A DNA stretch of 64,000 nt. Source: Phormidium sp. OSCR. Its GTDB lineage: Bacteria > Cyanobacteriota > Cyanobacteriia > Cyanobacteriales > Geitlerinemataceae. Where the stretch lies: assembly GCA_001314905.1 (NCBI GenBank), contig LJZT01000009.1:1-64000 (forward strand). Reading direction: 5' to 3'. Positions 1 to 64,000 of the stretch are shown piece after piece. Below the pieces are notes generated by a model. The model was not told where the DNA came from and did no database searches. It worked only from the letters and a program-made list of their open reading frames with translations. Made by a program: the position numbers and the translations under genes. The first letter of the stretch is position 1. Each line of letters begins with the position of its first letter.

Positions 1-99
1 TAAATCTTCTAAATCTTCTAAATCTTCTAAATCTTCTAAATCTTCTAAATCTTCTAAATCTTCTAAATCTTCTAAATCTTCTAAATCTTCTAAATCTTC
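1..99. repeat. 9-bp tandem repeat, 11 units, coding for (EDL)n
   Basis: The 9-mer TAAATCTTC is repeated eleven times without error from base 1 to 99 and may continue outside the window. It lies in frame in the minus-strand glycosyltransferase gene, where each unit reads Glu-Asp-Leu. Because the unit is a multiple of three, copy-number change would lengthen or shorten the acidic tail without a frameshift. Confidence 0.95.
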
Positions 100-1656
100 G
101 GGAGTCGATCGCCCTGAGGGAGTCATTCCGGGAAGTTGGGCCAGTTGTTGCCAGGTTTGCTCGTATCCCGCGTCACGGGGGAGAAAGGCCACGGCGATCT
201 CGGGGGGAAGTTCGAGGGCAAAACTTAGCCCCAGGGCGATTTCTTGGCTGTTTTCATAGCCGATCACCACTTCTAAGGCTGAGGCGGGCGATCGCTGCAA
301 TTGTTGGGCCACCTGACGCGGCTGATAGGGTTTCTCGAAGGCTAGGCCCGAAATCACCACTAGGCTACTGATGGCTCCCATGATCAGGGCAAGGGCGGGG
401 ATTTTGGGGGATTTGTAGGTGCTTAATGCAGCGGCGACTAGGGCGCAGAGACTGGGATAGTAGACGAAGTGATAGCGTGGGGCGATGGTGATATCTTTGC
501 CGAAGCCATAGACGATGATGACAAAACCCACTAGACTCCAAAGTGTCACCAGAATCAGGATCACTAGGGGCATTCGCGAGGCTTGTGAACGCCATAGACG
601 TTGGCCGCCTCGCCAGGCGGTGATTCCTAAGCCAAGGCTCAGGCTAACCATGAGGATTGCGGCGGGGATGGCGATCGCCAACGGTTGATGTTCGACGGGT
701 AACGTTACCCACATCACCACCCAACTGGCTAGGGTTTGCAGCAGGGGGGCGACGTGATCGGTCCAACTCGGTTCAAAGGGTTGGAACCAGTCGGTTTCTG
801 AGCGTTGTAGATGTTGGCCGAGGTGAGATAGCCACGGCAAAAAGACTAGCCCGGGTAAGATGAGGCTGAGAAGATGACTGAGGGGAATGGCCCGAGAGGA
901 TGGATTTTCGGAGATGACGCGAGGTTTGATGCCCAGGCTAGGGGCAAACTTGAGGGCCAGACTGAGACTGAGATAGGTGGCGATTTGGGCGATGTAGGCG
1001 ATCGCCATAAAGTAGTGGCTATAGAGTCCAATGCTATGGCAGAGAACCCAGAGGGGGCGCGTTCCTCGGGGTAAGGGGCGATCGCTCCATTGGCACTGTC
1101 CCCAACGGATGAGCGCCCCTAAACTGAGGCTAATCAGCAACAGGGGTAGGGTATAGTGACGGGCTTCTTGAGAGAGATAGACGGCGAAGGGTGATAGGGC
1201 CATTAAGGCGGCCGCTAACAGTCCTGCTTTTCGGGAAAACCCTAGATGATTCAGCCAGTAAAGGCTGGGAATGGTGAGAATCCCCAATAGGGCCGGCAGC
1301 GATCGCAGCTGTTGAGCCAAAGACAGGTTAAAAGGGGCAATTAGACGCAACCAATGCTGAAGCCAGCAAAAAAATAGAGGCGGATGGGTCGACTCACGGC
1401 TGAGCGTTATGGCAATCTGCTGACAACTGGCTTCGGGGTTGAGACTTAGCTGCGATCGCAAAGCCGAGACGGAGATAAATTCAGCTTGGGGAATGTCCGC
1501 TATCCCTCGCCCAAAACTAAAAATCGCGGTGAGGAGTTCATCGAGCCAGAGGGCTTTTTCCCCTAAATTTAGCCCCCGCAATAGTCCCCCCAGGGCAACG
1601 ATCATCAACAACAGTCGCCAGGGGTTAGGGATAGAACGCCCCCGATTCCCTGCCAT
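1..1656 (-). CDS. GT39-like membrane glycosyltransferase, 3' end outside window
   Basis: This reading frame opens at the ATG whose complement is at 1654-1656 and stays open to the window edge, so the C terminus is missing. The N-terminal part contains an LGEKALWLDEL segment and then HPPLFF, both typical of polyprenol-phosphate-sugar glycosyltransferases of the GT39/ArnT type. Many hydrophobic stretches follow, as expected for a polytopic membrane enzyme that transfers a sugar from a lipid carrier on the outer face of the membrane. The start codon overlaps the stop of the upstream gene (TGATG), which implies translational coupling. The visible C-terminal end is a run of Glu-Asp-Leu triplets encoded by a 9-bp tandem repeat that reaches the window edge. 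The family assignment is by motif and topology only, and the sugar and acceptor are unknown. Confidence 0.75.
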   Translation of the reverse strand, partial: MAGNRGRSIPNPWRLLLMIVALGGLLRGLNLGEKALWLDELLTAIFSFGRGIADIPQAEFISVSALRSQLSLNPEASCQQIAITLSRESTHPPLFFCWLQHWLRLIAPFNLSLAQQLRSLPALLGILTIPSLYWLNHLGFSRKAGLLAAALMALSPFAVYLSQEARHYTLPLLLISLSLGALIRWGQCQWSDRPLPRGTRPLWVLCHSIGLYSHYFMAIAYIAQIATYLSLSLALKFAPSLGIKPRVISENPSSRAIPLSHLLSLILPGLVFLPWLSHLGQHLQRSETDWFQPFEPSWTDHVAPLLQTLASWVVMWVTLPVEHQPLAIAIPAAILMVSLSLGLGITAWRGGQRLWRSQASRMPLVILILVTLWSLVGFVIIVYGFGKDITIAPRYHFVYYPSLCALVAAALSTYKSPKIPALALIMGAISSLVVISGLAFEKPYQPRQVAQQLQRSPASALEVVIGYENSQEIALGLSFALELPPEIAVAFLPRDAGYEQTWQQLAQLPGMTPSGRSTPEDLEDLEDLEDLEDLEDLEDLEDLEDLEDLEDL

Positions 1657-2294
1657 CAGAGTTCCCGTTGGAGAGTATCGGCCAGCTTTTCAGCTAATCC
1701 CGCAATCCAGGTTTCATCTTGTTTGCTGTAACTGCGGGGGGCATTGGCCCCTAAAATCATCAATCCTTCAGTGCCAAGGGGTTGACAAATCACTCCTTGT
1801 GTGTTATTGGGTAAATAATTAAACTCAAGTCGACCGGGATAGAGGTCGAGTTTAACGAGATAGATAGGTTTTTGGGTTTTGATGGCCCGCTCGGCGATCG
1901 CTCCAAGTTCCACCGTCGCCTGTTCGGGCAAAATTCCCCGTCGCAGTAGCACCCGTCCGCGATACCAAACCACCAAGGTTTTCGTGACCGTATTGGTCAA
2001 CAATAACTGAGAGGACCAAGCCAACTCTCGCTGCACCGAATCAGGTAAATCCTCAGCCAGTTCCAGGCCTTCTTCTCCCAGCAAAATGACCGAATCAGGG
2101 GGTTTTGGCTGTACTCGTTGCCAGAGTAACCCCGTCAGAATCAACACCGCACAGATAATCGCCCCGAGAACATCGGAGCGAACCTGCCAAGTGGTGAGAT
2201 TATCGGTTAATAAGCGATTCACCAGAAGTAAAGTCCCTGCTAGAGACCCTACAACAATGGGAATTTGCCGTAGTATGGCGTTGGTGTCGGACAC
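1656..2294 (-). CDS. Cofactor assembly of complex C subunit B (CCB2/CCB4-like)
   Basis: This 212-residue protein has two membrane segments near the N terminus (about residues 10-28 and 42-60) followed by a soluble domain with a VILLGEEGLEL segment and a WYRGRVLLRRG segment. These match the cyanobacterial DUF2930 family, homologous to plant CCB2/CCB4. In that family the proteins help attach heme ci covalently to cytochrome b6 of the b6f complex in the thylakoid. The stop codon overlaps the start of the downstream glycosyltransferase gene. Assignment is from remembered family features, so the exact paralogue (CCB2 or CCB4 type) is not resolved. Confidence 0.7.
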   Translation of the reverse strand: MSDTNAILRQIPIVVGSLAGTLLLVNRLLTDNLTTWQVRSDVLGAIICAVLILTGLLWQRVQPKPPDSVILLGEEGLELAEDLPDSVQRELAWSSQLLLTNTVTKTLVVWYRGRVLLRRGILPEQATVELGAIAERAIKTQKPIYLVKLDLYPGRLEFNYLPNNTQGVICQPLGTEGLMILGANAPRSYSKQDETWIAGLAEKLADTLQREL

Positions 2295-2298
2295 GGGA

Positions 2299-2344
2299 AC
2301 AGTGAATAGTGAATAGTGAATAGTGAATAGTGAATAGTGAATAG
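2299..2344. repeat. Heptanucleotide tandem repeat (GTGAATA)n
   Basis: About six consecutive copies of GTGAATA lie just upstream of the CCB-like gene. Heptameric tandem repeats (STRR type) are known from filamentous cyanobacteria. Other heptamer arrays occur near 54.5, 55.0 and 60.1 kb. Confidence 0.9.
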
Positions 2345-2361
2345 AAACAGAAGCTATGTTG

Positions 2362-2385
2362 GGGCGTACTACAGGTGGTACGCCC
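2362..2385. repeat. Inverted repeat, 8-bp arms, downstream of rpaB
   Basis: The arms GGGCGTAC and GTACGCCC are perfect and separated by 8 bases. The hairpin lies between the rpaB stop and the next gene on the same strand. There is no clear T-tract, so it may be an interspersed palindromic element or a weak terminator. Confidence 0.6.
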
Positions 2386-2395
2386 TCTAAAACCC

Positions 2396-2454
2396 TATCG
2401 CCTGAGTACGATCGCCTGAGTACGATCGCCTCAGTGTGATCGCCTCAGTACAAT
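2396..2454. repeat. 14-bp tandem repeat containing the HIP1 core
   Basis: Four imperfect copies of CGCCTGAGTACGAT stand in tandem downstream of rpaB. Each joint recreates a GATCGCC piece of the HIP1 motif, so the array looks like an expansion around HIP1-like cores. Confidence 0.8.
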
Positions 2455-2464
2455 GGACGGGGAG

Positions 2465-3193
2465 CTATTCTTCTCCGGGTTCAATAATGCGTTGGAAGAG
2501 ATATCCTGTTCCTCGGGCGGTGAGGATTAACTCCGGGTTGCTGGGATCTTCTTCGAGTTTGGCTCGCAGTCGGGAGATATGTACATCCACTACCCGCGTA
2601 TCGACGTGACGTTCAGGGGTATAGCCCCAAACCTCTTGTAGAATTTCCGAGCGGGAGAACGGTTCTCCTGAGCGGCTAACGAGTAACTCTAACAAACTAA
2701 ACTCCATCCCGGTTAAGCGGATACGTTCATCGCCCTTATACACCTGGCGTTTATTGGTATCGATGCGAATCGTATTAACTTGGATCACTCCCGAACTGGG
2801 AATCCCGGTACTGTTAATTTTGTCTACCCGTCGTAACACCGAGCGAATTCTAGCTTCGAGTTCTTTCGGCGAGAAGGGTTTGACGACATAATCATCAGCC
2901 CCTAACTCTAATCCGGTGATGCGATCGGCAACATCCCCTAACGCCGTCAACATAATGATAGGAACATCTGATTCTTTGCGGAGTTCCTGACAGACACCAT
3001 AGCCGTCGAGTTTTGGCATCATCACATCCAACACCACCAAATCCGGTTGGCTGTCGCGAAAGGTGTCGAGGGCTTCTTCACCATCAGCCGCCGTCACCAC
3101 ATCGTAACCAATCATGGCCAGGCGGGTTTCCAAAATACGACGGATGCTGGCTTCATCGTCAACAACGAGAATTTTTTCTTTTTGACTATCCAA
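2465..3193 (-). CDS. rpaB: OmpR-family response regulator RpaB
   Basis: The 242-residue protein has a receiver domain (about residues 6-122) with the acidic pair VVDDE, phospho-acceptor Asp in VVLDVMMPKLDG and the conserved Lys in VVKPF, then a winged-helix DNA-binding domain (about 140-235). The sequence is very close to RpaB (Ycf27), the essential cyanobacterial regulator that binds HLR1 sites and controls photosystem I and high-light genes downstream of the histidine kinase NblS (Hik33). The frame opens with TTG. A purine-rich GAAGGA sits only a few bases upstream, so the exact start is uncertain. It is divergent from radA across about 190 bases. Confidence 0.95.
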   Translation of the reverse strand: MDSQKEKILVVDDEASIRRILETRLAMIGYDVVTAADGEEALDTFRDSQPDLVVLDVMMPKLDGYGVCQELRKESDVPIIMLTALGDVADRITGLELGADDYVVKPFSPKELEARIRSVLRRVDKINSTGIPSSGVIQVNTIRIDTNKRQVYKGDERIRLTGMEFSLLELLVSRSGEPFSRSEILQEVWGYTPERHVDTRVVDVHISRLRAKLEEDPSNPELILTARGTGYLFQRIIEPGEE

Positions 3194-3386
3194 TGTCCTT
3201 CAAGCCTCTTAAACGAACCTTTAGTTTGATAAAGTTTGTTACCGTACACTATAAGATACTACCCCATTGAGGTTTAGAATCAAGTTGAAATCCTGTCTAG
3301 GGTTATCTTTCAGGGTTTCACCAGGATTCAAAGCGGCTCTCGGGATGACTGAGGGTGGCTGACCTTGTCCCCACCACTGAGTCATT

Positions 3387-5078
3387 ATGGCAAAGCCTCG
3401 TACAATTTATGTTTGTCAGGAATGTGGTGCTGAGTTTCCTCAATATTTTGGTCGTTGTACCAATTGCGGGGCCTGGAACTCCCTCGTGGAAACGGAACCC
3501 ATCGAAGCCCTGACGACGACGCGCCCCGCGAGTGCGGTAGCCTGGAATCGTAATCTCAATGCTGCCAATGGTGAGAAATCCGAGGGCCAACCTCGGGCGT
3601 CGGTGCGTTTGTCCGAAATTGCCGATGCGTCGGTGGCGCGGATGCCGTCGGGGTATGCGGAACTCGATCGCGTCCTCGGGGGGGGCATTGTACCCGGTTC
3701 GTTGGTGCTGATTGGTGGGGAACCGGGGATTGGTAAATCGACTTTATTGTTGCAAACGGCCAGTGGTTTGGCTCAAGACTCGCGGGTTCTCTACGTCTCG
3801 GCAGAGGAGTCGGGGCAACAGATTAAATTACGCGCTCAGCGGCTCCTAGATGGGCATTCTCATATCGAAACGACGCAACATGAGTCCCCCGACGGTAACT
3901 CTGAACCACGGGGGGATTTGGGGTCAAATTCGGGGGCTGAGGCAAGGGACCCGAAGGGGTCTGAAGACAACTCGGAGTTAGGGGAAGGAACTCTGGCGGT
4001 GGAGCCAAATTTCTTCTTGTTACCGGAGACGGATTTAGAGGCAATTTTGCGGGAATTAGAATCCCTAAAGCCCGATTTTGCGGTGATTGATAGTATTCAA
4101 ACGATTTATTTTTCGTCTTTGACGTCGGCGCCGGGTTCAGTGGCTCAGGTGCGTGAATGTACGTCGGCGTTGATGCAGGTGGCCAAGCGCGAGAATATCA
4201 CCTTGTTTGTGGTGGGCCATGTGACCAAAGATGGCTCGATCGCGGGGCCAAGGGTGTTAGAACATTTGGTGGATACGGTGTTGTTTTTTGAGGGCGATCG
4301 CTTCGCGAGTCACCGCATTTTGCGATCGATGAAAAACCGCTTTGGAGCCACCCATGAGATTGGGGTTTTTGAAATGATTGCCAATGGCTTACGGGAAGTG
4401 GCTAACCCGTCTGAGTTATTTATGGGAAGTCGTGATGAGACGGTATCGGGAACCTGTACCGTCGTGGCCTGCGAAGGGACACGACCCATTTTAGTGGAGT
4501 TACAGGCTCTGGTGAGTCCGGCGAGTTTTGGCTCTCCTCGCCGTAGTGCGACGGGGATTGATAGTAATCGCTTACAACAGATTTTGGCGGTGTTGGAGAA
4601 ACGGGTGGGGGTTCCGCTGTCGAAGTTGGATACCTATTTAGCCTCAGTGGGGGGGATTCGGGTGGAGGAGCCGGCTGCCGATTTAGGGGTGGCGATCGCC
4701 GTGGTGTCCGGGTTTCGCGATCGCCTCGTGGACCCCCATACTGTCCTTATTGGTGAAGTGGGGTTAGGGGGACAAGTGCGCCAAGTGTCTCAATTAGAAT
4801 TGCGCTTGCGCGAGGCCGCTAAACTCGGGTTCAAACGGGCCATTATTCCCAAAGGACAGAACCCGCCGGAATTGGGCTTAAAACTAATTCCCGTGGCCCG
4901 AGTTCTCGATGCTATCTTAGAAGCGATTCCTTCAGCATCTAGCCCATCCCCAGAGGCGATCGACTCGGGTGGAACTCAACCTGCCTTAAGTCTTCCTCCT
5001 CTTGATTTAGCCGAAGATGAGGACGATTGGGATGATGAGCCACTAAACGCTGATGGGGCTGAAACCGACCTATTTTAA
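3387..5078 (+). CDS. radA: DNA repair protein RadA (Sms)
   Basis: RadA is a RecA-like ATPase that drives branch migration during recombinational repair. The 563-residue protein begins with a four-cysteine zinc finger (Cys10, Cys13, Cys24, Cys27). Then come a Walker A motif (GEPGIGKST, residues 111-119), the RadA-specific KNRFG motif and a C-terminal Lon-protease-like domain. It is longer than the usual 450-460 residues. The extra length is a polar, low-complexity insertion at about residues 153-208, between the Walker A and Walker B regions, and an acidic tail rich in Asp and Glu. The gene is divergent from rpaB. Confidence 0.95.
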   Translation: MAKPRTIYVCQECGAEFPQYFGRCTNCGAWNSLVETEPIEALTTTRPASAVAWNRNLNAANGEKSEGQPRASVRLSEIADASVARMPSGYAELDRVLGGGIVPGSLVLIGGEPGIGKSTLLLQTASGLAQDSRVLYVSAEESGQQIKLRAQRLLDGHSHIETTQHESPDGNSEPRGDLGSNSGAEARDPKGSEDNSELGEGTLAVEPNFFLLPETDLEAILRELESLKPDFAVIDSIQTIYFSSLTSAPGSVAQVRECTSALMQVAKRENITLFVVGHVTKDGSIAGPRVLEHLVDTVLFFEGDRFASHRILRSMKNRFGATHEIGVFEMIANGLREVANPSELFMGSRDETVSGTCTVVACEGTRPILVELQALVSPASFGSPRRSATGIDSNRLQQILAVLEKRVGVPLSKLDTYLASVGGIRVEEPAADLGVAIAVVSGFRDRLVDPHTVLIGEVGLGGQVRQVSQLELRLREAAKLGFKRAIIPKGQNPPELGLKLIPVARVLDAILEAIPSASSPSPEAIDSGGTQPALSLPPLDLAEDEDDWDDEPLNADGAETDLF

Positions 5079-5203
5079 CGTCACTCGTGTCACCATAGAC
5101 ACAGGACGATGAGATTCATGGCCGGTCAACGAACTGCCTTGCTCTCGGTGAAATCCCTCTCCCGTTCCTTGTCGATGTCCTGTCGTTTTGCGATTCTACC
5201 TGA

Positions 5204-11604
<6,401 letters not shown>

Positions 11605-11608
<4 letters not shown>

Positions 11609-11757
11609 CCCCTCAAGAGTTCGATCAACTCATCCGCAAAACGTTGGTTTATTTGGATTTTCACGATGACGACGCTGCCAAATCCCTGCGACGGGAATGG
11701 CGGGAGGTTCTGGCTCGCATTCAACGGTTGCAAGGGTCATCCTCGGGTTCGGATTAG
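11605..11757 (+). CDS. Small 50-residue protein coupled to the hybrid kinase
   Basis: The frame starts at an ATG that overlaps the kinase stop codon (ATGA), encodes 50 residues and ends in TAG. The product starts [10 protein letters not shown] and is rich in Arg, Asp and Leu, with a predicted helical middle ([19 protein letters not shown]) and a Ser-rich end. No family is recognised. The ATGA overlap suggests translational coupling with the kinase. Its last codons overlap the stop of the convergent small gene on the other strand. Confidence 0.55.
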
Positions 11758-11966
11758 CTTGACTTTTGCAATAACTCCCGTGATTCCTGACGCACTCGTC
11801 CTTCCATCGCCGCATCCTGAAGTTCGAGGATGGCTTGGAAGTCCTCGAAGTCATACTTCGTTGCTAACTGCTGACGAAGTTGGTTTTCGGCATCAAGGGA
11901 CAAATACCCGCTGGCGATCGCCTCCTGTACCAGTTCACGAATGGACACCATGAGTTGGCTCATCAT
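11754..11966 (-). CDS. Conserved small cyanobacterial protein
   Basis: A 70-residue, soluble, mainly helical protein beginning MMSQLMVSIRELVQEA with an internal SGYLSLDAENQLRQ segment. It resembles short hypothetical proteins common in cyanobacteria, and no function is known to me. It is convergent with the small ORF that follows the hybrid kinase, sharing the sequence TTAG so that the two stop codons overlap. Confidence 0.6.
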   Translation of the reverse strand: MMSQLMVSIRELVQEAIASGYLSLDAENQLRQQLATKYDFEDFQAILELQDAAMEGRVRQESRELLQKSS

Positions 11967-12155
11967 ATGACATTACGATAGCTCGGAACATCCCTAGTAT
12001 GAGGGGTCTTACCCCTTGGCGGGGTGATCAATCCTGAGATAATCCGTGAGATTACGGGCAAGTTTAGGCGATCGCGATCGAGTTATGGGTGTGATCGCGA
12101 TCGCATCGTAGTTTAGGCTAGGGGCGATCGCAATTTGAGCCAACTTCTAAGCTGA

Positions 12156-13589
12156 TCAGTTAGAGCCGTCAGATGGCCGGTCAGATGTTTTCGGGGTGTC
12201 TCCCGCTTCATCTCCCTCAGGGGCAGCGTTTGAGGCATCCTCAGACCCGTCCTCAGAATCAGACTCAGATGAGTCCACATCGGTCTGAGTATCGGTCTGA
12301 GTATCGGTCTCAGCGACGTCTGTCTCGGAGGAGTCCTCTGGCGACGAGTCCTCAACGGCAGTAGCCAGTGGCGGCTCGTTTTGGCTCTCCGGCTCAGTTT
12401 TGGCTTGAGGCTCTATCTCAGATTCTATCTCAGATTCTGGCTCAGATTCTGGCTCAGATTCTGTTAGCGCCTCGTGCTGAACTTCTGGTGCAGTGGCGAC
12501 TGGCTGTTCGTCCTGCGGTTCGGGCTCAGGTTCTGCTTCCGCTTCAGGTTGAGCCTTGATCTCAGATTCTGGCTCAGATTCTGGCTCAGATTCTGGCTCA
12601 GATTCTGGCTGACGATCTAACTCCGGTTCCGGCTCTCGACTGGCTGGCGAGAGATCTGGAGTGGGGGGAACTGTTGCATTCTCAAGATCATCGAAATCCG
12701 GATCTGAATCAAGATCGCGATCTAGGTTGGGATCTCGCGAAGATTCCGACCCATCGGGAGGGGTGGGGCGAACGGTTTTCGGCTGGCGACGTAGCAGCCG
12801 TCCCACTTGGGCAAAAATCCCCGTTTGCCAGAATTTGGGCTTATCGTTGGGCTGATCGTTCGTGGAGGGGGTAGCACTCTGAACTGGCGTTTCAGCGGTG
12901 TTGTCGTCCAAGTTTGGCTCAGATGGGGGGAATGCTGTTTCAGTGGTCTCTGGCTCATCAACGGACTCATCAACGGAGGTGTCACCTTGGTTTTGAACCG
13001 TCTCGTCGGATTGAGACTCCAATGGAGTGCCATCATCAGAAGTGGGCGTTGAAACTGGAGTTTCACCTTCTTCTTTCGGCTCAATCACCGGTGCTGGGGT
13101 GTCTTGGGCCAACTCTTCTGGAGTATCAGTTTGGCTGTCAGTTTGGCTGTCGGTTTGGCTGTCAGTGTTCGCTTCCGGTTCAGTTGGCGGTGTACTGGGG
13201 TCTGCGATCGCCGTGTCCGTTGAGTCGCCCGATTCCGGCTGAGGGGCTTGTGTGGGGGGTGTTTGAGTTGTTTTACCTTTGAACCAGCCACTGACCCCTT
13301 TCTGGGCGATCGCCTCGGTTGATGTTTGTTGCGGTTGCGGCGTCACATCTCGACGTAAGCGGAGGGTTTGCCAGCCGAGCCAACCAATCAGCGCGACACT
13401 CGCCGACTGTCCCAGTAAAATTGCACCCGTGAAGCGTCCAGCACAGAACCAAAGTACTAACGCATAGAAAAAGCCGACGCCACTCCAGATAAAATCTCCT
13501 TTACGGTACACCTCTGGAAAGAAGAACGCCGCCATAAACAGCACGAAGCTCCCCAATCCGACGGCGATGGCAAGAAAGTAGGCAAGCAT
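12156..13589 (-). CDS. ycf66: Ycf66 family protein with long acidic repeat tail
   Basis: The first 85 or so residues carry the Ycf66 region: about three hydrophobic segments ([50 protein letters not shown]). The remaining 390 residues are low complexity: runs of Thr-Asp-Ser-Gln, Glu-Ser-Glu-Pro and similar acidic units, encoded by short tandem DNA repeats between about 12240 and 13190. Ycf66 proteins occur in cyanobacteria and some plastids and have no firmly established function. The tail is much longer than in plastid Ycf66 and should be disordered. The gene stands alone, divergent from gnd. Confidence 0.85.
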
Positions 13590-13813
13590 GTCCTCGGTAT
13601 CCCCCGAATCGTTCTACTGACCTATTCTACAGTTCTCCTGCCCCTCGTTGGTGGTTTAGCCAATTTGTCAGTGCGTTGCAACACAGTTTTTAGAGGTCAC
13701 GGGTCTTAAGGTCTTCTTCCAGGCCATCTTTCGGGGATCAGGCTACCCTAACAAATGAGCCGTAATGGTTCTCAAGCAGACGACTGCAAACCCTTAACGC
13801 AACGAATAGAGAT

Positions 13814-15235
13814 ATGGAATTACAAAAGTTTGGTGTGATTGGACTGGCGGTTATGGGGGAAAATCTGGCCCTCAATGTCGAAAGCAAGGGCTTTTCGGTG
13901 GCGGTCTATAACCGCACCAGCAGCACGACTGAAGCCTTTATGAACAATCGCGCCCAGGGTAAAAATATCAAAGCGGCGTATTCCGTCGAGGAGTTTGTCG
14001 AGGCGTTGGAGCGTCCTCGGCGTATCTTGTTGATGGTCAAAGCGGGTGGCCCGGTTGATGCGGTGATTGAACAACTCAAACCTCTCTTGGAACCGGGGGA
14101 TATGATTATCGATGGCGGTAACTCTCTGTATGAGGATACCGATCGCCGGGTGGAGTATCTCGAAGCGGCTGACTTGCGCTTTATTGGTATGGGAGTCAGT
14201 GGTGGCGAAGAAGGAGCGCTCCATGGTCCGAGTCTGATGCCGGGAGGGACGAAGGCCGCCTATGATGAAATCGAGGCGATCGTCACCAAAATCGCGGCTC
14301 AGGTCGATGATGGCCCCTGTGTCACCTACATTGGTCCCAAGGGTGCAGGTCACTATGTGAAAATGGTGCATAACGGCATTGAGTATGGCGATATGCAATT
14401 GATTGCGGAAGCCTACGACTTGCTCAAAAATGTCCTAGGCCTGAGCAATGAGCAACTCCATGAGGTGTTTCAACAGTGGAATCAAACGGAGGAACTCGAT
14501 TCGTTCCTCATTGAAATCACGGCAGACATCTTCACAAAACAGGATGATCAAGGGGATGGCTTCTTGATTGACAAAATTTTGGATGCTGCTGGACAAAAGG
14601 GAACGGGACGTTGGACGGTTGTCAGTTCTCTGGAGTTGGGGGTGGCGATTCCCACGATCGCAGCGGCGGTGAATGCCCGTATTCTCTCGTCGATTAAGGA
14701 GGAACGCAGCGCCGCCTCAAAAGAGCTTTCGGCTCCCTTGGGTAAGTTTAATGGTGATACGGAGGCGTTTATCGGCAAAGTCCGGGATGCACTCTACTGC
14801 TCGAAGATGTGTTCCTACGCCCAAGGGATGGCACTGTTGGGCAAAGCCTCTGAGGAGTTTGGCTATGATCTCAATTTAGGGGAAATTGCTCGTATTTGGA
14901 AGGGCGGTTGTATCATCAAAGCCGGATTCCTCAACAAAATCAAACGGGCCTTTGATGACAATCCAACCCTGCCAAACTTGCTCTTAGCCCCGGAGTTTAA
15001 GCAGACGATTCTCGATCGCCAAAGTGCTTGGCGTGAGGTTCTGATGACGGCTAATAGTTTAGGGATTCCCATCCCGGCTTTTAGTGCCTCTCTGGACTAT
15101 TTCGATAGCTACCGCCGCGAGCGTCTTCCTCAAAATCTCACCCAGGCTCAACGGGACTACTTTGGTGCGCATACCTATGAACGCACGGACAAACCCCGAG
15201 GGGAGTTTTTCCACGCTGATTGGGTTGATGGCTAG
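13814..15235 (+). CDS. gnd: 6-phosphogluconate dehydrogenase, decarboxylating
   Basis: The enzyme converts 6-phosphogluconate to ribulose 5-phosphate, CO2 and NADPH in the oxidative pentose phosphate pathway. The 473-residue length is normal. It has the N-terminal nucleotide-binding motif GLAVMGENLALN with NRT after strand two (NADP-type), and the family signature around KMVHNGIEYGDMQ holding the catalytic Lys and Glu. The C-terminal all-helical domain is complete. The gene is monocistronic and followed by a strong terminator. Confidence 0.96.
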   Translation: MELQKFGVIGLAVMGENLALNVESKGFSVAVYNRTSSTTEAFMNNRAQGKNIKAAYSVEEFVEALERPRRILLMVKAGGPVDAVIEQLKPLLEPGDMIIDGGNSLYEDTDRRVEYLEAADLRFIGMGVSGGEEGALHGPSLMPGGTKAAYDEIEAIVTKIAAQVDDGPCVTYIGPKGAGHYVKMVHNGIEYGDMQLIAEAYDLLKNVLGLSNEQLHEVFQQWNQTEELDSFLIEITADIFTKQDDQGDGFLIDKILDAAGQKGTGRWTVVSSLELGVAIPTIAAAVNARILSSIKEERSAASKELSAPLGKFNGDTEAFIGKVRDALYCSKMCSYAQGMALLGKASEEFGYDLNLGEIARIWKGGCIIKAGFLNKIKRAFDDNPTLPNLLLAPEFKQTILDRQSAWREVLMTANSLGIPIPAFSASLDYFDSYRRERLPQNLTQAQRDYFGAHTYERTDKPRGEFFHADWVDG

Positions 15236-15316
15236 TTTTTAATGGCCATCTGGGGTTAACCCAAAAGTCATCATGCCAAAAACCTGTCGCTCAACCTGTT
15301 GCTAAACCTGTTGCTA

Positions 15317-15356
15317 AAAAAGAGAGAGTCACATTTAGATGTCACTCTCTCTTTTT
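15317..15356. terminator. Strong hairpin terminator, probably bidirectional
   Basis: The 13-bp arms AAAAAGAGAGAGT and ACTCTCTCTTTTT are perfect and enclose a second small stem (ACAT/ATGT). The hairpin ends in a T-run on both strands. It lies between gnd (plus) and psaI (minus), so it could serve both. Confidence 0.85.
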
Positions 15357-15490
15357 CGTTGTCTTTTTGTTGTCTTAGGGACTGTCTGTTCAATCCGAAT
15401 TGTTTCTTGCCTTAGCTAAATCGCGTAAATTTTAGGCTTGACGATTGAGGCTTGGCAAGGAACAACCGCTCAAGAAAAACTGACAGAGTC

Positions 15491-15607
15491 CTAAGCTTCT
15501 TTTTCGATGTAAATAAATAGCAGACCCATGGTGACGACCGGCATCAGCCAGCAGACAACCGGAATCAGAATCCAGGGAAGATAGGAAGCAGCGTAATCAC
15601 CAGTCAT
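15491..15607 (-). CDS. psaI: Photosystem I subunit VIII (PsaI)
   Basis: A 38-residue frame reading [17 protein letters not shown] at the start and [11 protein letters not shown] at the end, which is the PsaI signature with one membrane helix. PsaI sits next to PsaL at the centre of the photosystem I oligomer and helps stabilise PsaL binding. The gene lies 85 bases downstream of psaL on the same strand, so the two are probably cotranscribed. Confidence 0.95.
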
Positions 15608-15692
15608 GTCTATAAGGCTCCAATTTCAAAAAAAGTCAGGTTAACAGTGCCAAACGATGTACGCCAAATGATGTACGTACAAACGTCAAGAA

Positions 15693-16178
15693 TTAGTTGT
15701 TGACCAATCCGCGAAGAATGGCATCAACAGCACCAAAGTTTTCTAACAAGAAAAATGCCAAGAATGCACTTCCCATGCCACCGATGAAAAATCCAGCCGT
15801 GAACTGACTCCAGCCCTCGGAACTTTGCAGGGAATCTTGGCTGTTGGATTGTTTGCCTTGGAAGCTGACTAATCCATAGGCCGCTAAACAGGCTGTTGCA
15901 ATGAGCAACAGGGTTCCGCCACAAATTAAGCCGTTGAGGTTGGCGAACTCAGTCCCCCGTTGGGTTCCCAGTTTCACCCAGGGACCACCGATGAAGTAGC
16001 CGTGAGCCATGCCGATCTCAAGTCCGCGCAGCAGGGGGGACAAGCCGGGACGGTAGGCGGGTAGGTTGCCGATAAAGGTGCGGGTAAAGGCAGAGTCGCT
16101 AATGGGGGTGGACAGATGACCCATCTGAGGGTCGCCCTGATAAGGCTTCACCATCTGATTGCTGGTGGAAGTCGTCAT
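15693..16178 (-). CDS. psaL: Photosystem I reaction centre subunit XI (PsaL)
   Basis: This 161-residue thylakoid protein is required for trimer or tetramer formation of photosystem I. Characteristic segments are PYQGDPQMGHLSTPISDS near the N terminus, FIGNLPAYRPGLSPLLRGLEIGMAHGY split around the first helix region, and the C-terminal helix GFFIGGMGSAFLAFFLLENF. An AGGAG ribosome-binding site lies about 8 bases before the ATG. The gene order is psaL then psaI. The promoter lies within the 180 bases shared with the divergent SGNH hydrolase gene. RpaB is a known regulator of psaL-type promoters, but I could not identify a convincing binding site. Confidence 0.96.
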   Translation of the reverse strand: MTTSTSNQMVKPYQGDPQMGHLSTPISDSAFTRTFIGNLPAYRPGLSPLLRGLEIGMAHGYFIGGPWVKLGTQRGTEFANLNGLICGGTLLLIATACLAAYGLVSFQGKQSNSQDSLQSSEGWSQFTAGFFIGGMGSAFLAFFLLENFGAVDAILRGLVNN

Positions 16179-16400
16179 GGAAATTTCTCCTATTCTCTAA
16201 AATTCTTGATGAAGAACTTTAAGGTAACATTCTAGGGAAGTGTGGGCGTTTTCGTCCCGAAAGCGTTAAATAACTTTAGAAAAGTTCATTAAAATCGGCA
16301 GGCTAGACGGACTCCTGGCCCGGTAGCTTGGGAAAAGTCTCCTGATCCGATCGCTCAATCGGTGCAGAAACTCAAGGTGTTCTACAGTCTTAAGTCGATC

Positions 16401-17306
16401 ATGAATCCCCTCTCGCTGGCTTTAATTTTGGGGACGTTGCCCCTGTTTGCTCAAGTGATGCCTCCCTCGCTCCCCCGTCTTCTGAGTGAGGAGGAGGTGA
16501 TCTCGGAGATTGAAACTCAGGGAAGCTCGCCATCTCCGAGGGAGTTGGCGATCGCCCGCCGAGTCCCCAATACGACGGGCCAACTGTATCAGCAACGGTT
16601 GGCGGCCCTTGATGCGGGCCAACTCTATACTCGCTTACCGCGCCATAGTTTCCAAGAGGTCTGGGAAACGGCTCGGCAAACTCCCACCTATGAGCAATGG
16701 ACGGCTTTGTTTCGGGAAGAGGCCCGGGCGATGGCGGCGGGACAGGCTCAGAATCGGCTCTGTGTGACGATTGGCGACTCGTTGACGCAATGGCTCCCGC
16801 CGGGGATCTTTGTGGGCGATCGCCTTTGGCTCAATCAGGGGATTAGTGGCGACAATACGGCTCGGATTCGCCAACGGATTGGGGTGTTGGAGGGGACTCG
16901 CCCGGATACGATTTTTGTGATGGCGGGGGTGAATGATTTGATTGCGGGCCGCTCGGTTCAGGAAGTTCTGTTTAATTATCAGGATATTATCTATCAACTG
17001 CGATCGCGCCATCCCCAGGCTGATGTGGTGGTTCAGTCGATTTTGCCAACTAATCATCCGGCGGTGAGTAACCAAGATATCCGGGCAGTGAATCGAGAAT
17101 TAGCTGAGATTGCCCGTCAGCAGGGTGCGATATTTCTGGATCTCTATCCCCATTTTAGTGATGAGTCGGGTCGCATGATCTCAGAGTTGAGTACGGATGG
17201 GATTCACTTGAGCGATCGCGGCTATGATCTCTGGCAAACGTTTTTAGAGGGAATGGAAGTGCAATTGTTCCGCGATCGCTTGGCGGTGGGTGGCCAGCAG
17301 TTGTGA
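16401..17306 (+). CDS. Secreted SGNH/GDSL-type hydrolase
   Basis: The preferred ATG at 16401 gives about 301 residues and places a signal-like hydrophobic N terminus first (MNPLSLALILGTLPLFAQ). A GTG 39 bases upstream is possible. The SGNH blocks are complete: TIGDSLTQW with the nucleophilic Ser, Gly in NQGISGDNT, GVND with the Asn, and the Asp/His pair in STDGIHLSDRG. These enzymes act as esterases or acylhydrolases, often on acetylated sugars or lipids in the envelope. It is convergent with another SGNH-like gene only 18 bases away and divergent from psaL. The substrate is unknown. Confidence 0.85.
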   Translation: MNPLSLALILGTLPLFAQVMPPSLPRLLSEEEVISEIETQGSSPSPRELAIARRVPNTTGQLYQQRLAALDAGQLYTRLPRHSFQEVWETARQTPTYEQWTALFREEARAMAAGQAQNRLCVTIGDSLTQWLPPGIFVGDRLWLNQGISGDNTARIRQRIGVLEGTRPDTIFVMAGVNDLIAGRSVQEVLFNYQDIIYQLRSRHPQADVVVQSILPTNHPAVSNQDIRAVNRELAEIARQQGAIFLDLYPHFSDESGRMISELSTDGIHLSDRGYDLWQTFLEGMEVQLFRDRLAVGGQQL

Positions 17307-17324
17307 GTCGTCCGGGATAGTTCC

Positions 17325-18350
17325 CTAGAGGGTGCGATCGAGGCGATCGCTAACCTGCAAGAGTTTGATCAAAACCAAGGCTGTCAGGGCATTGGCATGA
17401 AGGCCATCGGTGGAAAAGTCTCGCTTGAGATAGCCGTCGTCGTCTGTGATGTAGGGATTGAGGTCCAAAACGCGAATCTGAGGATGTTGGGCGAACAAGT
17501 GGGCCAGGTTGCGGTTGAGGCGGCGAACTTTGGCGTTGTCTACTCGTTCCATATGGGGATGGGCCAGTTCACTCGATCGCGATCGCGGTAAAACGGAAAC
17601 GAGGATAATGGGAACTTGGGGATATTTGCGGCTTAAGGCATTCAGGACCGCCAGGGCATCTGCTTGAATTTCGGACACTGAGGCCTGTTTGAGGAGTTCT
17701 GGGGTTGCGGCCCCAAAGAGGATAATTTGCTCTGGCCGCAGGTTCTCATCTAAGGTTTGCACCTGTTGCAGCGTATCCTGTAGATGGGCGGCGGGGATGC
17801 CGAGGTTGAGATCTCCTGGGTTGAGCAATTCATCTGGAATCCCCAGGGCGATGGAACTTCCTAGAATCAACCGTTGGATTGGGGACTCTTGTTCGAGAAC
17901 CTGACGATATTGGCTCTGTTTCAGGGTTAGATAGTCGGCTTTGCTGGGATAGCGTAAGGGGTTGGCGGCGATGGTTTCTCGTCGTTGCCAGTCCTCGGTA
18001 CTGAGATAGTCCCGAAGCTGCTGAGATTTGCTGAGATACCACTGTCGGCCATCCCAACGGCGATCGCCGAGTTGGCTTAATAACCTCTGTTCGCCCCGCG
18101 ACAGGTTGATGACGGTTGTGGGAGAGGATAGGGGTGAACGAGTGGTCTGAGGTGGCTGTTGGGCAATCTGGCGGAGGGGCCGGTAATCCGCTTGAGAGGG
18201 TCGATTTAACAAGAGGGTAGATCCTTGCCCCAGTAGCAGCAGCAAGCCACTACTGGCGATGGCTAGGTAGAAGCACATCCGGGGGGAGATCCCGTCTTTC
18301 TCAAGCTGGGCCAGGAGCAGTGAGAGTTGGGTCCAAAGGGGCGATCGCAA
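17325..18350 (-). CDS. Membrane-anchored SGNH-like protein with altered first block
   Basis: A 341-residue protein starting at TTG, with AAAGG about 10 bases upstream. One N-terminal membrane helix (about residues 25-44) leads to an exported SGNH-like domain. The C-terminal block DFSTDGLHAN supplies a plausible catalytic Asp and His. The first block reads LILGSSIALG instead of GDS, and the expected GxND block reads FGAATPE, so the oxyanion-hole Asn appears to be missing. The protein may be a diverged DHHW/AlgX-like or inactive SGNH relative. It sits 13 bases downstream of a DUF1499 gene, which suggests an operon. Confidence 0.7.
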   Translation of the reverse strand: MRSPLWTQLSLLLAQLEKDGISPRMCFYLAIASSGLLLLLGQGSTLLLNRPSQADYRPLRQIAQQPPQTTRSPLSSPTTVINLSRGEQRLLSQLGDRRWDGRQWYLSKSQQLRDYLSTEDWQRRETIAANPLRYPSKADYLTLKQSQYRQVLEQESPIQRLILGSSIALGIPDELLNPGDLNLGIPAAHLQDTLQQVQTLDENLRPEQIILFGAATPELLKQASVSEIQADALAVLNALSRKYPQVPIILVSVLPRSRSSELAHPHMERVDNAKVRRLNRNLAHLFAQHPQIRVLDLNPYITDDDGYLKRDFSTDGLHANALTALVLIKLLQVSDRLDRTL

Positions 18351-18363
18351 GGGAAGATGACCT

Positions 18364-18903
18364 TTAGCTCAATTCTGGGGCAAATTTGGCGCGAATCGAC
18401 TCAATGCGTTGACGGTTTACCCCTAAATCGGACTCTCCGAGTCGTGAGGCTGAGCGAACCTGAATGACGTTTTCGTCGGTGTCGGCCCAAAATTCAACGT
18501 CATCGACGAAACCCATGATGTTTGAGGTAAATTCGGCATAGAGATAGTCGGGTTCGGCGGTGATAATCTCGGCGTTGTCTTGATTGTCTAAAATCTCTTG
18601 CAGGCGTTGGATGGCTTGGCTGGGACTCTCGGAGATGGGGAAGGGATCGGTTTGGTGTTGGGGGTCTGAACTTTGGCTAGAGACGCAGTTGGGTGAACTC
18701 GGACAAGGGGCCAGTTTTCCGGATTTCACGCCGAGGTTATCGGGCCGGGAACCGGAAAAGTGCAAAAGACTGGCTAGGTGTAATCTTTGGCTGGGTAAGG
18801 TCGGCAGGGGTGCGGCTTCAGCGATGAGTCCGGGGGTAAGTCCTAGGAACAAAATAAGACTGAGAACTCCAGATAGGGCGGTTTTCAGGGTGCGCTTGAG
18901 CAT
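18364..18903 (-). CDS. Exported DUF1499 family protein
   Basis: The protein has 179 residues with an N-terminal signal peptide (ALSGVLSLILFLGLTPG, AEAAP cleavage-like site). The DUF1499 core includes the CPSSPNCVSSQ cysteine pair, YLYAEFTSNIMGFVDDVEF and VRSASRLGESDLGVNRQR. Members are found in cyanobacteria, the thylakoid lumen of plants, and many proteobacteria; no biochemical function is established. It is followed closely by the membrane SGNH-like gene. Confidence 0.88.
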   Translation of the reverse strand: MLKRTLKTALSGVLSLILFLGLTPGLIAEAAPLPTLPSQRLHLASLLHFSGSRPDNLGVKSGKLAPCPSSPNCVSSQSSDPQHQTDPFPISESPSQAIQRLQEILDNQDNAEIITAEPDYLYAEFTSNIMGFVDDVEFWADTDENVIQVRSASRLGESDLGVNRQRIESIRAKFAPELS

Positions 18904-19040
18904 AATTTTGGGGGAAGAAATGGGGATACAGGTAAAATTTGCAAGCCAAAAAACAGTTTTTTTAATGTTAGCTTTGCAGGGATTTTTGTTTTTTTAATTA
19001 GGTGTTAATTGGTTAATTCTGAGGGGTGAATGACTCAGGA

Positions 19041-19427
19041 TCAACCTTTGATTAAACTGACTAAATCCTCAATCTGCTTGATGTTCTGATCGCCGGCGAG
19101 ATAGCCAATGCCACGATGGAGATGTAGCAGAAATTGCTGAGACAGGGTTTCGGGGTCGGTAGGGAGGTTATCCTGATGACAGCGTTGTTTGAGGGCGATC
19201 GCATAGGCATCGCCGTCATCCCCGGCAAAGACCCGCCAGCTCATCTCCACGTTACTATCGGTGACGAGTTTAACCGGGGAGGGGGGACTCGGTTCGGCCA
19301 GGGAGCGGCAGACGGCCCAACGACAGAGAACGTTCCAGCGATCAATGCGGGTTTGACGTTTGAGTTTGGTCAATTGGTCTTTGGCGGTTTGGGAGAGTCG
19401 CACCCGTTCAATGGGAGGTTCGATCAT
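19041..19427 (-). CDS. DndE-like protein (DUF1832), no other dnd genes nearby
   Basis: A 128-residue protein with features recalled for DndE: an N-terminal RLSQTAKDQLTKLKRQT helix, WNVLCRWAVCRSLAEP, a central DSNVEMSW segment and a C-terminal HLHRGIGYL. DndE takes part in DNA phosphorothioation together with DndB, C and D, and a DNA-binding (nicked DNA) role has been proposed. None of those partners is in the window. The gene follows a small membrane protein gene by 9 bases. It may be a standalone member of the family with another role. The assignment is from memory of family motifs, so treat it as provisional. Confidence 0.6.
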   Translation of the reverse strand: MIEPPIERVRLSQTAKDQLTKLKRQTRIDRWNVLCRWAVCRSLAEPSPPSPVKLVTDSNVEMSWRVFAGDDGDAYAIALKQRCHQDNLPTDPETLSQQFLLHLHRGIGYLAGDQNIKQIEDLVSLIKG

Positions 19428-19436
19428 GGGTCAGAC

Positions 19437-19784
19437 TTAGTTTTCGGGGCTGTCGCCAGGGGCGAAAAAGAGGCGATAGCCAATGTAGCCCACTACGGCG
19501 ATGACGGCTACACTGATGCCGAGGGTGACGAGACGCATGACGGTCTGAAGCACCGATAGGCTGAGAACCACGGCACCGATTCCCACGGCCACTTGGCCGA
19601 TGGTGGGGAGGGTTTGAAACCAGGTTTTAGCTTGGTTGTAGAGGGAGGAGATGGTGGTTTGAGTCTGTTCGGGGAGGGAGGTGGTGTCAAAGTTATCTTG
19701 GGATTGTGTGCGATCGCCGAGTTTGCGATCGATATCTTGTTCCAATTCTTGGAGTTTACGTTGCCAGTCGGATTGAGAAGCCAT
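19437..19784 (-). CDS. Small membrane protein upstream of dndE-like gene
   Basis: The 115-residue product has a charged N-terminal half (SDWQRKLQELEQDIDRKL) and a C-terminal half with two adjacent hydrophobic segments (about residues 62-80 and 84-107). I do not recognise a named domain. The gene is 9 bases upstream of the dndE-like gene on the same strand, so they are likely cotranscribed. Confidence 0.65.
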   Translation of the reverse strand: MASQSDWQRKLQELEQDIDRKLGDRTQSQDNFDTTSLPEQTQTTISSLYNQAKTWFQTLPTIGQVAVGIGAVVLSLSVLQTVMRLVTLGISVAVIAVVGYIGYRLFFAPGDSPEN

Positions 19785-20069
19785 AGGACGGTTACGTCAG
19801 GAGAGTGATCTCGCGGTTCGATGATGATACTGGCATTGTAGCGAATTGCTGTGACGGCTTCCAAGGGTGATGGAGGTGAAAAGCCCGAACCTCAGACCTT
19901 TGGGGAGGCGAATGACCGTGTTGGGAACTGTCATAGGGATGAGGGGGGTTTGGGGAGTTGACGGTCACAATAGTAGGGTAATGGTTCAACCCAAATCATC
20001 GCTTCAGTCAGGATATCAGTCAGGATTCAGTCAATGTCGAGATGGACCGATGGAGAGATTTGGGACTTT

Positions 20070-20504
20070 ATGAGGCTAACGGCGATGAAAGGCAATTCAC
20101 TAACATCACTAATGGCGATCGCCCTGGGACTGGTTATCGCCACTCCGAGTTTAGCCCAAACAGTTGTTCCCGACGAGGTGTTAGATCTAACTCCGGGTTT
20201 TGAGGAGATGGTCTTGGACGGAAACTCGGGGGGAAGCAGCAACAGTCAGGACTGTGGCTATACGGCGACGGTTCCCAACCACACACTCACGTTAACGGAA
20301 GATTTTAGCTATCTCCGTTTGGATGTGTTGGCCGAGGCCCATCCAACTCTGTTGGTGATTGGTCCTGATAGGGGCGATCGCTTCTGTGCTCGTAGTTTGC
20401 CCCAGCAATCGGGCTATTGGCAAGCGGGGACTTATGAGATTTATGTCGGCGATCTCAATGGTGACTCTGCGCCCTACCAGCTCTCGATTTCCGAAAACCC
20501 CTAG
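20070..20504 (+). CDS. Secreted protein of unknown function
   Basis: From the ATG at 20070 the product has 144 residues, with a signal peptide ending at a PSLA-Q cleavage-like site. Upstream in-frame starts from 20034 would place charged residues before the signal, so the later start is preferred; GGAGAG lies about 12 bases before it. The mature part has two cysteines in conserved-looking positions ([22 protein letters not shown]) and ends in a beta-rich [12 protein letters not shown] segment. It resembles pre-peptidase C-terminal-like beta domains that report on lipid-free exported proteins, but this is a weak impression. It precedes petN by 50 bases. Confidence 0.7.
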
Positions 20505-20554
20505 TTTGCTCTATGATAGAGCCTAGCAATCTGGTTGTCTGTCATTCAAAAACT

Positions 20555-20644
20555 ATGGATATTTTAAGTGCTGGCTGGGCGGGACTTCTCGCGACGTTCA
20601 CCTTTTCGATCGCTCTGGTGGTCTGGGGTCGTCGCGGCTTCTAG
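20555..20644 (+). CDS. petN: Cytochrome b6f complex subunit VIII (PetN)
   Basis: A 29-residue frame, [17 protein letters not shown] followed by [12 protein letters not shown], matching PetN, a single-helix subunit needed for stability of the cytochrome b6f complex in the thylakoid. Length and the terminal VVWGR-GF motif are diagnostic. The gene is followed within 30 bases by a rho-independent terminator. Confidence 0.95.
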
Positions 20645-20672
20645 TCTCCGCTGAGGCTTTGTTTGCTGATGG

Positions 20673-20713
20673 AACCCGGTGAGGCTTCTCCCTGAGAACT
20701 CGCCGGGTTTTTT
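20673..20713 (+). terminator. Rho-independent terminator of petN
   Basis: The arms AACCCGGTGAG and CTCGCCGGGTT pair over 11 bp with one G-T wobble, and a run of six T follows. It is placed directly downstream of petN. Confidence 0.9.
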
Positions 20714-21118
20714 GTTTGAACTCTCGGGTGTTGACCATGTCAACAACCGAGTTCGGTCTGGTTTCAGCGTCATCCTGAGCCTGAGGTGAACTGGCAACTG
20801 TTGTTACGGGAAAGTCAGGTCTATAACAATTTGATTCAGTCGCTTCGCGTGGTGGTGATTAAGCCGGTGTGATGGCTCGGTTCCTAGTTCCATCCTTGCT
20901 TCTGTGTGACTGGAGGGAACTGAGCCGATCTCCCTCCTTTGGGGGAGTGCTGATGCTAGAATTTATCGTTAGAATGACCCTAGGCGGTCAACTTTTAAGC
21001 TTTTTAATCTAAACCGCAACAGATTACCACAACATATAAAATTTGTCAACTGTTAGCCGTTTTTTGTAGTTCTCAAAGCCAAAGCGACTGCTAACCTGAC
21101 GTTTAGGGAGATTCTCGT
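20714..21118. other. petN-tal intergenic region with a possible decayed small ORF
   Basis: This stretch of about 400 bases carries no complete gene. An open, coding-like frame runs from about 20735 to the TGA at 20870-20872 and would read QPSSVWFQRHPEPEVNW and LLLRESQVYNNLIQSL, but it has no ATG. The nearby ATG at 20737 is in a different frame and stops after 13 codons. Only a GTG at 20786 could start the frame, giving 28 codons. It may be a frameshifted small gene or chance. The last 150 bases should hold the tal promoter; I could not define it. Confidence 0.35.
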
Positions 21119-22282
21119 ATGAGTAACGAAAACCTGCAAAAACTTGCTGACTACGGTCAAAGCATCTGGATGGACAATCTCAACCGGTCTGCGATCGCAT
21201 CGGGTGAGCTAAAATCTCAGATTGACAGTTTGAATTTACGGGGAATTACCTCGAATCCCAGCATCTTTGAAAAAGCCATTATCGGTAACCAAGTCTATGA
21301 TAGCGATATCCGGGCTGGGGTTGAGGCGGAGAAATCCCCAGAGCAGATTTATGAATCCTTGATTTTTGAAGATATCCGCAACGCCTGTGATATTTTCCGC
21401 CCCATTTATGATGAAACCGATGGGAAAGACGGCTATATCAGCATTGAGGTGTCGCCTCATTTGGCCCGGAATATGAAAGACACCCTGGCAGAAGCACGGC
21501 GGTTTAATAACGCCGTCGATCGCCCCAATGTGATGATTAAGATTCCCGGAACCTTAGAGGGGTTTGCGGCTATTGAACAGGCGATCGCCGATGGTATCAA
21601 TGTCAATGTCACCCTCCTGTTTGCGGTAGAAGACTACAAACAAGCGGCCTGGGCCTATATTCGTGGCTTGGAAACTCGGCTTCAAAATGGACAGCCGGTG
21701 GATAATATCGCCTCGGTGGCCAGTTTCTTCCTCAGCCGCATTGATAGTAAAATCGATGATGTCTTGGCTGAGCGCCTCGAAGCTGGGGCAGATGCGGAGT
21801 TGGTTAATTCTATTAAAGGGAAGGTGGCGATCGCCAATGCTAAGATTGCCTATCAAGCCTACGAAGACATTTTCAGCAGCGATCGCTGGCAAGCGTTAGC
21901 GGAACACGGCGCAAGTCCTCAGCGACTCCTCTGGGCCAGTACCAGTACCAAGAACCCCGACTACAGCGATGTCATGTACGTCGAGGAACTGGTGGCGGAC
22001 AACACCGTCAACACCATTCCCCCCAGTACCCTAGAGGCCTTCGCCGACCACGGTCAACCACAGCCGGATACGGTTCATCGGGATGTCAAAGCCGCCTATC
22101 AGGTGATTGAACAGCTCAACCACCCCGATATCCAGATTAACCTGGACTCGGTGATGGCAGAGTTGATTGAGGAAGGGATTGACAAATTTATTAAACCCTA
22201 TGAATCCTTGATGAGTTCCATCGAAGAGAAAACCAAAGCTGTGGCCGAGACAGCCGAGACAGCGGAACAAGTCGCAAGTTAA
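21119..22282 (+). CDS. tal: Transaldolase
   Basis: Transaldolase moves a dihydroxyacetone unit between sugar phosphates in the non-oxidative pentose phosphate pathway. The 387-residue protein belongs to the longer bacterial form. SNPSIFEKAI, the Schiff-base Lys in VMIKIPGT, NVNVTLLF and LLWASTSTKNP are the family blocks. Cyanobacterial tal is often next to zwf-opcA; those genes are not here, though gnd lies about 6 kb away. The gene is convergent with glgA. Confidence 0.96.
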   Translation: MSNENLQKLADYGQSIWMDNLNRSAIASGELKSQIDSLNLRGITSNPSIFEKAIIGNQVYDSDIRAGVEAEKSPEQIYESLIFEDIRNACDIFRPIYDETDGKDGYISIEVSPHLARNMKDTLAEARRFNNAVDRPNVMIKIPGTLEGFAAIEQAIADGINVNVTLLFAVEDYKQAAWAYIRGLETRLQNGQPVDNIASVASFFLSRIDSKIDDVLAERLEAGADAELVNSIKGKVAIANAKIAYQAYEDIFSSDRWQALAEHGASPQRLLWASTSTKNPDYSDVMYVEELVADNTVNTIPPSTLEAFADHGQPQPDTVHRDVKAAYQVIEQLNHPDIQINLDSVMAELIEEGIDKFIKPYESLMSSIEEKTKAVAETAETAEQVAS

Positions 22283-22291
22283 CCAATTGTA

Positions 22292-22313
22292 GGGGCGAAA
22301 AATTTTTCGCCCC
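22292..22313. terminator. Perfect palindrome between convergent tal and glgA
   Basis: A perfect 22-bp palindrome, GGGGCG followed by five A and five T and then CGCCCC, lies in the 52 bases between tal and glgA. It is symmetrical, so it could act as a compact terminator in both directions. The alternative is a protein-binding palindrome. Confidence 0.6.
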
Positions 22314-22334
22314 CACGTCCGTGGTTTCAATTTG

Positions 22335-23774
22335 TTATTGAACCGTCGTAAACTCCTCAGCTTGTTCAAACAATTTCGGCAGTTCCTCATCGGTTCGATG
22401 GGGCATTCCGTAGAGATCCCGATAGAGATTATCATAGGCCACCGCCGACTTGCGCCAACTGAAGTCTTGACGCATGGCCCGTTGTTGTAACTTGCGCCAG
22501 TCGTTCTTATAGCGGAACGACTCCCAAGCGCGAGCGAGACAGGTATATAAATCTAGGGCCTCATAGCGGTCAAAACAGAAGCCAGTTCCCACCTCTTTCA
22601 TGGGATCATGGTGGGAGACCGTATCCACTAACCCCCCCGTGCGACGAACAATGGGGAGACAGCCATACCGCATGGCTAACATTTGGCTAATCCCACAGGG
22701 TTCAAAGCGACTCGGCATCATGAAAGCATCGGTTCCGGCGTAGATGCGGCGAGCCAGTTGGTCATTATAGAGGAGATAGCTGGCCATGCGTCCAGGGTAG
22801 CGGGTGCTGAGTTGCCACATCTGGGTTTCGTAGTAGCGATCGCCGGTTCCCAAAAGAACAAACTGACAATCACTATAGGCCATAAAGCGATCCAGGATTT
22901 GCAGCAGTAAATCAATCCCCTTCTGTTCGACTAACCGCGTCACCATGCCAATCATGAAGGTCTCAGCATTGACTTGTAACCCCAATTCTTCCTGGAGAGC
23001 AATTTTATTGGCGGCGCGTTTTTCAACCGTGTCAGCGGTATAATTTTGCTTCAGGGCTGTGTCTGTTTCTGGGTCATAACTCTCTGTATCAATCCCATTG
23101 AGAATACCGCTGAGTTTGCCGCTAATAAATGAGAGCAACCCTTCAATTTTCTCCCCATATTCAGCGGTTTTAATCTGTTCAGCGTAGGTGGGAGACACCG
23201 TATTCACCTTGTTGGCGAATTGGACAGCGGCGGCCATAGTGTTATGGCCCTGCATATACCAAGGACACCAGGTGATGCGATCGAGGTACCACCGCCAGGG
23301 GCCTTGATAGGCCAAGTTATGAATCGTGAACACCGTGGTAATGTCAGGAGACTGATTCATCCAAACCGGAATCATGCCGGTGTGCCAATCATGACAATGG
23401 ATGATATCAGGTTTCCAGTAATTCCAGGCAAATTCCGCCGCCCCATTGGCAAAGAGGGTAAAGCGCCAATCCTCATCATCACCATGATAGACGCGACGGG
23501 GCATAAAGGACGGATGGCCAAACAGATAGAGGGGGACATCCGTCTTAGGAAGTTTGCTCTCATAGACGGCGAAGTCTTGGAACATCGCATGGCCCCACCA
23601 AACAGGGTCTTTCGGAATCTCGATTTTGTCGGGAAGGAAGCCGTAATAGGGCATAAACACCCGCACATCATGGCCCAGTTTCCGTAGGTACCGGGGGAGT
23701 GCGCCAACTACATCGCCCATTCCACCCACTTTAGCCAGTGGTGCGGCTTCTGCCCCCACAAAGAGAATTCGCAT
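22335..23774 (-). CDS. glgA: Glycogen synthase (GT5, ADP-glucose)
   Basis: A 479-residue GT5 enzyme that elongates glycogen from ADP-glucose. The N-terminal [13 protein letters not shown] motif binds the nucleotide sugar. [36 protein letters not shown] and the C-terminal RFEPCGISQ with the catalytic-site Glu are all present. Cyanobacteria often carry two glgA genes; this one is close to the GlgA1 type in general appearance, but I cannot settle which. It follows the large signalling cluster on the same strand after 117 bases and is convergent with tal. Confidence 0.95.
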
Positions 23775-23891
23775 GATCTACCTCGGTTGCACGTCTGGAT
23801 GTCTCAAATCTGATTGCCACAGTAGCAGATTTTTCCCCTCCCACAACATCTTGAGACGAAGTTGATAGCCATGAAAGGGGAAATACTCAGG

Positions 23892-26072
23892 TTAAAGGTT
23901 GATGTTGAGAGCCTGAAACGCCGATCGCAACTGTTGGGCGTTTTGGACATCGCCTTGCTGTTCGTAGGCGATCGCCGCCTGACGATAGGCCATCAATAAG
24001 GCTTGGGGTGATTCTACATTTCCCTCAGAATTCTGTATATTTAATAACACCCAACCTAAATTATGCTGGGCGGCTGCTAGGTGGGGGGCTTCCGTCACGG
24101 CTTGTTCTAAATAGGCTTTAGCCTGTTGCCAGTCTCCCTGTTGAGCCAAAAGAGTTCCTAAGCGATAATTCACCCAGGCACAATCGGGATGCTGCTGCCG
24201 ATAGGTTTGATACTGTTGAATGGCGGTAGTTAAGTCTTTGAGATGTTCGTACACTAAAAGACCGTTTTTGTCAACCCATTCTGGGGAATTGTGAGTTCGA
24301 CGCGCTAAATCCAAACTGTGACGACAGGCGGCTAAATTTCCCTGTTGATACTGATACCAAGCCTGCAATCCCAACGCTAGAGGATGTTGGGGAACGTCAG
24401 TTAAGAAGGCTTGCAGACGACGTTGAGCATCCCCGCCTGTCTTACCGGTGGCTCGTTCTAGGGCGGAAATCACCAGGGGATACACCCAGGATTTTAAGCG
24501 GAGTCCGACCTCCCTCGGCGTCTGTTGGGACTTAAAAATCCCCTGACTTCCCGCCCGCACGACGGCTTTCCACTGTCGCTGATGAAAACTAATCCAGGCT
24601 TTGACTCCTAAAGAGAAGGTACAGTTAGGATTGAGTTGCAAAGCTTGTTCTATAGAGGTGTCAGCGGCTGGAAAATCTCCTTGTTTTCCCAAGGCCCAGG
24701 CGAGATTAGCGTGCATCCAGGCTTCTTTGGAACTCAGACGAACTCCCTGTTGTAACTCCCCCACAGCATCATTCCACTGTTGACGGCGACAATAGACTAA
24801 GCCACAAACGCCATAACTGCGTCCATCCTGGGGTTGCAGTTTTTGGGCTTGACGGGCGATGTTGAGGGCGTTGCTTCCATCGTCGTGGTTGAGATGGACG
24901 AGAATTAGGGCGAATTCGACGGCGGCTTCTCCGTTGTCGGGTTCCCGTTCTAAACAGGTTTGGTAAAACTGAATGGCTTGATTGAGATTTCCCTGATTTA
25001 AATGATTTTTGGCGGTTTGATGGAGGGGGGAAACGAATTTTCCTTGTAAGGCATTTCTGAAGTCTTGGGCGGTTTGAATCCGCTCTTGAATGCGAAGGCG
25101 CATTCCGGTCAAAATGACTCGTTCTAGGTGCGGGCTAATGTTGGGATTCAGTTGTCGGGGAGGGATGAGAGGGTCGGGTTTTCCTTCATGAACGGCTGTG
25201 GCGCGGTCTGTTGATGCGGCGGGTAATTCTCCGGTGAGGAGTTCGTAGAGAGAGGCGGATAGGGCATAAATATCGGTGGCGGGAAAGCGTTTGGCTCTCT
25301 GGGAATATTGCTCAAATGGGGCATAACTGTGGGAGAGAAAAACCGTCATATCTCCTGTTTTTCCGGCCATAAACTCTCGGGCGGTGCCAAAGTCAATGAG
25401 AACGGCCCGGTCTTGGCTGTCTATCATGATATTTTCGGGTTTAACATCCCGATGTAATAGGCCAATCCGATGAACCTCGTCTAAGGCATTCACGATTTGT
25501 AAGCTATAGTCGATTAGCTTATCTTCTGGGAGTCTATTTTGTATTTTTAAAAGTTTGGATAAATCACGGCCATCGATAAATTCCATGACCATATAAATGG
25601 TTGAATTTTCCTGGAAGCAATCGTAAATTTTGGCGATATTCGGTGAATTACATTTTTGTAAGTAAACCGATTCTAGTTTGAATTTCTGAATCTGCTCATT
25701 CCGAGAGTCGGGGGTAATTGAGGGCGGCCAAATTACGGTGTTTCCTTGTCGATATCCTGATTCTGGCCAGAGTTCTTTAATGGCAATTTTGGCGGAATTG
25801 GGGCAATAAATGCCTTGATAGGTAATTCCAAATCCCCCTTGACCTAAGAATTTTTCGATTTTATAGGTTCCTTGTTTTAAGACCGTCCCGACTTGCAGGT
25901 GTAATCTATAGTTTGTGGGGGAATTGGGGGAGGGATTGACAGCAGGAACAGGGCCGGAGGCGATGGTGGGGGCGGGTTGAGAATTAAGAGGTGTTAGGGG
26001 GGTTCCACAAACGACGCAGTTGACTTCCTGAGAGTCATTGTCATGTAAACAGGAGGGACAAATCTTACTCAT
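23892..26072 (-). CDS. Zinc-ribbon Ser/Thr kinase with TPR domain
   Basis: A 726-residue protein. Residues 5-22 form a CxxC...CxxC zinc ribbon. The kinase domain (about 65-345) has the Gly-loop GQGGFGITYQG, the VAIK Lys in IAIKEL, HRDVKPEN and DFGTA, so it should be active. About ten TPR-like helical pairs (about 350-720) follow. It is cytosolic, with no membrane segment. It is the last gene of the same-strand signalling cluster and shares its zinc ribbon and kinase with the gene just upstream. Substrates are unknown; the neighbouring VWA and FHA proteins are candidates. Confidence 0.9.
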   Translation of the reverse strand: MSKICPSCLHDNDSQEVNCVVCGTPLTPLNSQPAPTIASGPVPAVNPSPNSPTNYRLHLQVGTVLKQGTYKIEKFLGQGGFGITYQGIYCPNSAKIAIKELWPESGYRQGNTVIWPPSITPDSRNEQIQKFKLESVYLQKCNSPNIAKIYDCFQENSTIYMVMEFIDGRDLSKLLKIQNRLPEDKLIDYSLQIVNALDEVHRIGLLHRDVKPENIMIDSQDRAVLIDFGTAREFMAGKTGDMTVFLSHSYAPFEQYSQRAKRFPATDIYALSASLYELLTGELPAASTDRATAVHEGKPDPLIPPRQLNPNISPHLERVILTGMRLRIQERIQTAQDFRNALQGKFVSPLHQTAKNHLNQGNLNQAIQFYQTCLEREPDNGEAAVEFALILVHLNHDDGSNALNIARQAQKLQPQDGRSYGVCGLVYCRRQQWNDAVGELQQGVRLSSKEAWMHANLAWALGKQGDFPAADTSIEQALQLNPNCTFSLGVKAWISFHQRQWKAVVRAGSQGIFKSQQTPREVGLRLKSWVYPLVISALERATGKTGGDAQRRLQAFLTDVPQHPLALGLQAWYQYQQGNLAACRHSLDLARRTHNSPEWVDKNGLLVYEHLKDLTTAIQQYQTYRQQHPDCAWVNYRLGTLLAQQGDWQQAKAYLEQAVTEAPHLAAAQHNLGWVLLNIQNSEGNVESPQALLMAYRQAAIAYEQQGDVQNAQQLRSAFQALNINL

Positions 26073-26138
26073 GGTTTGGCGGGCTGTATGTTGAGTTTAA
26101 GGTAGGAGTTTGAAAGTTTTATCGGTTTGTGCGACTCA

Positions 26139-27461
26139 TTAACTAGACGTTAAGATAAATTGGACTTTACCTAAGGCAATTTCATCGCCAAACTGTAGGT
26201 TATTGGGTTGAGTGATTCGTGCTCCAAAGCGAGATTGACCTTGGGGCTTGATAAAGGTTCCGTTCGTTGACCCCATATCTTTAATCATCCATTGTCCTGA
26301 ATTTATGTAGATTACGGCATGTTGGCGAGAGACTGTTTCACTCCCTATAAATTGGCTTAAATCTAAGTCAATGGAGTCGGAGTTTTGAGGGTCTTTAATA
26401 CCAATTTTTAGATATTTTTTCAATGGAATGCGGTTTTTAGAACGGGTGTTTTTGCAGATAAGATAGGCAGATTTGGGAACTGAGGGAGATGGCGGCGGTG
26501 GTAGGAGAGGTTGTAGCTGGTGTTGTAAATCTTGGGCGCTTTGGATACGGTCCTCGATTTTAAAGTTTAGACCTTTTAGGAGGATGTCTTCGAGGCTGGG
26601 ATTGAGGTTTGGATTGAGTTGTCGGGGGGGGATAAGGGGGTCGGAAAGGCTCTGAGAGAGGGCGTTGGCGCGGTCGAGAGAGGGGGTTGCAACTTGTCCG
26701 GTGAGGAGTTCGTAAAGGGAGGCGCAGAGGGCATAGATGTCGGTGGCGGGGAGGCGTTTGGTTCGAGAGAGGTATTGCTCAATGGGGGCGTATTCTGGGG
26801 TTAAAATTCTCGTCATATCGCCGGTTTTTCCGGCGATGAATTCTCGGGCGGACCCAAAGTCAATCAGGACGACTCGACCTTGGGGCGTAAGGATGATGTT
26901 TTCGGGTTTAATGTCTCGGTGGAGGAGGTTATTTTGATGGACGCGGGTTAGGGCTAGGCTGAGTTGATAGGCGTATTGAATGACCTCGGTTTCGGGGAGG
27001 GGCGCTTGTTGTTTGAGTCGGGCTGAAAGGGGGAGTCCTTCGATTAGCTCCATACTCATGTAGATGGTGGAATTTTCTTGAAAAAGTTGGTAAACTTTGG
27101 CAATATGAGGGGAGTTACATTGCTGTAAGCAAGCCACTTCAAATTTGAATTTTTCGATTTGTTCTTGTTGTAGTTTCGGGGAGAGACTGGGGGGCCAAAT
27201 GAGGGTGGTTCCGTGACGGTAGCCATTTTCTGCCCAGAGTTCTTTGATGGCGACGGGGATGTTTTTGGGACGATAGATGGCTTTATAGGTGATTCCAAAG
27301 GCGCCTTGTCCGAGAAGGGTCTGGATTTGATAGTCTCCCTGCTGGAGTTGGGTTTTGGGGGGAAGATGGGGACCGATGGGGGTTAGGAGGGTTCCGCAGA
27401 CGACGCATTGATGAGCGCCGTCTGGGTTGTCATGAAAGCAGGAGGGACAGATTTGGCTCAT
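26139..27461 (-). CDS. Zinc-ribbon Ser/Thr kinase with C-terminal FHA domain
   Basis: From the ATG at 27461 the product has about 440 residues. A TTG eight codons earlier would overlap the PP2C gene and is less likely. It has a zinc ribbon (CPSC...CVVC), an active-looking kinase domain (GQGAFGITYKA, VAIKEL, HRDIKPEN, DFGSA) and a C-terminal FHA domain with the phosphothreonine-binding residues in SRQHAVIY and GSTNGTF. Kinase-FHA fusions usually bind their own or a partner's phosphothreonine. The PP2C gene ends 4 bases upstream, so kinase and phosphatase are made from one transcript. Confidence 0.92.
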   Translation of the reverse strand: MSQICPSCFHDNPDGAHQCVVCGTLLTPIGPHLPPKTQLQQGDYQIQTLLGQGAFGITYKAIYRPKNIPVAIKELWAENGYRHGTTLIWPPSLSPKLQQEQIEKFKFEVACLQQCNSPHIAKVYQLFQENSTIYMSMELIEGLPLSARLKQQAPLPETEVIQYAYQLSLALTRVHQNNLLHRDIKPENIILTPQGRVVLIDFGSAREFIAGKTGDMTRILTPEYAPIEQYLSRTKRLPATDIYALCASLYELLTGQVATPSLDRANALSQSLSDPLIPPRQLNPNLNPSLEDILLKGLNFKIEDRIQSAQDLQHQLQPLLPPPPSPSVPKSAYLICKNTRSKNRIPLKKYLKIGIKDPQNSDSIDLDLSQFIGSETVSRQHAVIYINSGQWMIKDMGSTNGTFIKPQGQSRFGARITQPNNLQFGDEIALGKVQFILTSS

Positions 27462-27465
27462 GAGC

Positions 27466-29379
27466 TTAGGATGGGGAGGGGACAAACTCCTGGGGATGAA
27501 AGCGACAGCGTGCAGCGATGAGGGTGGCGTTGTCGATCGCCCCCCGCTTGAGGACGGTGTCTAGGATGGTTTGAACGGCGCTGTGGAGGGGAATCGATGG
27601 GCTGAATTGTTCTTGTAGTTCGCGGTCAGGAACTAAATCCCAAACGCCGTCGGAACATAAGACAAGGATATCTCCATCTTCTAGGGTTAGGTCAGTCTGG
27701 GTTTGTATGTAACCGCGAGACAGTTGTTGTTTGGAACCGAGGGATTTGGTGAGAACGTTGCGATCGGGATGTTCGTAACTTTCTTCTAGGCTAATTTCAC
27801 CGCTGGCGACGAGGAGGGCGACTAGGGAATGATCTTCGCTCAGTTGTTGAATGTCTTGTTTTCGTAGCAGGTAGATGCGACTGTCTCCGACATGGGCCAG
27901 GGAGAGATGTCGTCCTTGGGCGAAAATGAGGCTGAGGGTGGTTCCTCCGTTCGGAACGGCTTGGGAAATGGCGCTGTTGGCGTTTTTGAGGAGGGATTCT
28001 AAGTGCTGGCTGGGGTTGTCGCTGAAGTGATGGGATTGCGATCGCCATTCCTGAAAGACGGTTTCAATGGCTAGTTGACTGGCGACTTCTCCTTGGGCCA
28101 TTCCTCCCATTCCATCGGCTAAGGCGGCTAAAAGTTGCTGGTTGTCTGGGGTTCCTTCGTCGAGTTGGGCGACTCCGTAATGGTCTTCGTTATGTAAGCG
28201 TCGCGGCGATAAGCCAACGGTGGAGTCACTGGCGATTTCCCAATGGAGGCGCTGTTGGTTGAAACGATTGCGGGTTTCAATGAGCAAACTCCGGAATTGT
28301 GCGAGGGAAAAACGCTCGTCGCTGATGGGAGTTAGGGAGAGGGACAGCAGTTGGGAGAGATAGGGAATTGCACAGGGTTTGGGGTCTAGGGGGCGATCGC
28401 CCCTTGTGCATTCTCCGGACAGGGCGTGATAGAGTAATGCCCCGATGGTATAGGTGCTACTGGCTTCGTTGGGGATGGGCTGGGCGCTTAGTTCGGGTGC
28501 GCAGTAGGTTCCCAAACGTCCTGAGGTGAGGGGAGTTTCTTCGGGATAGGCGCAGGTGAGGTCGAAACAGCGCAGAGGTTGACCCATTTCTAGCCAGTCG
28601 GGGTCGAGGTCTACCATACACCAGTGCTGTTGATGGATATACCAGAAGAGTTGACAAATTTGGGCGATCGCCGTCAGGGTGTCTTTTAGGCTGGGGGAAC
28701 GCTCTAACCACTGCGCTAGGGTCTTGTCAGGCTGGGGAAAGGCGGTTAGGAGGAGGAGGCGATCACCCTCATCTCCGGGTAATGGCTCTTCGGGATAATA
28801 TTCGTCTTCTAAATACTCTGATTCTTCCTCTGTGTCGACTGATTCGGTTGCGACTGATTCAGGGGCGACTGATTCGGGTTCTAGGGATTGAGACTGTTGT
28901 GAAGACCCCTCTGTTTCAGATTGAGAGTCTTCAGATTCAGAGTCTTCAGATTCCGAGTCTTCAAATTGAGAGTCTTCAGATTCAGAGTCTTCAAATTGAG
29001 AGTTTCCAGATTCAGAGTCTTCAGATTCCGGTTCGACGGAAGCTAGGGAGTCCCCCCCATCCTCCTCACTGAGGTAAGACTCCCCCACATCTTGGGACAA
29101 CTGCAAAATCTCGGATAGGTCAGAAATCTGACTCTGAGCCAGTAGAGGCGCAATGAGTCCATAATTTCCTAGGGTGTCCCGGAGTTGTAACTCCTGCTGA
29201 AGTAACCCTTGAGCGGAACCAATCCGTAATAATCCGTCCTGAGGGGTGTCTCCGGTTTCAGTCTCCACGCGGACTTTGAAATAGCGAATTTGACCCCGTT
29301 GACCCAAATTCGCCAGAACCGTCAGGGAGAAGGGAGATAGGCTGAGGCGGCTGTTTTCGGTAATTACATCTGAAGTCAC
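27466..29379 (-). CDS. PP2C phosphatase fused to a pseudokinase, acidic linker
   Basis: The 637-residue protein starts at GTG. Residues 1-100 are a small N-terminal domain, and 105-190 a Ser-Glu-Asp repeat linker (DNA repeats at about 28915-29030). Residues 205-370 look like a degenerate kinase: an APE-like CAPELSAQ and helices are present, but Gly-loop, HRD and DFG motifs are missing. Residues 385-630 are a PP2C-type phosphatase with its metal-binding residues (NEDHYG, ADGMGGMAQGE, HVGDSRIY, SDGVWDLV, DNATLIA). It should dephosphorylate Ser/Thr targets of the two kinases encoded downstream. The pseudokinase may bind a kinase or substrate. Confidence 0.9.
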   Translation of the reverse strand: MTSDVITENSRLSLSPFSLTVLANLGQRGQIRYFKVRVETETGDTPQDGLLRIGSAQGLLQQELQLRDTLGNYGLIAPLLAQSQISDLSEILQLSQDVGESYLSEEDGGDSLASVEPESEDSESGNSQFEDSESEDSQFEDSESEDSESEDSQSETEGSSQQSQSLEPESVAPESVATESVDTEEESEYLEDEYYPEEPLPGDEGDRLLLLTAFPQPDKTLAQWLERSPSLKDTLTAIAQICQLFWYIHQQHWCMVDLDPDWLEMGQPLRCFDLTCAYPEETPLTSGRLGTYCAPELSAQPIPNEASSTYTIGALLYHALSGECTRGDRPLDPKPCAIPYLSQLLSLSLTPISDERFSLAQFRSLLIETRNRFNQQRLHWEIASDSTVGLSPRRLHNEDHYGVAQLDEGTPDNQQLLAALADGMGGMAQGEVASQLAIETVFQEWRSQSHHFSDNPSQHLESLLKNANSAISQAVPNGGTTLSLIFAQGRHLSLAHVGDSRIYLLRKQDIQQLSEDHSLVALLVASGEISLEESYEHPDRNVLTKSLGSKQQLSRGYIQTQTDLTLEDGDILVLCSDGVWDLVPDRELQEQFSPSIPLHSAVQTILDTVLKRGAIDNATLIAARCRFHPQEFVPSPS

Positions 29380-29426
29380 GATGGCGTTGTCCTATGGTGA
29401 GTCGGAGGGGGGATGGGGAGGGGAGG

Positions 29427-30152
29427 TTAAGAGGCTTGGACGAAAAATTGCACTTTTCCGAAGGCGACTTCATCTCCGGGATTGAGCGGAGTCGGACGGG
29501 TAATTCTGGCTGAAAAACGGGGTTGTCCTTGGGGTTTGATGAAGACACCGTTGGTCGAACCGAGGTCTTTCACCATCCAGGTTCCTGCTTCGGGGTAAAT
29601 TTCGGCGTGATGACGGGAGACGGTTTCTCCCCCGATAAAGCTTTCTAGGTCGATGTCCACGGGACCGCTGTCAGGGTCAAACACGCCGATGAGGGAAATT
29701 TGATGGACGGGAAATTCTATTTGGGGAGCGTTGGTTTGTTTGGCGGTGAGACAAATCGCTGGGGAACTGGCGGGGGAACTGGCGGGGGAACTGGCTGCGG
29801 CTGGGGGGACCGTCTCACGGATGGGAAAACTGGGGGGAGCGGGAGGCGCATTACCGGGGGCTGGGGGAGGGGTGAAGACGGGGTCTTGACTCTCGATGGG
29901 GGGGGGACTGTTGGGCGCGGGAGGGGTGAAGACGGGGTCTTGACTCTCGACTGGGGGGGGACTGTTGGGTGCGGGAGGGGTGAAGGGAATAATCTCTGGG
30001 GTGCTGTCTGGGGTGCTGTCTGGGGTGCTGTCGGGTGCGGTAGAGTTGCTTTGGGGTTGTGCGCTTAGGTTGAGTTCGGCGCCACAGGCGTCGCAAAATT
30101 CGGCGTTGTCGGGATTTCCATCGTAGCCGCAGGTGGAACAGGTAATGGACAT
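29427..30152 (-). CDS. Zinc-ribbon FHA-domain adaptor
   Basis: The ATG at 30152 gives about 241 residues and avoids overlapping the upstream VWA gene, so I prefer it to an upstream start at 30269. A CxxC...CxxC zinc ribbon (CSTCGYDG, CDACGAEL) is followed by a Pro-rich linker with tandem repeats (FTPPAPNSPPP twice) and a C-terminal FHA domain (SRHHAEIY, GSTNGVFI). The architecture is that of an adaptor that bridges phosphothreonine proteins. The FHA domain closely resembles that of the kinase two genes downstream. Confidence 0.88.
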   Translation of the reverse strand: MSITCSTCGYDGNPDNAEFCDACGAELNLSAQPQSNSTAPDSTPDSTPDSTPEIIPFTPPAPNSPPPVESQDPVFTPPAPNSPPPIESQDPVFTPPPAPGNAPPAPPSFPIRETVPPAAASSPASSPASSPAICLTAKQTNAPQIEFPVHQISLIGVFDPDSGPVDIDLESFIGGETVSRHHAEIYPEAGTWMVKDLGSTNGVFIKPQGQPRFSARITRPTPLNPGDEVAFGKVQFFVQAS

Positions 30153-30213
30153 GGTTCTATTTTGTAAGTAATTGGGTTGGGTTGATTGGGTTGATGGGGT
30201 TGGGTTGATTGGC

Positions 30214-31539
30214 TTAGGTTCCGCTGATATCCCGGATTTGTTCTTGGGAGAGTCCGTTGTTGAGGTCATCGCTGGTCATTTTGACGGTTTTTCCTTTGGC
30301 CCCCATTTTGACGGTTTTGCGGGTTCCGGAGGAGAGTTTGCGGGTTTTGCGGACTTCATCGATACTGAGGTTGAGGGATTGCACCATGGCGTCGTTGCCG
30401 ATTTTGACGGTGACTCGTTTGGCGGTTTCTAGGAGTTGGGCGGCTTGGTCGGGGTTTTGGTCGGCGATGGTGGCGGCGCGATCGACGAGTTGACCGATGT
30501 TACATTGTTGGACGTAGCCCATGACTTCGGGGTTGGGTTGCGCCATTCCGGTTTGTCCGGGGACGAATTGCACGACTAGGTTTTGGGGGGGAAGTTCTCC
30601 GCGTCGTTGTTGGCCGGGAATGTCGTAGGTTAGCCCCAGTTGGGCGATGCGCACTCGGGAACCGGCGCGGCTGTCGATGTCAAATTCGAGGAGAAATACG
30701 GTGTCGTCGTGGGCTTGGGCGCTTCCGATGAAGTAGGGTTGTTGGTCGAGGGGAATGTCGGCGCGATCGGGATAGACGCGGCTGATGCGTTGTAGGTTGA
30801 CGCCTTGGACGGTTTTTAGGTTGAGTTTGAGGTTGTTGACGACTTCGGTTTGAACGTCTTGGACTTGTTGAAAGATGGTGTTGGGAAGGTCGCTGATGGA
30901 GATGTCGGTTCCTCCTTGGCTTTGTCCGTCGATGACGTTGAAGAGTTGTCCGCCGGTGCGATCGCTCAGATGGATGAGTAGGTCTTCGTTGTAGTCTCCT
31001 ACCCCTAGGGCGGTGATGGGGATTCCTGATTGGGCGAATTGTACGGCTAAGTCTCGACAATCGCTTTCGTCGAAGGTTTGTCCGTCGGTGAAAATTAGGG
31101 TGCGACGACTGGTGAGGTCGCTGTTTTTCAGGAGGCTGAGGGCTTTCTCCATTCCTAGGGCCATGCAGGTTCCACCGCTGAAGTCTCGTAGTTGGCTGAT
31201 GGCGTTTTCTAGGCGATCGCTGTCGGTGGCGGGGGTGAGGGGAAGTAGGATGGAGGCGGAGTCGTCGAATTGGACGAGGGCGATGCGATCGCGGGCGTCG
31301 GCTTGGCTGGAACTGATGAGGTGTTCTAAGGCTTGGATGACGACGTCGATTTTGGCGGTCCCGAGTTCGCTGCTGTCATACATTGAGCCACTGGTGTCGA
31401 TGACTAGGCTGAAGCTGGTGGTGGGACGACTGGCGGAGACGTCGGCGCTGGGGCGCAGTTTGGCCATGACAAAGAGTTTTTGTCCGGCTTTGTCGGCGCT
31501 GAGAAATTCGAGATGGGGGGTGAGGGTGACGTTGAGCAT
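30214..31539 (-). CDS. Cytosolic VWA-domain protein with repeated Thr motifs
   Basis: This protein has 441 residues with no signal or membrane segment. The VWA domain (about 42-230) has a complete MIDAS: DTSGS at 48-52, the Thr in GGTCMALG and the Asp in FTDGQTFDES. A beta-rich region (about 240-340) and a helical region follow. The last 50 residues contain three KTxK[LM] motifs, with Thr at about 399, 409 and 418. They have the Thr and +3 hydrophobic pattern that some FHA domains bind after phosphorylation. VWA-kinase-PP2C triads are known in tellurite-type stress systems; the context here is comparable. Confidence 0.88.
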   Translation of the reverse strand: MLNVTLTPHLEFLSADKAGQKLFVMAKLRPSADVSASRPTTSFSLVIDTSGSMYDSSELGTAKIDVVIQALEHLISSSQADARDRIALVQFDDSASILLPLTPATDSDRLENAISQLRDFSGGTCMALGMEKALSLLKNSDLTSRRTLIFTDGQTFDESDCRDLAVQFAQSGIPITALGVGDYNEDLLIHLSDRTGGQLFNVIDGQSQGGTDISISDLPNTIFQQVQDVQTEVVNNLKLNLKTVQGVNLQRISRVYPDRADIPLDQQPYFIGSAQAHDDTVFLLEFDIDSRAGSRVRIAQLGLTYDIPGQQRRGELPPQNLVVQFVPGQTGMAQPNPEVMGYVQQCNIGQLVDRAATIADQNPDQAAQLLETAKRVTVKIGNDAMVQSLNLSIDEVRKTRKLSSGTRKTVKMGAKGKTVKMTSDDLNNGLSQEQIRDISGT

Positions 31540-31563
31540 GGCTGGGCTGGGATGCGGCTAGGG

Positions 31564-31953
31564 TTAGTTAAAGTTTAAGGGCGGTAAGGCGCCTCCTTCG
31601 GGGCTGATTTGGGAGAAGTCGGGGGGGAAGAAGGGAGGAAGGCTTGGGTTTCCGCGATCGCTGAGGTTTTTCAGGGTTTCTAATTCTAGGGGAGCGAGTT
31701 TTAGATCTAGCCAGGTTGAGCGATAGCCTTCTCGGATATCGTCGAGCCAATGGTTGATGATTTGTGTGAGGTTGGCGTTGCTAATGGAGGCGGCGGTCTT
31801 TTCTTGGAGAAGTTGTCGTAATGCATCACGATTTGCTTTTGGGAAGAGTGAGTCGGGGTTATTTTCTTGGCTTGGAGACAGATCGAGTTGATAGCTGACT
31901 TCGGGAAGGTCGGGAGTATTGCTATTTTTGAGATAGAGGGTATAGAGAACCAT
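31564..31953 (-). CDS. Small protein of unknown function in the VWA/FHA cluster
   Basis: A 129-residue soluble protein. A beta-like start (MVLYTLYLKN), a helical middle (RDALRQLLQEKTAA, NLTQIINHWLDDIREGYRSTWLDL) and a Pro-rich, Phe-containing end. No family is recognised. It lies 38 bases downstream of the VWA-membrane-FHA gene and 24 bases upstream of the cytosolic VWA gene, so it is probably cotranscribed with both. Confidence 0.7.
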   Translation of the reverse strand: MVLYTLYLKNSNTPDLPEVSYQLDLSPSQENNPDSLFPKANRDALRQLLQEKTAASISNANLTQIINHWLDDIREGYRSTWLDLKLAPLELETLKNLSDRGNPSLPPFFPPDFSQISPEGGALPPLNFN

Positions 31954-31991
31954 GGGGCTTGCTAGTAAGCCGAAAGATGCAGGGTGATAAG

Positions 31992-33455
31992 TTAGTTTTT
32001 ATGATGAATTTCTAGTAGTATATCACCAAATTTTCGGCGGGAACCATCGGCTAAGGTCTGTTTAAGATTCTTCATGTTTTGATATTTTTCCTGTTCTTGG
32101 ATTGAGGGATGAAATTCTAGGATGACTTGGTTGTTTTCCAGAAAGACGGAGGCGAATTGAGGGGGAAATCCTTGATCTTTGGGAAGGTAGATGTGAGCTT
32201 GGCGGGAACTTCCGAGGTGAATCGGCTCTCGGCCTAGGGTGAGGGTGGTGGATTCGTTGGGAGTCCATTGGATGGAAATCATGGCTTGGCGCAGTAAGGT
32301 TTCGGTCAGGGCGATCGCCAGGCCCAGACAAAATCCCAGAATCCAGGCTCCGACTAAACGGCCTACAATGACGCTGGCGACGAGATCGAGCAGCAGAAAC
32401 CCCCCGGCGCCTAGTAGTCCCCCCAGGAGTCCGGCGAGGAGGGCGTTACGAAGGGGGAGGTTGGGAACGAAGACGGACATTCCGCCACCTACGAGGGTTC
32501 CGAGAACAGTCCAGCCGAGAAGACGGGCCAGCCAGGAGAGGTGCGGGAAGTTGGCGCTCGGGAGAAAGGCCAGTTGGGCGATCGCACCCCCGGTTAAGCC
32601 AGCGAGAAAGCCGCCAGCGCCGCCATAGAGGGCTTCTTGGGAGGAGAGGAGGCGACGGCGGAGATGGTAGTTTTGTCCGATAATCAGGGCGAGGGAGGTT
32701 CCTAGGGCTAAAAATCCTGTCCAAACTCCGATGCGCAGCAGGCCAAAGAGTAAGCCGTAGTCTCCGGTGGCTTCGGATTCGACGAGTTGCTGTTGGTAGA
32801 TGAGTTGTTCGGCGGCGATGAAGGCGTTTTCGATGTCTCCTGAGTCGGCGTAGACGAGGCGATCGCGATCGCCGGTGATTTGTTCGAGATAGGCGATGTT
32901 CGCATCGCCTGTTGCAATGGCGAAGAGGTTAATCTCTTGTTGGCGCAAGGCTTCGGCTCGTTGAGCGGCTGCTTGGGTATTGTTGGGACCGCCGTCGGTG
33001 AATAGGAGCAGATTGGGGGTAAAGTCACTCTGTTGGAGGAGGGATTCTCCGAGATTGAAGGCGGCGATGAAGTTGGTTTCTCCTGAAGTCCCGAGGTTGG
33101 CGATCGCTCTGAGACGTTCGGTTTCTCCTGTGTTGAAGTTGGCGATAATGTCGGCTTGGCTACCAAAGTTGATGAGGGCTAAGTCGTGGCGATCGAGATT
33201 TTGGCGACTGACAAAGGCGCTGGCGGCGGCTTGGACTTCTTCGAGTCTTGCTCCCCCCATACTTGCGGAGGTATCGATGAGCAAAACGAGGGCTTGGGGA
33301 CGGGTTTCTTGACTGGGGGGTTGTCGGGTGAGGGCCAGCCAGGGTTCTCCTAGGATTCCGGCGGCGGCGAAACAGCCGAGTCCACCGCAGAGTCCGAATA
33401 AAATGGGTTTGGGGAGTCGGTTTAACCAGGAACTCCATCGAGATGTTCTAACCAT
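31992..33455 (-). CDS. VWA, multi-helix membrane and FHA-like protein
   Basis: This 487-residue protein has a membrane segment at about 18-36 and a VWA domain at about 55-215 with DTSAS (61-65), TSGETN and FTDGG, a full MIDAS. Five or more membrane helices follow at about 240-390, with GGxxGG-rich turns. The C-terminal FHA-like domain (about 400-487) lacks an obvious SxxH/N core and may be degenerate. With one helix ahead of the VWA domain and an odd number of segments behind it, the VWA domain and the FHA-like end could lie on opposite sides of the membrane. It is closely related in layout to the membrane-FHA protein encoded at 36670-37770. Confidence 0.82.
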   Translation of the reverse strand: MVRTSRWSSWLNRLPKPILFGLCGGLGCFAAAGILGEPWLALTRQPPSQETRPQALVLLIDTSASMGGARLEEVQAAASAFVSRQNLDRHDLALINFGSQADIIANFNTGETERLRAIANLGTSGETNFIAAFNLGESLLQQSDFTPNLLLFTDGGPNNTQAAAQRAEALRQQEINLFAIATGDANIAYLEQITGDRDRLVYADSGDIENAFIAAEQLIYQQQLVESEATGDYGLLFGLLRIGVWTGFLALGTSLALIIGQNYHLRRRLLSSQEALYGGAGGFLAGLTGGAIAQLAFLPSANFPHLSWLARLLGWTVLGTLVGGGMSVFVPNLPLRNALLAGLLGGLLGAGGFLLLDLVASVIVGRLVGAWILGFCLGLAIALTETLLRQAMISIQWTPNESTTLTLGREPIHLGSSRQAHIYLPKDQGFPPQFASVFLENNQVILEFHPSIQEQEKYQNMKNLKQTLADGSRRKFGDILLEIHHKN

Positions 33456-33562
33456 AATTATGATAGTTTGGCATCGATAACTGTTGATTTTTTAGCTAAT
33501 GAAATCCTTGGCATGAATACAAGTTTATAGGGTGCATCTCAATGCGTGCTATCGCTTCAGAT

Positions 33563-33644
33563 AACCCACCCCTCCCCCTCCCAAGAGGGGATTTTTCAAG
33601 TATTTCCCCTCCTGGGAGGGGTGCGCGATAGCGCGGGGTGGGTT
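33563..33644. repeat. Interspersed repeat element with terminal inverted repeats
   Basis: An 82-bp non-coding element bounded by the 10-bp inverted pair AACCCACCCC and GGGGTGGGTT. It contains two near-identical CCCCTCC..GAGGGG palindromes and a GCGCGATAGCGC palindrome. Related sequence occurs at 54584-54622 and, inverted, at 60132-60163. It sits in the only gap over 200 bases in the signalling cluster. It resembles the small MITE-like or REP-like repeats scattered in cyanobacterial genomes. Confidence 0.75.
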
Positions 33645-33674
33645 CAACACTTGCCTAACTGAAATACACCCAGT

Positions 33675-34511
33675 TTATAGACTGTCGATATTACTGACTT
33701 TCCACGTTCTATTTATTTTTTCTAGCGTGATGCGATAGTCGCTTGAATTAGGACTCACTGTGCTTTGACTTCGATCTATATTGCCATCAATATATAATGT
33801 TAGGTGTTCAGTTATAGTAACATCAATTTTAGCCCTGTTTCCTTCAAGTTGAAAATTTATACTATCATCGATTTTGCTACTATGATAGTCATAATAGCCC
33901 GGTTCTTCTTCGAGCCATTGAATAGATCCCATCGCCTTATCATATTGGTCTCCTGTTAAAACTTCATCTGCTGCGTCCCGATCTAAGGATGGACCGAATA
34001 GCTGTGGCTTGGCTTCTAAGTAGTTGTTGATGGCTTGCAAAACTCTCTCTTCTTCCTGACGAGTCAGCAAGATGGGATTCCGTAGGTCAATTTCAAGGTC
34101 ATAGGTTCCTTGAGGATAGCGAGAAGAAACTTGGATCATGTATTGACCACTTCGAGTCAGTTCTCCCTCGGAGATGCGATCATTATTGGGTGCATAAACC
34201 CAGAGACAGAGTTGTTCCTCGTCGTACTCGTAACTGAGGCGATCGCCGGGTTCCCCTTGAAAAACAAACACTAAATCTTCCTCGGCGGTAATTGTCCCCT
34301 GTTTACGGACGGTTAATTCGGAAAAGTCTAGGGGTTGAGGATTTCTTAATTCTCGCTGCGATCGCACAGAACAATCAACTGGATATGATGAAGCAATCAC
34401 AGATTCCTCAACAGATGAACTTTGTGATTCAGGCGAAAGTCCATCACAGCCAAATAATCCGAATATCATCAGGGGGATTCCCCATTGAGATAGGTATTGA
34501 GATTGATTCAT
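33675..34511 (-). CDS. Lipoprotein with PPC-like and ARC6-IMS-like domains
   Basis: This 278-residue product has a lipobox (LFGC at about 19-22) after a hydrophobic stretch. Residues about 55-145 form a beta domain nearly parallel to that of the next lipoprotein upstream (LCLWVYAPNN, SGQYMIQVSSRYPQG). The C-terminal part (about 160-278) resembles the IMS/ARC6-like domain: a helix then AKPQLFGPSLDRDAADEVLTG, and GYYDYHSSKID before beta strands ending in TWKVSN. That domain is known in cyanobacterial division protein Ftn2/ARC6 and in many cyanobacterial membrane and kinase proteins. The assignment is by eye. Confidence 0.75.
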   Translation of the reverse strand: MNQSQYLSQWGIPLMIFGLFGCDGLSPESQSSSVEESVIASSYPVDCSVRSQRELRNPQPLDFSELTVRKQGTITAEEDLVFVFQGEPGDRLSYEYDEEQLCLWVYAPNNDRISEGELTRSGQYMIQVSSRYPQGTYDLEIDLRNPILLTRQEEERVLQAINNYLEAKPQLFGPSLDRDAADEVLTGDQYDKAMGSIQWLEEEPGYYDYHSSKIDDSINFQLEGNRAKIDVTITEHLTLYIDGNIDRSQSTVSPNSSDYRITLEKINRTWKVSNIDSL

Positions 34512-34543
34512 TATTTCTTTGAACCTCTTGATTTGTGACTGAT

Positions 34544-35410
34544 TTATGGACTTTCTCTTGTGGACACTTCTCCAATATGAGTTCCCCTTATCTCCGTTCC
34601 AATCAACTCAGAAAACGCCTCAGCACGCTCTCGACTGGTAAATGAGGCAATTTGGATTTTATACTCATCAGAATCTGAAATATATTTTTTGTAAGAATCT
34701 CGACAAAACAGCGATTTGGCTCGTTGTAGATTTCGCTCAGTATACGGAGCATTCACGGGATAAAAAGTCACGGGATAGGAACTCGGATTCGTCGGAGGAG
34801 AATCGCCACATTCAGCTTTGGGAAACGAACTGCGATCGAATGAAATTGATGGCGACGAGGAGGTTGAACGGCGGCGGTTAGATGTACGAGTTGAACCACT
34901 AGACGACGTATCTCCCCTCTCAGACGTTCGAGACAACTCTGTTGAGACTACCCTGGATTCTGGGTTGAATAGCTCTAACTCTAAACTCGACACTTGGGAG
35001 CCGTAACGAGACGCCACTTGGATGGTATAGAGTCCCGTTCTGGGTAACGTGGAACTGGATAATATCCGATTATCAGGTGTATAGACCCAAACACAAACCT
35101 CATCGTCTGGGTAACGAAACTCAAACTCATGTCCTGCGGTTCCAGAGAAGCTAAAGCCAATATCTTCTCCTTCGGAAAATTCAAGTCGTCGCTGCAGATT
35201 TTGGTCTTGTAAATTGAGAGTTTCTGTGTTAGATAAACTTCTCGTTGGACTATCTGGACAAGTCCGAAGTTCCGAGATTTCTGGCTCCGTCGCAGTCGGT
35301 TCGCTTCCATCTGGAGATTGGGAAACTGAGCGACAGCCTGACAATCCCAGAGTTGCCGCTAATCCTAAACAAGATGCTATTTTGTGAATTTTGTTGACGG
35401 AATTATTCAT
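34544..35410 (-). CDS. Lipoprotein with PPC-like domain and SPOR-like end
   Basis: The ATG at 35410 places the signal peptide and lipobox (LSGC) correctly; an earlier start at 35443 adds an implausible leader. The product has about 288 residues. The beta domain (VCVWVYTPDN, TGLYTIQVASRYGSQ) is paralogous to that of the downstream lipoprotein. A Ser/Arg/Thr-rich linker follows. The last 45 residues (YKIQIASFTSRERAEAFSEL) resemble a SPOR domain, which binds denuded peptidoglycan glycan at division sites. The SPOR call is by eye. The protein should be periplasmic and lipid-anchored. Confidence 0.72.
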   Translation of the reverse strand: MNNSVNKIHKIASCLGLAATLGLSGCRSVSQSPDGSEPTATEPEISELRTCPDSPTRSLSNTETLNLQDQNLQRRLEFSEGEDIGFSFSGTAGHEFEFRYPDDEVCVWVYTPDNRILSSSTLPRTGLYTIQVASRYGSQVSSLELELFNPESRVVSTELSRTSERGDTSSSGSTRTSNRRRSTSSSPSISFDRSSFPKAECGDSPPTNPSSYPVTFYPVNAPYTERNLQRAKSLFCRDSYKKYISDSDEYKIQIASFTSRERAEAFSELIGTEIRGTHIGEVSTRESP

Positions 35411-35450
35411 TATCATGATAGAGGATTGATTTGAAAAAAGCAAGATTCAT

Positions 35451-36743
35451 TTAAAAATCTTCTTCAGCATCTCGTTTTAGTTTTTGACCCCAAAGATAGA
35501 AGGGTAACACGCCACCAAATCCTAAGAGAATTAAAAGAAATCCCGTCATGGTTAGGCGAGTTCCGAGGGGGAGCGATCGCCCAAAAACGGTAACTGTATA
35601 AGACTCTGAATTACTCACCACCTCCTCATCATTGACCTCAACCTGAATCTCCACTTGACGAATTTCACCCCGATCAGCATTTTCTTGATAAATGAGTTCA
35701 TACTCACCGAGAAGTGCATCTAGGAACAAGCGTAACGCCTGAGAAATTTCATCCTCATCCCCCGAAAATTCAGCAATTCCTCCCGTCGCCTCCGACATTT
35801 TTCGTAACGGTTCTTCCTCAACAAATAATTCGTCGGGAATCAGATTATCCGACTCATCAGAATTCTGGATATCATCAATCGTAGCGGGTTTCCCTAAATT
35901 ATACCTCTCTCCCAACTCTTCCTGGGTATATCCATATCCCAAAGTATGAACCGTAATATGATTTTCCCGGTTCAAAAGGGTCATTAGATTCTCGAAATCC
36001 TGTTCTCGATTTGGTCGGTTGTGGTAGCCATCAGACAGGAGAATCACCGATAAGCGAGGTTCGGGGTCTGACGAATCTTCCGGGAGATTAAACCGTTGAT
36101 CATCAGAGTCTGCTAACAGACGAACCGCCTCATTCATAGGACCATAAATATCTGTCGAGGCGCAAGGAGTTTCCGATTCTAAATAGTTCAGCATACTTTC
36201 CTGTCGCACATCTGAGGGACTGAAAAATCGTGTACTAATTTTGTCCCGTGTCACGTCATGGCCGTCACATTCTCCTCGTCCAATCCCAAAAGGAACAATC
36301 GCTACTCGCGTGTCACCACCCCGATTTTGAGTATCTGCGAGAAAGCGACGAATTGCCGACATTGCACTCTCAATCCGAGTTTGTCCCCCTTTATCTTGCT
36401 GTCTCATACTCCCGCTATGGTCCAACAAAACCACAATCCAAGCGGGTGGGGGTTGGCTTTCTTCAGGACTGCGCCAGTTGTCAACGGTGATGGGGTCTCC
36501 ATTGACGAAAACCTCAAACTGGTCTTCCTGAAGCTGCATCACGGGACGGTCGTCGTCATCCGTGACCTGAACTCGCAGTTTTACCCGGTCATTTTCAATT
36601 TGGGGACGACCCAGGTTCACATTTTGTCCCCAGACGGGGGAAGCCGTGACCAGGGCCAATGCGACCCCACTAAGCCATCGGGTCGAAAAAGCGATTGTAG
36701 AAGACCAAGCGGTAGTTTTCCGGGGTTTCGATATCATCTTCAT
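35451..36743 (-). CDS. Secreted, C-terminally anchored VWA-domain protein
   Basis: This protein has about 430 residues, with a signal peptide (VALALVTASPVWGQ) and a beta domain. The VWA domain (about 100-290) has DHSGS as MIDAS, a long insert with Cys residues (GRGECDGHD, ETPCASTD) and LSDGYHN. A second beta domain and a C-terminal membrane helix (about 400-420) with a short basic cytosolic tail follow. The first 74 bases overlap the end of the upstream gene in another frame. The signal peptide is encoded inside this overlap, so the overlap seems real. It would display a VWA domain in the periplasm. Confidence 0.85.
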   Translation of the reverse strand: MKMISKPRKTTAWSSTIAFSTRWLSGVALALVTASPVWGQNVNLGRPQIENDRVKLRVQVTDDDDRPVMQLQEDQFEVFVNGDPITVDNWRSPEESQPPPAWIVVLLDHSGSMRQQDKGGQTRIESAMSAIRRFLADTQNRGGDTRVAIVPFGIGRGECDGHDVTRDKISTRFFSPSDVRQESMLNYLESETPCASTDIYGPMNEAVRLLADSDDQRFNLPEDSSDPEPRLSVILLSDGYHNRPNREQDFENLMTLLNRENHITVHTLGYGYTQEELGERYNLGKPATIDDIQNSDESDNLIPDELFVEEEPLRKMSEATGGIAEFSGDEDEISQALRLFLDALLGEYELIYQENADRGEIRQVEIQVEVNDEEVVSNSESYTVTVFGRSLPLGTRLTMTGFLLILLGFGGVLPFYLWGQKLKRDAEEDF

Positions 36744-37770
36744 CAATGGTATAGAAGGTCAGGACGTAGTTATGTTTAAGGGTGACATCACGACGGGAAC
36801 CGAGGCGGGTTCCGTTGACGGCGACGGTTCCATAAAATTTGGGATTAGGACATAAGACGGCTTCTTTTCCTTTAAAGCGGATATCGGCGGCGTGGAGAGG
36901 AAGGTTGGGAAGTTGAATTTGGGCCTTGTCCGCTGAACCGATGCGAATTACGCCTTTTGGTGGGAGTTCGATGGATAATCCTTCTTCGATTTTGTCCTCA
37001 TCATCGTCAGTTTTGGAGAGGTAGGTGATAAATCTTAGCTGGGAGCGATCGATTTTGGGATAGTCTCGCTGGACAATGGTAGCTTGGGGGTCAATGTCTT
37101 CATAATCTTCGCCGGTATATTCAAAGCCTCGTCCGGCTCTGAGGGCCGGGAGATAACTGGGGGACGCATTAGTGACACTGAACGCAATCCCTAAACAGAG
37201 TCCTAAAAGTGCAAATCCTAGGGGGTCTTCATAGGGTCTAAAAGCTGGGGGGACGGTCTCAATAAGTTGACGAATTAACTCAAAGATAGATGCAGCCAAG
37301 AGACTGGCGAAACTGGCGGCGCTGACACTGAGGAGAAGTCGTTGGCGGAACCGTTTGGGGTTTCCTGCTTCTAAACTATGCCATCGCCAACTCAATCCTT
37401 CCGCAAATCCGACCGCCGCTCCCACTACTAGCCAGCCAAAGATACGCACAAAAAAGGCGGGAACGGGGATGTCCGGGAGAAAGAGAATTTGTGAGACAAC
37501 CCCCGCAATTACCCCCGCCAACAGTCCCACTCCCAAGGCGATGAGCAGCGGGATTCGCAGCATTCGCAAACTCAGTTTGGGACGGGTGGGGTTACTGACA
37601 AAAATTTCGTTGGCGACACTCCCAATGGCGAGGGAAATGGCGATACAGGGGAAGAGGACGACTTCGGGGAAGGGTTGCAACCAGCCGAAATCACTGAGAA
37701 TCAGTTGTCCGAGATTCCAACCCAGGAGCGCGGAGGTCAGTCCCGCAAGGATATAAAGGTAAGGTCGCAT
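36670..37770 (-). CDS. Multi-pass membrane protein with FHA-like C terminus
   Basis: In this 366-residue protein, about six membrane helices occupy residues 1-210, with Gly-rich turns (LGVGLLAGVIAGV, GWLVVGAAVGFAEG). A linker (GEDYEDIDPQ) leads to a C-terminal FHA-like domain (about 255-360): IRIGSADKAQIQLPNLPLHAADIRF, split around the phospho-binding loop, and TVAVNGTRLG. The Ser/Arg/His core of canonical FHA is only partly kept. It is related in layout to the VWA-membrane-FHA protein at 31992-33455. It may gather phosphorylated partners at the membrane. Confidence 0.78.
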   Translation of the reverse strand: MRPYLYILAGLTSALLGWNLGQLILSDFGWLQPFPEVVLFPCIAISLAIGSVANEIFVSNPTRPKLSLRMLRIPLLIALGVGLLAGVIAGVVSQILFLPDIPVPAFFVRIFGWLVVGAAVGFAEGLSWRWHSLEAGNPKRFRQRLLLSVSAASFASLLAASIFELIRQLIETVPPAFRPYEDPLGFALLGLCLGIAFSVTNASPSYLPALRAGRGFEYTGEDYEDIDPQATIVQRDYPKIDRSQLRFITYLSKTDDDEDKIEEGLSIELPPKGVIRIGSADKAQIQLPNLPLHAADIRFKGKEAVLCPNPKFYGTVAVNGTRLGSRRDVTLKHNYVLTFYTIDEDDIETPENYRLVFYNRFFDPMA

Positions 37771-37888
37771 GGGTTAAAATCTCCGTGGCGGTTGAGCGGT
37801 GCGGGGAATGGGGGACATAAATGTTATATAACACGATGGACGCTAGGGGAAGGCAAGGGGTCGGGGAATTGGGGTTAAGGGGAGAGTG

Positions 37889-40441
37889 TTACCGTAGTTT
37901 TTCCCTGATATCTGCTGCTAATTTCTGAATTGTTGCTCCTCCAGGGTCAATAATTCCATCTTGTGCTAGTCCATTTCTATTCTGGTAGGCTTTAACGGCT
38001 TGAATAAATGTATCTCCATGTTCTTTGTCTTGAAACATAGAGTAGTATTGAATATCATCCCGTTGAATATCGTCACCTTCGGGATTCAAAAAATCTTTCA
38101 AGGATTCGCTAAAGCTCCAATTATCCTCAGGTATTAAAACTTCTTTCAATAATTGGATAAACACAATTTGTTTGTTAGACTCGATATCGTTACGTGAAAT
38201 CTGAGGGTTTTCACGAAGCGTAAATGCTTCGAGATCTGCATTTAGGTTCTGTCGTAATTGATCCAGAGCGGGTTGGGTTCGGAGGATATGCGTCTCAAAA
38301 ACTTGCCAAGATTCTATTTCTTGTTCTTTTTCCCTAAGTTCTCCCTCGACCACCTCAATCACCTTATTATTAGTAGACCTAGCAGAAATGACCGAACCCC
38401 CAACACCACCAATCACACAAACCACTGCAAAGAGTAAAATAGCCGTTAACCGATCCATGTCAATTCCTCCGAGATTTACGTTTGCGAAAAAAACGATGTC
38501 AATGACATCCCCCAACTCCATCTGTCGCTTGATTCTGATTCCAAAAAGCTGGTCTTGCCACTCCCGCTGCGATACCTTGAAGAATAGAGATTTGTGAATT
38601 TCCCCCTTTGAGACTTGATAGAAGAATGCGGCTAGTTTGGGGGTTTTCGCCTCCTCAAACAATTTAGCTAAGGGCAAATACTCCTTTTTTTTGACACTGG
38701 GTTCTCGCCAGGTTGAAGTGAGTCCACTCAGAAAATTTTTCCATTCCGGGTATTCAGTCGCCTGGAAGGATAGGTGTTTTTGACCATAAATATGTCTGCG
38801 CATCAAGTCTAGGTCATTTTCTAGACTAGGATAAAGATACTTGCGGTACTCACTCGACCATAAGCCAGTAGAAGAACTGAAAAATAGACAGGCTTCAGTG
38901 AGAACGGTTGGGTTATTGACAAGATTAGAAATAATGATACAGATTCCTCGCTGGAGTTGTTTTCTAATTGCAGTAAACTTATAAGATATTTTGGAGATTT
39001 CTTTGTATATTTTTTGCTGTAACTCTAACGATGCCGCATAGTGACTTTGGGAATCTTTCGACTGATGGAGCCAGACCAAGAACTCCGGTAAAAAACTGGG
39101 GAGGACGATAGATTTAAGGGTATAGAGACGAGCTATCTGATGGGTGTAGATTCCTTGCGTCATGGCGGTTGTGGCACCTAATGCATCGGTCATCTCAAGC
39201 CACTCTGACTTAGAGGTTTGAGGAATTGCATACTCTAAAGAACTGATGAGGTCGAGGCTGACTTTCCCTCGTAGCATCATTCGTTTAAGAGCGGTTTTGG
39301 GGGGAAGCGTGGGTTCCAGTGCTGCGGGTTTGACGTTCGCAGGCGGTTCCTCGGTTGTCGGTGCAATCACCTCCTCTTGGTCAAGGGAAGAATCCTCGGG
39401 AGAAGTGTTCTCGGTTGTCGGTGCAATCACCTCCTCTTGGTCAAGGGAAGAATCCTCGGGAGAAGTGTTCTCGGTTGTAGCTGGAATCACCACTTCTTCG
39501 CCAATGGAAAAGTCCTCGGTTTCCGGTTCAACAACAATCTTCTCGGGGATGTCCACTTCGGGAGGATTTGCAATGGAGTTGGAGGGAGGCGGTGTTAGGG
39601 TGGATAGGTCGGCTTTTGGGAACTGCGAACCGGCTTCAGGTTGGAGAATGAGGCCATAGAGTCGGGGAGGGAGTTTCACCACCGATAGGCGATGGACGAC
39701 GGCTTTGGGAACGTAGCCTTGGGAAATTTGATAGAAAATTGCGGCGAGATGAGGTTGTTCGGTTTTCTCGAAGACAACGGCTAAGGGGTGATAGCGGGAG
39801 TCCAGGCTTGGCTCTGTTTCGTCATCCCAAAATCGGTAGATGTCGGCTAATAGTTCTTTGAACAGTGGTGAAGATACGGACTCAAAGCTGAAGTCTAGGT
39901 CGGCGTGGGGGTTCATGTGTCGTAAGTACGATTTTAATTCCTCGGCGACAAGGGTTTGATAGGTATGGGACCAGAGACCCCCAGGAGACCAGAGACCCCC
40001 ATCAGAGGTTAAGAGTTGGATGGCGGGATGGAGGAGTTCAGCTTGTTTGTACACCAGTCGATAGAACAGAAATCTGACTCCCGATTCGAGTCGTTTTTTG
40101 AGGTTCGGGAAATGTTGCAGAAAATCAGAGTCAACGAAGCGAAGACTTCCTTGTAAGCTGATAAACCGTTGATAGGCGTACTCGGGACCGTCAGCTATCC
40201 AGAGGAGGAATTTTGTTAAAAATTTGGGAACCAGTAAGGCGTTGAGGGTACAGAGGTGAATTAGTTCTCTATTATAGGGGGGGTTCTCAAGTCCTAGGGT
40301 GAGTCCTAATTCGTCGGAGATGTCTCCCCATTCAGCTTGAGAGATGACAGAGACAGCATCTTCTAATAGGCGGATAGACGACTGAGTGATTATCCCAGTG
40401 ATAATGATGTCCTGAATTGTTTGTATGGCGATGTCTCTCAT
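37889..40441 (-). CDS. Single-pass membrane protein with duplicated unknown domain and PG-binding-like end
   Basis: The ATG at 40441 gives about 850 residues; a TTG eight codons earlier is possible. Two copies of an unknown helical domain (about 10-260 and 390-640) each contain an (L)GLWS..Y segment and an LAAxFYQxSxGxxxK segment. Between them is an acidic linker with a perfect 60-bp DNA repeat. One membrane helix (LTAILLFAVVCVIGGVGGSVIS) precedes a coiled coil. The end resembles a peptidoglycan-binding type 1 motif (FIQAVKAYQNRNGLAQDGI). The last 380 residues are closely related to the next gene upstream. By topology, the long part is cytosolic and the short end periplasmic. Confidence 0.75.
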   Translation of the reverse strand: MRDIAIQTIQDIIITGIITQSSIRLLEDAVSVISQAEWGDISDELGLTLGLENPPYNRELIHLCTLNALLVPKFLTKFLLWIADGPEYAYQRFISLQGSLRFVDSDFLQHFPNLKKRLESGVRFLFYRLVYKQAELLHPAIQLLTSDGGLWSPGGLWSHTYQTLVAEELKSYLRHMNPHADLDFSFESVSSPLFKELLADIYRFWDDETEPSLDSRYHPLAVVFEKTEQPHLAAIFYQISQGYVPKAVVHRLSVVKLPPRLYGLILQPEAGSQFPKADLSTLTPPPSNSIANPPEVDIPEKIVVEPETEDFSIGEEVVIPATTENTSPEDSSLDQEEVIAPTTENTSPEDSSLDQEEVIAPTTEEPPANVKPAALEPTLPPKTALKRMMLRGKVSLDLISSLEYAIPQTSKSEWLEMTDALGATTAMTQGIYTHQIARLYTLKSIVLPSFLPEFLVWLHQSKDSQSHYAASLELQQKIYKEISKISYKFTAIRKQLQRGICIIISNLVNNPTVLTEACLFFSSSTGLWSSEYRKYLYPSLENDLDLMRRHIYGQKHLSFQATEYPEWKNFLSGLTSTWREPSVKKKEYLPLAKLFEEAKTPKLAAFFYQVSKGEIHKSLFFKVSQREWQDQLFGIRIKRQMELGDVIDIVFFANVNLGGIDMDRLTAILLFAVVCVIGGVGGSVISARSTNNKVIEVVEGELREKEQEIESWQVFETHILRTQPALDQLRQNLNADLEAFTLRENPQISRNDIESNKQIVFIQLLKEVLIPEDNWSFSESLKDFLNPEGDDIQRDDIQYYSMFQDKEHGDTFIQAVKAYQNRNGLAQDGIIDPGGATIQKLAADIREKLR
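39351..39530. repeat. 60-bp direct repeat in a coding region
   Basis: Bases 39351-39410 and 39411-39470 are identical. A third, diverged copy extends to about 39530. In the minus-strand protein they encode repeats of about 20 residues in the acidic linker (EEVIAPTTENTSPEDSSLDQ). Confidence 0.92.
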
Positions 40442-40491
40442 GTTGGTCTGGGTCTTGTGTTTCAATCAAACTGTTCCATCTCGTTTGTCTA

Positions 40492-42693
40492 TTATTCTCC
40501 AGGAGGTTCAGATGGACTTAATTTCTCCCTGATATCTTTTTCTAATTCCTGACTTGTTTTTCCTCCACGGTCAATAATTCCATCTTGTGGTAGTCCATTT
40601 CTATTCTGGTAGGCTTTAACGGCTTGAATAAATGTATCTCCATGTTCTTTGTCTTGAAACATAGAGTAGTATTGAATATAACTGGATTCAACAGTCTGTT
40701 CCGGCTCAATATTATCTTCCGATGGGTTATCATCTTCCGATGGGTTATCATCTACAGCACTTTCACCATTAGTATCAGTTAATACTTCTTTCAAAAAGTG
40801 AATAAAAACATCTTTTTCATTAGATGCGACGTAGTTGGGTGAATCTACAGGGTTCCTACGAATAAAATCATCGAGTTCCTGATTTAGATTTAGGTTCTGT
40901 CGTAATTGATCCAGAGCGGGTTGGGTTCGGAGGATATGCTTCTCAAAAAGTTGCCAAGATTCTATTTCTTGTTCTTTCTCCGTAAGTTCTCCCTGAATTT
41001 CTTGAGTTCTTTCCTGAACCACCTTAGTAGTAGAATTACCAGAAATCATCGAACCTCCAACACCCCCAATCACAAAAACCACTGCAAAGAGTAAAATAGC
41101 CGTTAGCCGATTCATGTCAATTCCTCCGAGATCTACGTTTGCGAAAAAAACGATGTCAATGACATCCTCCAAATCCATTTGTCGCTTGATTCTAAGTCCA
41201 AAAAGCTGGTCTTGCCACTCCCGGTGCGATACCTTAAAGAATAGAGATTTGTGAATTTCCCCCTTTGAGACTTGATAGAAGAAGGCGGCTAGTTTAGGGG
41301 TTTTTGCCTCCTCAAACAAGTTAGCTAAAGGCAAATACTCCTTTTGTTTAACTCCAGATAGTTTCCAGACTGACGTGAGTTCCCCCAGAAAATTATTCCA
41401 TTCCGGGTATTGATTCGCCTGAAAGGATAGGCCTTTGTGACCATAAATATGTCTGCGCATCAAGTCTAGGTCATTTTCTAGCTTAAGATAAAGAGACTTG
41501 CGATACTGACTCGACCATAACCCAGTAGAAGACCCCAGGAGTAAACTGGCTGCATCGAGGAGTTGGGGATGCTTGACGAGATGCGGGATGAGACCGCAAA
41601 TACCTCGCTCAAGATTTTGACTGATTTTAGGGATTTTCTCTAAATTGTTGCCCAGTTTGTTGAGGATTTCTGTCTGAAATTTTAGAGTGGCTAGGTAATA
41701 GTTGTTTAACTGCTTGGGTTGATTGATCCAGTCTAAGAAATTAGGCAGAAAACTGGGGATGACGATGGCTTTGAGGGTTAGAAGACGAAAATTTCTATCG
41801 GCATACAAACCGCCAGATATCGCCTGAGATGCACCTTGCTTATCCAGGAGTTTTGTCCAATACTTCTCATCAAGATTGGGATTATCGAGCGCATTTTCAA
41901 TGGCTTGAATATGGTTTATCTTGACGCGACCATTCATACAGGCTTTAATCGCCGTCTGAACATTGGAATCGCCAGGAATGGGGGGAGGTGAGGCGGAACT
42001 CCGAACGATCGCCTGTCTTAAAATCCCCTCCGCTTTCCCATCTATCGGACAAATCACCTGGAAATACTCAGGTCGCTCCAACGCCGCCACATTATAGGCC
42101 CAAGCCGTTTCCCCAGACGGTTGTAATTCCTGAGTTAAGCGATTGACAATTAAGGGAGTACAAGGAACCGTTGCGGGGATAAGGATGGGGATGTCCCCCG
42201 TGAGGAGTGTGCGAAATTGCTCTGGGAGGGGAATCTCTTGGTGGCTGAACTGAGTTCGATGAGGCTGACCCAATGTTTGAGGGTCGAAGGGATCAAAGAC
42301 GCGAATCTGGGGGCCCATCCAGCGTAGAATGGCCTCAATTCCTTGGCTGGCCCGGGTGAGAAAGTAGCGGTAGAGGGATACGGGACGACCGCGATCGTCT
42401 TTTCCCCGCGTCACCACCGCCACCACTGACCACTGTTCGCCATAGCCAGTCACCGTTCGTCCCACCAGGGCCGGATTGTCGCTACTGGCTCCCTCGGCTA
42501 ACTTAAATCCTCCGTTGGCGATCGCATCGGAGACGGCTTGAGGAATCGGATTCAGGGTTTGATTCATAAACACCCCAGTAAATCCCCCCGACTCCCAGCC
42601 TGAAGCAGTCCGTTTTACTTCAATCCCGGTACTAAATTCGTGAATCTCAAGGGGGAAACTTCCAAGGTTTGGAGAATTAGAATTGACAGTCAT
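40492..42693 (-). CDS. Single-pass membrane protein with GTPase-partner-like N terminus and PG-binding-like end
   Basis: From the ATG at 42693 this is about 733 residues; the upstream GTG/TTG-type start at 42726 is less likely. Residues 1-240 are an unknown domain (IHEFSTGIEVKRTASGW, GFTGVFMNQTLNPIPQA, WSVVAVVTRGKDDRG) absent from the paralogue. It could correspond to GAP1-N-type domains that accompany GTPases in conflict systems, a tentative idea. One copy of the helical domain shared with the downstream gene (about 250-500), a membrane helix (LTAILLFAVVFVIGGVGGSM), a coiled coil, and a peptidoglycan-binding-like end (FIQAVKAYQNRNGLPQDGI) follow. Three GTPase-like genes lie immediately upstream. 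Confidence 0.75.
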   Translation of the reverse strand: MTVNSNSPNLGSFPLEIHEFSTGIEVKRTASGWESGGFTGVFMNQTLNPIPQAVSDAIANGGFKLAEGASSDNPALVGRTVTGYGEQWSVVAVVTRGKDDRGRPVSLYRYFLTRASQGIEAILRWMGPQIRVFDPFDPQTLGQPHRTQFSHQEIPLPEQFRTLLTGDIPILIPATVPCTPLIVNRLTQELQPSGETAWAYNVAALERPEYFQVICPIDGKAEGILRQAIVRSSASPPPIPGDSNVQTAIKACMNGRVKINHIQAIENALDNPNLDEKYWTKLLDKQGASQAISGGLYADRNFRLLTLKAIVIPSFLPNFLDWINQPKQLNNYYLATLKFQTEILNKLGNNLEKIPKISQNLERGICGLIPHLVKHPQLLDAASLLLGSSTGLWSSQYRKSLYLKLENDLDLMRRHIYGHKGLSFQANQYPEWNNFLGELTSVWKLSGVKQKEYLPLANLFEEAKTPKLAAFFYQVSKGEIHKSLFFKVSHREWQDQLFGLRIKRQMDLEDVIDIVFFANVDLGGIDMNRLTAILLFAVVFVIGGVGGSMISGNSTTKVVQERTQEIQGELTEKEQEIESWQLFEKHILRTQPALDQLRQNLNLNQELDDFIRRNPVDSPNYVASNEKDVFIHFLKEVLTDTNGESAVDDNPSEDDNPSEDNIEPEQTVESSYIQYYSMFQDKEHGDTFIQAVKAYQNRNGLPQDGIIDRGGKTSQELEKDIREKLSPSEPPGE

Positions 42694-42747
42694 AGCTATC
42701 TCAGCAGTAAAAGAAATTCGGGACACCTCGGGTTAAGGTCAATCCCG

Positions 42748-43665
42748 CTAATCTCGGTCAAGTTCCCGGTGACGCTCTCCGGTACAGAGCCAGTAAATGG
42801 GGGACACTAAGCCAAAGGGTCGCCAGAGTTTCGGCTTTTTAATCACTGATGTGGTTCCATCACGCGATCGCCGCAAGCGTTTCGAGTTCGGTTCAGGATA
42901 CTGTCGTCCCAAAATCCCAAAGGCGGAGGTTGTGAAATAATCTACCGAACCATTCCCCCCCCTCGACCAAATCTCCAACTGACTCGACAGTTTAGGAAAA
43001 CGAGCCTTCACCAATTTTTGCGGTTCATGTCGGTTCACCCACAACTCCGACTGTTCACATTTGCTCAATACCAACGCAATCCGTCGCTGTTGGAGTTCGA
43101 CTTGGGAGCGATCGAGTTCCATCAAGAACTTCTCCATCCCCATCGCATAATCCCGGTCTTTGCGATGGGTGGTTCCATCGACGAGAAATAACAACCCCGT
43201 CGCCAAGCAGCAATCCTCTAAATAGTCTTCGAGGCGAGAGTCCCCACTTTTATAGAGTAAATCGCTAAAAAACTCCCCCGCATAGTCCTTACAACTGACA
43301 TTGAGTTGCACCTGTTTTCCTTCCCCCCGTAACCAGGAAAAGCGGTCTTTGAGATTAATACTCAGAGTATAGTCTTTCACCTCATCGATATCTGCATTCA
43401 GATCCGTCGGTTCGAGTTCTAATCCTTGTTCGAGGAGATCTCGCGCTTTCTCAACCAGTTCTTCCCCCTCCTCACCGATGGGGGTCACACTATCGACAGG
43501 ACTGTCGGGATTCGCGTTAGGCCAGTAGGCTAAGGAGGCGAGATAGGCGGTTTTTCCTGAGGCGCGATCGCCGATAATTCGTAGGGTTGAATCACCAGAC
43601 AATGTTTGTGCTGGAGCATCATTCGTGTCAGATGTATCCTTTTTGTTACGGCGAAAAAATTTCAT
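42748..43665 (-). CDS. Small GTPase-like protein C
   Basis: The 305-residue product has a basic N-terminal leader (MKFFRRNKKD) before the G1 motif GDRASGKT (residues 32-39). DYAGE (127-131) serves as G3. The G4 position reads LSKCE in place of NKxD, and G5 is TSAFG. It shares this altered G4 and overall plan with the next gene upstream, so the two are paralogues. It is probably a cytosolic P-loop nucleotide-binding protein of the TRAFAC type. The altered G4 may relax guanine specificity. Confidence 0.8.
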   Translation of the reverse strand: MKFFRRNKKDTSDTNDAPAQTLSGDSTLRIIGDRASGKTAYLASLAYWPNANPDSPVDSVTPIGEEGEELVEKARDLLEQGLELEPTDLNADIDEVKDYTLSINLKDRFSWLRGEGKQVQLNVSCKDYAGEFFSDLLYKSGDSRLEDYLEDCCLATGLLFLVDGTTHRKDRDYAMGMEKFLMELDRSQVELQQRRIALVLSKCEQSELWVNRHEPQKLVKARFPKLSSQLEIWSRGGNGSVDYFTTSAFGILGRQYPEPNSKRLRRSRDGTTSVIKKPKLWRPFGLVSPIYWLCTGERHRELDRD

Positions 43666-43718
43666 AATTGAAGCTAAATGAGGCTGTTCAAGAGCGAGAG
43701 AGAAACCTGAGATCTAAG

Positions 43719-44531
43719 TCAAGAACCATTGAGCCAATAGAGCGGTTCAAGCAAATTATAGGGGTTCCAACAGGGGGGATCTCGTAAAATCGAAGCTCGT
43801 CCATCACTTCCAAACGCATTGACTCGGTTCGGTCGTGGATTATATTTCCCCAATACGCCAAACGTGGACATGGCGAAAAAGCGTAAGTTTTTGGGAGGGA
43901 GTCCTCGTTTAAGAATGTTGAGGGTCTTTTTCAGGTAAACGCCAAATAAATCAATTTCCGGGTCAAGTCGTCCCGGCCAGATTTCTCCCCGTTCACATTT
44001 ACTCATGGCTACGGCTAAGCGATAATTGTGCAAGCGACCTCGTTCATCAAGCATCTCTAAAAAGCGAGCCATGAGTTGACTATAGAAGCGATCGCTGCTA
44101 CTCTCCCATTCAGTAAAAAGTAACAATCCCCCATCCACATCCGACATCAAGCATTCATCGATAAACTCCTCATGAATCGAATCCTCTTCATTGGCGTTGA
44201 TGATTTGCTCAAACACCTCACCAGGATAGTCACGAACATTCAGTTGAATCGAGGTTTTAGGCTTAAATAGCCCCCGATTGGCTTCAATCACAAAGGAGTA
44301 GTAGGGAAGGTCATCGACGGTCTGAATCCCATCCCCTAAGCGAGTTGGTTCTACGGATAATCCCTGTAAAATGGTATTTTCCGCGTTAATGGTCAATTCC
44401 TTCGAGTCTTCATTGACTGGTGTGATGGTATAATTTCGCCCTGAACCTTTGGCTTCAGCAAAGTAGCTGAGTCCTGCTAGATAGGTTGTTTTTCCTGATG
44501 CTCGCGGACCAATAATACAGATGTTACCCAT
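43719..44531 (-). CDS. Small GTPase-like protein B
   Basis: This 270-residue protein has G1 at residues 8-15 (GPRASGKT), G3 DYPGE, G4-like MSKCE and G5-like STFGV. It is paralogous to protein C encoded 53 bases downstream, with the same ending pattern (PLYWL against PIYWL). There is no membrane segment. The shared loss of the NKxD Asp suggests a change in base recognition or a fixed nucleotide state. Confidence 0.8.
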   Translation of the reverse strand: MGNICIIGPRASGKTTYLAGLSYFAEAKGSGRNYTITPVNEDSKELTINAENTILQGLSVEPTRLGDGIQTVDDLPYYSFVIEANRGLFKPKTSIQLNVRDYPGEVFEQIINANEEDSIHEEFIDECLMSDVDGGLLLFTEWESSSDRFYSQLMARFLEMLDERGRLHNYRLAVAMSKCERGEIWPGRLDPEIDLFGVYLKKTLNILKRGLPPKNLRFFAMSTFGVLGKYNPRPNRVNAFGSDGRASILRDPPCWNPYNLLEPLYWLNGS

Positions 44532-44565
44532 GTTAATTCACTCGGTTATGTTGATGATATCAGTC

Positions 44566-45333
44566 TTAGGAGTTTCCTTTAAGGAACGTCCCTAAATAAA
44601 TCCAAGGAAGCTCTAATAACTCACGATTATAAATACTGGTGATAAAACATTTAACCGATACCCCAGATGTTCGCTGATTCAGTTGAGCGATCTGGCGACG
44701 AACGGGACGAAAGAAGCGTTTAAAGATATAATCATTCCGCTGCATCCAGTTCATCCGTGAGTTTTGGGGATGATAGGCCAGTTTCTGAGCTTCTCGTTTA
44801 AGATCAACTCCCTGGAGAAGATCGGCTTTATTGAGACATAGAGCAATATGTTTGATTTGGGAACAGTCATTTTGGAAAAATTCAACCCAGCGATCGAAGC
44901 GTCGAATCCATTGCTGTTGGGTGACGAAATCATCGGGGTTAATATCGGCTCCCTGACTGACAATTTCTCGATAGGGAGGAACCACCAGTAACACTCCCTG
45001 ACAACTTTGAGTGACTGTTAGAAACTGATTCCATTGATCGGCGTTATTTTTTTGCCAAGTAGGACGCCAAATTTCTCCAGGGGTGTCAATCCACTCCGTA
45101 TAAATGGTCTTACGGCGAGTGGGAACGACCACTTCAATGTCCAGGGAACGGTCATGGGTGGATTGAGCGGCCTCTGTCGGTCGCGTTCTCCCCTCGTCAT
45201 CATCATACAAAAGGGCCTTGAGTCCCTCATAGTCCGGTGAGAGAACCTTAACATACTGACCGTTGGGATTGGCGAGTTCTAAGGCCAGAGAGGTTTTCCC
45301 TGTTTCGCGATCGCCAAGATAGATTACACTCAT
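44566..45333 (-). CDS. Small GTPase-like protein A
   Basis: This is about 255 residues from the ATG at 45333, with a GTG one codon earlier. G1 is GDRETGKT, G3 is DTPGE, G4 is a canonical LNKAD and G5 is a TSI-type segment. It is more distant from proteins B and C and looks like a true guanine-specific GTPase. It is the first gene of the minus-strand signalling run; priA on the same strand ends about 200 bases upstream. Confidence 0.82.
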   Translation of the reverse strand: MSVIYLGDRETGKTSLALELANPNGQYVKVLSPDYEGLKALLYDDDEGRTRPTEAAQSTHDRSLDIEVVVPTRRKTIYTEWIDTPGEIWRPTWQKNNADQWNQFLTVTQSCQGVLLVVPPYREIVSQGADINPDDFVTQQQWIRRFDRWVEFFQNDCSQIKHIALCLNKADLLQGVDLKREAQKLAYHPQNSRMNWMQRNDYIFKRFFRPVRRQIAQLNQRTSGVSVKCFITSIYNRELLELPWIYLGTFLKGNS

Positions 45334-45539
45334 CACCCCAATTTCCCGAAAAAACCTTGGTACACCTGTCCAGAATCATCTCTCAGCCAAGCCCCCTAAC
45401 TAGATTGCCCTAGATTGTTGGGTTTGAGTATCCGTGAAAGTACGCAACCACACTGAATGTTCTATCACACTAAAGCGGATAGATAAACCCCGGACTCTCT
45501 GAACTTACCCTAATGCAAGGGATTACGTCTGTCACTTCC

Positions 45540-48020
45540 TCAACCAAAATTTAACGGGTCAACATCCACCGAAAAGCGAACCTTTGGCGGACAGATATCT
45601 CGTAACCGTTGCAACTGAGGTTGCAAGTCCACCCGGTCCTGACTGGGGAACTTCAACAAAATCTGCCAACGATAGCGGTCCGACACCCGCAACACCGCCG
45701 CCGGAACTGGCCCGAGTACCTCATAGCCTCCCGACGCGTCCGACGGAAGTTGCAGCATCTCCCCCATCTGCAACGCCGTGGCTTCGACTAACTCCGCATC
45801 CAACCCACTCAGACGCAACAACACTAACCGGCCATAAGGCGGATAATCCAACGCCTCTCGCTGGTCCAACTCCGCCTCCACAAACTCAGCATAATCATAA
45901 CGCCGAACCGCTTGCACCACGGGGTGTTCCGGCGTATAGGTTTGTAGAATCACCCGTCCAGGGTCGTCCCCTCGTCCGGCCCGGCCCGCCACCTGGGTTA
46001 AGGTTTGAAAGGCCCGTTCCCCGGCCCAATAATCTGAGAGATTCAACAGTCCATCGGCGGCGACAATTCCCACCAAAGACACCGACGGTAAATCTAACCC
46101 CTTGGTTAACATCTGCGTTCCCACTAATAGCTGAGCCTCTCCCTGGGCAAAACGAGTTAACAATGCCCGATGTGCGCCCTTATTTCGGGTAGTATCACTG
46201 TCAAAGCGAAGGGCATTTAACTCAGGGAAATTACGAGCCAGTTCCTGCATAACTCGTTGGGTTCCACTGCCAAAAAACTTGAGATAGGGGGAACCACATT
46301 CAGGACAATTCCGGGGATGTTGGCGAGTGTAACCGCAGTAGTGACAGCGTAATAATTGATTCGCCCCTTCATGGGTATGGTGATAAGAAAGAGAGACGTC
46401 ACAATGGGGACATTCGATAACATAGCCGCAACTGCGACAGGAGACAAAACTACTATGTCCACGGCGATGGATAAATAAAATTCCCTGTTTGCCGGTCTCT
46501 TGTAATCTCCTCAATTCTTGTTGTAATGTGAGGCTAAAAATGGAGCGATTGCCCCGTTTTAGTTCCCCCCGAAGGTCGATAATTTCAATGGGGGGCATCG
46601 GGCGAGATTCAACTCGTTCTGGGAGGGAAAGATAGTGCCGTTGGGGATGAGTTTGGCGACAATCTAACCAGGTGGCTAAGGATGGGGTGGCTGAGCCTAA
46701 AATTAAGGGGCAATCTTCTAATTCAGCCCGCCATTTTGCCACCGTTCGCCCGTGATAGGTGGGGGCGGGACGGTCTTGTTTGAAACTACTATCATGTTCC
46801 TCGTCCAGCACAATTAGCCCGAGACGGGGTAGGGGGGAGAAAATGGCGGATCGGGTTCCGATGACCACTTGCGGCTCTCCTAGGAGCATCTGTCGCCAGG
46901 TATCGAAGCGTTCACCATCGGATAGGGCGCTGTGATACACACAAACGCGATCGCCGAAGCGGGCGCGGAAGCGATCGGTCAGTTGGGGGGTTAAGCCAAT
47001 TTCGGGGACGAGAATTAGGACTGATTTTTGTTGGGCTAAAATGGGGGCGATCGCCTGCAAATAGACCTCAGTTTTCCCAGAACCGGTCACTCCATGTAAC
47101 AACATCTCACAATAGTTAGACTGTTGCAAAATCTGCTGCAAGGCCTGAGATTGCGCCGGGGTTAGGTCCTTGTCCGCATCAGCCGCAACACTGGCCCCCA
47201 CCTCTCGCCGCAACACTTCCCGTCCCTCGACCACGACACAATCGCAACGTTCTAAATTACTAATCGTTGGGCGAGTTGTACGAGCAATTTGTAACAAATC
47301 CGTTAGCCAGAGTTCTCCCCCATGACGTTGTAGGATAATCAGCACTTCTTTCTGACGTTTAGTTAGTTCCGTATAGATAACAGGAGAAACATCGAGAAGA
47401 ATCACAGCCTGTTTCAGTTTTGGTTGGGCGGGTCGGGGGGTTTCAAGGTAACTTTGGGCGTAGTTTCGTTGTACTAAATCTCGAATTCCTCGACTGGCTC
47501 CGGGAATTTTTTGCTGTACATAGGTGGCGCTATAGTTATCAGATTTCCCATTCTCAAGCAGATCGAGAACCCGGCGAGCGATGGGAGACAGGAACTGTTC
47601 TGCACCGGGGGGAATCGCCTCGGAGTTGAGGCGGATGCGGCGTTGCGATCGTTGCAGAAGTCCAGGAGGAAGGGCGACTCGAATCACTTGCATCAGGGGC
47701 GTGTAATAGTACTCTGCCACCTGTTCGAGGAGTTGCCAATAGTTGGGGGGAAAGAAGCCTCGGGTAATGATATCGTCAACGGCTTTGATGCGGCTGGGGT
47801 CTAAATCTAGGGGTGGGCTGCTGCGAAATCCGATGGCGATCGCCCCGACTTGTTGCGAACCAAAGGGAACGCTGAGAATATCCCCCGGTTTCACCTCTAA
47901 TTCCTCAGGAATGGCGTACGTAAACAGTTTTTCCGACCCCGGACAGTCCACGAGAACTTCCACATAGGGGGGTGGTGTGGGGGGTAGATGATAGGGGGCG
48001 ATCGGTTGAGCGACAATCAC
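45540..48020 (-). CDS. priA: Primosomal protein N' (replication restart helicase)
   Basis: PriA recognises stalled forks and loads the replisome. The 826-residue protein (GTG start) contains an N-terminal DNA-binding domain, the Walker A motif GVTGSGKTEVY, DEEHD (Walker B), the zinc-binding insertion with eight Cys (CRSCGY, CPHC, CHYCGY, CPECGS), and helicase motifs V-VI (GTQMLTKGLDL, QVAGRAGRGDD). Length is normal for cyanobacterial PriA. Confidence 0.96.
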   Translation of the reverse strand: MIVAQPIAPYHLPPTPPPYVEVLVDCPGSEKLFTYAIPEELEVKPGDILSVPFGSQQVGAIAIGFRSSPPLDLDPSRIKAVDDIITRGFFPPNYWQLLEQVAEYYYTPLMQVIRVALPPGLLQRSQRRIRLNSEAIPPGAEQFLSPIARRVLDLLENGKSDNYSATYVQQKIPGASRGIRDLVQRNYAQSYLETPRPAQPKLKQAVILLDVSPVIYTELTKRQKEVLIILQRHGGELWLTDLLQIARTTRPTISNLERCDCVVVEGREVLRREVGASVAADADKDLTPAQSQALQQILQQSNYCEMLLHGVTGSGKTEVYLQAIAPILAQQKSVLILVPEIGLTPQLTDRFRARFGDRVCVYHSALSDGERFDTWRQMLLGEPQVVIGTRSAIFSPLPRLGLIVLDEEHDSSFKQDRPAPTYHGRTVAKWRAELEDCPLILGSATPSLATWLDCRQTHPQRHYLSLPERVESRPMPPIEIIDLRGELKRGNRSIFSLTLQQELRRLQETGKQGILFIHRRGHSSFVSCRSCGYVIECPHCDVSLSYHHTHEGANQLLRCHYCGYTRQHPRNCPECGSPYLKFFGSGTQRVMQELARNFPELNALRFDSDTTRNKGAHRALLTRFAQGEAQLLVGTQMLTKGLDLPSVSLVGIVAADGLLNLSDYWAGERAFQTLTQVAGRAGRGDDPGRVILQTYTPEHPVVQAVRRYDYAEFVEAELDQREALDYPPYGRLVLLRLSGLDAELVEATALQMGEMLQLPSDASGGYEVLGPVPAAVLRVSDRYRWQILLKFPSQDRVDLQPQLQRLRDICPPKVRFSVDVDPLNFG

Positions 48021-48140
48021 AGGCGTTTGGCGATGAGGAGCAGCTTGGCTTTGATCTTAATACCAATTCCCCATTCGCACATCACCCGAGCCGTCAAAGT
48101 TATAGTAAAAGGGGAGTTATCACGCAGGAGACTCAGCCCC

Positions 48141-48704
48141 ATGGTTCAAACTCCAGTTCAAGCCATCACCCTAGACAGCTTCCTCGCCCAACCCGAAACC
48201 AAGCCAGCGAGTGAATATATCGAGGGACACATTATTCAGAAGCCCATGCCACAGTGTAAGCATAGTTTTATTCAGTCCGGTTTAGCGGCAACCCTAGATA
48301 TGGCTCTGAGAAAGCCCAAAATTGCCCGCGCTGCAACCGAGTTACGTTGTACCTTTGGCAATAAATCCATTGTCCCAGATATTGTCGTCATCACTTGGGA
48401 TAAGATTCCTCGGGATGAAACCGGGTCAGTCACTAACGGAATTTTCTTTCCTCCCCCTTGGATGATTGAAATTCTCTCCCCCAAGCAATCTCAAAATCTC
48501 CTCACCGGGAAAATTTTGCACTGTTTAGATTCTGGTACAGAATTAGGCTGGATTATCGACCCGGATAGTTTAACCGTTCTCAGCTATCAATCGGGACAGC
48601 AGCCCCAATTTTTTGAGAATCCGACGGACCGATTACCTGTTCCTGAGTTTGCTCAAGACCTGAACATCACGATTGAAGATTTACGAAATTTTATGATGGA
48701 ATAA
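48141..48704 (+). CDS. Uma2 family restriction-endonuclease-fold protein
   Basis: From the ATG at 48141, 187 residues. It has the DUF820/Uma2 plan of a PD-(D/E)XK nuclease fold: SEYIEGHII near the N terminus, a central VPDIVVITW and ILSPKQS with possible catalytic acids, and LGWIIDPDSLTVLSY. Cyanobacteria carry many paralogues with unknown role. Another member begins at 63921. The frame extends upstream without an ATG, so the later start is preferred. Confidence 0.85.
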   Translation: MVQTPVQAITLDSFLAQPETKPASEYIEGHIIQKPMPQCKHSFIQSGLAATLDMALRKPKIARAATELRCTFGNKSIVPDIVVITWDKIPRDETGSVTNGIFFPPPWMIEILSPKQSQNLLTGKILHCLDSGTELGWIIDPDSLTVLSYQSGQQPQFFENPTDRLPVPEFAQDLNITIEDLRNFMME

Positions 48705-49017
48705 ACTGCCCTCTCGTCCTCCAGTAAACCGCTGCCAAATCTCCTCTCCCACTAAGCGATAATCTTTAAGGATTGAACGAGCGTTATAGAGTTTGTCCGC
48801 CGCTGAGACGAGGCGCACCGAAGGAGAGGCCGTTTTCAATGGCATCATGGAGTAGGGCGGCGATCGCCTCATCTTCTGTGGCCCCATACTCTAACGCCTC
48901 ACTGGTGACTCCCAACAGATGAGCAATATAGGGAGCCCCAGATCCCTTGCGAACCTGAGTGTTATGAAGTTCCGTCGCCCAAACAAACGCCTCAGTAAAT
49001 CGTTGTGACAGTACCAT
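48705..49017 (-). pseudogene. Remnant of an HD-domain (RelA/SpoT-like hydrolase) gene
   Basis: The first part reads MVLSQRFTEAFVWATELHN then PYIAHLLGVTSEA and ALLHDAIE, the start of a small HD hydrolase. At about 48830-48845 the reading jumps: the next homologous part (SVRLVSAADKLYNARSI, KDYRLVGEEIWQRFTGG) is in another frame. The middle of the HD domain is missing, so an internal deletion has shifted the frame. The end is also lost near the Uma2 stop. This is a decayed gene, judged from my memory of intact cyanobacterial homologues of about 180-190 residues. Confidence 0.8.
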
Positions 49018-49060
49018 AATTCTTTATTTTTTGCTTAACTAAAACAGAGTCATTTGTTTC

Positions 49061-50761
49061 TCAAAACGGACGATATTCAATGGAGAAATAAACACCATTT
49101 CCCTGCAACGACTCCCCACGATCGCCCACATCGACCAAAGGAATCCCCCAGTCGACCGTGGCGGAGAAATCCGGGGACATCTCCCAGCGTAACCCCACTC
49201 CCGTTCCCAGCAACGTTTGTGGATTGGGAATCTCGCGATCGCTCCCCAAATTCCACACCGTCCCCACATCGAAAAACGGTGCAATCTGGACCAGTCCCAA
49301 CCCTCCGGGATCTCGAATTAAGGGATAGCGAAACTCCAACGACAGCATCACCCCACTATCGCCAACCCGTTGATTTTGCAGATAACCACGAACCGTATCG
49401 GGTCCACCTAAGCCAAACTGGGAAATCGGAAGCAAGGGATCAGCCGCTAACTGAGCCGCCATGCGCGTCACCAAGAGGGTATCCGGGGCCAGCGATCGCA
49501 CCCATTGAAACTGTCCTAACCAGGCGAAAAACAGCCCATCCGGCCCTGTCTCGTTACGGGTTGCATTGAACGCATCAACTCCGAGACTAAACTGCGATCG
49601 CGCCGCCACCACCTCCGCCGGAGAACGAGAAGACCAGTCTTGCGTTAGTTGTAACACCGTTAAATTCGATCGCCCATCTTCAGGTCCGTCGGAAAAGGAA
49701 AACGGCTCATCATCAAACAAAAACGTCCGCGATCGCTGTAACCCCAACGACATCCCCACCCGGAACACATCATTGGAGGTTTCCCAAAGGGGATGAGAGA
49801 CACCCAAACGCCAATCTTCATCCGTTGAGCGAATTTCTAGGACCTCAAACGGCTCCTCCACCACCCGCGATCGCCCCCGCTGATAAGATAACGATAAGCG
49901 AGTATTCTCGGCGTTCACCGGCAGCTCATAGCGAACAAACCCCTCTCGCACCCCTTCTGTAATCCCAAACTCCCCCAACAAAGAATCGCCAATTCCCAAA
50001 GGACTGTAAACCTCCATCTCGACTGAAGGACGTAGTGACCCCACATTGGGAGAATTACGATTAGCTAACTGTAACCGTCCCTCAACGGGGAACGCCTCTG
50101 TCACCGTCAGCTGTAACTCACTTAAACCCGGCCCGCGTCCCGCCATCAACTCGGCCCGAACCGAGGCGATCGCCGGGTCTTGTTGCAACAGTTGTAGAGC
50201 CTGTTCCAACGCCGGTAAACTTAAAGGGGAATCGCTCGCTCGCTCCAAACGGCGACGAATCCACCCCTCTGACAAGCGGCGAACCCCGGTAATCGTTAGC
50301 CGATCTAAACGTCCCTCCACCACCTGCACCTGCACCACCCCATCGCTGACATCCTGTGGCGGAATAAAGGCCCCCGACGTCGTGTAACCATTGGCCACAT
50401 AGAGATCCGTAATGGCCGTACGTAAGTTGATTAACTCTTCAAACACCAGCGATCGCCCCTCATAAGCCGCCGTCAACTCCGCCAACTGCGCCTCCGAAAA
50501 CACCGTATTTCCCAACACCTCAATCTCGCGAACCCAAATCTCAGGGATCTCCTCAGCGGGGCCGTCCCTCTCAGGGGACATCTCTAGCGGTGGAACCAGA
50601 ATATCTGGACTCGGCGGGGGAAGGCGATCCGGGAGGGAAGGTAACTGCGGCGATTGCGGGGGAATCGGTTGAGCCATGGCCTCACAGGACCATCCTACTC
50701 CAGCGGCGATCGCGGCCCCCACCCCAATCCCTCCTCCCCACAGCAAACAGACCAATTTCAT
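49061..50761 (-). CDS. TpsB-type outer-membrane transporter (ShlB/FhaC family)
   Basis: This is a 566-residue protein with a signal peptide and a Pro-rich stretch. A POTRA domain (about 75-150: IWVREIEVLGNTVFSEAQL) and a second POTRA/ShlB part (VRRLSEGWIRRRLERASD) precede a beta-barrel (about 230-566) ending in an aromatic residue (YRPF). TpsB proteins export large TpsA adhesins or enzymes by two-partner secretion across the outer membrane. No filamentous haemagglutinin-like partner is present in the window, so it may serve a distant substrate. Confidence 0.88.
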   Translation of the reverse strand: MKLVCLLWGGGIGVGAAIAAGVGWSCEAMAQPIPPQSPQLPSLPDRLPPPSPDILVPPLEMSPERDGPAEEIPEIWVREIEVLGNTVFSEAQLAELTAAYEGRSLVFEELINLRTAITDLYVANGYTTSGAFIPPQDVSDGVVQVQVVEGRLDRLTITGVRRLSEGWIRRRLERASDSPLSLPALEQALQLLQQDPAIASVRAELMAGRGPGLSELQLTVTEAFPVEGRLQLANRNSPNVGSLRPSVEMEVYSPLGIGDSLLGEFGITEGVREGFVRYELPVNAENTRLSLSYQRGRSRVVEEPFEVLEIRSTDEDWRLGVSHPLWETSNDVFRVGMSLGLQRSRTFLFDDEPFSFSDGPEDGRSNLTVLQLTQDWSSRSPAEVVAARSQFSLGVDAFNATRNETGPDGLFFAWLGQFQWVRSLAPDTLLVTRMAAQLAADPLLPISQFGLGGPDTVRGYLQNQRVGDSGVMLSLEFRYPLIRDPGGLGLVQIAPFFDVGTVWNLGSDREIPNPQTLLGTGVGLRWEMSPDFSATVDWGIPLVDVGDRGESLQGNGVYFSIEYRPF

Positions 50762-50881
50762 GAGTATCGCCCAAACCTATGTGAGTTGACGTCGAGCTAT
50801 TCGTCGTCAGTCTACACAACTTCTGGACAATCAGGACAATTTCATGAGAAAATCTCGGCCAGTTTTATCGAGGCGATCGCA

Positions 50882-51508
50882 TCAACAACCTTGAATAAAT
50901 GCCATCTGCCAAAAAGCATTCTCCTGACGAGCAACCGCTTGAAAAACTGCCTCCGCTTGAGCTTGAACCTCCTGTGATGCCTCTGCTAAGCTTTCGTTAG
51001 CCTGCGCTTCGAGTTGCTTAACATACTCAGTAAATCCCGGATTTCCCCAACGTTGAGCAAACTCATCATAGGGCGAAACCATTGCACCGGGCAGTTGCCA
51101 GCCCTGATTATAGGCTAATTCAATCGCCCACAACGCCGTCCCTTGCACCGCATAAGGTTGCACCGACCAACTGGCCATCAACTGACAATAGGTCTCACAG
51201 GTGGCTTGAGGCGCACTGTCCAAGCTCAACTGACGTTCCTGAGCTTTATCACGAAACCAGGCCAACTCATCGCGAATGGCGTTCAATCCCCCCAGCAGGA
51301 CATCAAAATGAGCCACCGGCGCCGCCGCTAGACTATTAGCCAGAAAGCGAGTGAACTCCGTCACAAACAGATAATCCTGAGTCAGCCAAGTATTAAACTG
51401 TTGCGGCTCAATCGTTCCCGCTTGACAGCGATCGAGAAAGGGATGACGGGTTGCATCCCGCCACAGGTCAGGATAGGTCTCCAGAAGTTGGGCGCAAGTC
51501 AGAGTCAT
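50882..51508 (-). CDS. TenA/THI-4 family protein, lacking the usual catalytic Cys
   Basis: From the ATG at 51508 the product is about 208 residues; the longer frame from 51589 has an unlikely leader. It has the TenA all-helical fold (RHPFLDRCQAGTI, FNTWLTQDYLFV). At the position of the nucleophilic Cys in TenA_C proteins I read ALWAIELAY, as in the Cys-less TenA_E class. TenA enzymes hydrolyse aminopyrimidines to salvage thiamine. thiS lies about 3 kb away beyond uvrA, so a thiamine role fits but is not proven. Divergent from uvrA. Confidence 0.8.
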   Translation of the reverse strand: MTLTCAQLLETYPDLWRDATRHPFLDRCQAGTIEPQQFNTWLTQDYLFVTEFTRFLANSLAAAPVAHFDVLLGGLNAIRDELAWFRDKAQERQLSLDSAPQATCETYCQLMASWSVQPYAVQGTALWAIELAYNQGWQLPGAMVSPYDEFAQRWGNPGFTEYVKQLEAQANESLAEASQEVQAQAEAVFQAVARQENAFWQMAFIQGC

Positions 51509-51630
51509 AGGTCTTTCCAAAGAATCATCCCTTAATTGTAGATAGATAGCGCCTCCGGGCAAAATAGCGAAGATTGCTCCATCGGGCAAGGACTTGCTCT
51601 AAACTGTTAAGGGTTGTATCAAAGGTCGGT

Positions 51631-54531
51631 ATGGCACGGCGCGTCACATCTCGGGACTCTCTCCCCAACTCCACAGAGAACACACTCTCCCCTAGACTTG
51701 AGGATGTCATCCGCATTCGGGGAGCGCGTCAACATAACCTCAAACAGATTGATCTCGACCTTCCCCGCAACCAGTTAATCGTCTTTACTGGGGTGTCGGG
51801 TTCCGGGAAATCCTCCCTGGCCTTCGATACCATCTTCGCCGAAGGACAACGGCGCTACATCGAATCCCTCAGTGCGTACGCGCGTCAGTTCCTCGGACAA
51901 CTCGACAAACCCGATGTCGAGTCCATCGAAGGCCTCAGTCCCGCCATCTCCATCGACCAGAAATCCACCTCCCACAACCCCCGCTCAACCGTGGGAACCG
52001 TTACCGAGATTTACGACTATCTACGACTGCTGTTTGGACGAGCCGGTGAACCTCACTGTCCCCATTGCGATCGCTCCATCGCGCCTCAGACCCTTGATAT
52101 CATGTGCGATCGCGTCCTCGCCCTCCCCGAACGCACTAAATTCCAAATCCTGGCCCCCATCATCCGAGGAAAGAAGGGAACCCACAAAAAACTCCTCTCC
52201 AGTCTCGCCTCCCAAGGCTTCGTCCGCGTTCGCATCAACGGCGAGGTGCGGGATCTCTCAGATCACATCGAACTGGACAAAAACCATGTCCATGACATTG
52301 AGATTGTCGTCGATCGCCTCATTTGTAAACCCGGACTGCAAGAACGGCTCACCGACTCCCTCGCCACCGCCTTAAAACAGGCCGATGGAGTGGTCATGAT
52401 TTCCGCTCAACTCCCCGACGAAGATCGTCCCCAAGAAATCCTCTTTTCCGAAAACTTCGCCTGTCCCGAACATGGCGCAGTCATGGAAGAACTCTCACCG
52501 CGTCTGTTCTCCTTTAACTCTCCCTATGGAGCCTGTCCCGCCTGTCATGGCTTAGGGAGTTCCCGCACCTTCGCCCCAGAACGAGTGATTCCCGACCCCA
52601 ACGCGCCGGTGTACAGTGCGATCGCCCCCTGGTCCGACAAAGACAATAGTTATTATCTCTCCGTCCTCTTCAGCGTCGGCCAAGCCTTTGGCTTCGAGAT
52701 TAGCACCCCTTGGAACCAACTCAGCGCCGAGCAACAACAGATCCTCCTCTACGGGGCCAGCGAACCAATTTGGATTGAAACCGATTCGCGCTATCAAGAG
52801 AATCGAGGCTACTACCGCCACTTTGCTGGGGTCTTGGCTATGTTGCAACGCCAATACGAAGACACATCTTCCGAGCCAATCAAAGACAAACTCGAACAAT
52901 ACCTCATTGATAAAGTTTGCGATGTCTGTGGCGGAAAGCGCCTCAAACCTGAAGCCCTCGCCGTTCGCATCGGTCAATATAATATCAGCGATCTCACCGG
53001 TGTCGCCATTGACGAGTGCTTAACGCGCCTATTTGAGATGGAACTGAGTCCCCGTCAAGCGCAAATCGCTGAACTGGTATTACGGGAAATTCGCGATCGC
53101 CTGCAATTCCTCCTCGACGTAGGTCTCGATTATCTCACCCTCGATCGCGCCGCCACCAGTCTCTCCGGGGGAGAAGCCCAACGCATCCGTCTCGCCACCC
53201 AAATCGGGTCCGGTTTAACGGGAGTGTTGTACGTCCTCGACGAACCCAGCATCGGGTTACACCAACGGGACAACGGACGGTTACTGCAAACCCTAACCAA
53301 ACTGCGAGATTTAGGCAATACTTTAATTGTCGTTGAACATGACGAAGATACCATCCGCAGCGCCGATCACCTGGTTGATATCGGTCCCGGTGCGGGCGTT
53401 CACGGCGGCGAAATTGTCGCCCAAGGGGACTTAAAAACACTTCTCAACGCCGAACGGTCAATGACTGGCGCTTATTTATCTGGGCGACGGACGATTGAGA
53501 TTCCTGAAGAACGTCGCCCCGGAAATGGTCGCGTTTTACAACTTAAAGATGCTCATCGCAATAATCTCAAACATATTGATGTGGACATTCCTCTGGGGAA
53601 ATTAGTCTGCATCACTGGAGTGTCTGGCTCTGGAAAATCAACATTAGTTAATGACCTGTTTTATCCAGCATTGCAACATCATTTAACTCGAAAAATTCCC
53701 ATGCCTCAAGGGTTAAAAACCTTGAAAGTTAAGGGCAGTAAAAAGAAAGAAGTCAAAGACATTGTTGACAAAGTAATTGTTATTGACCAATCCCCAATTG
53801 GACGGACCCCTCGCTCGAATCCAGCCACCTATACGGGGATTTTTGATAGTATCCGTCAAGTCTTTGCTGAAACCGTCGAAGCCAAAGCACGAGGCTATAA
53901 ACCGGGGCGCTTTTCCTTTAACGTCAAAGGGGGACGCTGTGAAGCTTGTGGCGGTCAGGGGGTTAATATCATTTCTATGAACTTTCTCCCCGATGTCTAT
54001 GTCCAATGTGATGTCTGTAAAGGGGCGCGTTATAACCGAGAAACCCTACAAGTTCACTATAAAGGTCATTCTATCGCCGATGTCCTCAATATGACCGTGG
54101 AGGAGGCGTTAGAGGTCTTTCAAAACATCCCTCGCGCCGCCAGTCGTCTGCAAACGCTATTCGATGTAGGGTTGGGGTATATTCACCTCGGTCAGCCTGC
54201 GCCAACCCTCTCAGGCGGTGAGGCGCAACGGGTGAAGTTAGCCTCGGAGTTATCTCGCCGCGCTACAGGGAAAACCTTATATTTGATTGATGAACCGACG
54301 ACTGGACTCTCGTTTTATGATGTTCATCAGTTACTGAATGTGATGCAACGTTTGGTGGATAAGGGCAATTCAATTTTAGTGATTGAGCATAATTTGGATG
54401 TGATTCGTTCGGCGGATTGGTTGATTGATTTAGGTCCGGAAGGGGGAAATAAGGGCGGTGAAGTTGTGGCTGTAGGAACCCCGGAAATGGTGGCTAAGGT
54501 GGCCCAATCCCATACGGGACAGTATTTGTGA
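51631..54531 (+). CDS. uvrA: Excinuclease ABC subunit A
   Basis: UvrA is the damage-recognition ATPase of nucleotide excision repair. From the ATG at 51631, preceded by AAAGG, the product is about 966 residues; the frame opens 57 bases earlier without better support. Two ABC-ATPase modules are present ([12 protein letters not shown] and [12 protein letters not shown] with signature [13 protein letters not shown] and [12 protein letters not shown]), and zinc-binding cysteines ([27 protein letters not shown]). Confidence 0.96.
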
Positions 54532-54539
54532 TAAGAAGG

Positions 54540-54705
54540 GAACAGGGAATAGGGAACAGGGAACAGGGAATAGGGAACAGGCATAACCCACCCCGCCCTC
54601 CGGGCACCCCTCCCAAGAGGGGAAGGGAACAGGGAATAGGGAATAGGGAACAGGGAACAGGGAACAGGGAACAGGGAACAGGGAATAGGGAATAGGGAAC
54701 AGGGG
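54540..54705. repeat. Heptamer array GGGAACA/GGGAATA with a repeat-element fragment
   Basis: More than fifteen units of GGGAACA or GGGAATA fill this stretch between uvrA and thiS. At 54584-54622 they are interrupted by a fragment of the AACCCACCCC/CCCCTCCCAAGAGGGG element seen at 33.6 kb. No gene fits here. Confidence 0.92.
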
Positions 54706-54737
54706 GGAGAAGGTGATGAAGCCAGGTTACAAAAGGG

Positions 54738-54947
54738 TTAACCGCCGCCGACAATGGTGACAATTTCGAGGTTATCTCCTTCTTTAATTTGGGTGTTTTC
54801 CCAATATTGACGATGGAGAATTTCGCCGTTGTATTCAACGGCAATTAGGCGAGGATTTAAGCCAATCTCTTCTAAAAATTGGGGCAGCGATCGCCCGGAT
54901 TGGCATTGTTTGGATTCACCGTTAACGGTTAGGGTAATGGGGGGCAT
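54738..54947 (-). CDS. thiS: Sulfur carrier protein ThiS
   Basis: From the ATG at 54947 the protein has 69 residues with a ubiquitin-like beta-grasp fold (PITLTVNGESKQ, LIAVEYNGEILHRQYW) and ends IVTIVGGG. ThiS carries sulfur as a C-terminal thiocarboxylate for thiazole synthesis. The Gly-Gly end is normal, with one additional Gly. Upstream frame extension into the GAGGCAA heptamers is an artefact. No thiG or thiO is seen beside it, though cyanobacterial thiS is often separated from thiG. Confidence 0.9.
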   Translation of the reverse strand: MPPITLTVNGESKQCQSGRSLPQFLEEIGLNPRLIAVEYNGEILHRQYWENTQIKEGDNLEIVTIVGGG

Positions 54948-54952
54948 AGAAG

Positions 54953-54995
54953 GGTAAGAGGCAAGAGGCAAGAGGCAAGAGGCAAGAGGCAAGGG
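54953..54995. repeat. Heptamer array GAGGCAA
   Basis: About five tandem copies of GAGGCAA lie immediately upstream of thiS. Related GCCTCTT-type heptamers in the other orientation occur at 60116-60190. Confidence 0.85.
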
Positions 54996-55017
54996 GAGGG
55001 GCGTACCTTTCTTAAAC

Positions 55018-55920
55018 TTAGGCTTGGGCGACTTTGTAGAGCATTTTGGCCAGTTTCATGAGCTGGGGTTTGTCGAAGACATCCGTGAGGGCTTTAACCG
55101 CAGCGGCCGGATCTTGGCGAATGAGGGCGTAGTGGCCCCACGCTCCCGCCTCGGCTTCGGCCAGATGTTGCAGACTGAAACTGGGGGAAATTGCGCCTTC
55201 ATCTCCGGCGGCGATCGCCTCGCTGGCTTCCCGTAATTCTACAATAACCACAGGCGCTAAGATGCGATAGGGGTTGTTTTCATTGCGAACTGCGCGATCG
55301 GCTACCTCTGTTAAGGCTTTCCAAGCCTGAGACTCGGAAGCGAGTTCTTGCAGATGCTGACAGAACACGGCTAACTTTTGTCGGGTTTCTGAACTTTCGG
55401 CTTGACGGAACAGGGTTAACATTTGTCGCAATAGTTCCGTCACCTCAGCTTGCAGATTCCCTGACGGTTGGGAAGCCCCAGCGGCGGGGGTATCGTCTGG
55501 GGTTCCTCCGGCTTGTAGATGTTTGAGATGGGCTTCGAGTTGTTCAAAGGCCGGTTCGACGCGGCTGAACACCTCGTCTGCATCTTCGTCTCGTAAGCCA
55601 AAGGGGCTTTGCAGCAGTTCCAGGAGTTCCCGCAGAGAGTCAACTCCTTGCAAAAAGAGACTTTCGAGTTTGCGATCGATGGGTAACGTATCTTGTTTGA
55701 GGACTTTGAAATAGTCTTCGAGACGGTGGGCGACTTTTTGGATGGAACTATAGCCCAACATGGCTGCACCCCCTTTGACGGAGTGAGCCGCACGGAACAT
55801 CTCGTCAATTTCGTCGGGGTTTTGGACGGTGGCGGGTAAGTCTAATAAGCCATTTTCGAGGGTATTGAGGTGTTCTTTACCTTCTTCGATGAAGAAGCGG
55901 ACGATTTCTTCGGAGGCCAC
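55018..55920 (-). CDS. HPt-domain protein
   Basis: A 300-residue protein (GTG start) with an N-terminal HPt domain (about 1-110) holding the phospho-acceptor His46 in AAHSVKGGAAMLG, similar to the CheA P1 domain. The remainder is helical, with no kinase, receiver or membrane segment. It may be a phosphotransfer node between a hybrid kinase and a response regulator; which kinase is not shown by the context. The gene is followed by thiS and preceded by a TPR protein gene 56 bases upstream. Confidence 0.85.
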   Translation of the reverse strand: MASEEIVRFFIEEGKEHLNTLENGLLDLPATVQNPDEIDEMFRAAHSVKGGAAMLGYSSIQKVAHRLEDYFKVLKQDTLPIDRKLESLFLQGVDSLRELLELLQSPFGLRDEDADEVFSRVEPAFEQLEAHLKHLQAGGTPDDTPAAGASQPSGNLQAEVTELLRQMLTLFRQAESSETRQKLAVFCQHLQELASESQAWKALTEVADRAVRNENNPYRILAPVVIVELREASEAIAAGDEGAISPSFSLQHLAEAEAGAWGHYALIRQDPAAAVKALTDVFDKPQLMKLAKMLYKVAQA

Positions 55921-55976
55921 GAGATTACTCCTTAACCAATGCAGGACAGGGGATTTGAGCCTTAAGGCTCGCAGGA

Positions 55977-56840
55977 TTATTCCTCAGAGACGTCTTCCTC
56001 AGAGACGTCTTCCTCAGTGGAACTGGCTTGACTGGCTTGGATCTCTTCGATCAGAATTTGAATCCGGTCTTTTTGTTGAGCCGGGGCCAGTTCTAGGGCG
56101 GTGTTGAGGGCGGCTTGGGCTTCATCGAGTTGTCCGGTTTCTTCTAAAATCAGACCTTTACCCACCAGGGGGCGAAAATCACTCGAATGTTCTTGGCTGA
56201 GATTGTCAAAGACGTTGAGGGCTTGTTCGTAGCGTTGCTGTTCGGCGTAAACTTGTCCTAACAGGAGTTGAGTGGAGACCACATCGATGCTTCCTGGCTC
56301 CGATTGGTTGGCTTGGGAGGCTAATTGTAGGATATCTTCAATGGCGGCGATCGCCGCTTCGGGCCGGTCTTCTTGCAGCAGCAGCGTCACCAGTCCCTGA
56401 AGGGCTTGCACGTTCCCCGGTTCGCGGGTAATCAGCTCGCGATAGGTTTCGACAGCACCCTCGCGATCGCCTAAATACTGTTTCGTCTGAGCCAACAAGA
56501 CTCGATAGCGAGATTCGTCGGGATTCAGTTCCGCTAAGCGTTCTAGCGGCTCAATAGTCCCCTCGATATCGTTGAGTTGACGCCGCACATCAATCAGCCC
56601 TCGCAACGCCGTGCGATTATCGGGTTCGCGCTCCAGGACGAGTTTATAGCCCCGTTCCTGAGCTTGAAGATCCTCTTGGGGGTTGCTGGCGGCGGGGGTA
56701 TTCGTGGGAGTGGGGTTGGAACTCCCCTGATTGGCTTGTAAGACACCGCCGAGGAGAGGGGCGATGGAAAAGCCAAGAAAGGCGATTAAGCCAATGGCCA
56801 ACACAATACGACTAAACCAACCCGAACGCTTTTTAGACAC
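55977..56840 (-). CDS. Membrane-anchored TPR protein
   Basis: A 287-residue protein (GTG start). One N-terminal membrane helix (VLAIGLIAFLGFSIAPLLGG), a Pro/Ser linker, and about five TPR units (LEREPDNRTALRGLID, LNPDESRYRVLLAQT, TREPGNVQALQGL). The end is an acidic repeat (EEDVSEEDVSEE) encoded by a short DNA repeat at 55978-56015. Probably scaffolds thylakoid or plasma-membrane complexes, but no specific family is recognised. Confidence 0.8.
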   Translation of the reverse strand: MSKKRSGWFSRIVLAIGLIAFLGFSIAPLLGGVLQANQGSSNPTPTNTPAASNPQEDLQAQERGYKLVLEREPDNRTALRGLIDVRRQLNDIEGTIEPLERLAELNPDESRYRVLLAQTKQYLGDREGAVETYRELITREPGNVQALQGLVTLLLQEDRPEAAIAAIEDILQLASQANQSEPGSIDVVSTQLLLGQVYAEQQRYEQALNVFDNLSQEHSSDFRPLVGKGLILEETGQLDEAQAALNTALELAPAQQKDRIQILIEEIQASQASSTEEDVSEEDVSEE

Positions 56841-57034
56841 AAACTTTGCCTCAACTGCAACTGAACATCAAACTGAACATTAAGCCGAATCTGGCGGAAC
56901 CTCAGAGATGAGGTCATCCGTCACCCCTAGTATCTCAATCTGTCGGCAAGGGACTCTTTTGGGGGGAATCCTTTACACTTAGGGGGAAAGGGTGCGATCG
57001 CCCCAACCGTTACATCAGGCCGCGATCTAAATTC

Positions 57035-57499
57035 ATGAAAGACAACCCACCGCTCCTTATTATCTTACAACTGTTGCCAATTTTAGTGGTCGTGACGGCG
57101 ATCGTAAACCCGACCTTGGCGCTTCCTCTGATCAGTCTTTTGATTCTCTTGTTCCCCGTCATTCTCTATAAATTCCTCCAACAAGCCTCACGGGACTTAG
57201 GCCGAGAACTCTATTCTCGCAACCCCGAGACGACGGAATTTGACCAGTGGGATGAGGTTCCCATCGTCGATAGCGAGCCGATGGCGATCGACCCCATTTT
57301 CCAGCGGATTCAGGGGGATTTAGCCCTCTTGCGGCTGGCCTATCCCTTTGACGAAGACCAGCTCACTCAAGCCTACCGCCGTCGCGCCCGCGAAACCCAC
57401 CCCGATGCGGGGGGAAGCGAGCGCGAGTTTATTCAGGTGCAACAGGCCTATGAACGACTCCAAGGGGTGTTAGAACTCGAAATCAGCGAGGAGTTTTAG
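57035..57499 (+). CDS. Membrane-anchored J-domain protein
   Basis: In this 154-residue protein, two hydrophobic helices (about 5-25 and 30-47) are followed by a linker and a short C-terminal J-domain (about 100-150) with the HPD motif in THPDAGGS and a YERLQ helix. J-proteins stimulate Hsp70 ATPase and recruit it to a site, here a membrane. The J-domain is near the C terminus rather than the N terminus, as in type III/DnaJ-like membrane proteins. Convergent with argC; the stop codons overlap by 4 bases. Confidence 0.85.
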
Positions 57500-58554
57500 G
57501 GGTAGAACCCTAAGCTGGGGAGTCCGATGGTTTCTTCGAGTCCTAACATCAGGTTCATCGCTTGTACCGCTTGTCCCGCCTGTCCTTTGAGGAGATTGTC
57601 AATCACTGACATGACAATCACTCGTCCCGTGCGCGGGTCAACTTCAATGCCGATATAGTTGAGGTTAGAGCCACAGGCCCATTTGGTTTGCGGATAGACC
57701 CCAGATGGGAGAACCTTAACCCAAGGGGAGGCTCGATAGAAGGCATTATAGATGGTGGCCAGGTCTTCGCGGACTAAACCGGGGTCGCGCAGGGTTCCGT
57801 AAACCGTGGCCAGAATTCCCCGCACCATAGGGACAAGATGAGGGGTAAATTGAACCATCATCTCATGACCGGCGAGGTCACTACAGATTTGTTCGATTTC
57901 CGGGGTATGTCGGTGACGGGCCACCCCATAGGCGGAGATGGAACTACTGGCTTCGGCCAGCAACAGGTTCGTTTTCGCCTGACGACCCCCCCCAGAGGTC
58001 CCGGATTTAGCGTCAATGACAAGGGTTTCCGGTGCAATTAAGCCCTGTTTGAGCAGGGGGGCTACCGCTAAGAGGCTGGCGGTGGGATAGCACCCCGGAC
58101 AGCCCACGAGATTGGCCTCTTGGATGCGATCGCGGTACAGTTCCGGTAAGCCATAGACCGCTGAGGCGGCGATGTTGGCGTCCGTGCGATCGCCCCCATA
58201 CCAAGCCTGATAGGTATCGAGATTAAAAAAGCGGTAGTCAGCGGACAAATCCAGGACTTTGCAGCCTTTTTCCAGAAGTGCGGGGGCCATTGTCCAAGCT
58301 AGGCCATTGGGAAGTGAGAGGAAGACCACCTGACAGCGTTCGGCGATGCGATCGACCTCCACGGGTTCGACTTGTAGTTTAAAGCGGTGTTCGAGATGGG
58401 GATAAATGTCTGAAAAGGGCTTTCCAGCACTTCCCTGTCCCCCTAAATAGACAATATCGACATTTGGATGGTCTAGTAGCAATCGCACCAGTTGCACGCC
58501 GCCATATCCCGATGCACCGACAATGCCGACTGATACACGCTCAAAATCTCCCAT
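57496..58554 (-). CDS. argC: N-acetyl-gamma-glutamyl-phosphate reductase
   Basis: Third step of arginine biosynthesis: NADPH reduction of N-acetylglutamyl phosphate to the semialdehyde. The 352-residue protein has the N-terminal [14 protein letters not shown] nucleotide-binding motif, the active-site Cys in GCPGCYPTA, and the downstream SGTSGGGR segment. Length and motifs are normal. Confidence 0.96.
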
Positions 58555-58680
58555 TATGCTTCTCCCAACCAGTTTCAGTTCAATAGGGTCTCACGTTAGA
58601 GCTAGTCTAGCGTTACTCTGGCCGCAACGAACGTTTTGCCAGAGAATCCTCATGATTTGGGGACAAGGAACCTTGCGCGT

Positions 58681-58935
58681 CTAGGTTGAGGCCAGGGAGC
58701 GAACTGAGAGGATATGGCTTGAGTTGAGGGGAGAGACGGCGGATTTGGGGACGATGACGGTGTTGAGAGACTCGCCAAGTGCATTAAAGATTTCCAAGAC
58801 ATATCCGTCTTCTATCCCATCAGGGCCGGGAACGGTATCGATGAGGCGGGCGATATCTCCCTGTTTGAGCTGATAGTTGGGAAAGTTGCGGTTCAGACAG
58901 ACTTGGCTATAAAGTTGAACGGTTGGCTCAGTCAT
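58681..58935 (-). CDS. DUF4926 family protein, possible antitoxin-like partner
   Basis: An 84-residue protein beginning MTEPTVQLYSQVCLNRNFPNYQ, with GDIARLIDTV and GYVLEIFNALGE, which resembles DUF4926 proteins. The start overlaps the stop of the gene upstream (ATGA). Because such short genes occur as overlapping pairs, it could be the partner of the DUF6883-like protein. No toxin or antitoxin activity is shown here. Confidence 0.7.
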   Translation of the reverse strand: MTEPTVQLYSQVCLNRNFPNYQLKQGDIARLIDTVPGPDGIEDGYVLEIFNALGESLNTVIVPKSAVSPLNSSHILSVRSLAST

Positions 58936-59255
58936 CGCAGTGGCTTTAAGGTAATGAATTGAATTTTTCCATCGCGGAGCCGTCGCAGCCAGATCGTTAC
59001 AACGGCAAGACTTTTGTCTCTCCCTCTGATATTACCGTTAACGCGATAGAACGTACCATACTCGTTTGTGTCATCCTCAAGGGCTTCATGAGTAAGCACA
59101 AGCTCTCGAATCGCCGCTTCTAGGAGATCAGGATTAACCTGAGTAAATCCAGCTTGTGCGAGGAATTTAGATTTATCGTCTTGCTTGCGTGGAACTAGGA
59201 GATAATGTATCAGCTTGGCCTGAGGGATAATGATTTCTGCTTCAGGGAGTTTCAT
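58932..59255 (-). CDS. DUF6883 family protein, partner of DUF4926
   Basis: A 107-residue protein with MKLPEAEIIIPQAKLIHYLL, KSKFLAQAGFTQ and a VVTIWLRR end that recalls DUF6883, a domain found in small proteins and in toxin-like C-terminal parts of larger ones. It is translationally coupled to the DUF4926 gene. The domain call is from memory and the toxin-antitoxin idea is inference. Confidence 0.65.
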   Translation of the reverse strand: MKLPEAEIIIPQAKLIHYLLVPRKQDDKSKFLAQAGFTQVNPDLLEAAIRELVLTHEALEDDTNEYGTFYRVNGNIRGRDKSLAVVTIWLRRLRDGKIQFITLKPLR

Positions 59256-59359
59256 GATTGTTCGGGAACGTCTGGGGCGATCGCACCATCTTAGAGAGTA
59301 GACCCAAAGGCAACTGTTAAGCTTACATCAGGCGCTGCTGTCCCCCTACCCGACAATTT

Positions 59360-60058
59360 ATGAATACTCCTGACTCTCTACCCCAGTCTTGGCCCCGCAA
59401 ACTCTCGAAGGTTCTCCTACATCCTTTGGTGGTGTCCTCCGTCGCCGTTGCAGGTATTGCAGCCTTCCAAGCCGAACGCATCAGCGACAAAGTGACCGAG
59501 GCCCTATTTCCCGCCGCACCCGCTCCCGTCACCGAGGTCAAAGCCTTACTGGTGAGCGAATTTGAGGGCAAAACCGAACTGACTACCGCCGAAGTTCTCC
59601 TCGAAACCGTCGTCAGAACCCATCAAGATCGGATGTTGGGTCATCTCTATCTAGGACAAACTGTGGTTCTCTATCAAGGCGTGGGACGAGTTCGCGCTGG
59701 AATTGACTTAGACCAATTAGAAGTCAAATCCGTCGATCGCGCCAATGGCCAGATTCACATTCTCCTCCCCCCGCCCTATCTGGTGCAAGCAGATTTAGAT
59801 GTTGATGAATCGGGCATTTTAGAGCATCATCGCACCTGGCTCGCCCCCAATGTTGAGGCGCAACTCTACACCGAGGCCCAACAAACGGCCTTACTGCAAA
59901 TTCGCGAACAAGCCTGTCAGGATGGCCTGCTGCAAAAAGCTGACCAGGAAGCTGAAATGATTGTCCGTAATATCCTGCAAGCGGCTGAGTATCAAGAGAT
60001 TACCATTGAAAGCCAATTGGCGCGATCGCCCAGTTGTCTGATGAACGCCGGTCGCTAA
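59360..60058 (+). CDS. DUF4230 family membrane protein
   Basis: A 232-residue protein with one membrane helix (LLHPLVVSSVAVAGIAAF, about 18-38) and an exported beta/alpha domain: TTAEVLLETVVRT, GRVRAGIDLDQLE, IHILLPPPYL, and a C-terminal helix. These fit the DUF4230 family found in many bacteria; function is unknown. The gene is monocistronic. Confidence 0.82.
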   Translation: MNTPDSLPQSWPRKLSKVLLHPLVVSSVAVAGIAAFQAERISDKVTEALFPAAPAPVTEVKALLVSEFEGKTELTTAEVLLETVVRTHQDRMLGHLYLGQTVVLYQGVGRVRAGIDLDQLEVKSVDRANGQIHILLPPPYLVQADLDVDESGILEHHRTWLAPNVEAQLYTEAQQTALLQIREQACQDGLLQKADQEAEMIVRNILQAAEYQEITIESQLARSPSCLMNAGR

Positions 60059-60067
60059 TCGGGCGAC

Positions 60068-60190
60068 AGAAGGGAACAGGGAACAGGGAACAGGGAACAG
60101 GGAACAGGGAACAGTCCTCTTGCCTCTTGCCATCCCCTCTTGGGAGGGGTTAGGGGTGGGTTATGCCTCTTGCCTCTTGCCTTTTGCCTT
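60068..60190. repeat. Heptamer arrays flanking a repeat-element fragment
   Basis: About six copies of GGGAACA are followed by GCCTCTT-type heptamers. Between them, at 60132-60163, is an inverted fragment of the CCCCTC..GAGGGG/GGGGTGGGTT element seen at 33.6 and 54.6 kb. The stretch separates the convergent DUF4230 and metH genes. Confidence 0.88.
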
Positions 60191-60198
60191 CTTCCCCC

Positions 60199-63100
60199 TC
60201 AAGCACTAAAGTACTTCGCCACCGGGTGATACACCACAAACGCCGTCGTGGACTGTTCAGGATAGAGTTGTTCACTTTCATCCATAAACATCCCGATGCG
60301 ATCAGTTCCCATCAACTCCAACTGGCGATATTGATCCGACACCTTCGGACAAGCCGGATAGCCAAAACTATAGCGTGACCCCTGATGGCGTTGTGCTAAC
60401 ACATCGCGCACATTATCCGGTTCGAGATGGCCATACCCCAACTCGCGGCGAATGCGAGCGTGAATCCACTCGGCCATGGCCTCGGCCACCTGTACCGCCA
60501 TGCCGTGATAATAGAGATAATCGGTGTACTCATTGGCCGCAAACAGTTCATGGGCGAACTTCGTGGCGATTTCTCCCACCGTCACCGCCTGCATGGGAAA
60601 CACGTCAATTTGTCCCGTTTCTTTGGGTGCAAAGAAGTCCGATAAACACAACCGCCGTAGCGATCGCTGACGCGGGAAAGTAAACGTCGCCGCTGGTTCC
60701 CCTAACTGGCCGGCTTCGGCTTCTTCGGGGTAATACACATGGAGAGAGTTCCCCTCTGACTGACAGGGGAAATAGCCATAAATAATCGTCGGATGCAGAA
60801 GATTCTCCTCGACAATCCGCCGCTTCCAATGGTCCAGAATGGGATAAACCTCTTTCTCTAGGAAAGCGTCATACTCCTCCCGAGACTGTTCCCGAGGTTT
60901 GCGGAATTGCCATTGTCCGGCAATCAAAGCCTGTAAATCCAAATACCAGAATAACTCCTCTAGGGGGATATCTTCCGGGGTGAGAATCTTGGTTCCCCAG
61001 AATGGTGGCTGGGGGCGATCGATATCCACATCCACCGCCTCGGAACGGCGGGTATCGATTTCCACCACTTGAGGCGTTTCCGACTCCTGCGTGGTGTCTG
61101 AGGGGTCAGCGGCTGGCTGTGACTCGGTGGCGATCGCCTCCTCCTCTAATTCCACTTCATTCAAAAAGCCCTGTAAATCATCCCAATTTCCCTCAGCTTT
61201 GGCTGGCATTAACTTGTCCATAAAATGCAAGTCAGCAAAGGCATCTTTGCCATAAACCACCTTCCCTTTATAAGTGTTTTGACAGTCTTTATAAACAAAC
61301 TTAGGCGTAAGCGCCGCCCCGCCTAAAATCACCGGAACGGTAATTCCCTCCTCATTAAACCGCTCCAAATTATCCTTCATAAATGCCGTCGATTTCACCA
61401 ATAAGCCACTCATAGCAATACAATCCGCCCCATGTTCTCGATAGGCTTGAATGATGTTTTCTACCGGTTGTTTAATTCCCAAATTGACAACCTTGTAGCC
61501 ATTATTGGAAAGAATAATATCGACTAAATTCTTGCCAATATCATGAACATCGCCCTTGACTGTTGCAATCAAAAAGGTTCCCTTACCGCGACCATCGGAG
61601 TCCTCTTTGTCCATATAGGGTTCCAGATAAGCCACCGCCGCTTTCATGGTTTGCGCCGATTGCAAGACAAAGGGAAGCTGCATTTGTCCCGACCCAAACA
61701 ACTCCCCAACGACTTTCATCCCATCGAGGAGGAAGACATTAATAATATCCAAGGGTTCATGGTCTTGACGCGCTTTTTCCAACGACTCCTCTAAGCCAAT
61801 CCGCTCCCCATCAATAATATGCTGTTTAAGCTGTTCCTCAATGGGAAGATTTTTATCAATGGCTTCGGTTTTCTTAGCAGATTTCCCTTGAAACAGGGTT
61901 GTTAACACTCCCAGGGGGTCATAGGTACAAACGTCCCCATCAAACTCCCGTTGATCATAAATTAGTTTGCGGCAGATCTCCTGATGGTCGGGGTCAATCT
62001 TGGCTAGGGGTAAAATCTTACTGGCGCTGACAATGGCTGAATCTAATCCCGCTTCCATGGCATCATGGAGAAACACGGAATTGAGAACCTGTCGCGCCGC
62101 CGCATTCAAGCCAAAGGAGATATTAGACACCCCCAGCGTAATGTGACAGTCGGGGAGTTCCTGACGAATGCGACGGATGGATTCAATGGTGGCTTTACCA
62201 TTTTCCCGGTCTTCCTCAATCCCTGTGGAAACGGGAAGGGCCAGGGGGTCAAAAAACAGTTCCCGCGCCGGAATCCCAAACTCAATGGCGGCGTAGTAGG
62301 CCCGTTTGGCGATTTCAAATTTCTTGTCGGCGGTTCGGGCCATTCCCTCCTCGTCGATGGTCCCAATCACCACCCCTGCGCCGTACTGTTTGGCGATTTC
62401 CAGGACTTTATAGAAGCGTTCTTCGCCATCTTCGTAGTTGGTGGAGTTCAGCAAACATTTTCCACCGGCCACCTTTAACCCGGCTTCCATTTTCTGCCAT
62501 TCGGTGGAATCCAACATCAAGGGAAGCTTGACATTATTGACCAAACGTGATACAAGTTCGTGCATATCTCGCACCCCATCTCGGCCCACGTAATCGACGT
62601 TAACATCGAGGATTTGTGCGCCTTCGCGTTCCTGCGATCGCGCCAGGGCCACCAAACCATCCCAATCCTCATTATTGAGCAGCGTCCGCATTTTTTTGGA
62701 CCCACTGGCGTTGAGGCGTTCGCCAATAATTAGGAAGGAATTATCCTGCTCATAGGTTTGGGTACTATAAATCGACGCGGCGGCCGGTTCGTATTGAGGG
62801 TGGCGAACTTTCGGGGTCAGATCTTGACTAATCTCGGCGAGGGCCGCGATATGTTCGGGACGGGTTCCACAGCAGCCGCCAATAATTTGAACTCCCAAAT
62901 CCTCGATGAAGTGCATCAAGGCTATCCGCAGTTCCAGGGGAGTCAGTTTATAGTGAGCTTGGCCGCCGACGTTTTCCGGGAGTCCGGCGTTGGGAATACA
63001 GGAGACGATGAAGGGGGAATGGTCCGAGAGATAGCGGATATGGTCTTTCATCAAGTCGGGACCGGTGGCGCAGTTGAGACCCAGAATATCGATGTTGTAG

Positions 63101-63753
63101 GGTTCCAGAATCGCCAACGCCGCGCCAATTTCTGACCCCACCAGCATGGTTCCGAACTGTTCCATGGTCACGGACACCATAATCGGACGACGTTGGCCCC
63201 GTTGTTCAAAGACGGTTTCGACGGCGTTGAGCGCGGCTTTGATTTGCAGCACATCCTGACAGGTTTCAATCAGGAACAGGTCAACACCGCCATCGTAGAG
63301 GCCCTGAACTTGGGTGATATAGGCCTGATGGAGACTGTCGAAGTCGATATGGCCCAGGGTGGGGAGTTTGGTTCCGGGTCCCATGGAACCGGCGACGAAG
63401 CGGGGTTTCTCGGGGGTTGAGTAGTCGGCGGTGATGCGTTTGGCGAGTTCGGCGGCGGCTTTGTTGAGGTCGTAGGCTTGGTCCGCGAGGTCGTATTCGG
63501 CGAGGACGAGGGGAGTTCCGCCGAAGGTATCGGTTTCGATGACATCGGCCCCCGCGTCGAGGAAACCGCGATGCACTGTGGCGACAGCATCGGGTTTGGT
63601 TTTGACCAGGTATTCGTTGCAGCCTTCGTATTCTGGCCCACCGAAGTCGTCGGCGGTCAGGTTTTGCACTTGTAGGTTGGTTCCCATAGCACCGTCGAAG
63701 ACGAGGACGGGACGGTTAGGACTATGGAGGCGTTCGAGGAAGGCGCTAGTCAT
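60199..63753 (-). CDS. metH: Cobalamin-dependent methionine synthase
   Basis: MetH transfers a methyl group from methyltetrahydrofolate through cobalamin to homocysteine. The 1184-residue protein contains the homocysteine domain with zinc Cys residues ([19 protein letters not shown]), the pterin-binding domain ([23 protein letters not shown]), the cobalamin domain with the ligand His in [10 protein letters not shown], an extra acidic linker of about 60 residues, and the C-terminal reactivation domain ([14 protein letters not shown]). All functional domains are present. I saw no clear cobalamin riboswitch in the 170 bases upstream. Confidence 0.97.
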
Positions 63754-63920
63754 ACCAGGTCAAGATGGGCGTTGATGGGTTAGTCCTTTATTTTATCAGG
63801 ACTGTTGCCCTCGGGTCGGGATGGAGGCAGGGATTATCGCCTCGATGCTGCTCCCCGGATTGACTGGGTATGGGGATTTAGACCAGCTATATTAGAACTA
63901 GCCTGACTCCTCTAATACCC

Positions 63921-64000
63921 ATGATCGCGATTAAGTCTGACGATTATATTAGTCCAGAAGACTACCTGGAGCAAGAACGTCATCGACCCATCAAGCATGA
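63921..64000 (+). CDS. Uma2 family protein, 5' part only
   Basis: The ATG at 63921 opens a frame that continues past the window end, with 26 codons visible. It reads MIAIKSDDYISPEDYLEQER then IKHE, the usual N-terminal start of Uma2/DUF820 proteins. The rest is outside the window. Confidence 0.6.
   Translation, partial: MIAIKSDDYISPEDYLEQERHRPIKH

Follow-up and report, generated by a model that had tools for sequence, protein, structure and literature searches.

Kaur et al. (2020, eLife 9:e52696; PMC7159879) described actinobacterial DO-GTPase/GAP1-N2 neighbourhoods that contain a zinc-ribbon kinase, a PP2C phosphatase and a stand-alone vWA protein; that survey, which defined GTPase-centric conflict systems, called them nearly absent from cyanobacteria and assigned the third theme, the one with the kinase, to actinobacteria. 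A DO-GTPase has also been reported in envelope-stress (psp) operons (PMC11237479). Two further types of system were used for comparison: the threonine phosphorylation pathway of the T6SS (PpkA, PppA, Fha, TagF, TagQRST), in which TagF represses the T6SS via Fha (PMC5995506), and the MoxR-vWA ternary conflict systems (VMAP, iSTAND), which occur in cyanobacteria. TPR- and FHA-fused Ser/Thr kinases of cyanobacteria, one of them a TPR kinase tagged Ava_B, have been listed in a genome-wide survey (PMC2176072); it covers kinases only, and no operon or partners were found described in it. No description of the present cyanobacterial operon was found in the literature. An earlier sequence-only reading of the present locus knew of no described system with its combination of genes; that the combination is undescribed is not supported, as the kinase/PP2C/vWA theme is already contained in Kaur et al. 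(PMC7159879). Judged by its predicted make-up, the nearest relative of the locus is this kinase theme.

The window (64,000 nucleotides of contig LJZT01000009.1 from Phormidium sp. OSCR, positions 1 to 64,000) contains 16 ORFs on the minus strand, designated p01 to p16, at the coordinates that had been read from the letters; they lie between priA (45540-48020) and glgA (22335-23774). The intergenic gaps are mostly shorter than 70 bases, the largest being 219 and 118 bases. Because both flanking genes are also encoded on the minus strand, the same-strand run is weak evidence by itself. The evidence against chance, as drawn from the sequences, is the conserved order of the genes, their co-occurrence and an empty site. 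G005 and G002, both complete and of the same genus, have priA and glgA adjacent, with a gap of approximately 100-150 bases, and alignment shows that the segment 23853..45539 of the window (21.7 kb) is missing from them; all sixteen genes are therefore one 21.7-kb insertion. XisH and XisI genes are found at the same priA-glgA spot in G004.

When the same gene set was searched for elsewhere in cyanobacteria, the order GTPases-p13-p11-p10-lipoproteins-p07-p06-p05-p04-p03-p01 was found to recur in approximately 12 genomes, its middle part varying through gains and losses. Relatives of p14 were collected from 67 loci (named genome records, cyanobacterial by title); the three GTPases occurred together in 57 and p11 and p10 in 37 of them, and because flanking sequence reached no further than 10 kb or the end of the contig, these figures are too low for the downstream half. 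Among 291 cyanobacterial genomes sampled from the whole phylum, 15 contained p05, 17 contained p11 and 21 contained the GTPase p14, and every genome with p05 also contained p14 and p11 (15/15; hypergeometric p approximately 1e-20 to 1e-24, with shared ancestry ignored). In G265 the three modules are scattered at 1.73, 2.16 and 2.57 Mb, more than 400 kb apart, and each of them is nearest to the intact G100 locus among 14 compared. The GTPase module is present without the kinase module in G103, G181, G048 and G195, so that the dependence between modules is one-way. Read from these occurrences, the GTPase module is the core, p11-p10 comes second, and the VWA/kinase module is the last to be added. 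In a variant form (G100, G132 and G277; Pfam assignments from the G277 copy) an AAA ATPase stands where the VWA/kinase module would be, and upstream there is a radical SAM gene.

These data bear on the explanation that a GTPase set and a VWA/kinase/PP2C set are two independent systems and mere neighbours. The several genomes with the GTPase module alone would agree with it; against it, the VWA/kinase module was never found without the GTPases (15/15), gene order is conserved, insertion involves the entire block, and G265 has retained all modules though scattered. This explanation is considered extremely improbable, and a chance neighbourhood was rejected on the basis of the empty site, the co-occurrence and the scattered retention. 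The independence of the two halves, which had been named as the finding that would speak against a single circuit, is thus seen for the GTPase half but not for the VWA/kinase half. The proposal that the genes form a single system, with parts predicted to lie in the cytosol, the inner membrane and the periplasm, is upheld by the co-occurrence (15/15), the clean insertion, the retention in G265 and copies on plasmids.

The GTPase was located on eight plasmid records, and plasmids that carry the whole locus come from Trichormus variabilis, Gloeothece verrucosa, Tolypothrix and Nostoc linckia. The copy on the 35.8-kb plasmid of Trichormus variabilis (ATCC 29413) is complete; the locus on the Nostoc linckia plasmid was read by gene order and length, its genes being mostly annotated as hypothetical. 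At the level of sequence comparison, these records and the empty site show that the block is gained and lost whole among cyanobacteria. A restriction enzyme and a methylase are encoded inside the G015 locus. Viral carriage was rejected, no relative having been found in viral_contigs; searches against known anti-phage families (PADLOC) returned weak or generic matches only, and the operon contains no recognisable nuclease or toxin effector. On the Tolypothrix plasmid, MoxR/GUN4/FGS/caspase genes adjoin the operon. The likeness to the MoxR-vWA ternary conflict systems consists in the vWA-containing, mobile character of the locus and in the position of this one copy beside such a gene set. Unlike those systems, the operon has no MoxR ATPase (no MoxR/AAA_3 among the matches listed for the 16 proteins), and the AAA ATPase of G100, G132 and G277 is of another type.

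The three GTPase-like proteins were confirmed by Pfam and motif checks, with G1, DxxGE and NKxD/SKCE motifs present; the Walker B motif DxxGE appears as DYAGE, DYPGE and DTPGE in p14-p16. GTPase a (p16, 44566..45336, minus strand), the first gene past priA, carries GDRETGKT, DTPGE and NKAD, is conserved across 10 aligned loci and matches DO-GTPase1/2 below the cut-off for the window protein. GTPase b (p15, 43719..44531, minus strand; GPRASGKT, DYPGE, SKCE) is 35% identical to p14, and its DO-GTPase match is likewise below the cut-off only. GTPase c (p14, 42748..43665, minus strand) passes the curated cut-off of DO-GTPase2, a family with the Walker B glutamate, at 35.0 bits versus 27. This model was passed in 23 out of 283 cyanobacterial genomes, not always via the present operon. 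N-terminal zinc ribbons, which are usual but not universal in the GTPases of DO-GTPase/GAP1-N2 systems, are absent from p14-p16.

The operon resembles the DO-GTPase/GAP1-N2 systems in its Walker B glutamate GTPases, one of which (p14) exceeds the DO-GTPase2 cut-off, in a second component with a C-terminal TM segment directly downstream, in the presence of a zinc-ribbon kinase, an active PP2C and a stand-alone vWA protein, and in its membrane- or cell-wall-facing domains and mobile neighbourhoods. It differs in having three GTPases without zinc ribbons, in additional lipoproteins, membrane VWA proteins, a beta-grasp-like protein and an FHA adaptor, and in the serine hydrolase/amidase slot of the cyanobacterial loci. 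GAP1-N2 (PF20013) was sought by sequence and gave no match in the own genome at E 10, none in 283 cyanobacterial genomes (with C. glutamicum as positive control) and none among the matches listed for p13 or its 49 relatives; GAP1 sequences were also not found on 11 plasmid records, mostly actinobacterial. FNIII was not among the matches listed at E 1 for the 16 proteins (for p01, the best 25 of 35 families). As GAP1-N2 matches none of these proteins by sequence, the operon was likened to the kinase theme and not filed as a GAP1-N2 system.

The putative GTPase partner p13 (40492..42726, minus strand) is encoded directly after the GTPases. Its model (mean pLDDT 84.7) predicts a TagF/longin-like alpha/beta N domain (residues 23-241), a helical solenoid (250-500) and one TM segment at approximately 540-560, followed by periplasmic helices and a PG_binding_1 end (E 2.4e-05), the latter being recognised in 7 of 49 p13 relatives only. 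In the Foldseek search TagF titles took five of the top 11 rows (two entries) and PA0076 a sixth row; TagF also heads the second-look list, with Z 6.5 and an rmsd of 4.2 for 188 residues within 23-241, and a folliculin-complex chain stands lower (Z 3.6). A fold match with Z below 8 may reflect merely a shared arrangement, and the likeness of p13 to TagF (Z 6.5) is therefore a lead only. By sequence, the TagF family was not among the matches listed for the 49 p13 relatives, and p13 had no convincing match among PDB sequences. TagF is longin-like, and longin folds are often GTPase partners. The paralogue p12 (37889..40465, minus strand) is 56% identical to p13 over 560 amino acids, as expected from the earlier description of two paralogous membrane proteins with peptidoglycan-binding-type ends; it lacks the TagF-like domain and has the solenoid twice, a TM segment and a PG-binding-like end. 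Close orthologues of p12 are limited to genomes of the same genus, and the periplasmic ends of p12 and p13 appear, from their sequences, to be swapped between the window and G001.

The operon resembles the T6SS phosphorylation pathway in its lipoproteins and in its logic of kinase, PP2C and FHA, and the putative TagF-like fold of p13 would add a structural and modest likeness. It has accordingly to be considered that the operon is a T6SS-like threonine-phosphorylation cassette (PpkA, PppA, Fha, TagF) steering some other machine anchored in the envelope, such as a contractile injection system of the thylakoid type. In its favour, TagF is prominent in the fold lists of p13, its repression through Fha is known (PMC5995506), and kinase, PP2C, FHA, VWA and lipoproteins are all there. 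Against it, the T6SS sheath TssC/VipB was found in none of the 15 genomes with the full set (E. coli as positive control), the TagF family is not listed by sequence, TagF reaches a modest Z only, and the kinases are soluble, in contrast to the membrane-bound kinase with a periplasmic domain of the T6SS pathway. Such a cassette is thought improbable, and membership of the operon in a T6SS was rejected owing to the missing VipB.

On the envelope side, p11 (36670..37770, minus strand; 17/291 genomes) is a polytopic membrane protein whose cytosolic end is FHA-like but degenerate, and p07 (31992..33455, minus strand) a membrane protein with a periplasmic VWA domain (MIDAS intact), several TM segments and an end of the same type. 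The FHA-like ends proposed earlier for these two proteins are weak, canonical FHA domains being present in p02 and p04 only: FHA was matched at best with E 0.12, in three of nine p11 relatives, and the end of p07 matched Yop-YscD_cpl with E 0.015. The proteins p07 and p11 are mutually related (hhalign, 95-96%); a profile comparison with p04 gave no support for an FHA identity of their ends. p10 (35451..36746, minus strand; acidobact_VWFA) has a signal-like N-terminal segment, a periplasmic VWA domain with intact MIDAS and a C-terminal TM segment. The lipoproteins p09 (34544..35443, minus strand; lipobox LSGC), with a weak SPOR-like end by Pfam, and p08 (33675..34511, minus strand), with an ARC6-like IMS domain (PF13355, E 2.5e-14), have a middle domain in common. 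The small conserved protein p06 (31564..31953, minus strand; recognised by alignment) was modelled with a pLDDT of 78 and is predicted to be ubiquitin-like (beta-grasp), its top folds being PB1/Ubl/Ufm1 with Z only up to 4.9; its assignment to a known family was rejected, with no significant Pfam match and a ubiquitin-like fold at low Z only.

In relatives, the p07 slot is shared or flanked by a serine hydrolase or an AmiA-like amidase, both of which are absent from the window copy; the hydrolase is beta-lactamase-like and membrane-anchored, with SxxK/SDN/KxG motifs, and occurs in 12 named loci and on three plasmids. Comparison of the window with G001 gave identities of 97-99% for the GTPases, p11 and p05, as against 84% for p10, 90-93% for the lipoproteins and 60-74% for the periplasmic end of p13. 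Fast-changing outer parts together with constant inner parts would be compatible with a sensor facing variable ligands.

The PP2C, the kinases, the VWA proteins and the lipoproteins were upheld by Pfam and motif checks, and the predicted cytosolic proteins would make up a candidate phosphorylation circuit. The cytosolic VWA protein p05 (30214..31539, minus strand) has an intact MIDAS, as do p07 and p10, and a basic threonine tail (RKT..xS..TRKT[VI]KM..KGKT[VI]KM) in which T399, S403, T409 and T418 are invariant across 22 distinct homologues; we infer that these residues are kinase targets read by FHA proteins. An analogy to tellurite-type systems, raised earlier, finds a weak echo in the TerY match of p05 (E 0.0028), but no match to a Ter protein is listed in the locus. 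The adaptor p04 (29427..30269, minus strand) combines a zinc ribbon with a canonical FHA domain (E 1.6e-12; SRHHA and TNG kept), and its start is probably at approximately 30152 rather than 30269, from the G001 orthologue. The PP2C phosphatase p03 (27466..29379, minus strand; PP2C_2, E 2.1e-14) has intact metal motifs, and its N-terminal half resembles a degenerate kinase (hhalign against the p01 kinase, pairwise E 0.0011, Prob 20%). By Pfam and motifs, p02 (26139..27485, minus strand) consists of a zinc ribbon, an active-looking Ser/Thr kinase and an FHA domain; this kinase-FHA combination was found in no other sampled genome and looks like a local, window-specific duplicate in which a kinase of the p01 type has been fused to an FHA of the p04 type. 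p01 (23892..26072, minus strand) has a zinc-ribbon-like N terminus, an active-looking Ser/Thr kinase (Pkinase, E 3.4e-39) and TPR repeats, and is present in nearly all complete loci. The HRD/DFG motifs are intact in p01 and p02, and no TM segment is predicted in p01 relatives, so that the kinases are taken to be soluble.

The explanation given preference, held at about even chances, is that the locus represents a single mobile operon for surveillance, which spans the envelope and is GTPase-gated and set by threonine phosphorylation; its make-up resembles the kinase theme of the DO-GTPase/GAP1-N2 systems. The outer parts (the PG-binding ends of p13 and p12, the VWA proteins p10 and p07, and the lipoproteins p08 and p09) would sense or act on peptidoglycan, as might the serine hydrolase or amidase of relatives. 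The three GTPases would act as a switch, with the TagF/longin-like domain of p13 as their binding partner in the cytosol, the kinases p01/p02 and the phosphatase p03 would set the phosphorylation of the p05 threonine tail, and the FHA proteins p04/p02 would read this tail and couple p05 to the membrane complex. Upon a breach of the wall the complex may then assemble and elicit a wall-directed or damage-limiting response. An envelope-facing regulated complex is the firmer part of this proposal, conflict or defence as its purpose the less certain one. The company of the MoxR/GUN4/FGS/caspase genes in Tolypothrix and of the restriction enzyme and methylase in G015 speaks for conflict. Against the proposal as a whole stand the modest Z of the TagF match, the recognition of PG_binding_1 in only 7 of 49 p13 relatives, the missing nuclease or toxin effector, kinases that have no TM segment, and a window copy devoid of serine hydrolase and amidase.

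The same envelope-facing parts could belong to a regulator of cell-wall homeostasis or envelope stress without any role in conflict, in which the kinases, phosphatase and FHA proteins tune peptidoglycan synthesis or remodelling in the manner of PASTA kinases and mobility is incidental. The IMS, SPOR-like, PG-binding, serine hydrolase and amidase parts suggest wall biology, a toxin-like effector is absent, and a DO-GTPase occurs in psp operons (PMC11237479). The operon is nevertheless present in only 15-21 out of 291 genomes, is gained and lost as a block within one genus, is carried on plasmids, and is adjoined in one plasmid copy by MoxR conflict-type genes; moreover, its kinases have no PASTA or other extracellular domains. 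This alternative is regarded as possible but rather unlikely. Conflict is tentatively favoured over housekeeping, given the patchy distribution, the carriage on plasmids, the empty site and the genes of the MoxR/GUN4/FGS/caspase kind next to the Tolypothrix copy. A more specific version of the conflict reading, in which the locus is a lineage-specific, plasmid-spread device for retaliation or self-sacrifice and a peptidoglycan breach, acting through a triple-GTPase/TagF-like switch and threonine phosphorylation, causes a wall-acting enzyme to be released, is entertained as speculative and unlikely. If it were true, phosphorylation and TagF logic of the T6SS type would operate without a T6SS, joined to DO-GTPases.

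A system of the DO-GTPase type, with a partner family of its own, is scattered over cyanobacteria in a patchy and plasmid-borne manner, versus the near absence of such systems in the 2020 survey, and its variable part is a peptidoglycan-acting enzyme and not a nuclease. A structural bridge, still weak, is suggested between the GTPase partner p13 and the T6SS repressor TagF. The copy in the laboratory strain Trichormus variabilis ATCC 29413 makes it directly testable whether GTPase/kinase circuits of this type watch the cell envelope.

The outer ends of the paralogous proteins p12 and p13 (window positions 37889-42726) seem, from sequence comparison, to be exchanged relative to their counterparts in the cyanobacterial genome G001, the outer part of G001 p13 being matched at 79-89% by window p12 versus 60-74% by window p13. 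In the PP2C protein of the same operon (27466-29379), the N-terminal half looks like a degenerate kinase that lacks the HRD and DFG residues.

Matches to the GTPase family model DO-GTPase2 were also recorded outside the operon: one in the window's own genome (G000, C18, 22564-23139; 30.2 bits), and one place each in G001 and G005, away from the priA-glgA locus.

A second form of the locus, from which kinase, PP2C and FHA are absent, was found at the relatives' loci L066, L068 and L069; it comprises a radical SAM protein, three GTPases, a protein akin to p13 whose membrane part is of the DUF6688 type, p11, p10, a p06-like protein and an AAA ATPase. In genome G004 (L150, 3862-4622), the priA-glgA site where the window genome has its 21.7-kb operon carries XisH and XisI genes. 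The operon copy of genome G015 holds genes for a C5 DNA methylase and an Eco29kI-type restriction enzyme between its PP2C and FHA genes (L054, 4861-6729).

On a plasmid of Tolypothrix PCC 7712 (L168, 1601-14059), the region upstream of the operon encodes a CHAT protein, HigB, a caspase, FGS (SUMF1) and GUN4 proteins and a MoxR ATPase, with the closest of these genes at most about 5 kb from it. This upstream set is similar in make-up to MoxR-vWA ternary conflict systems.
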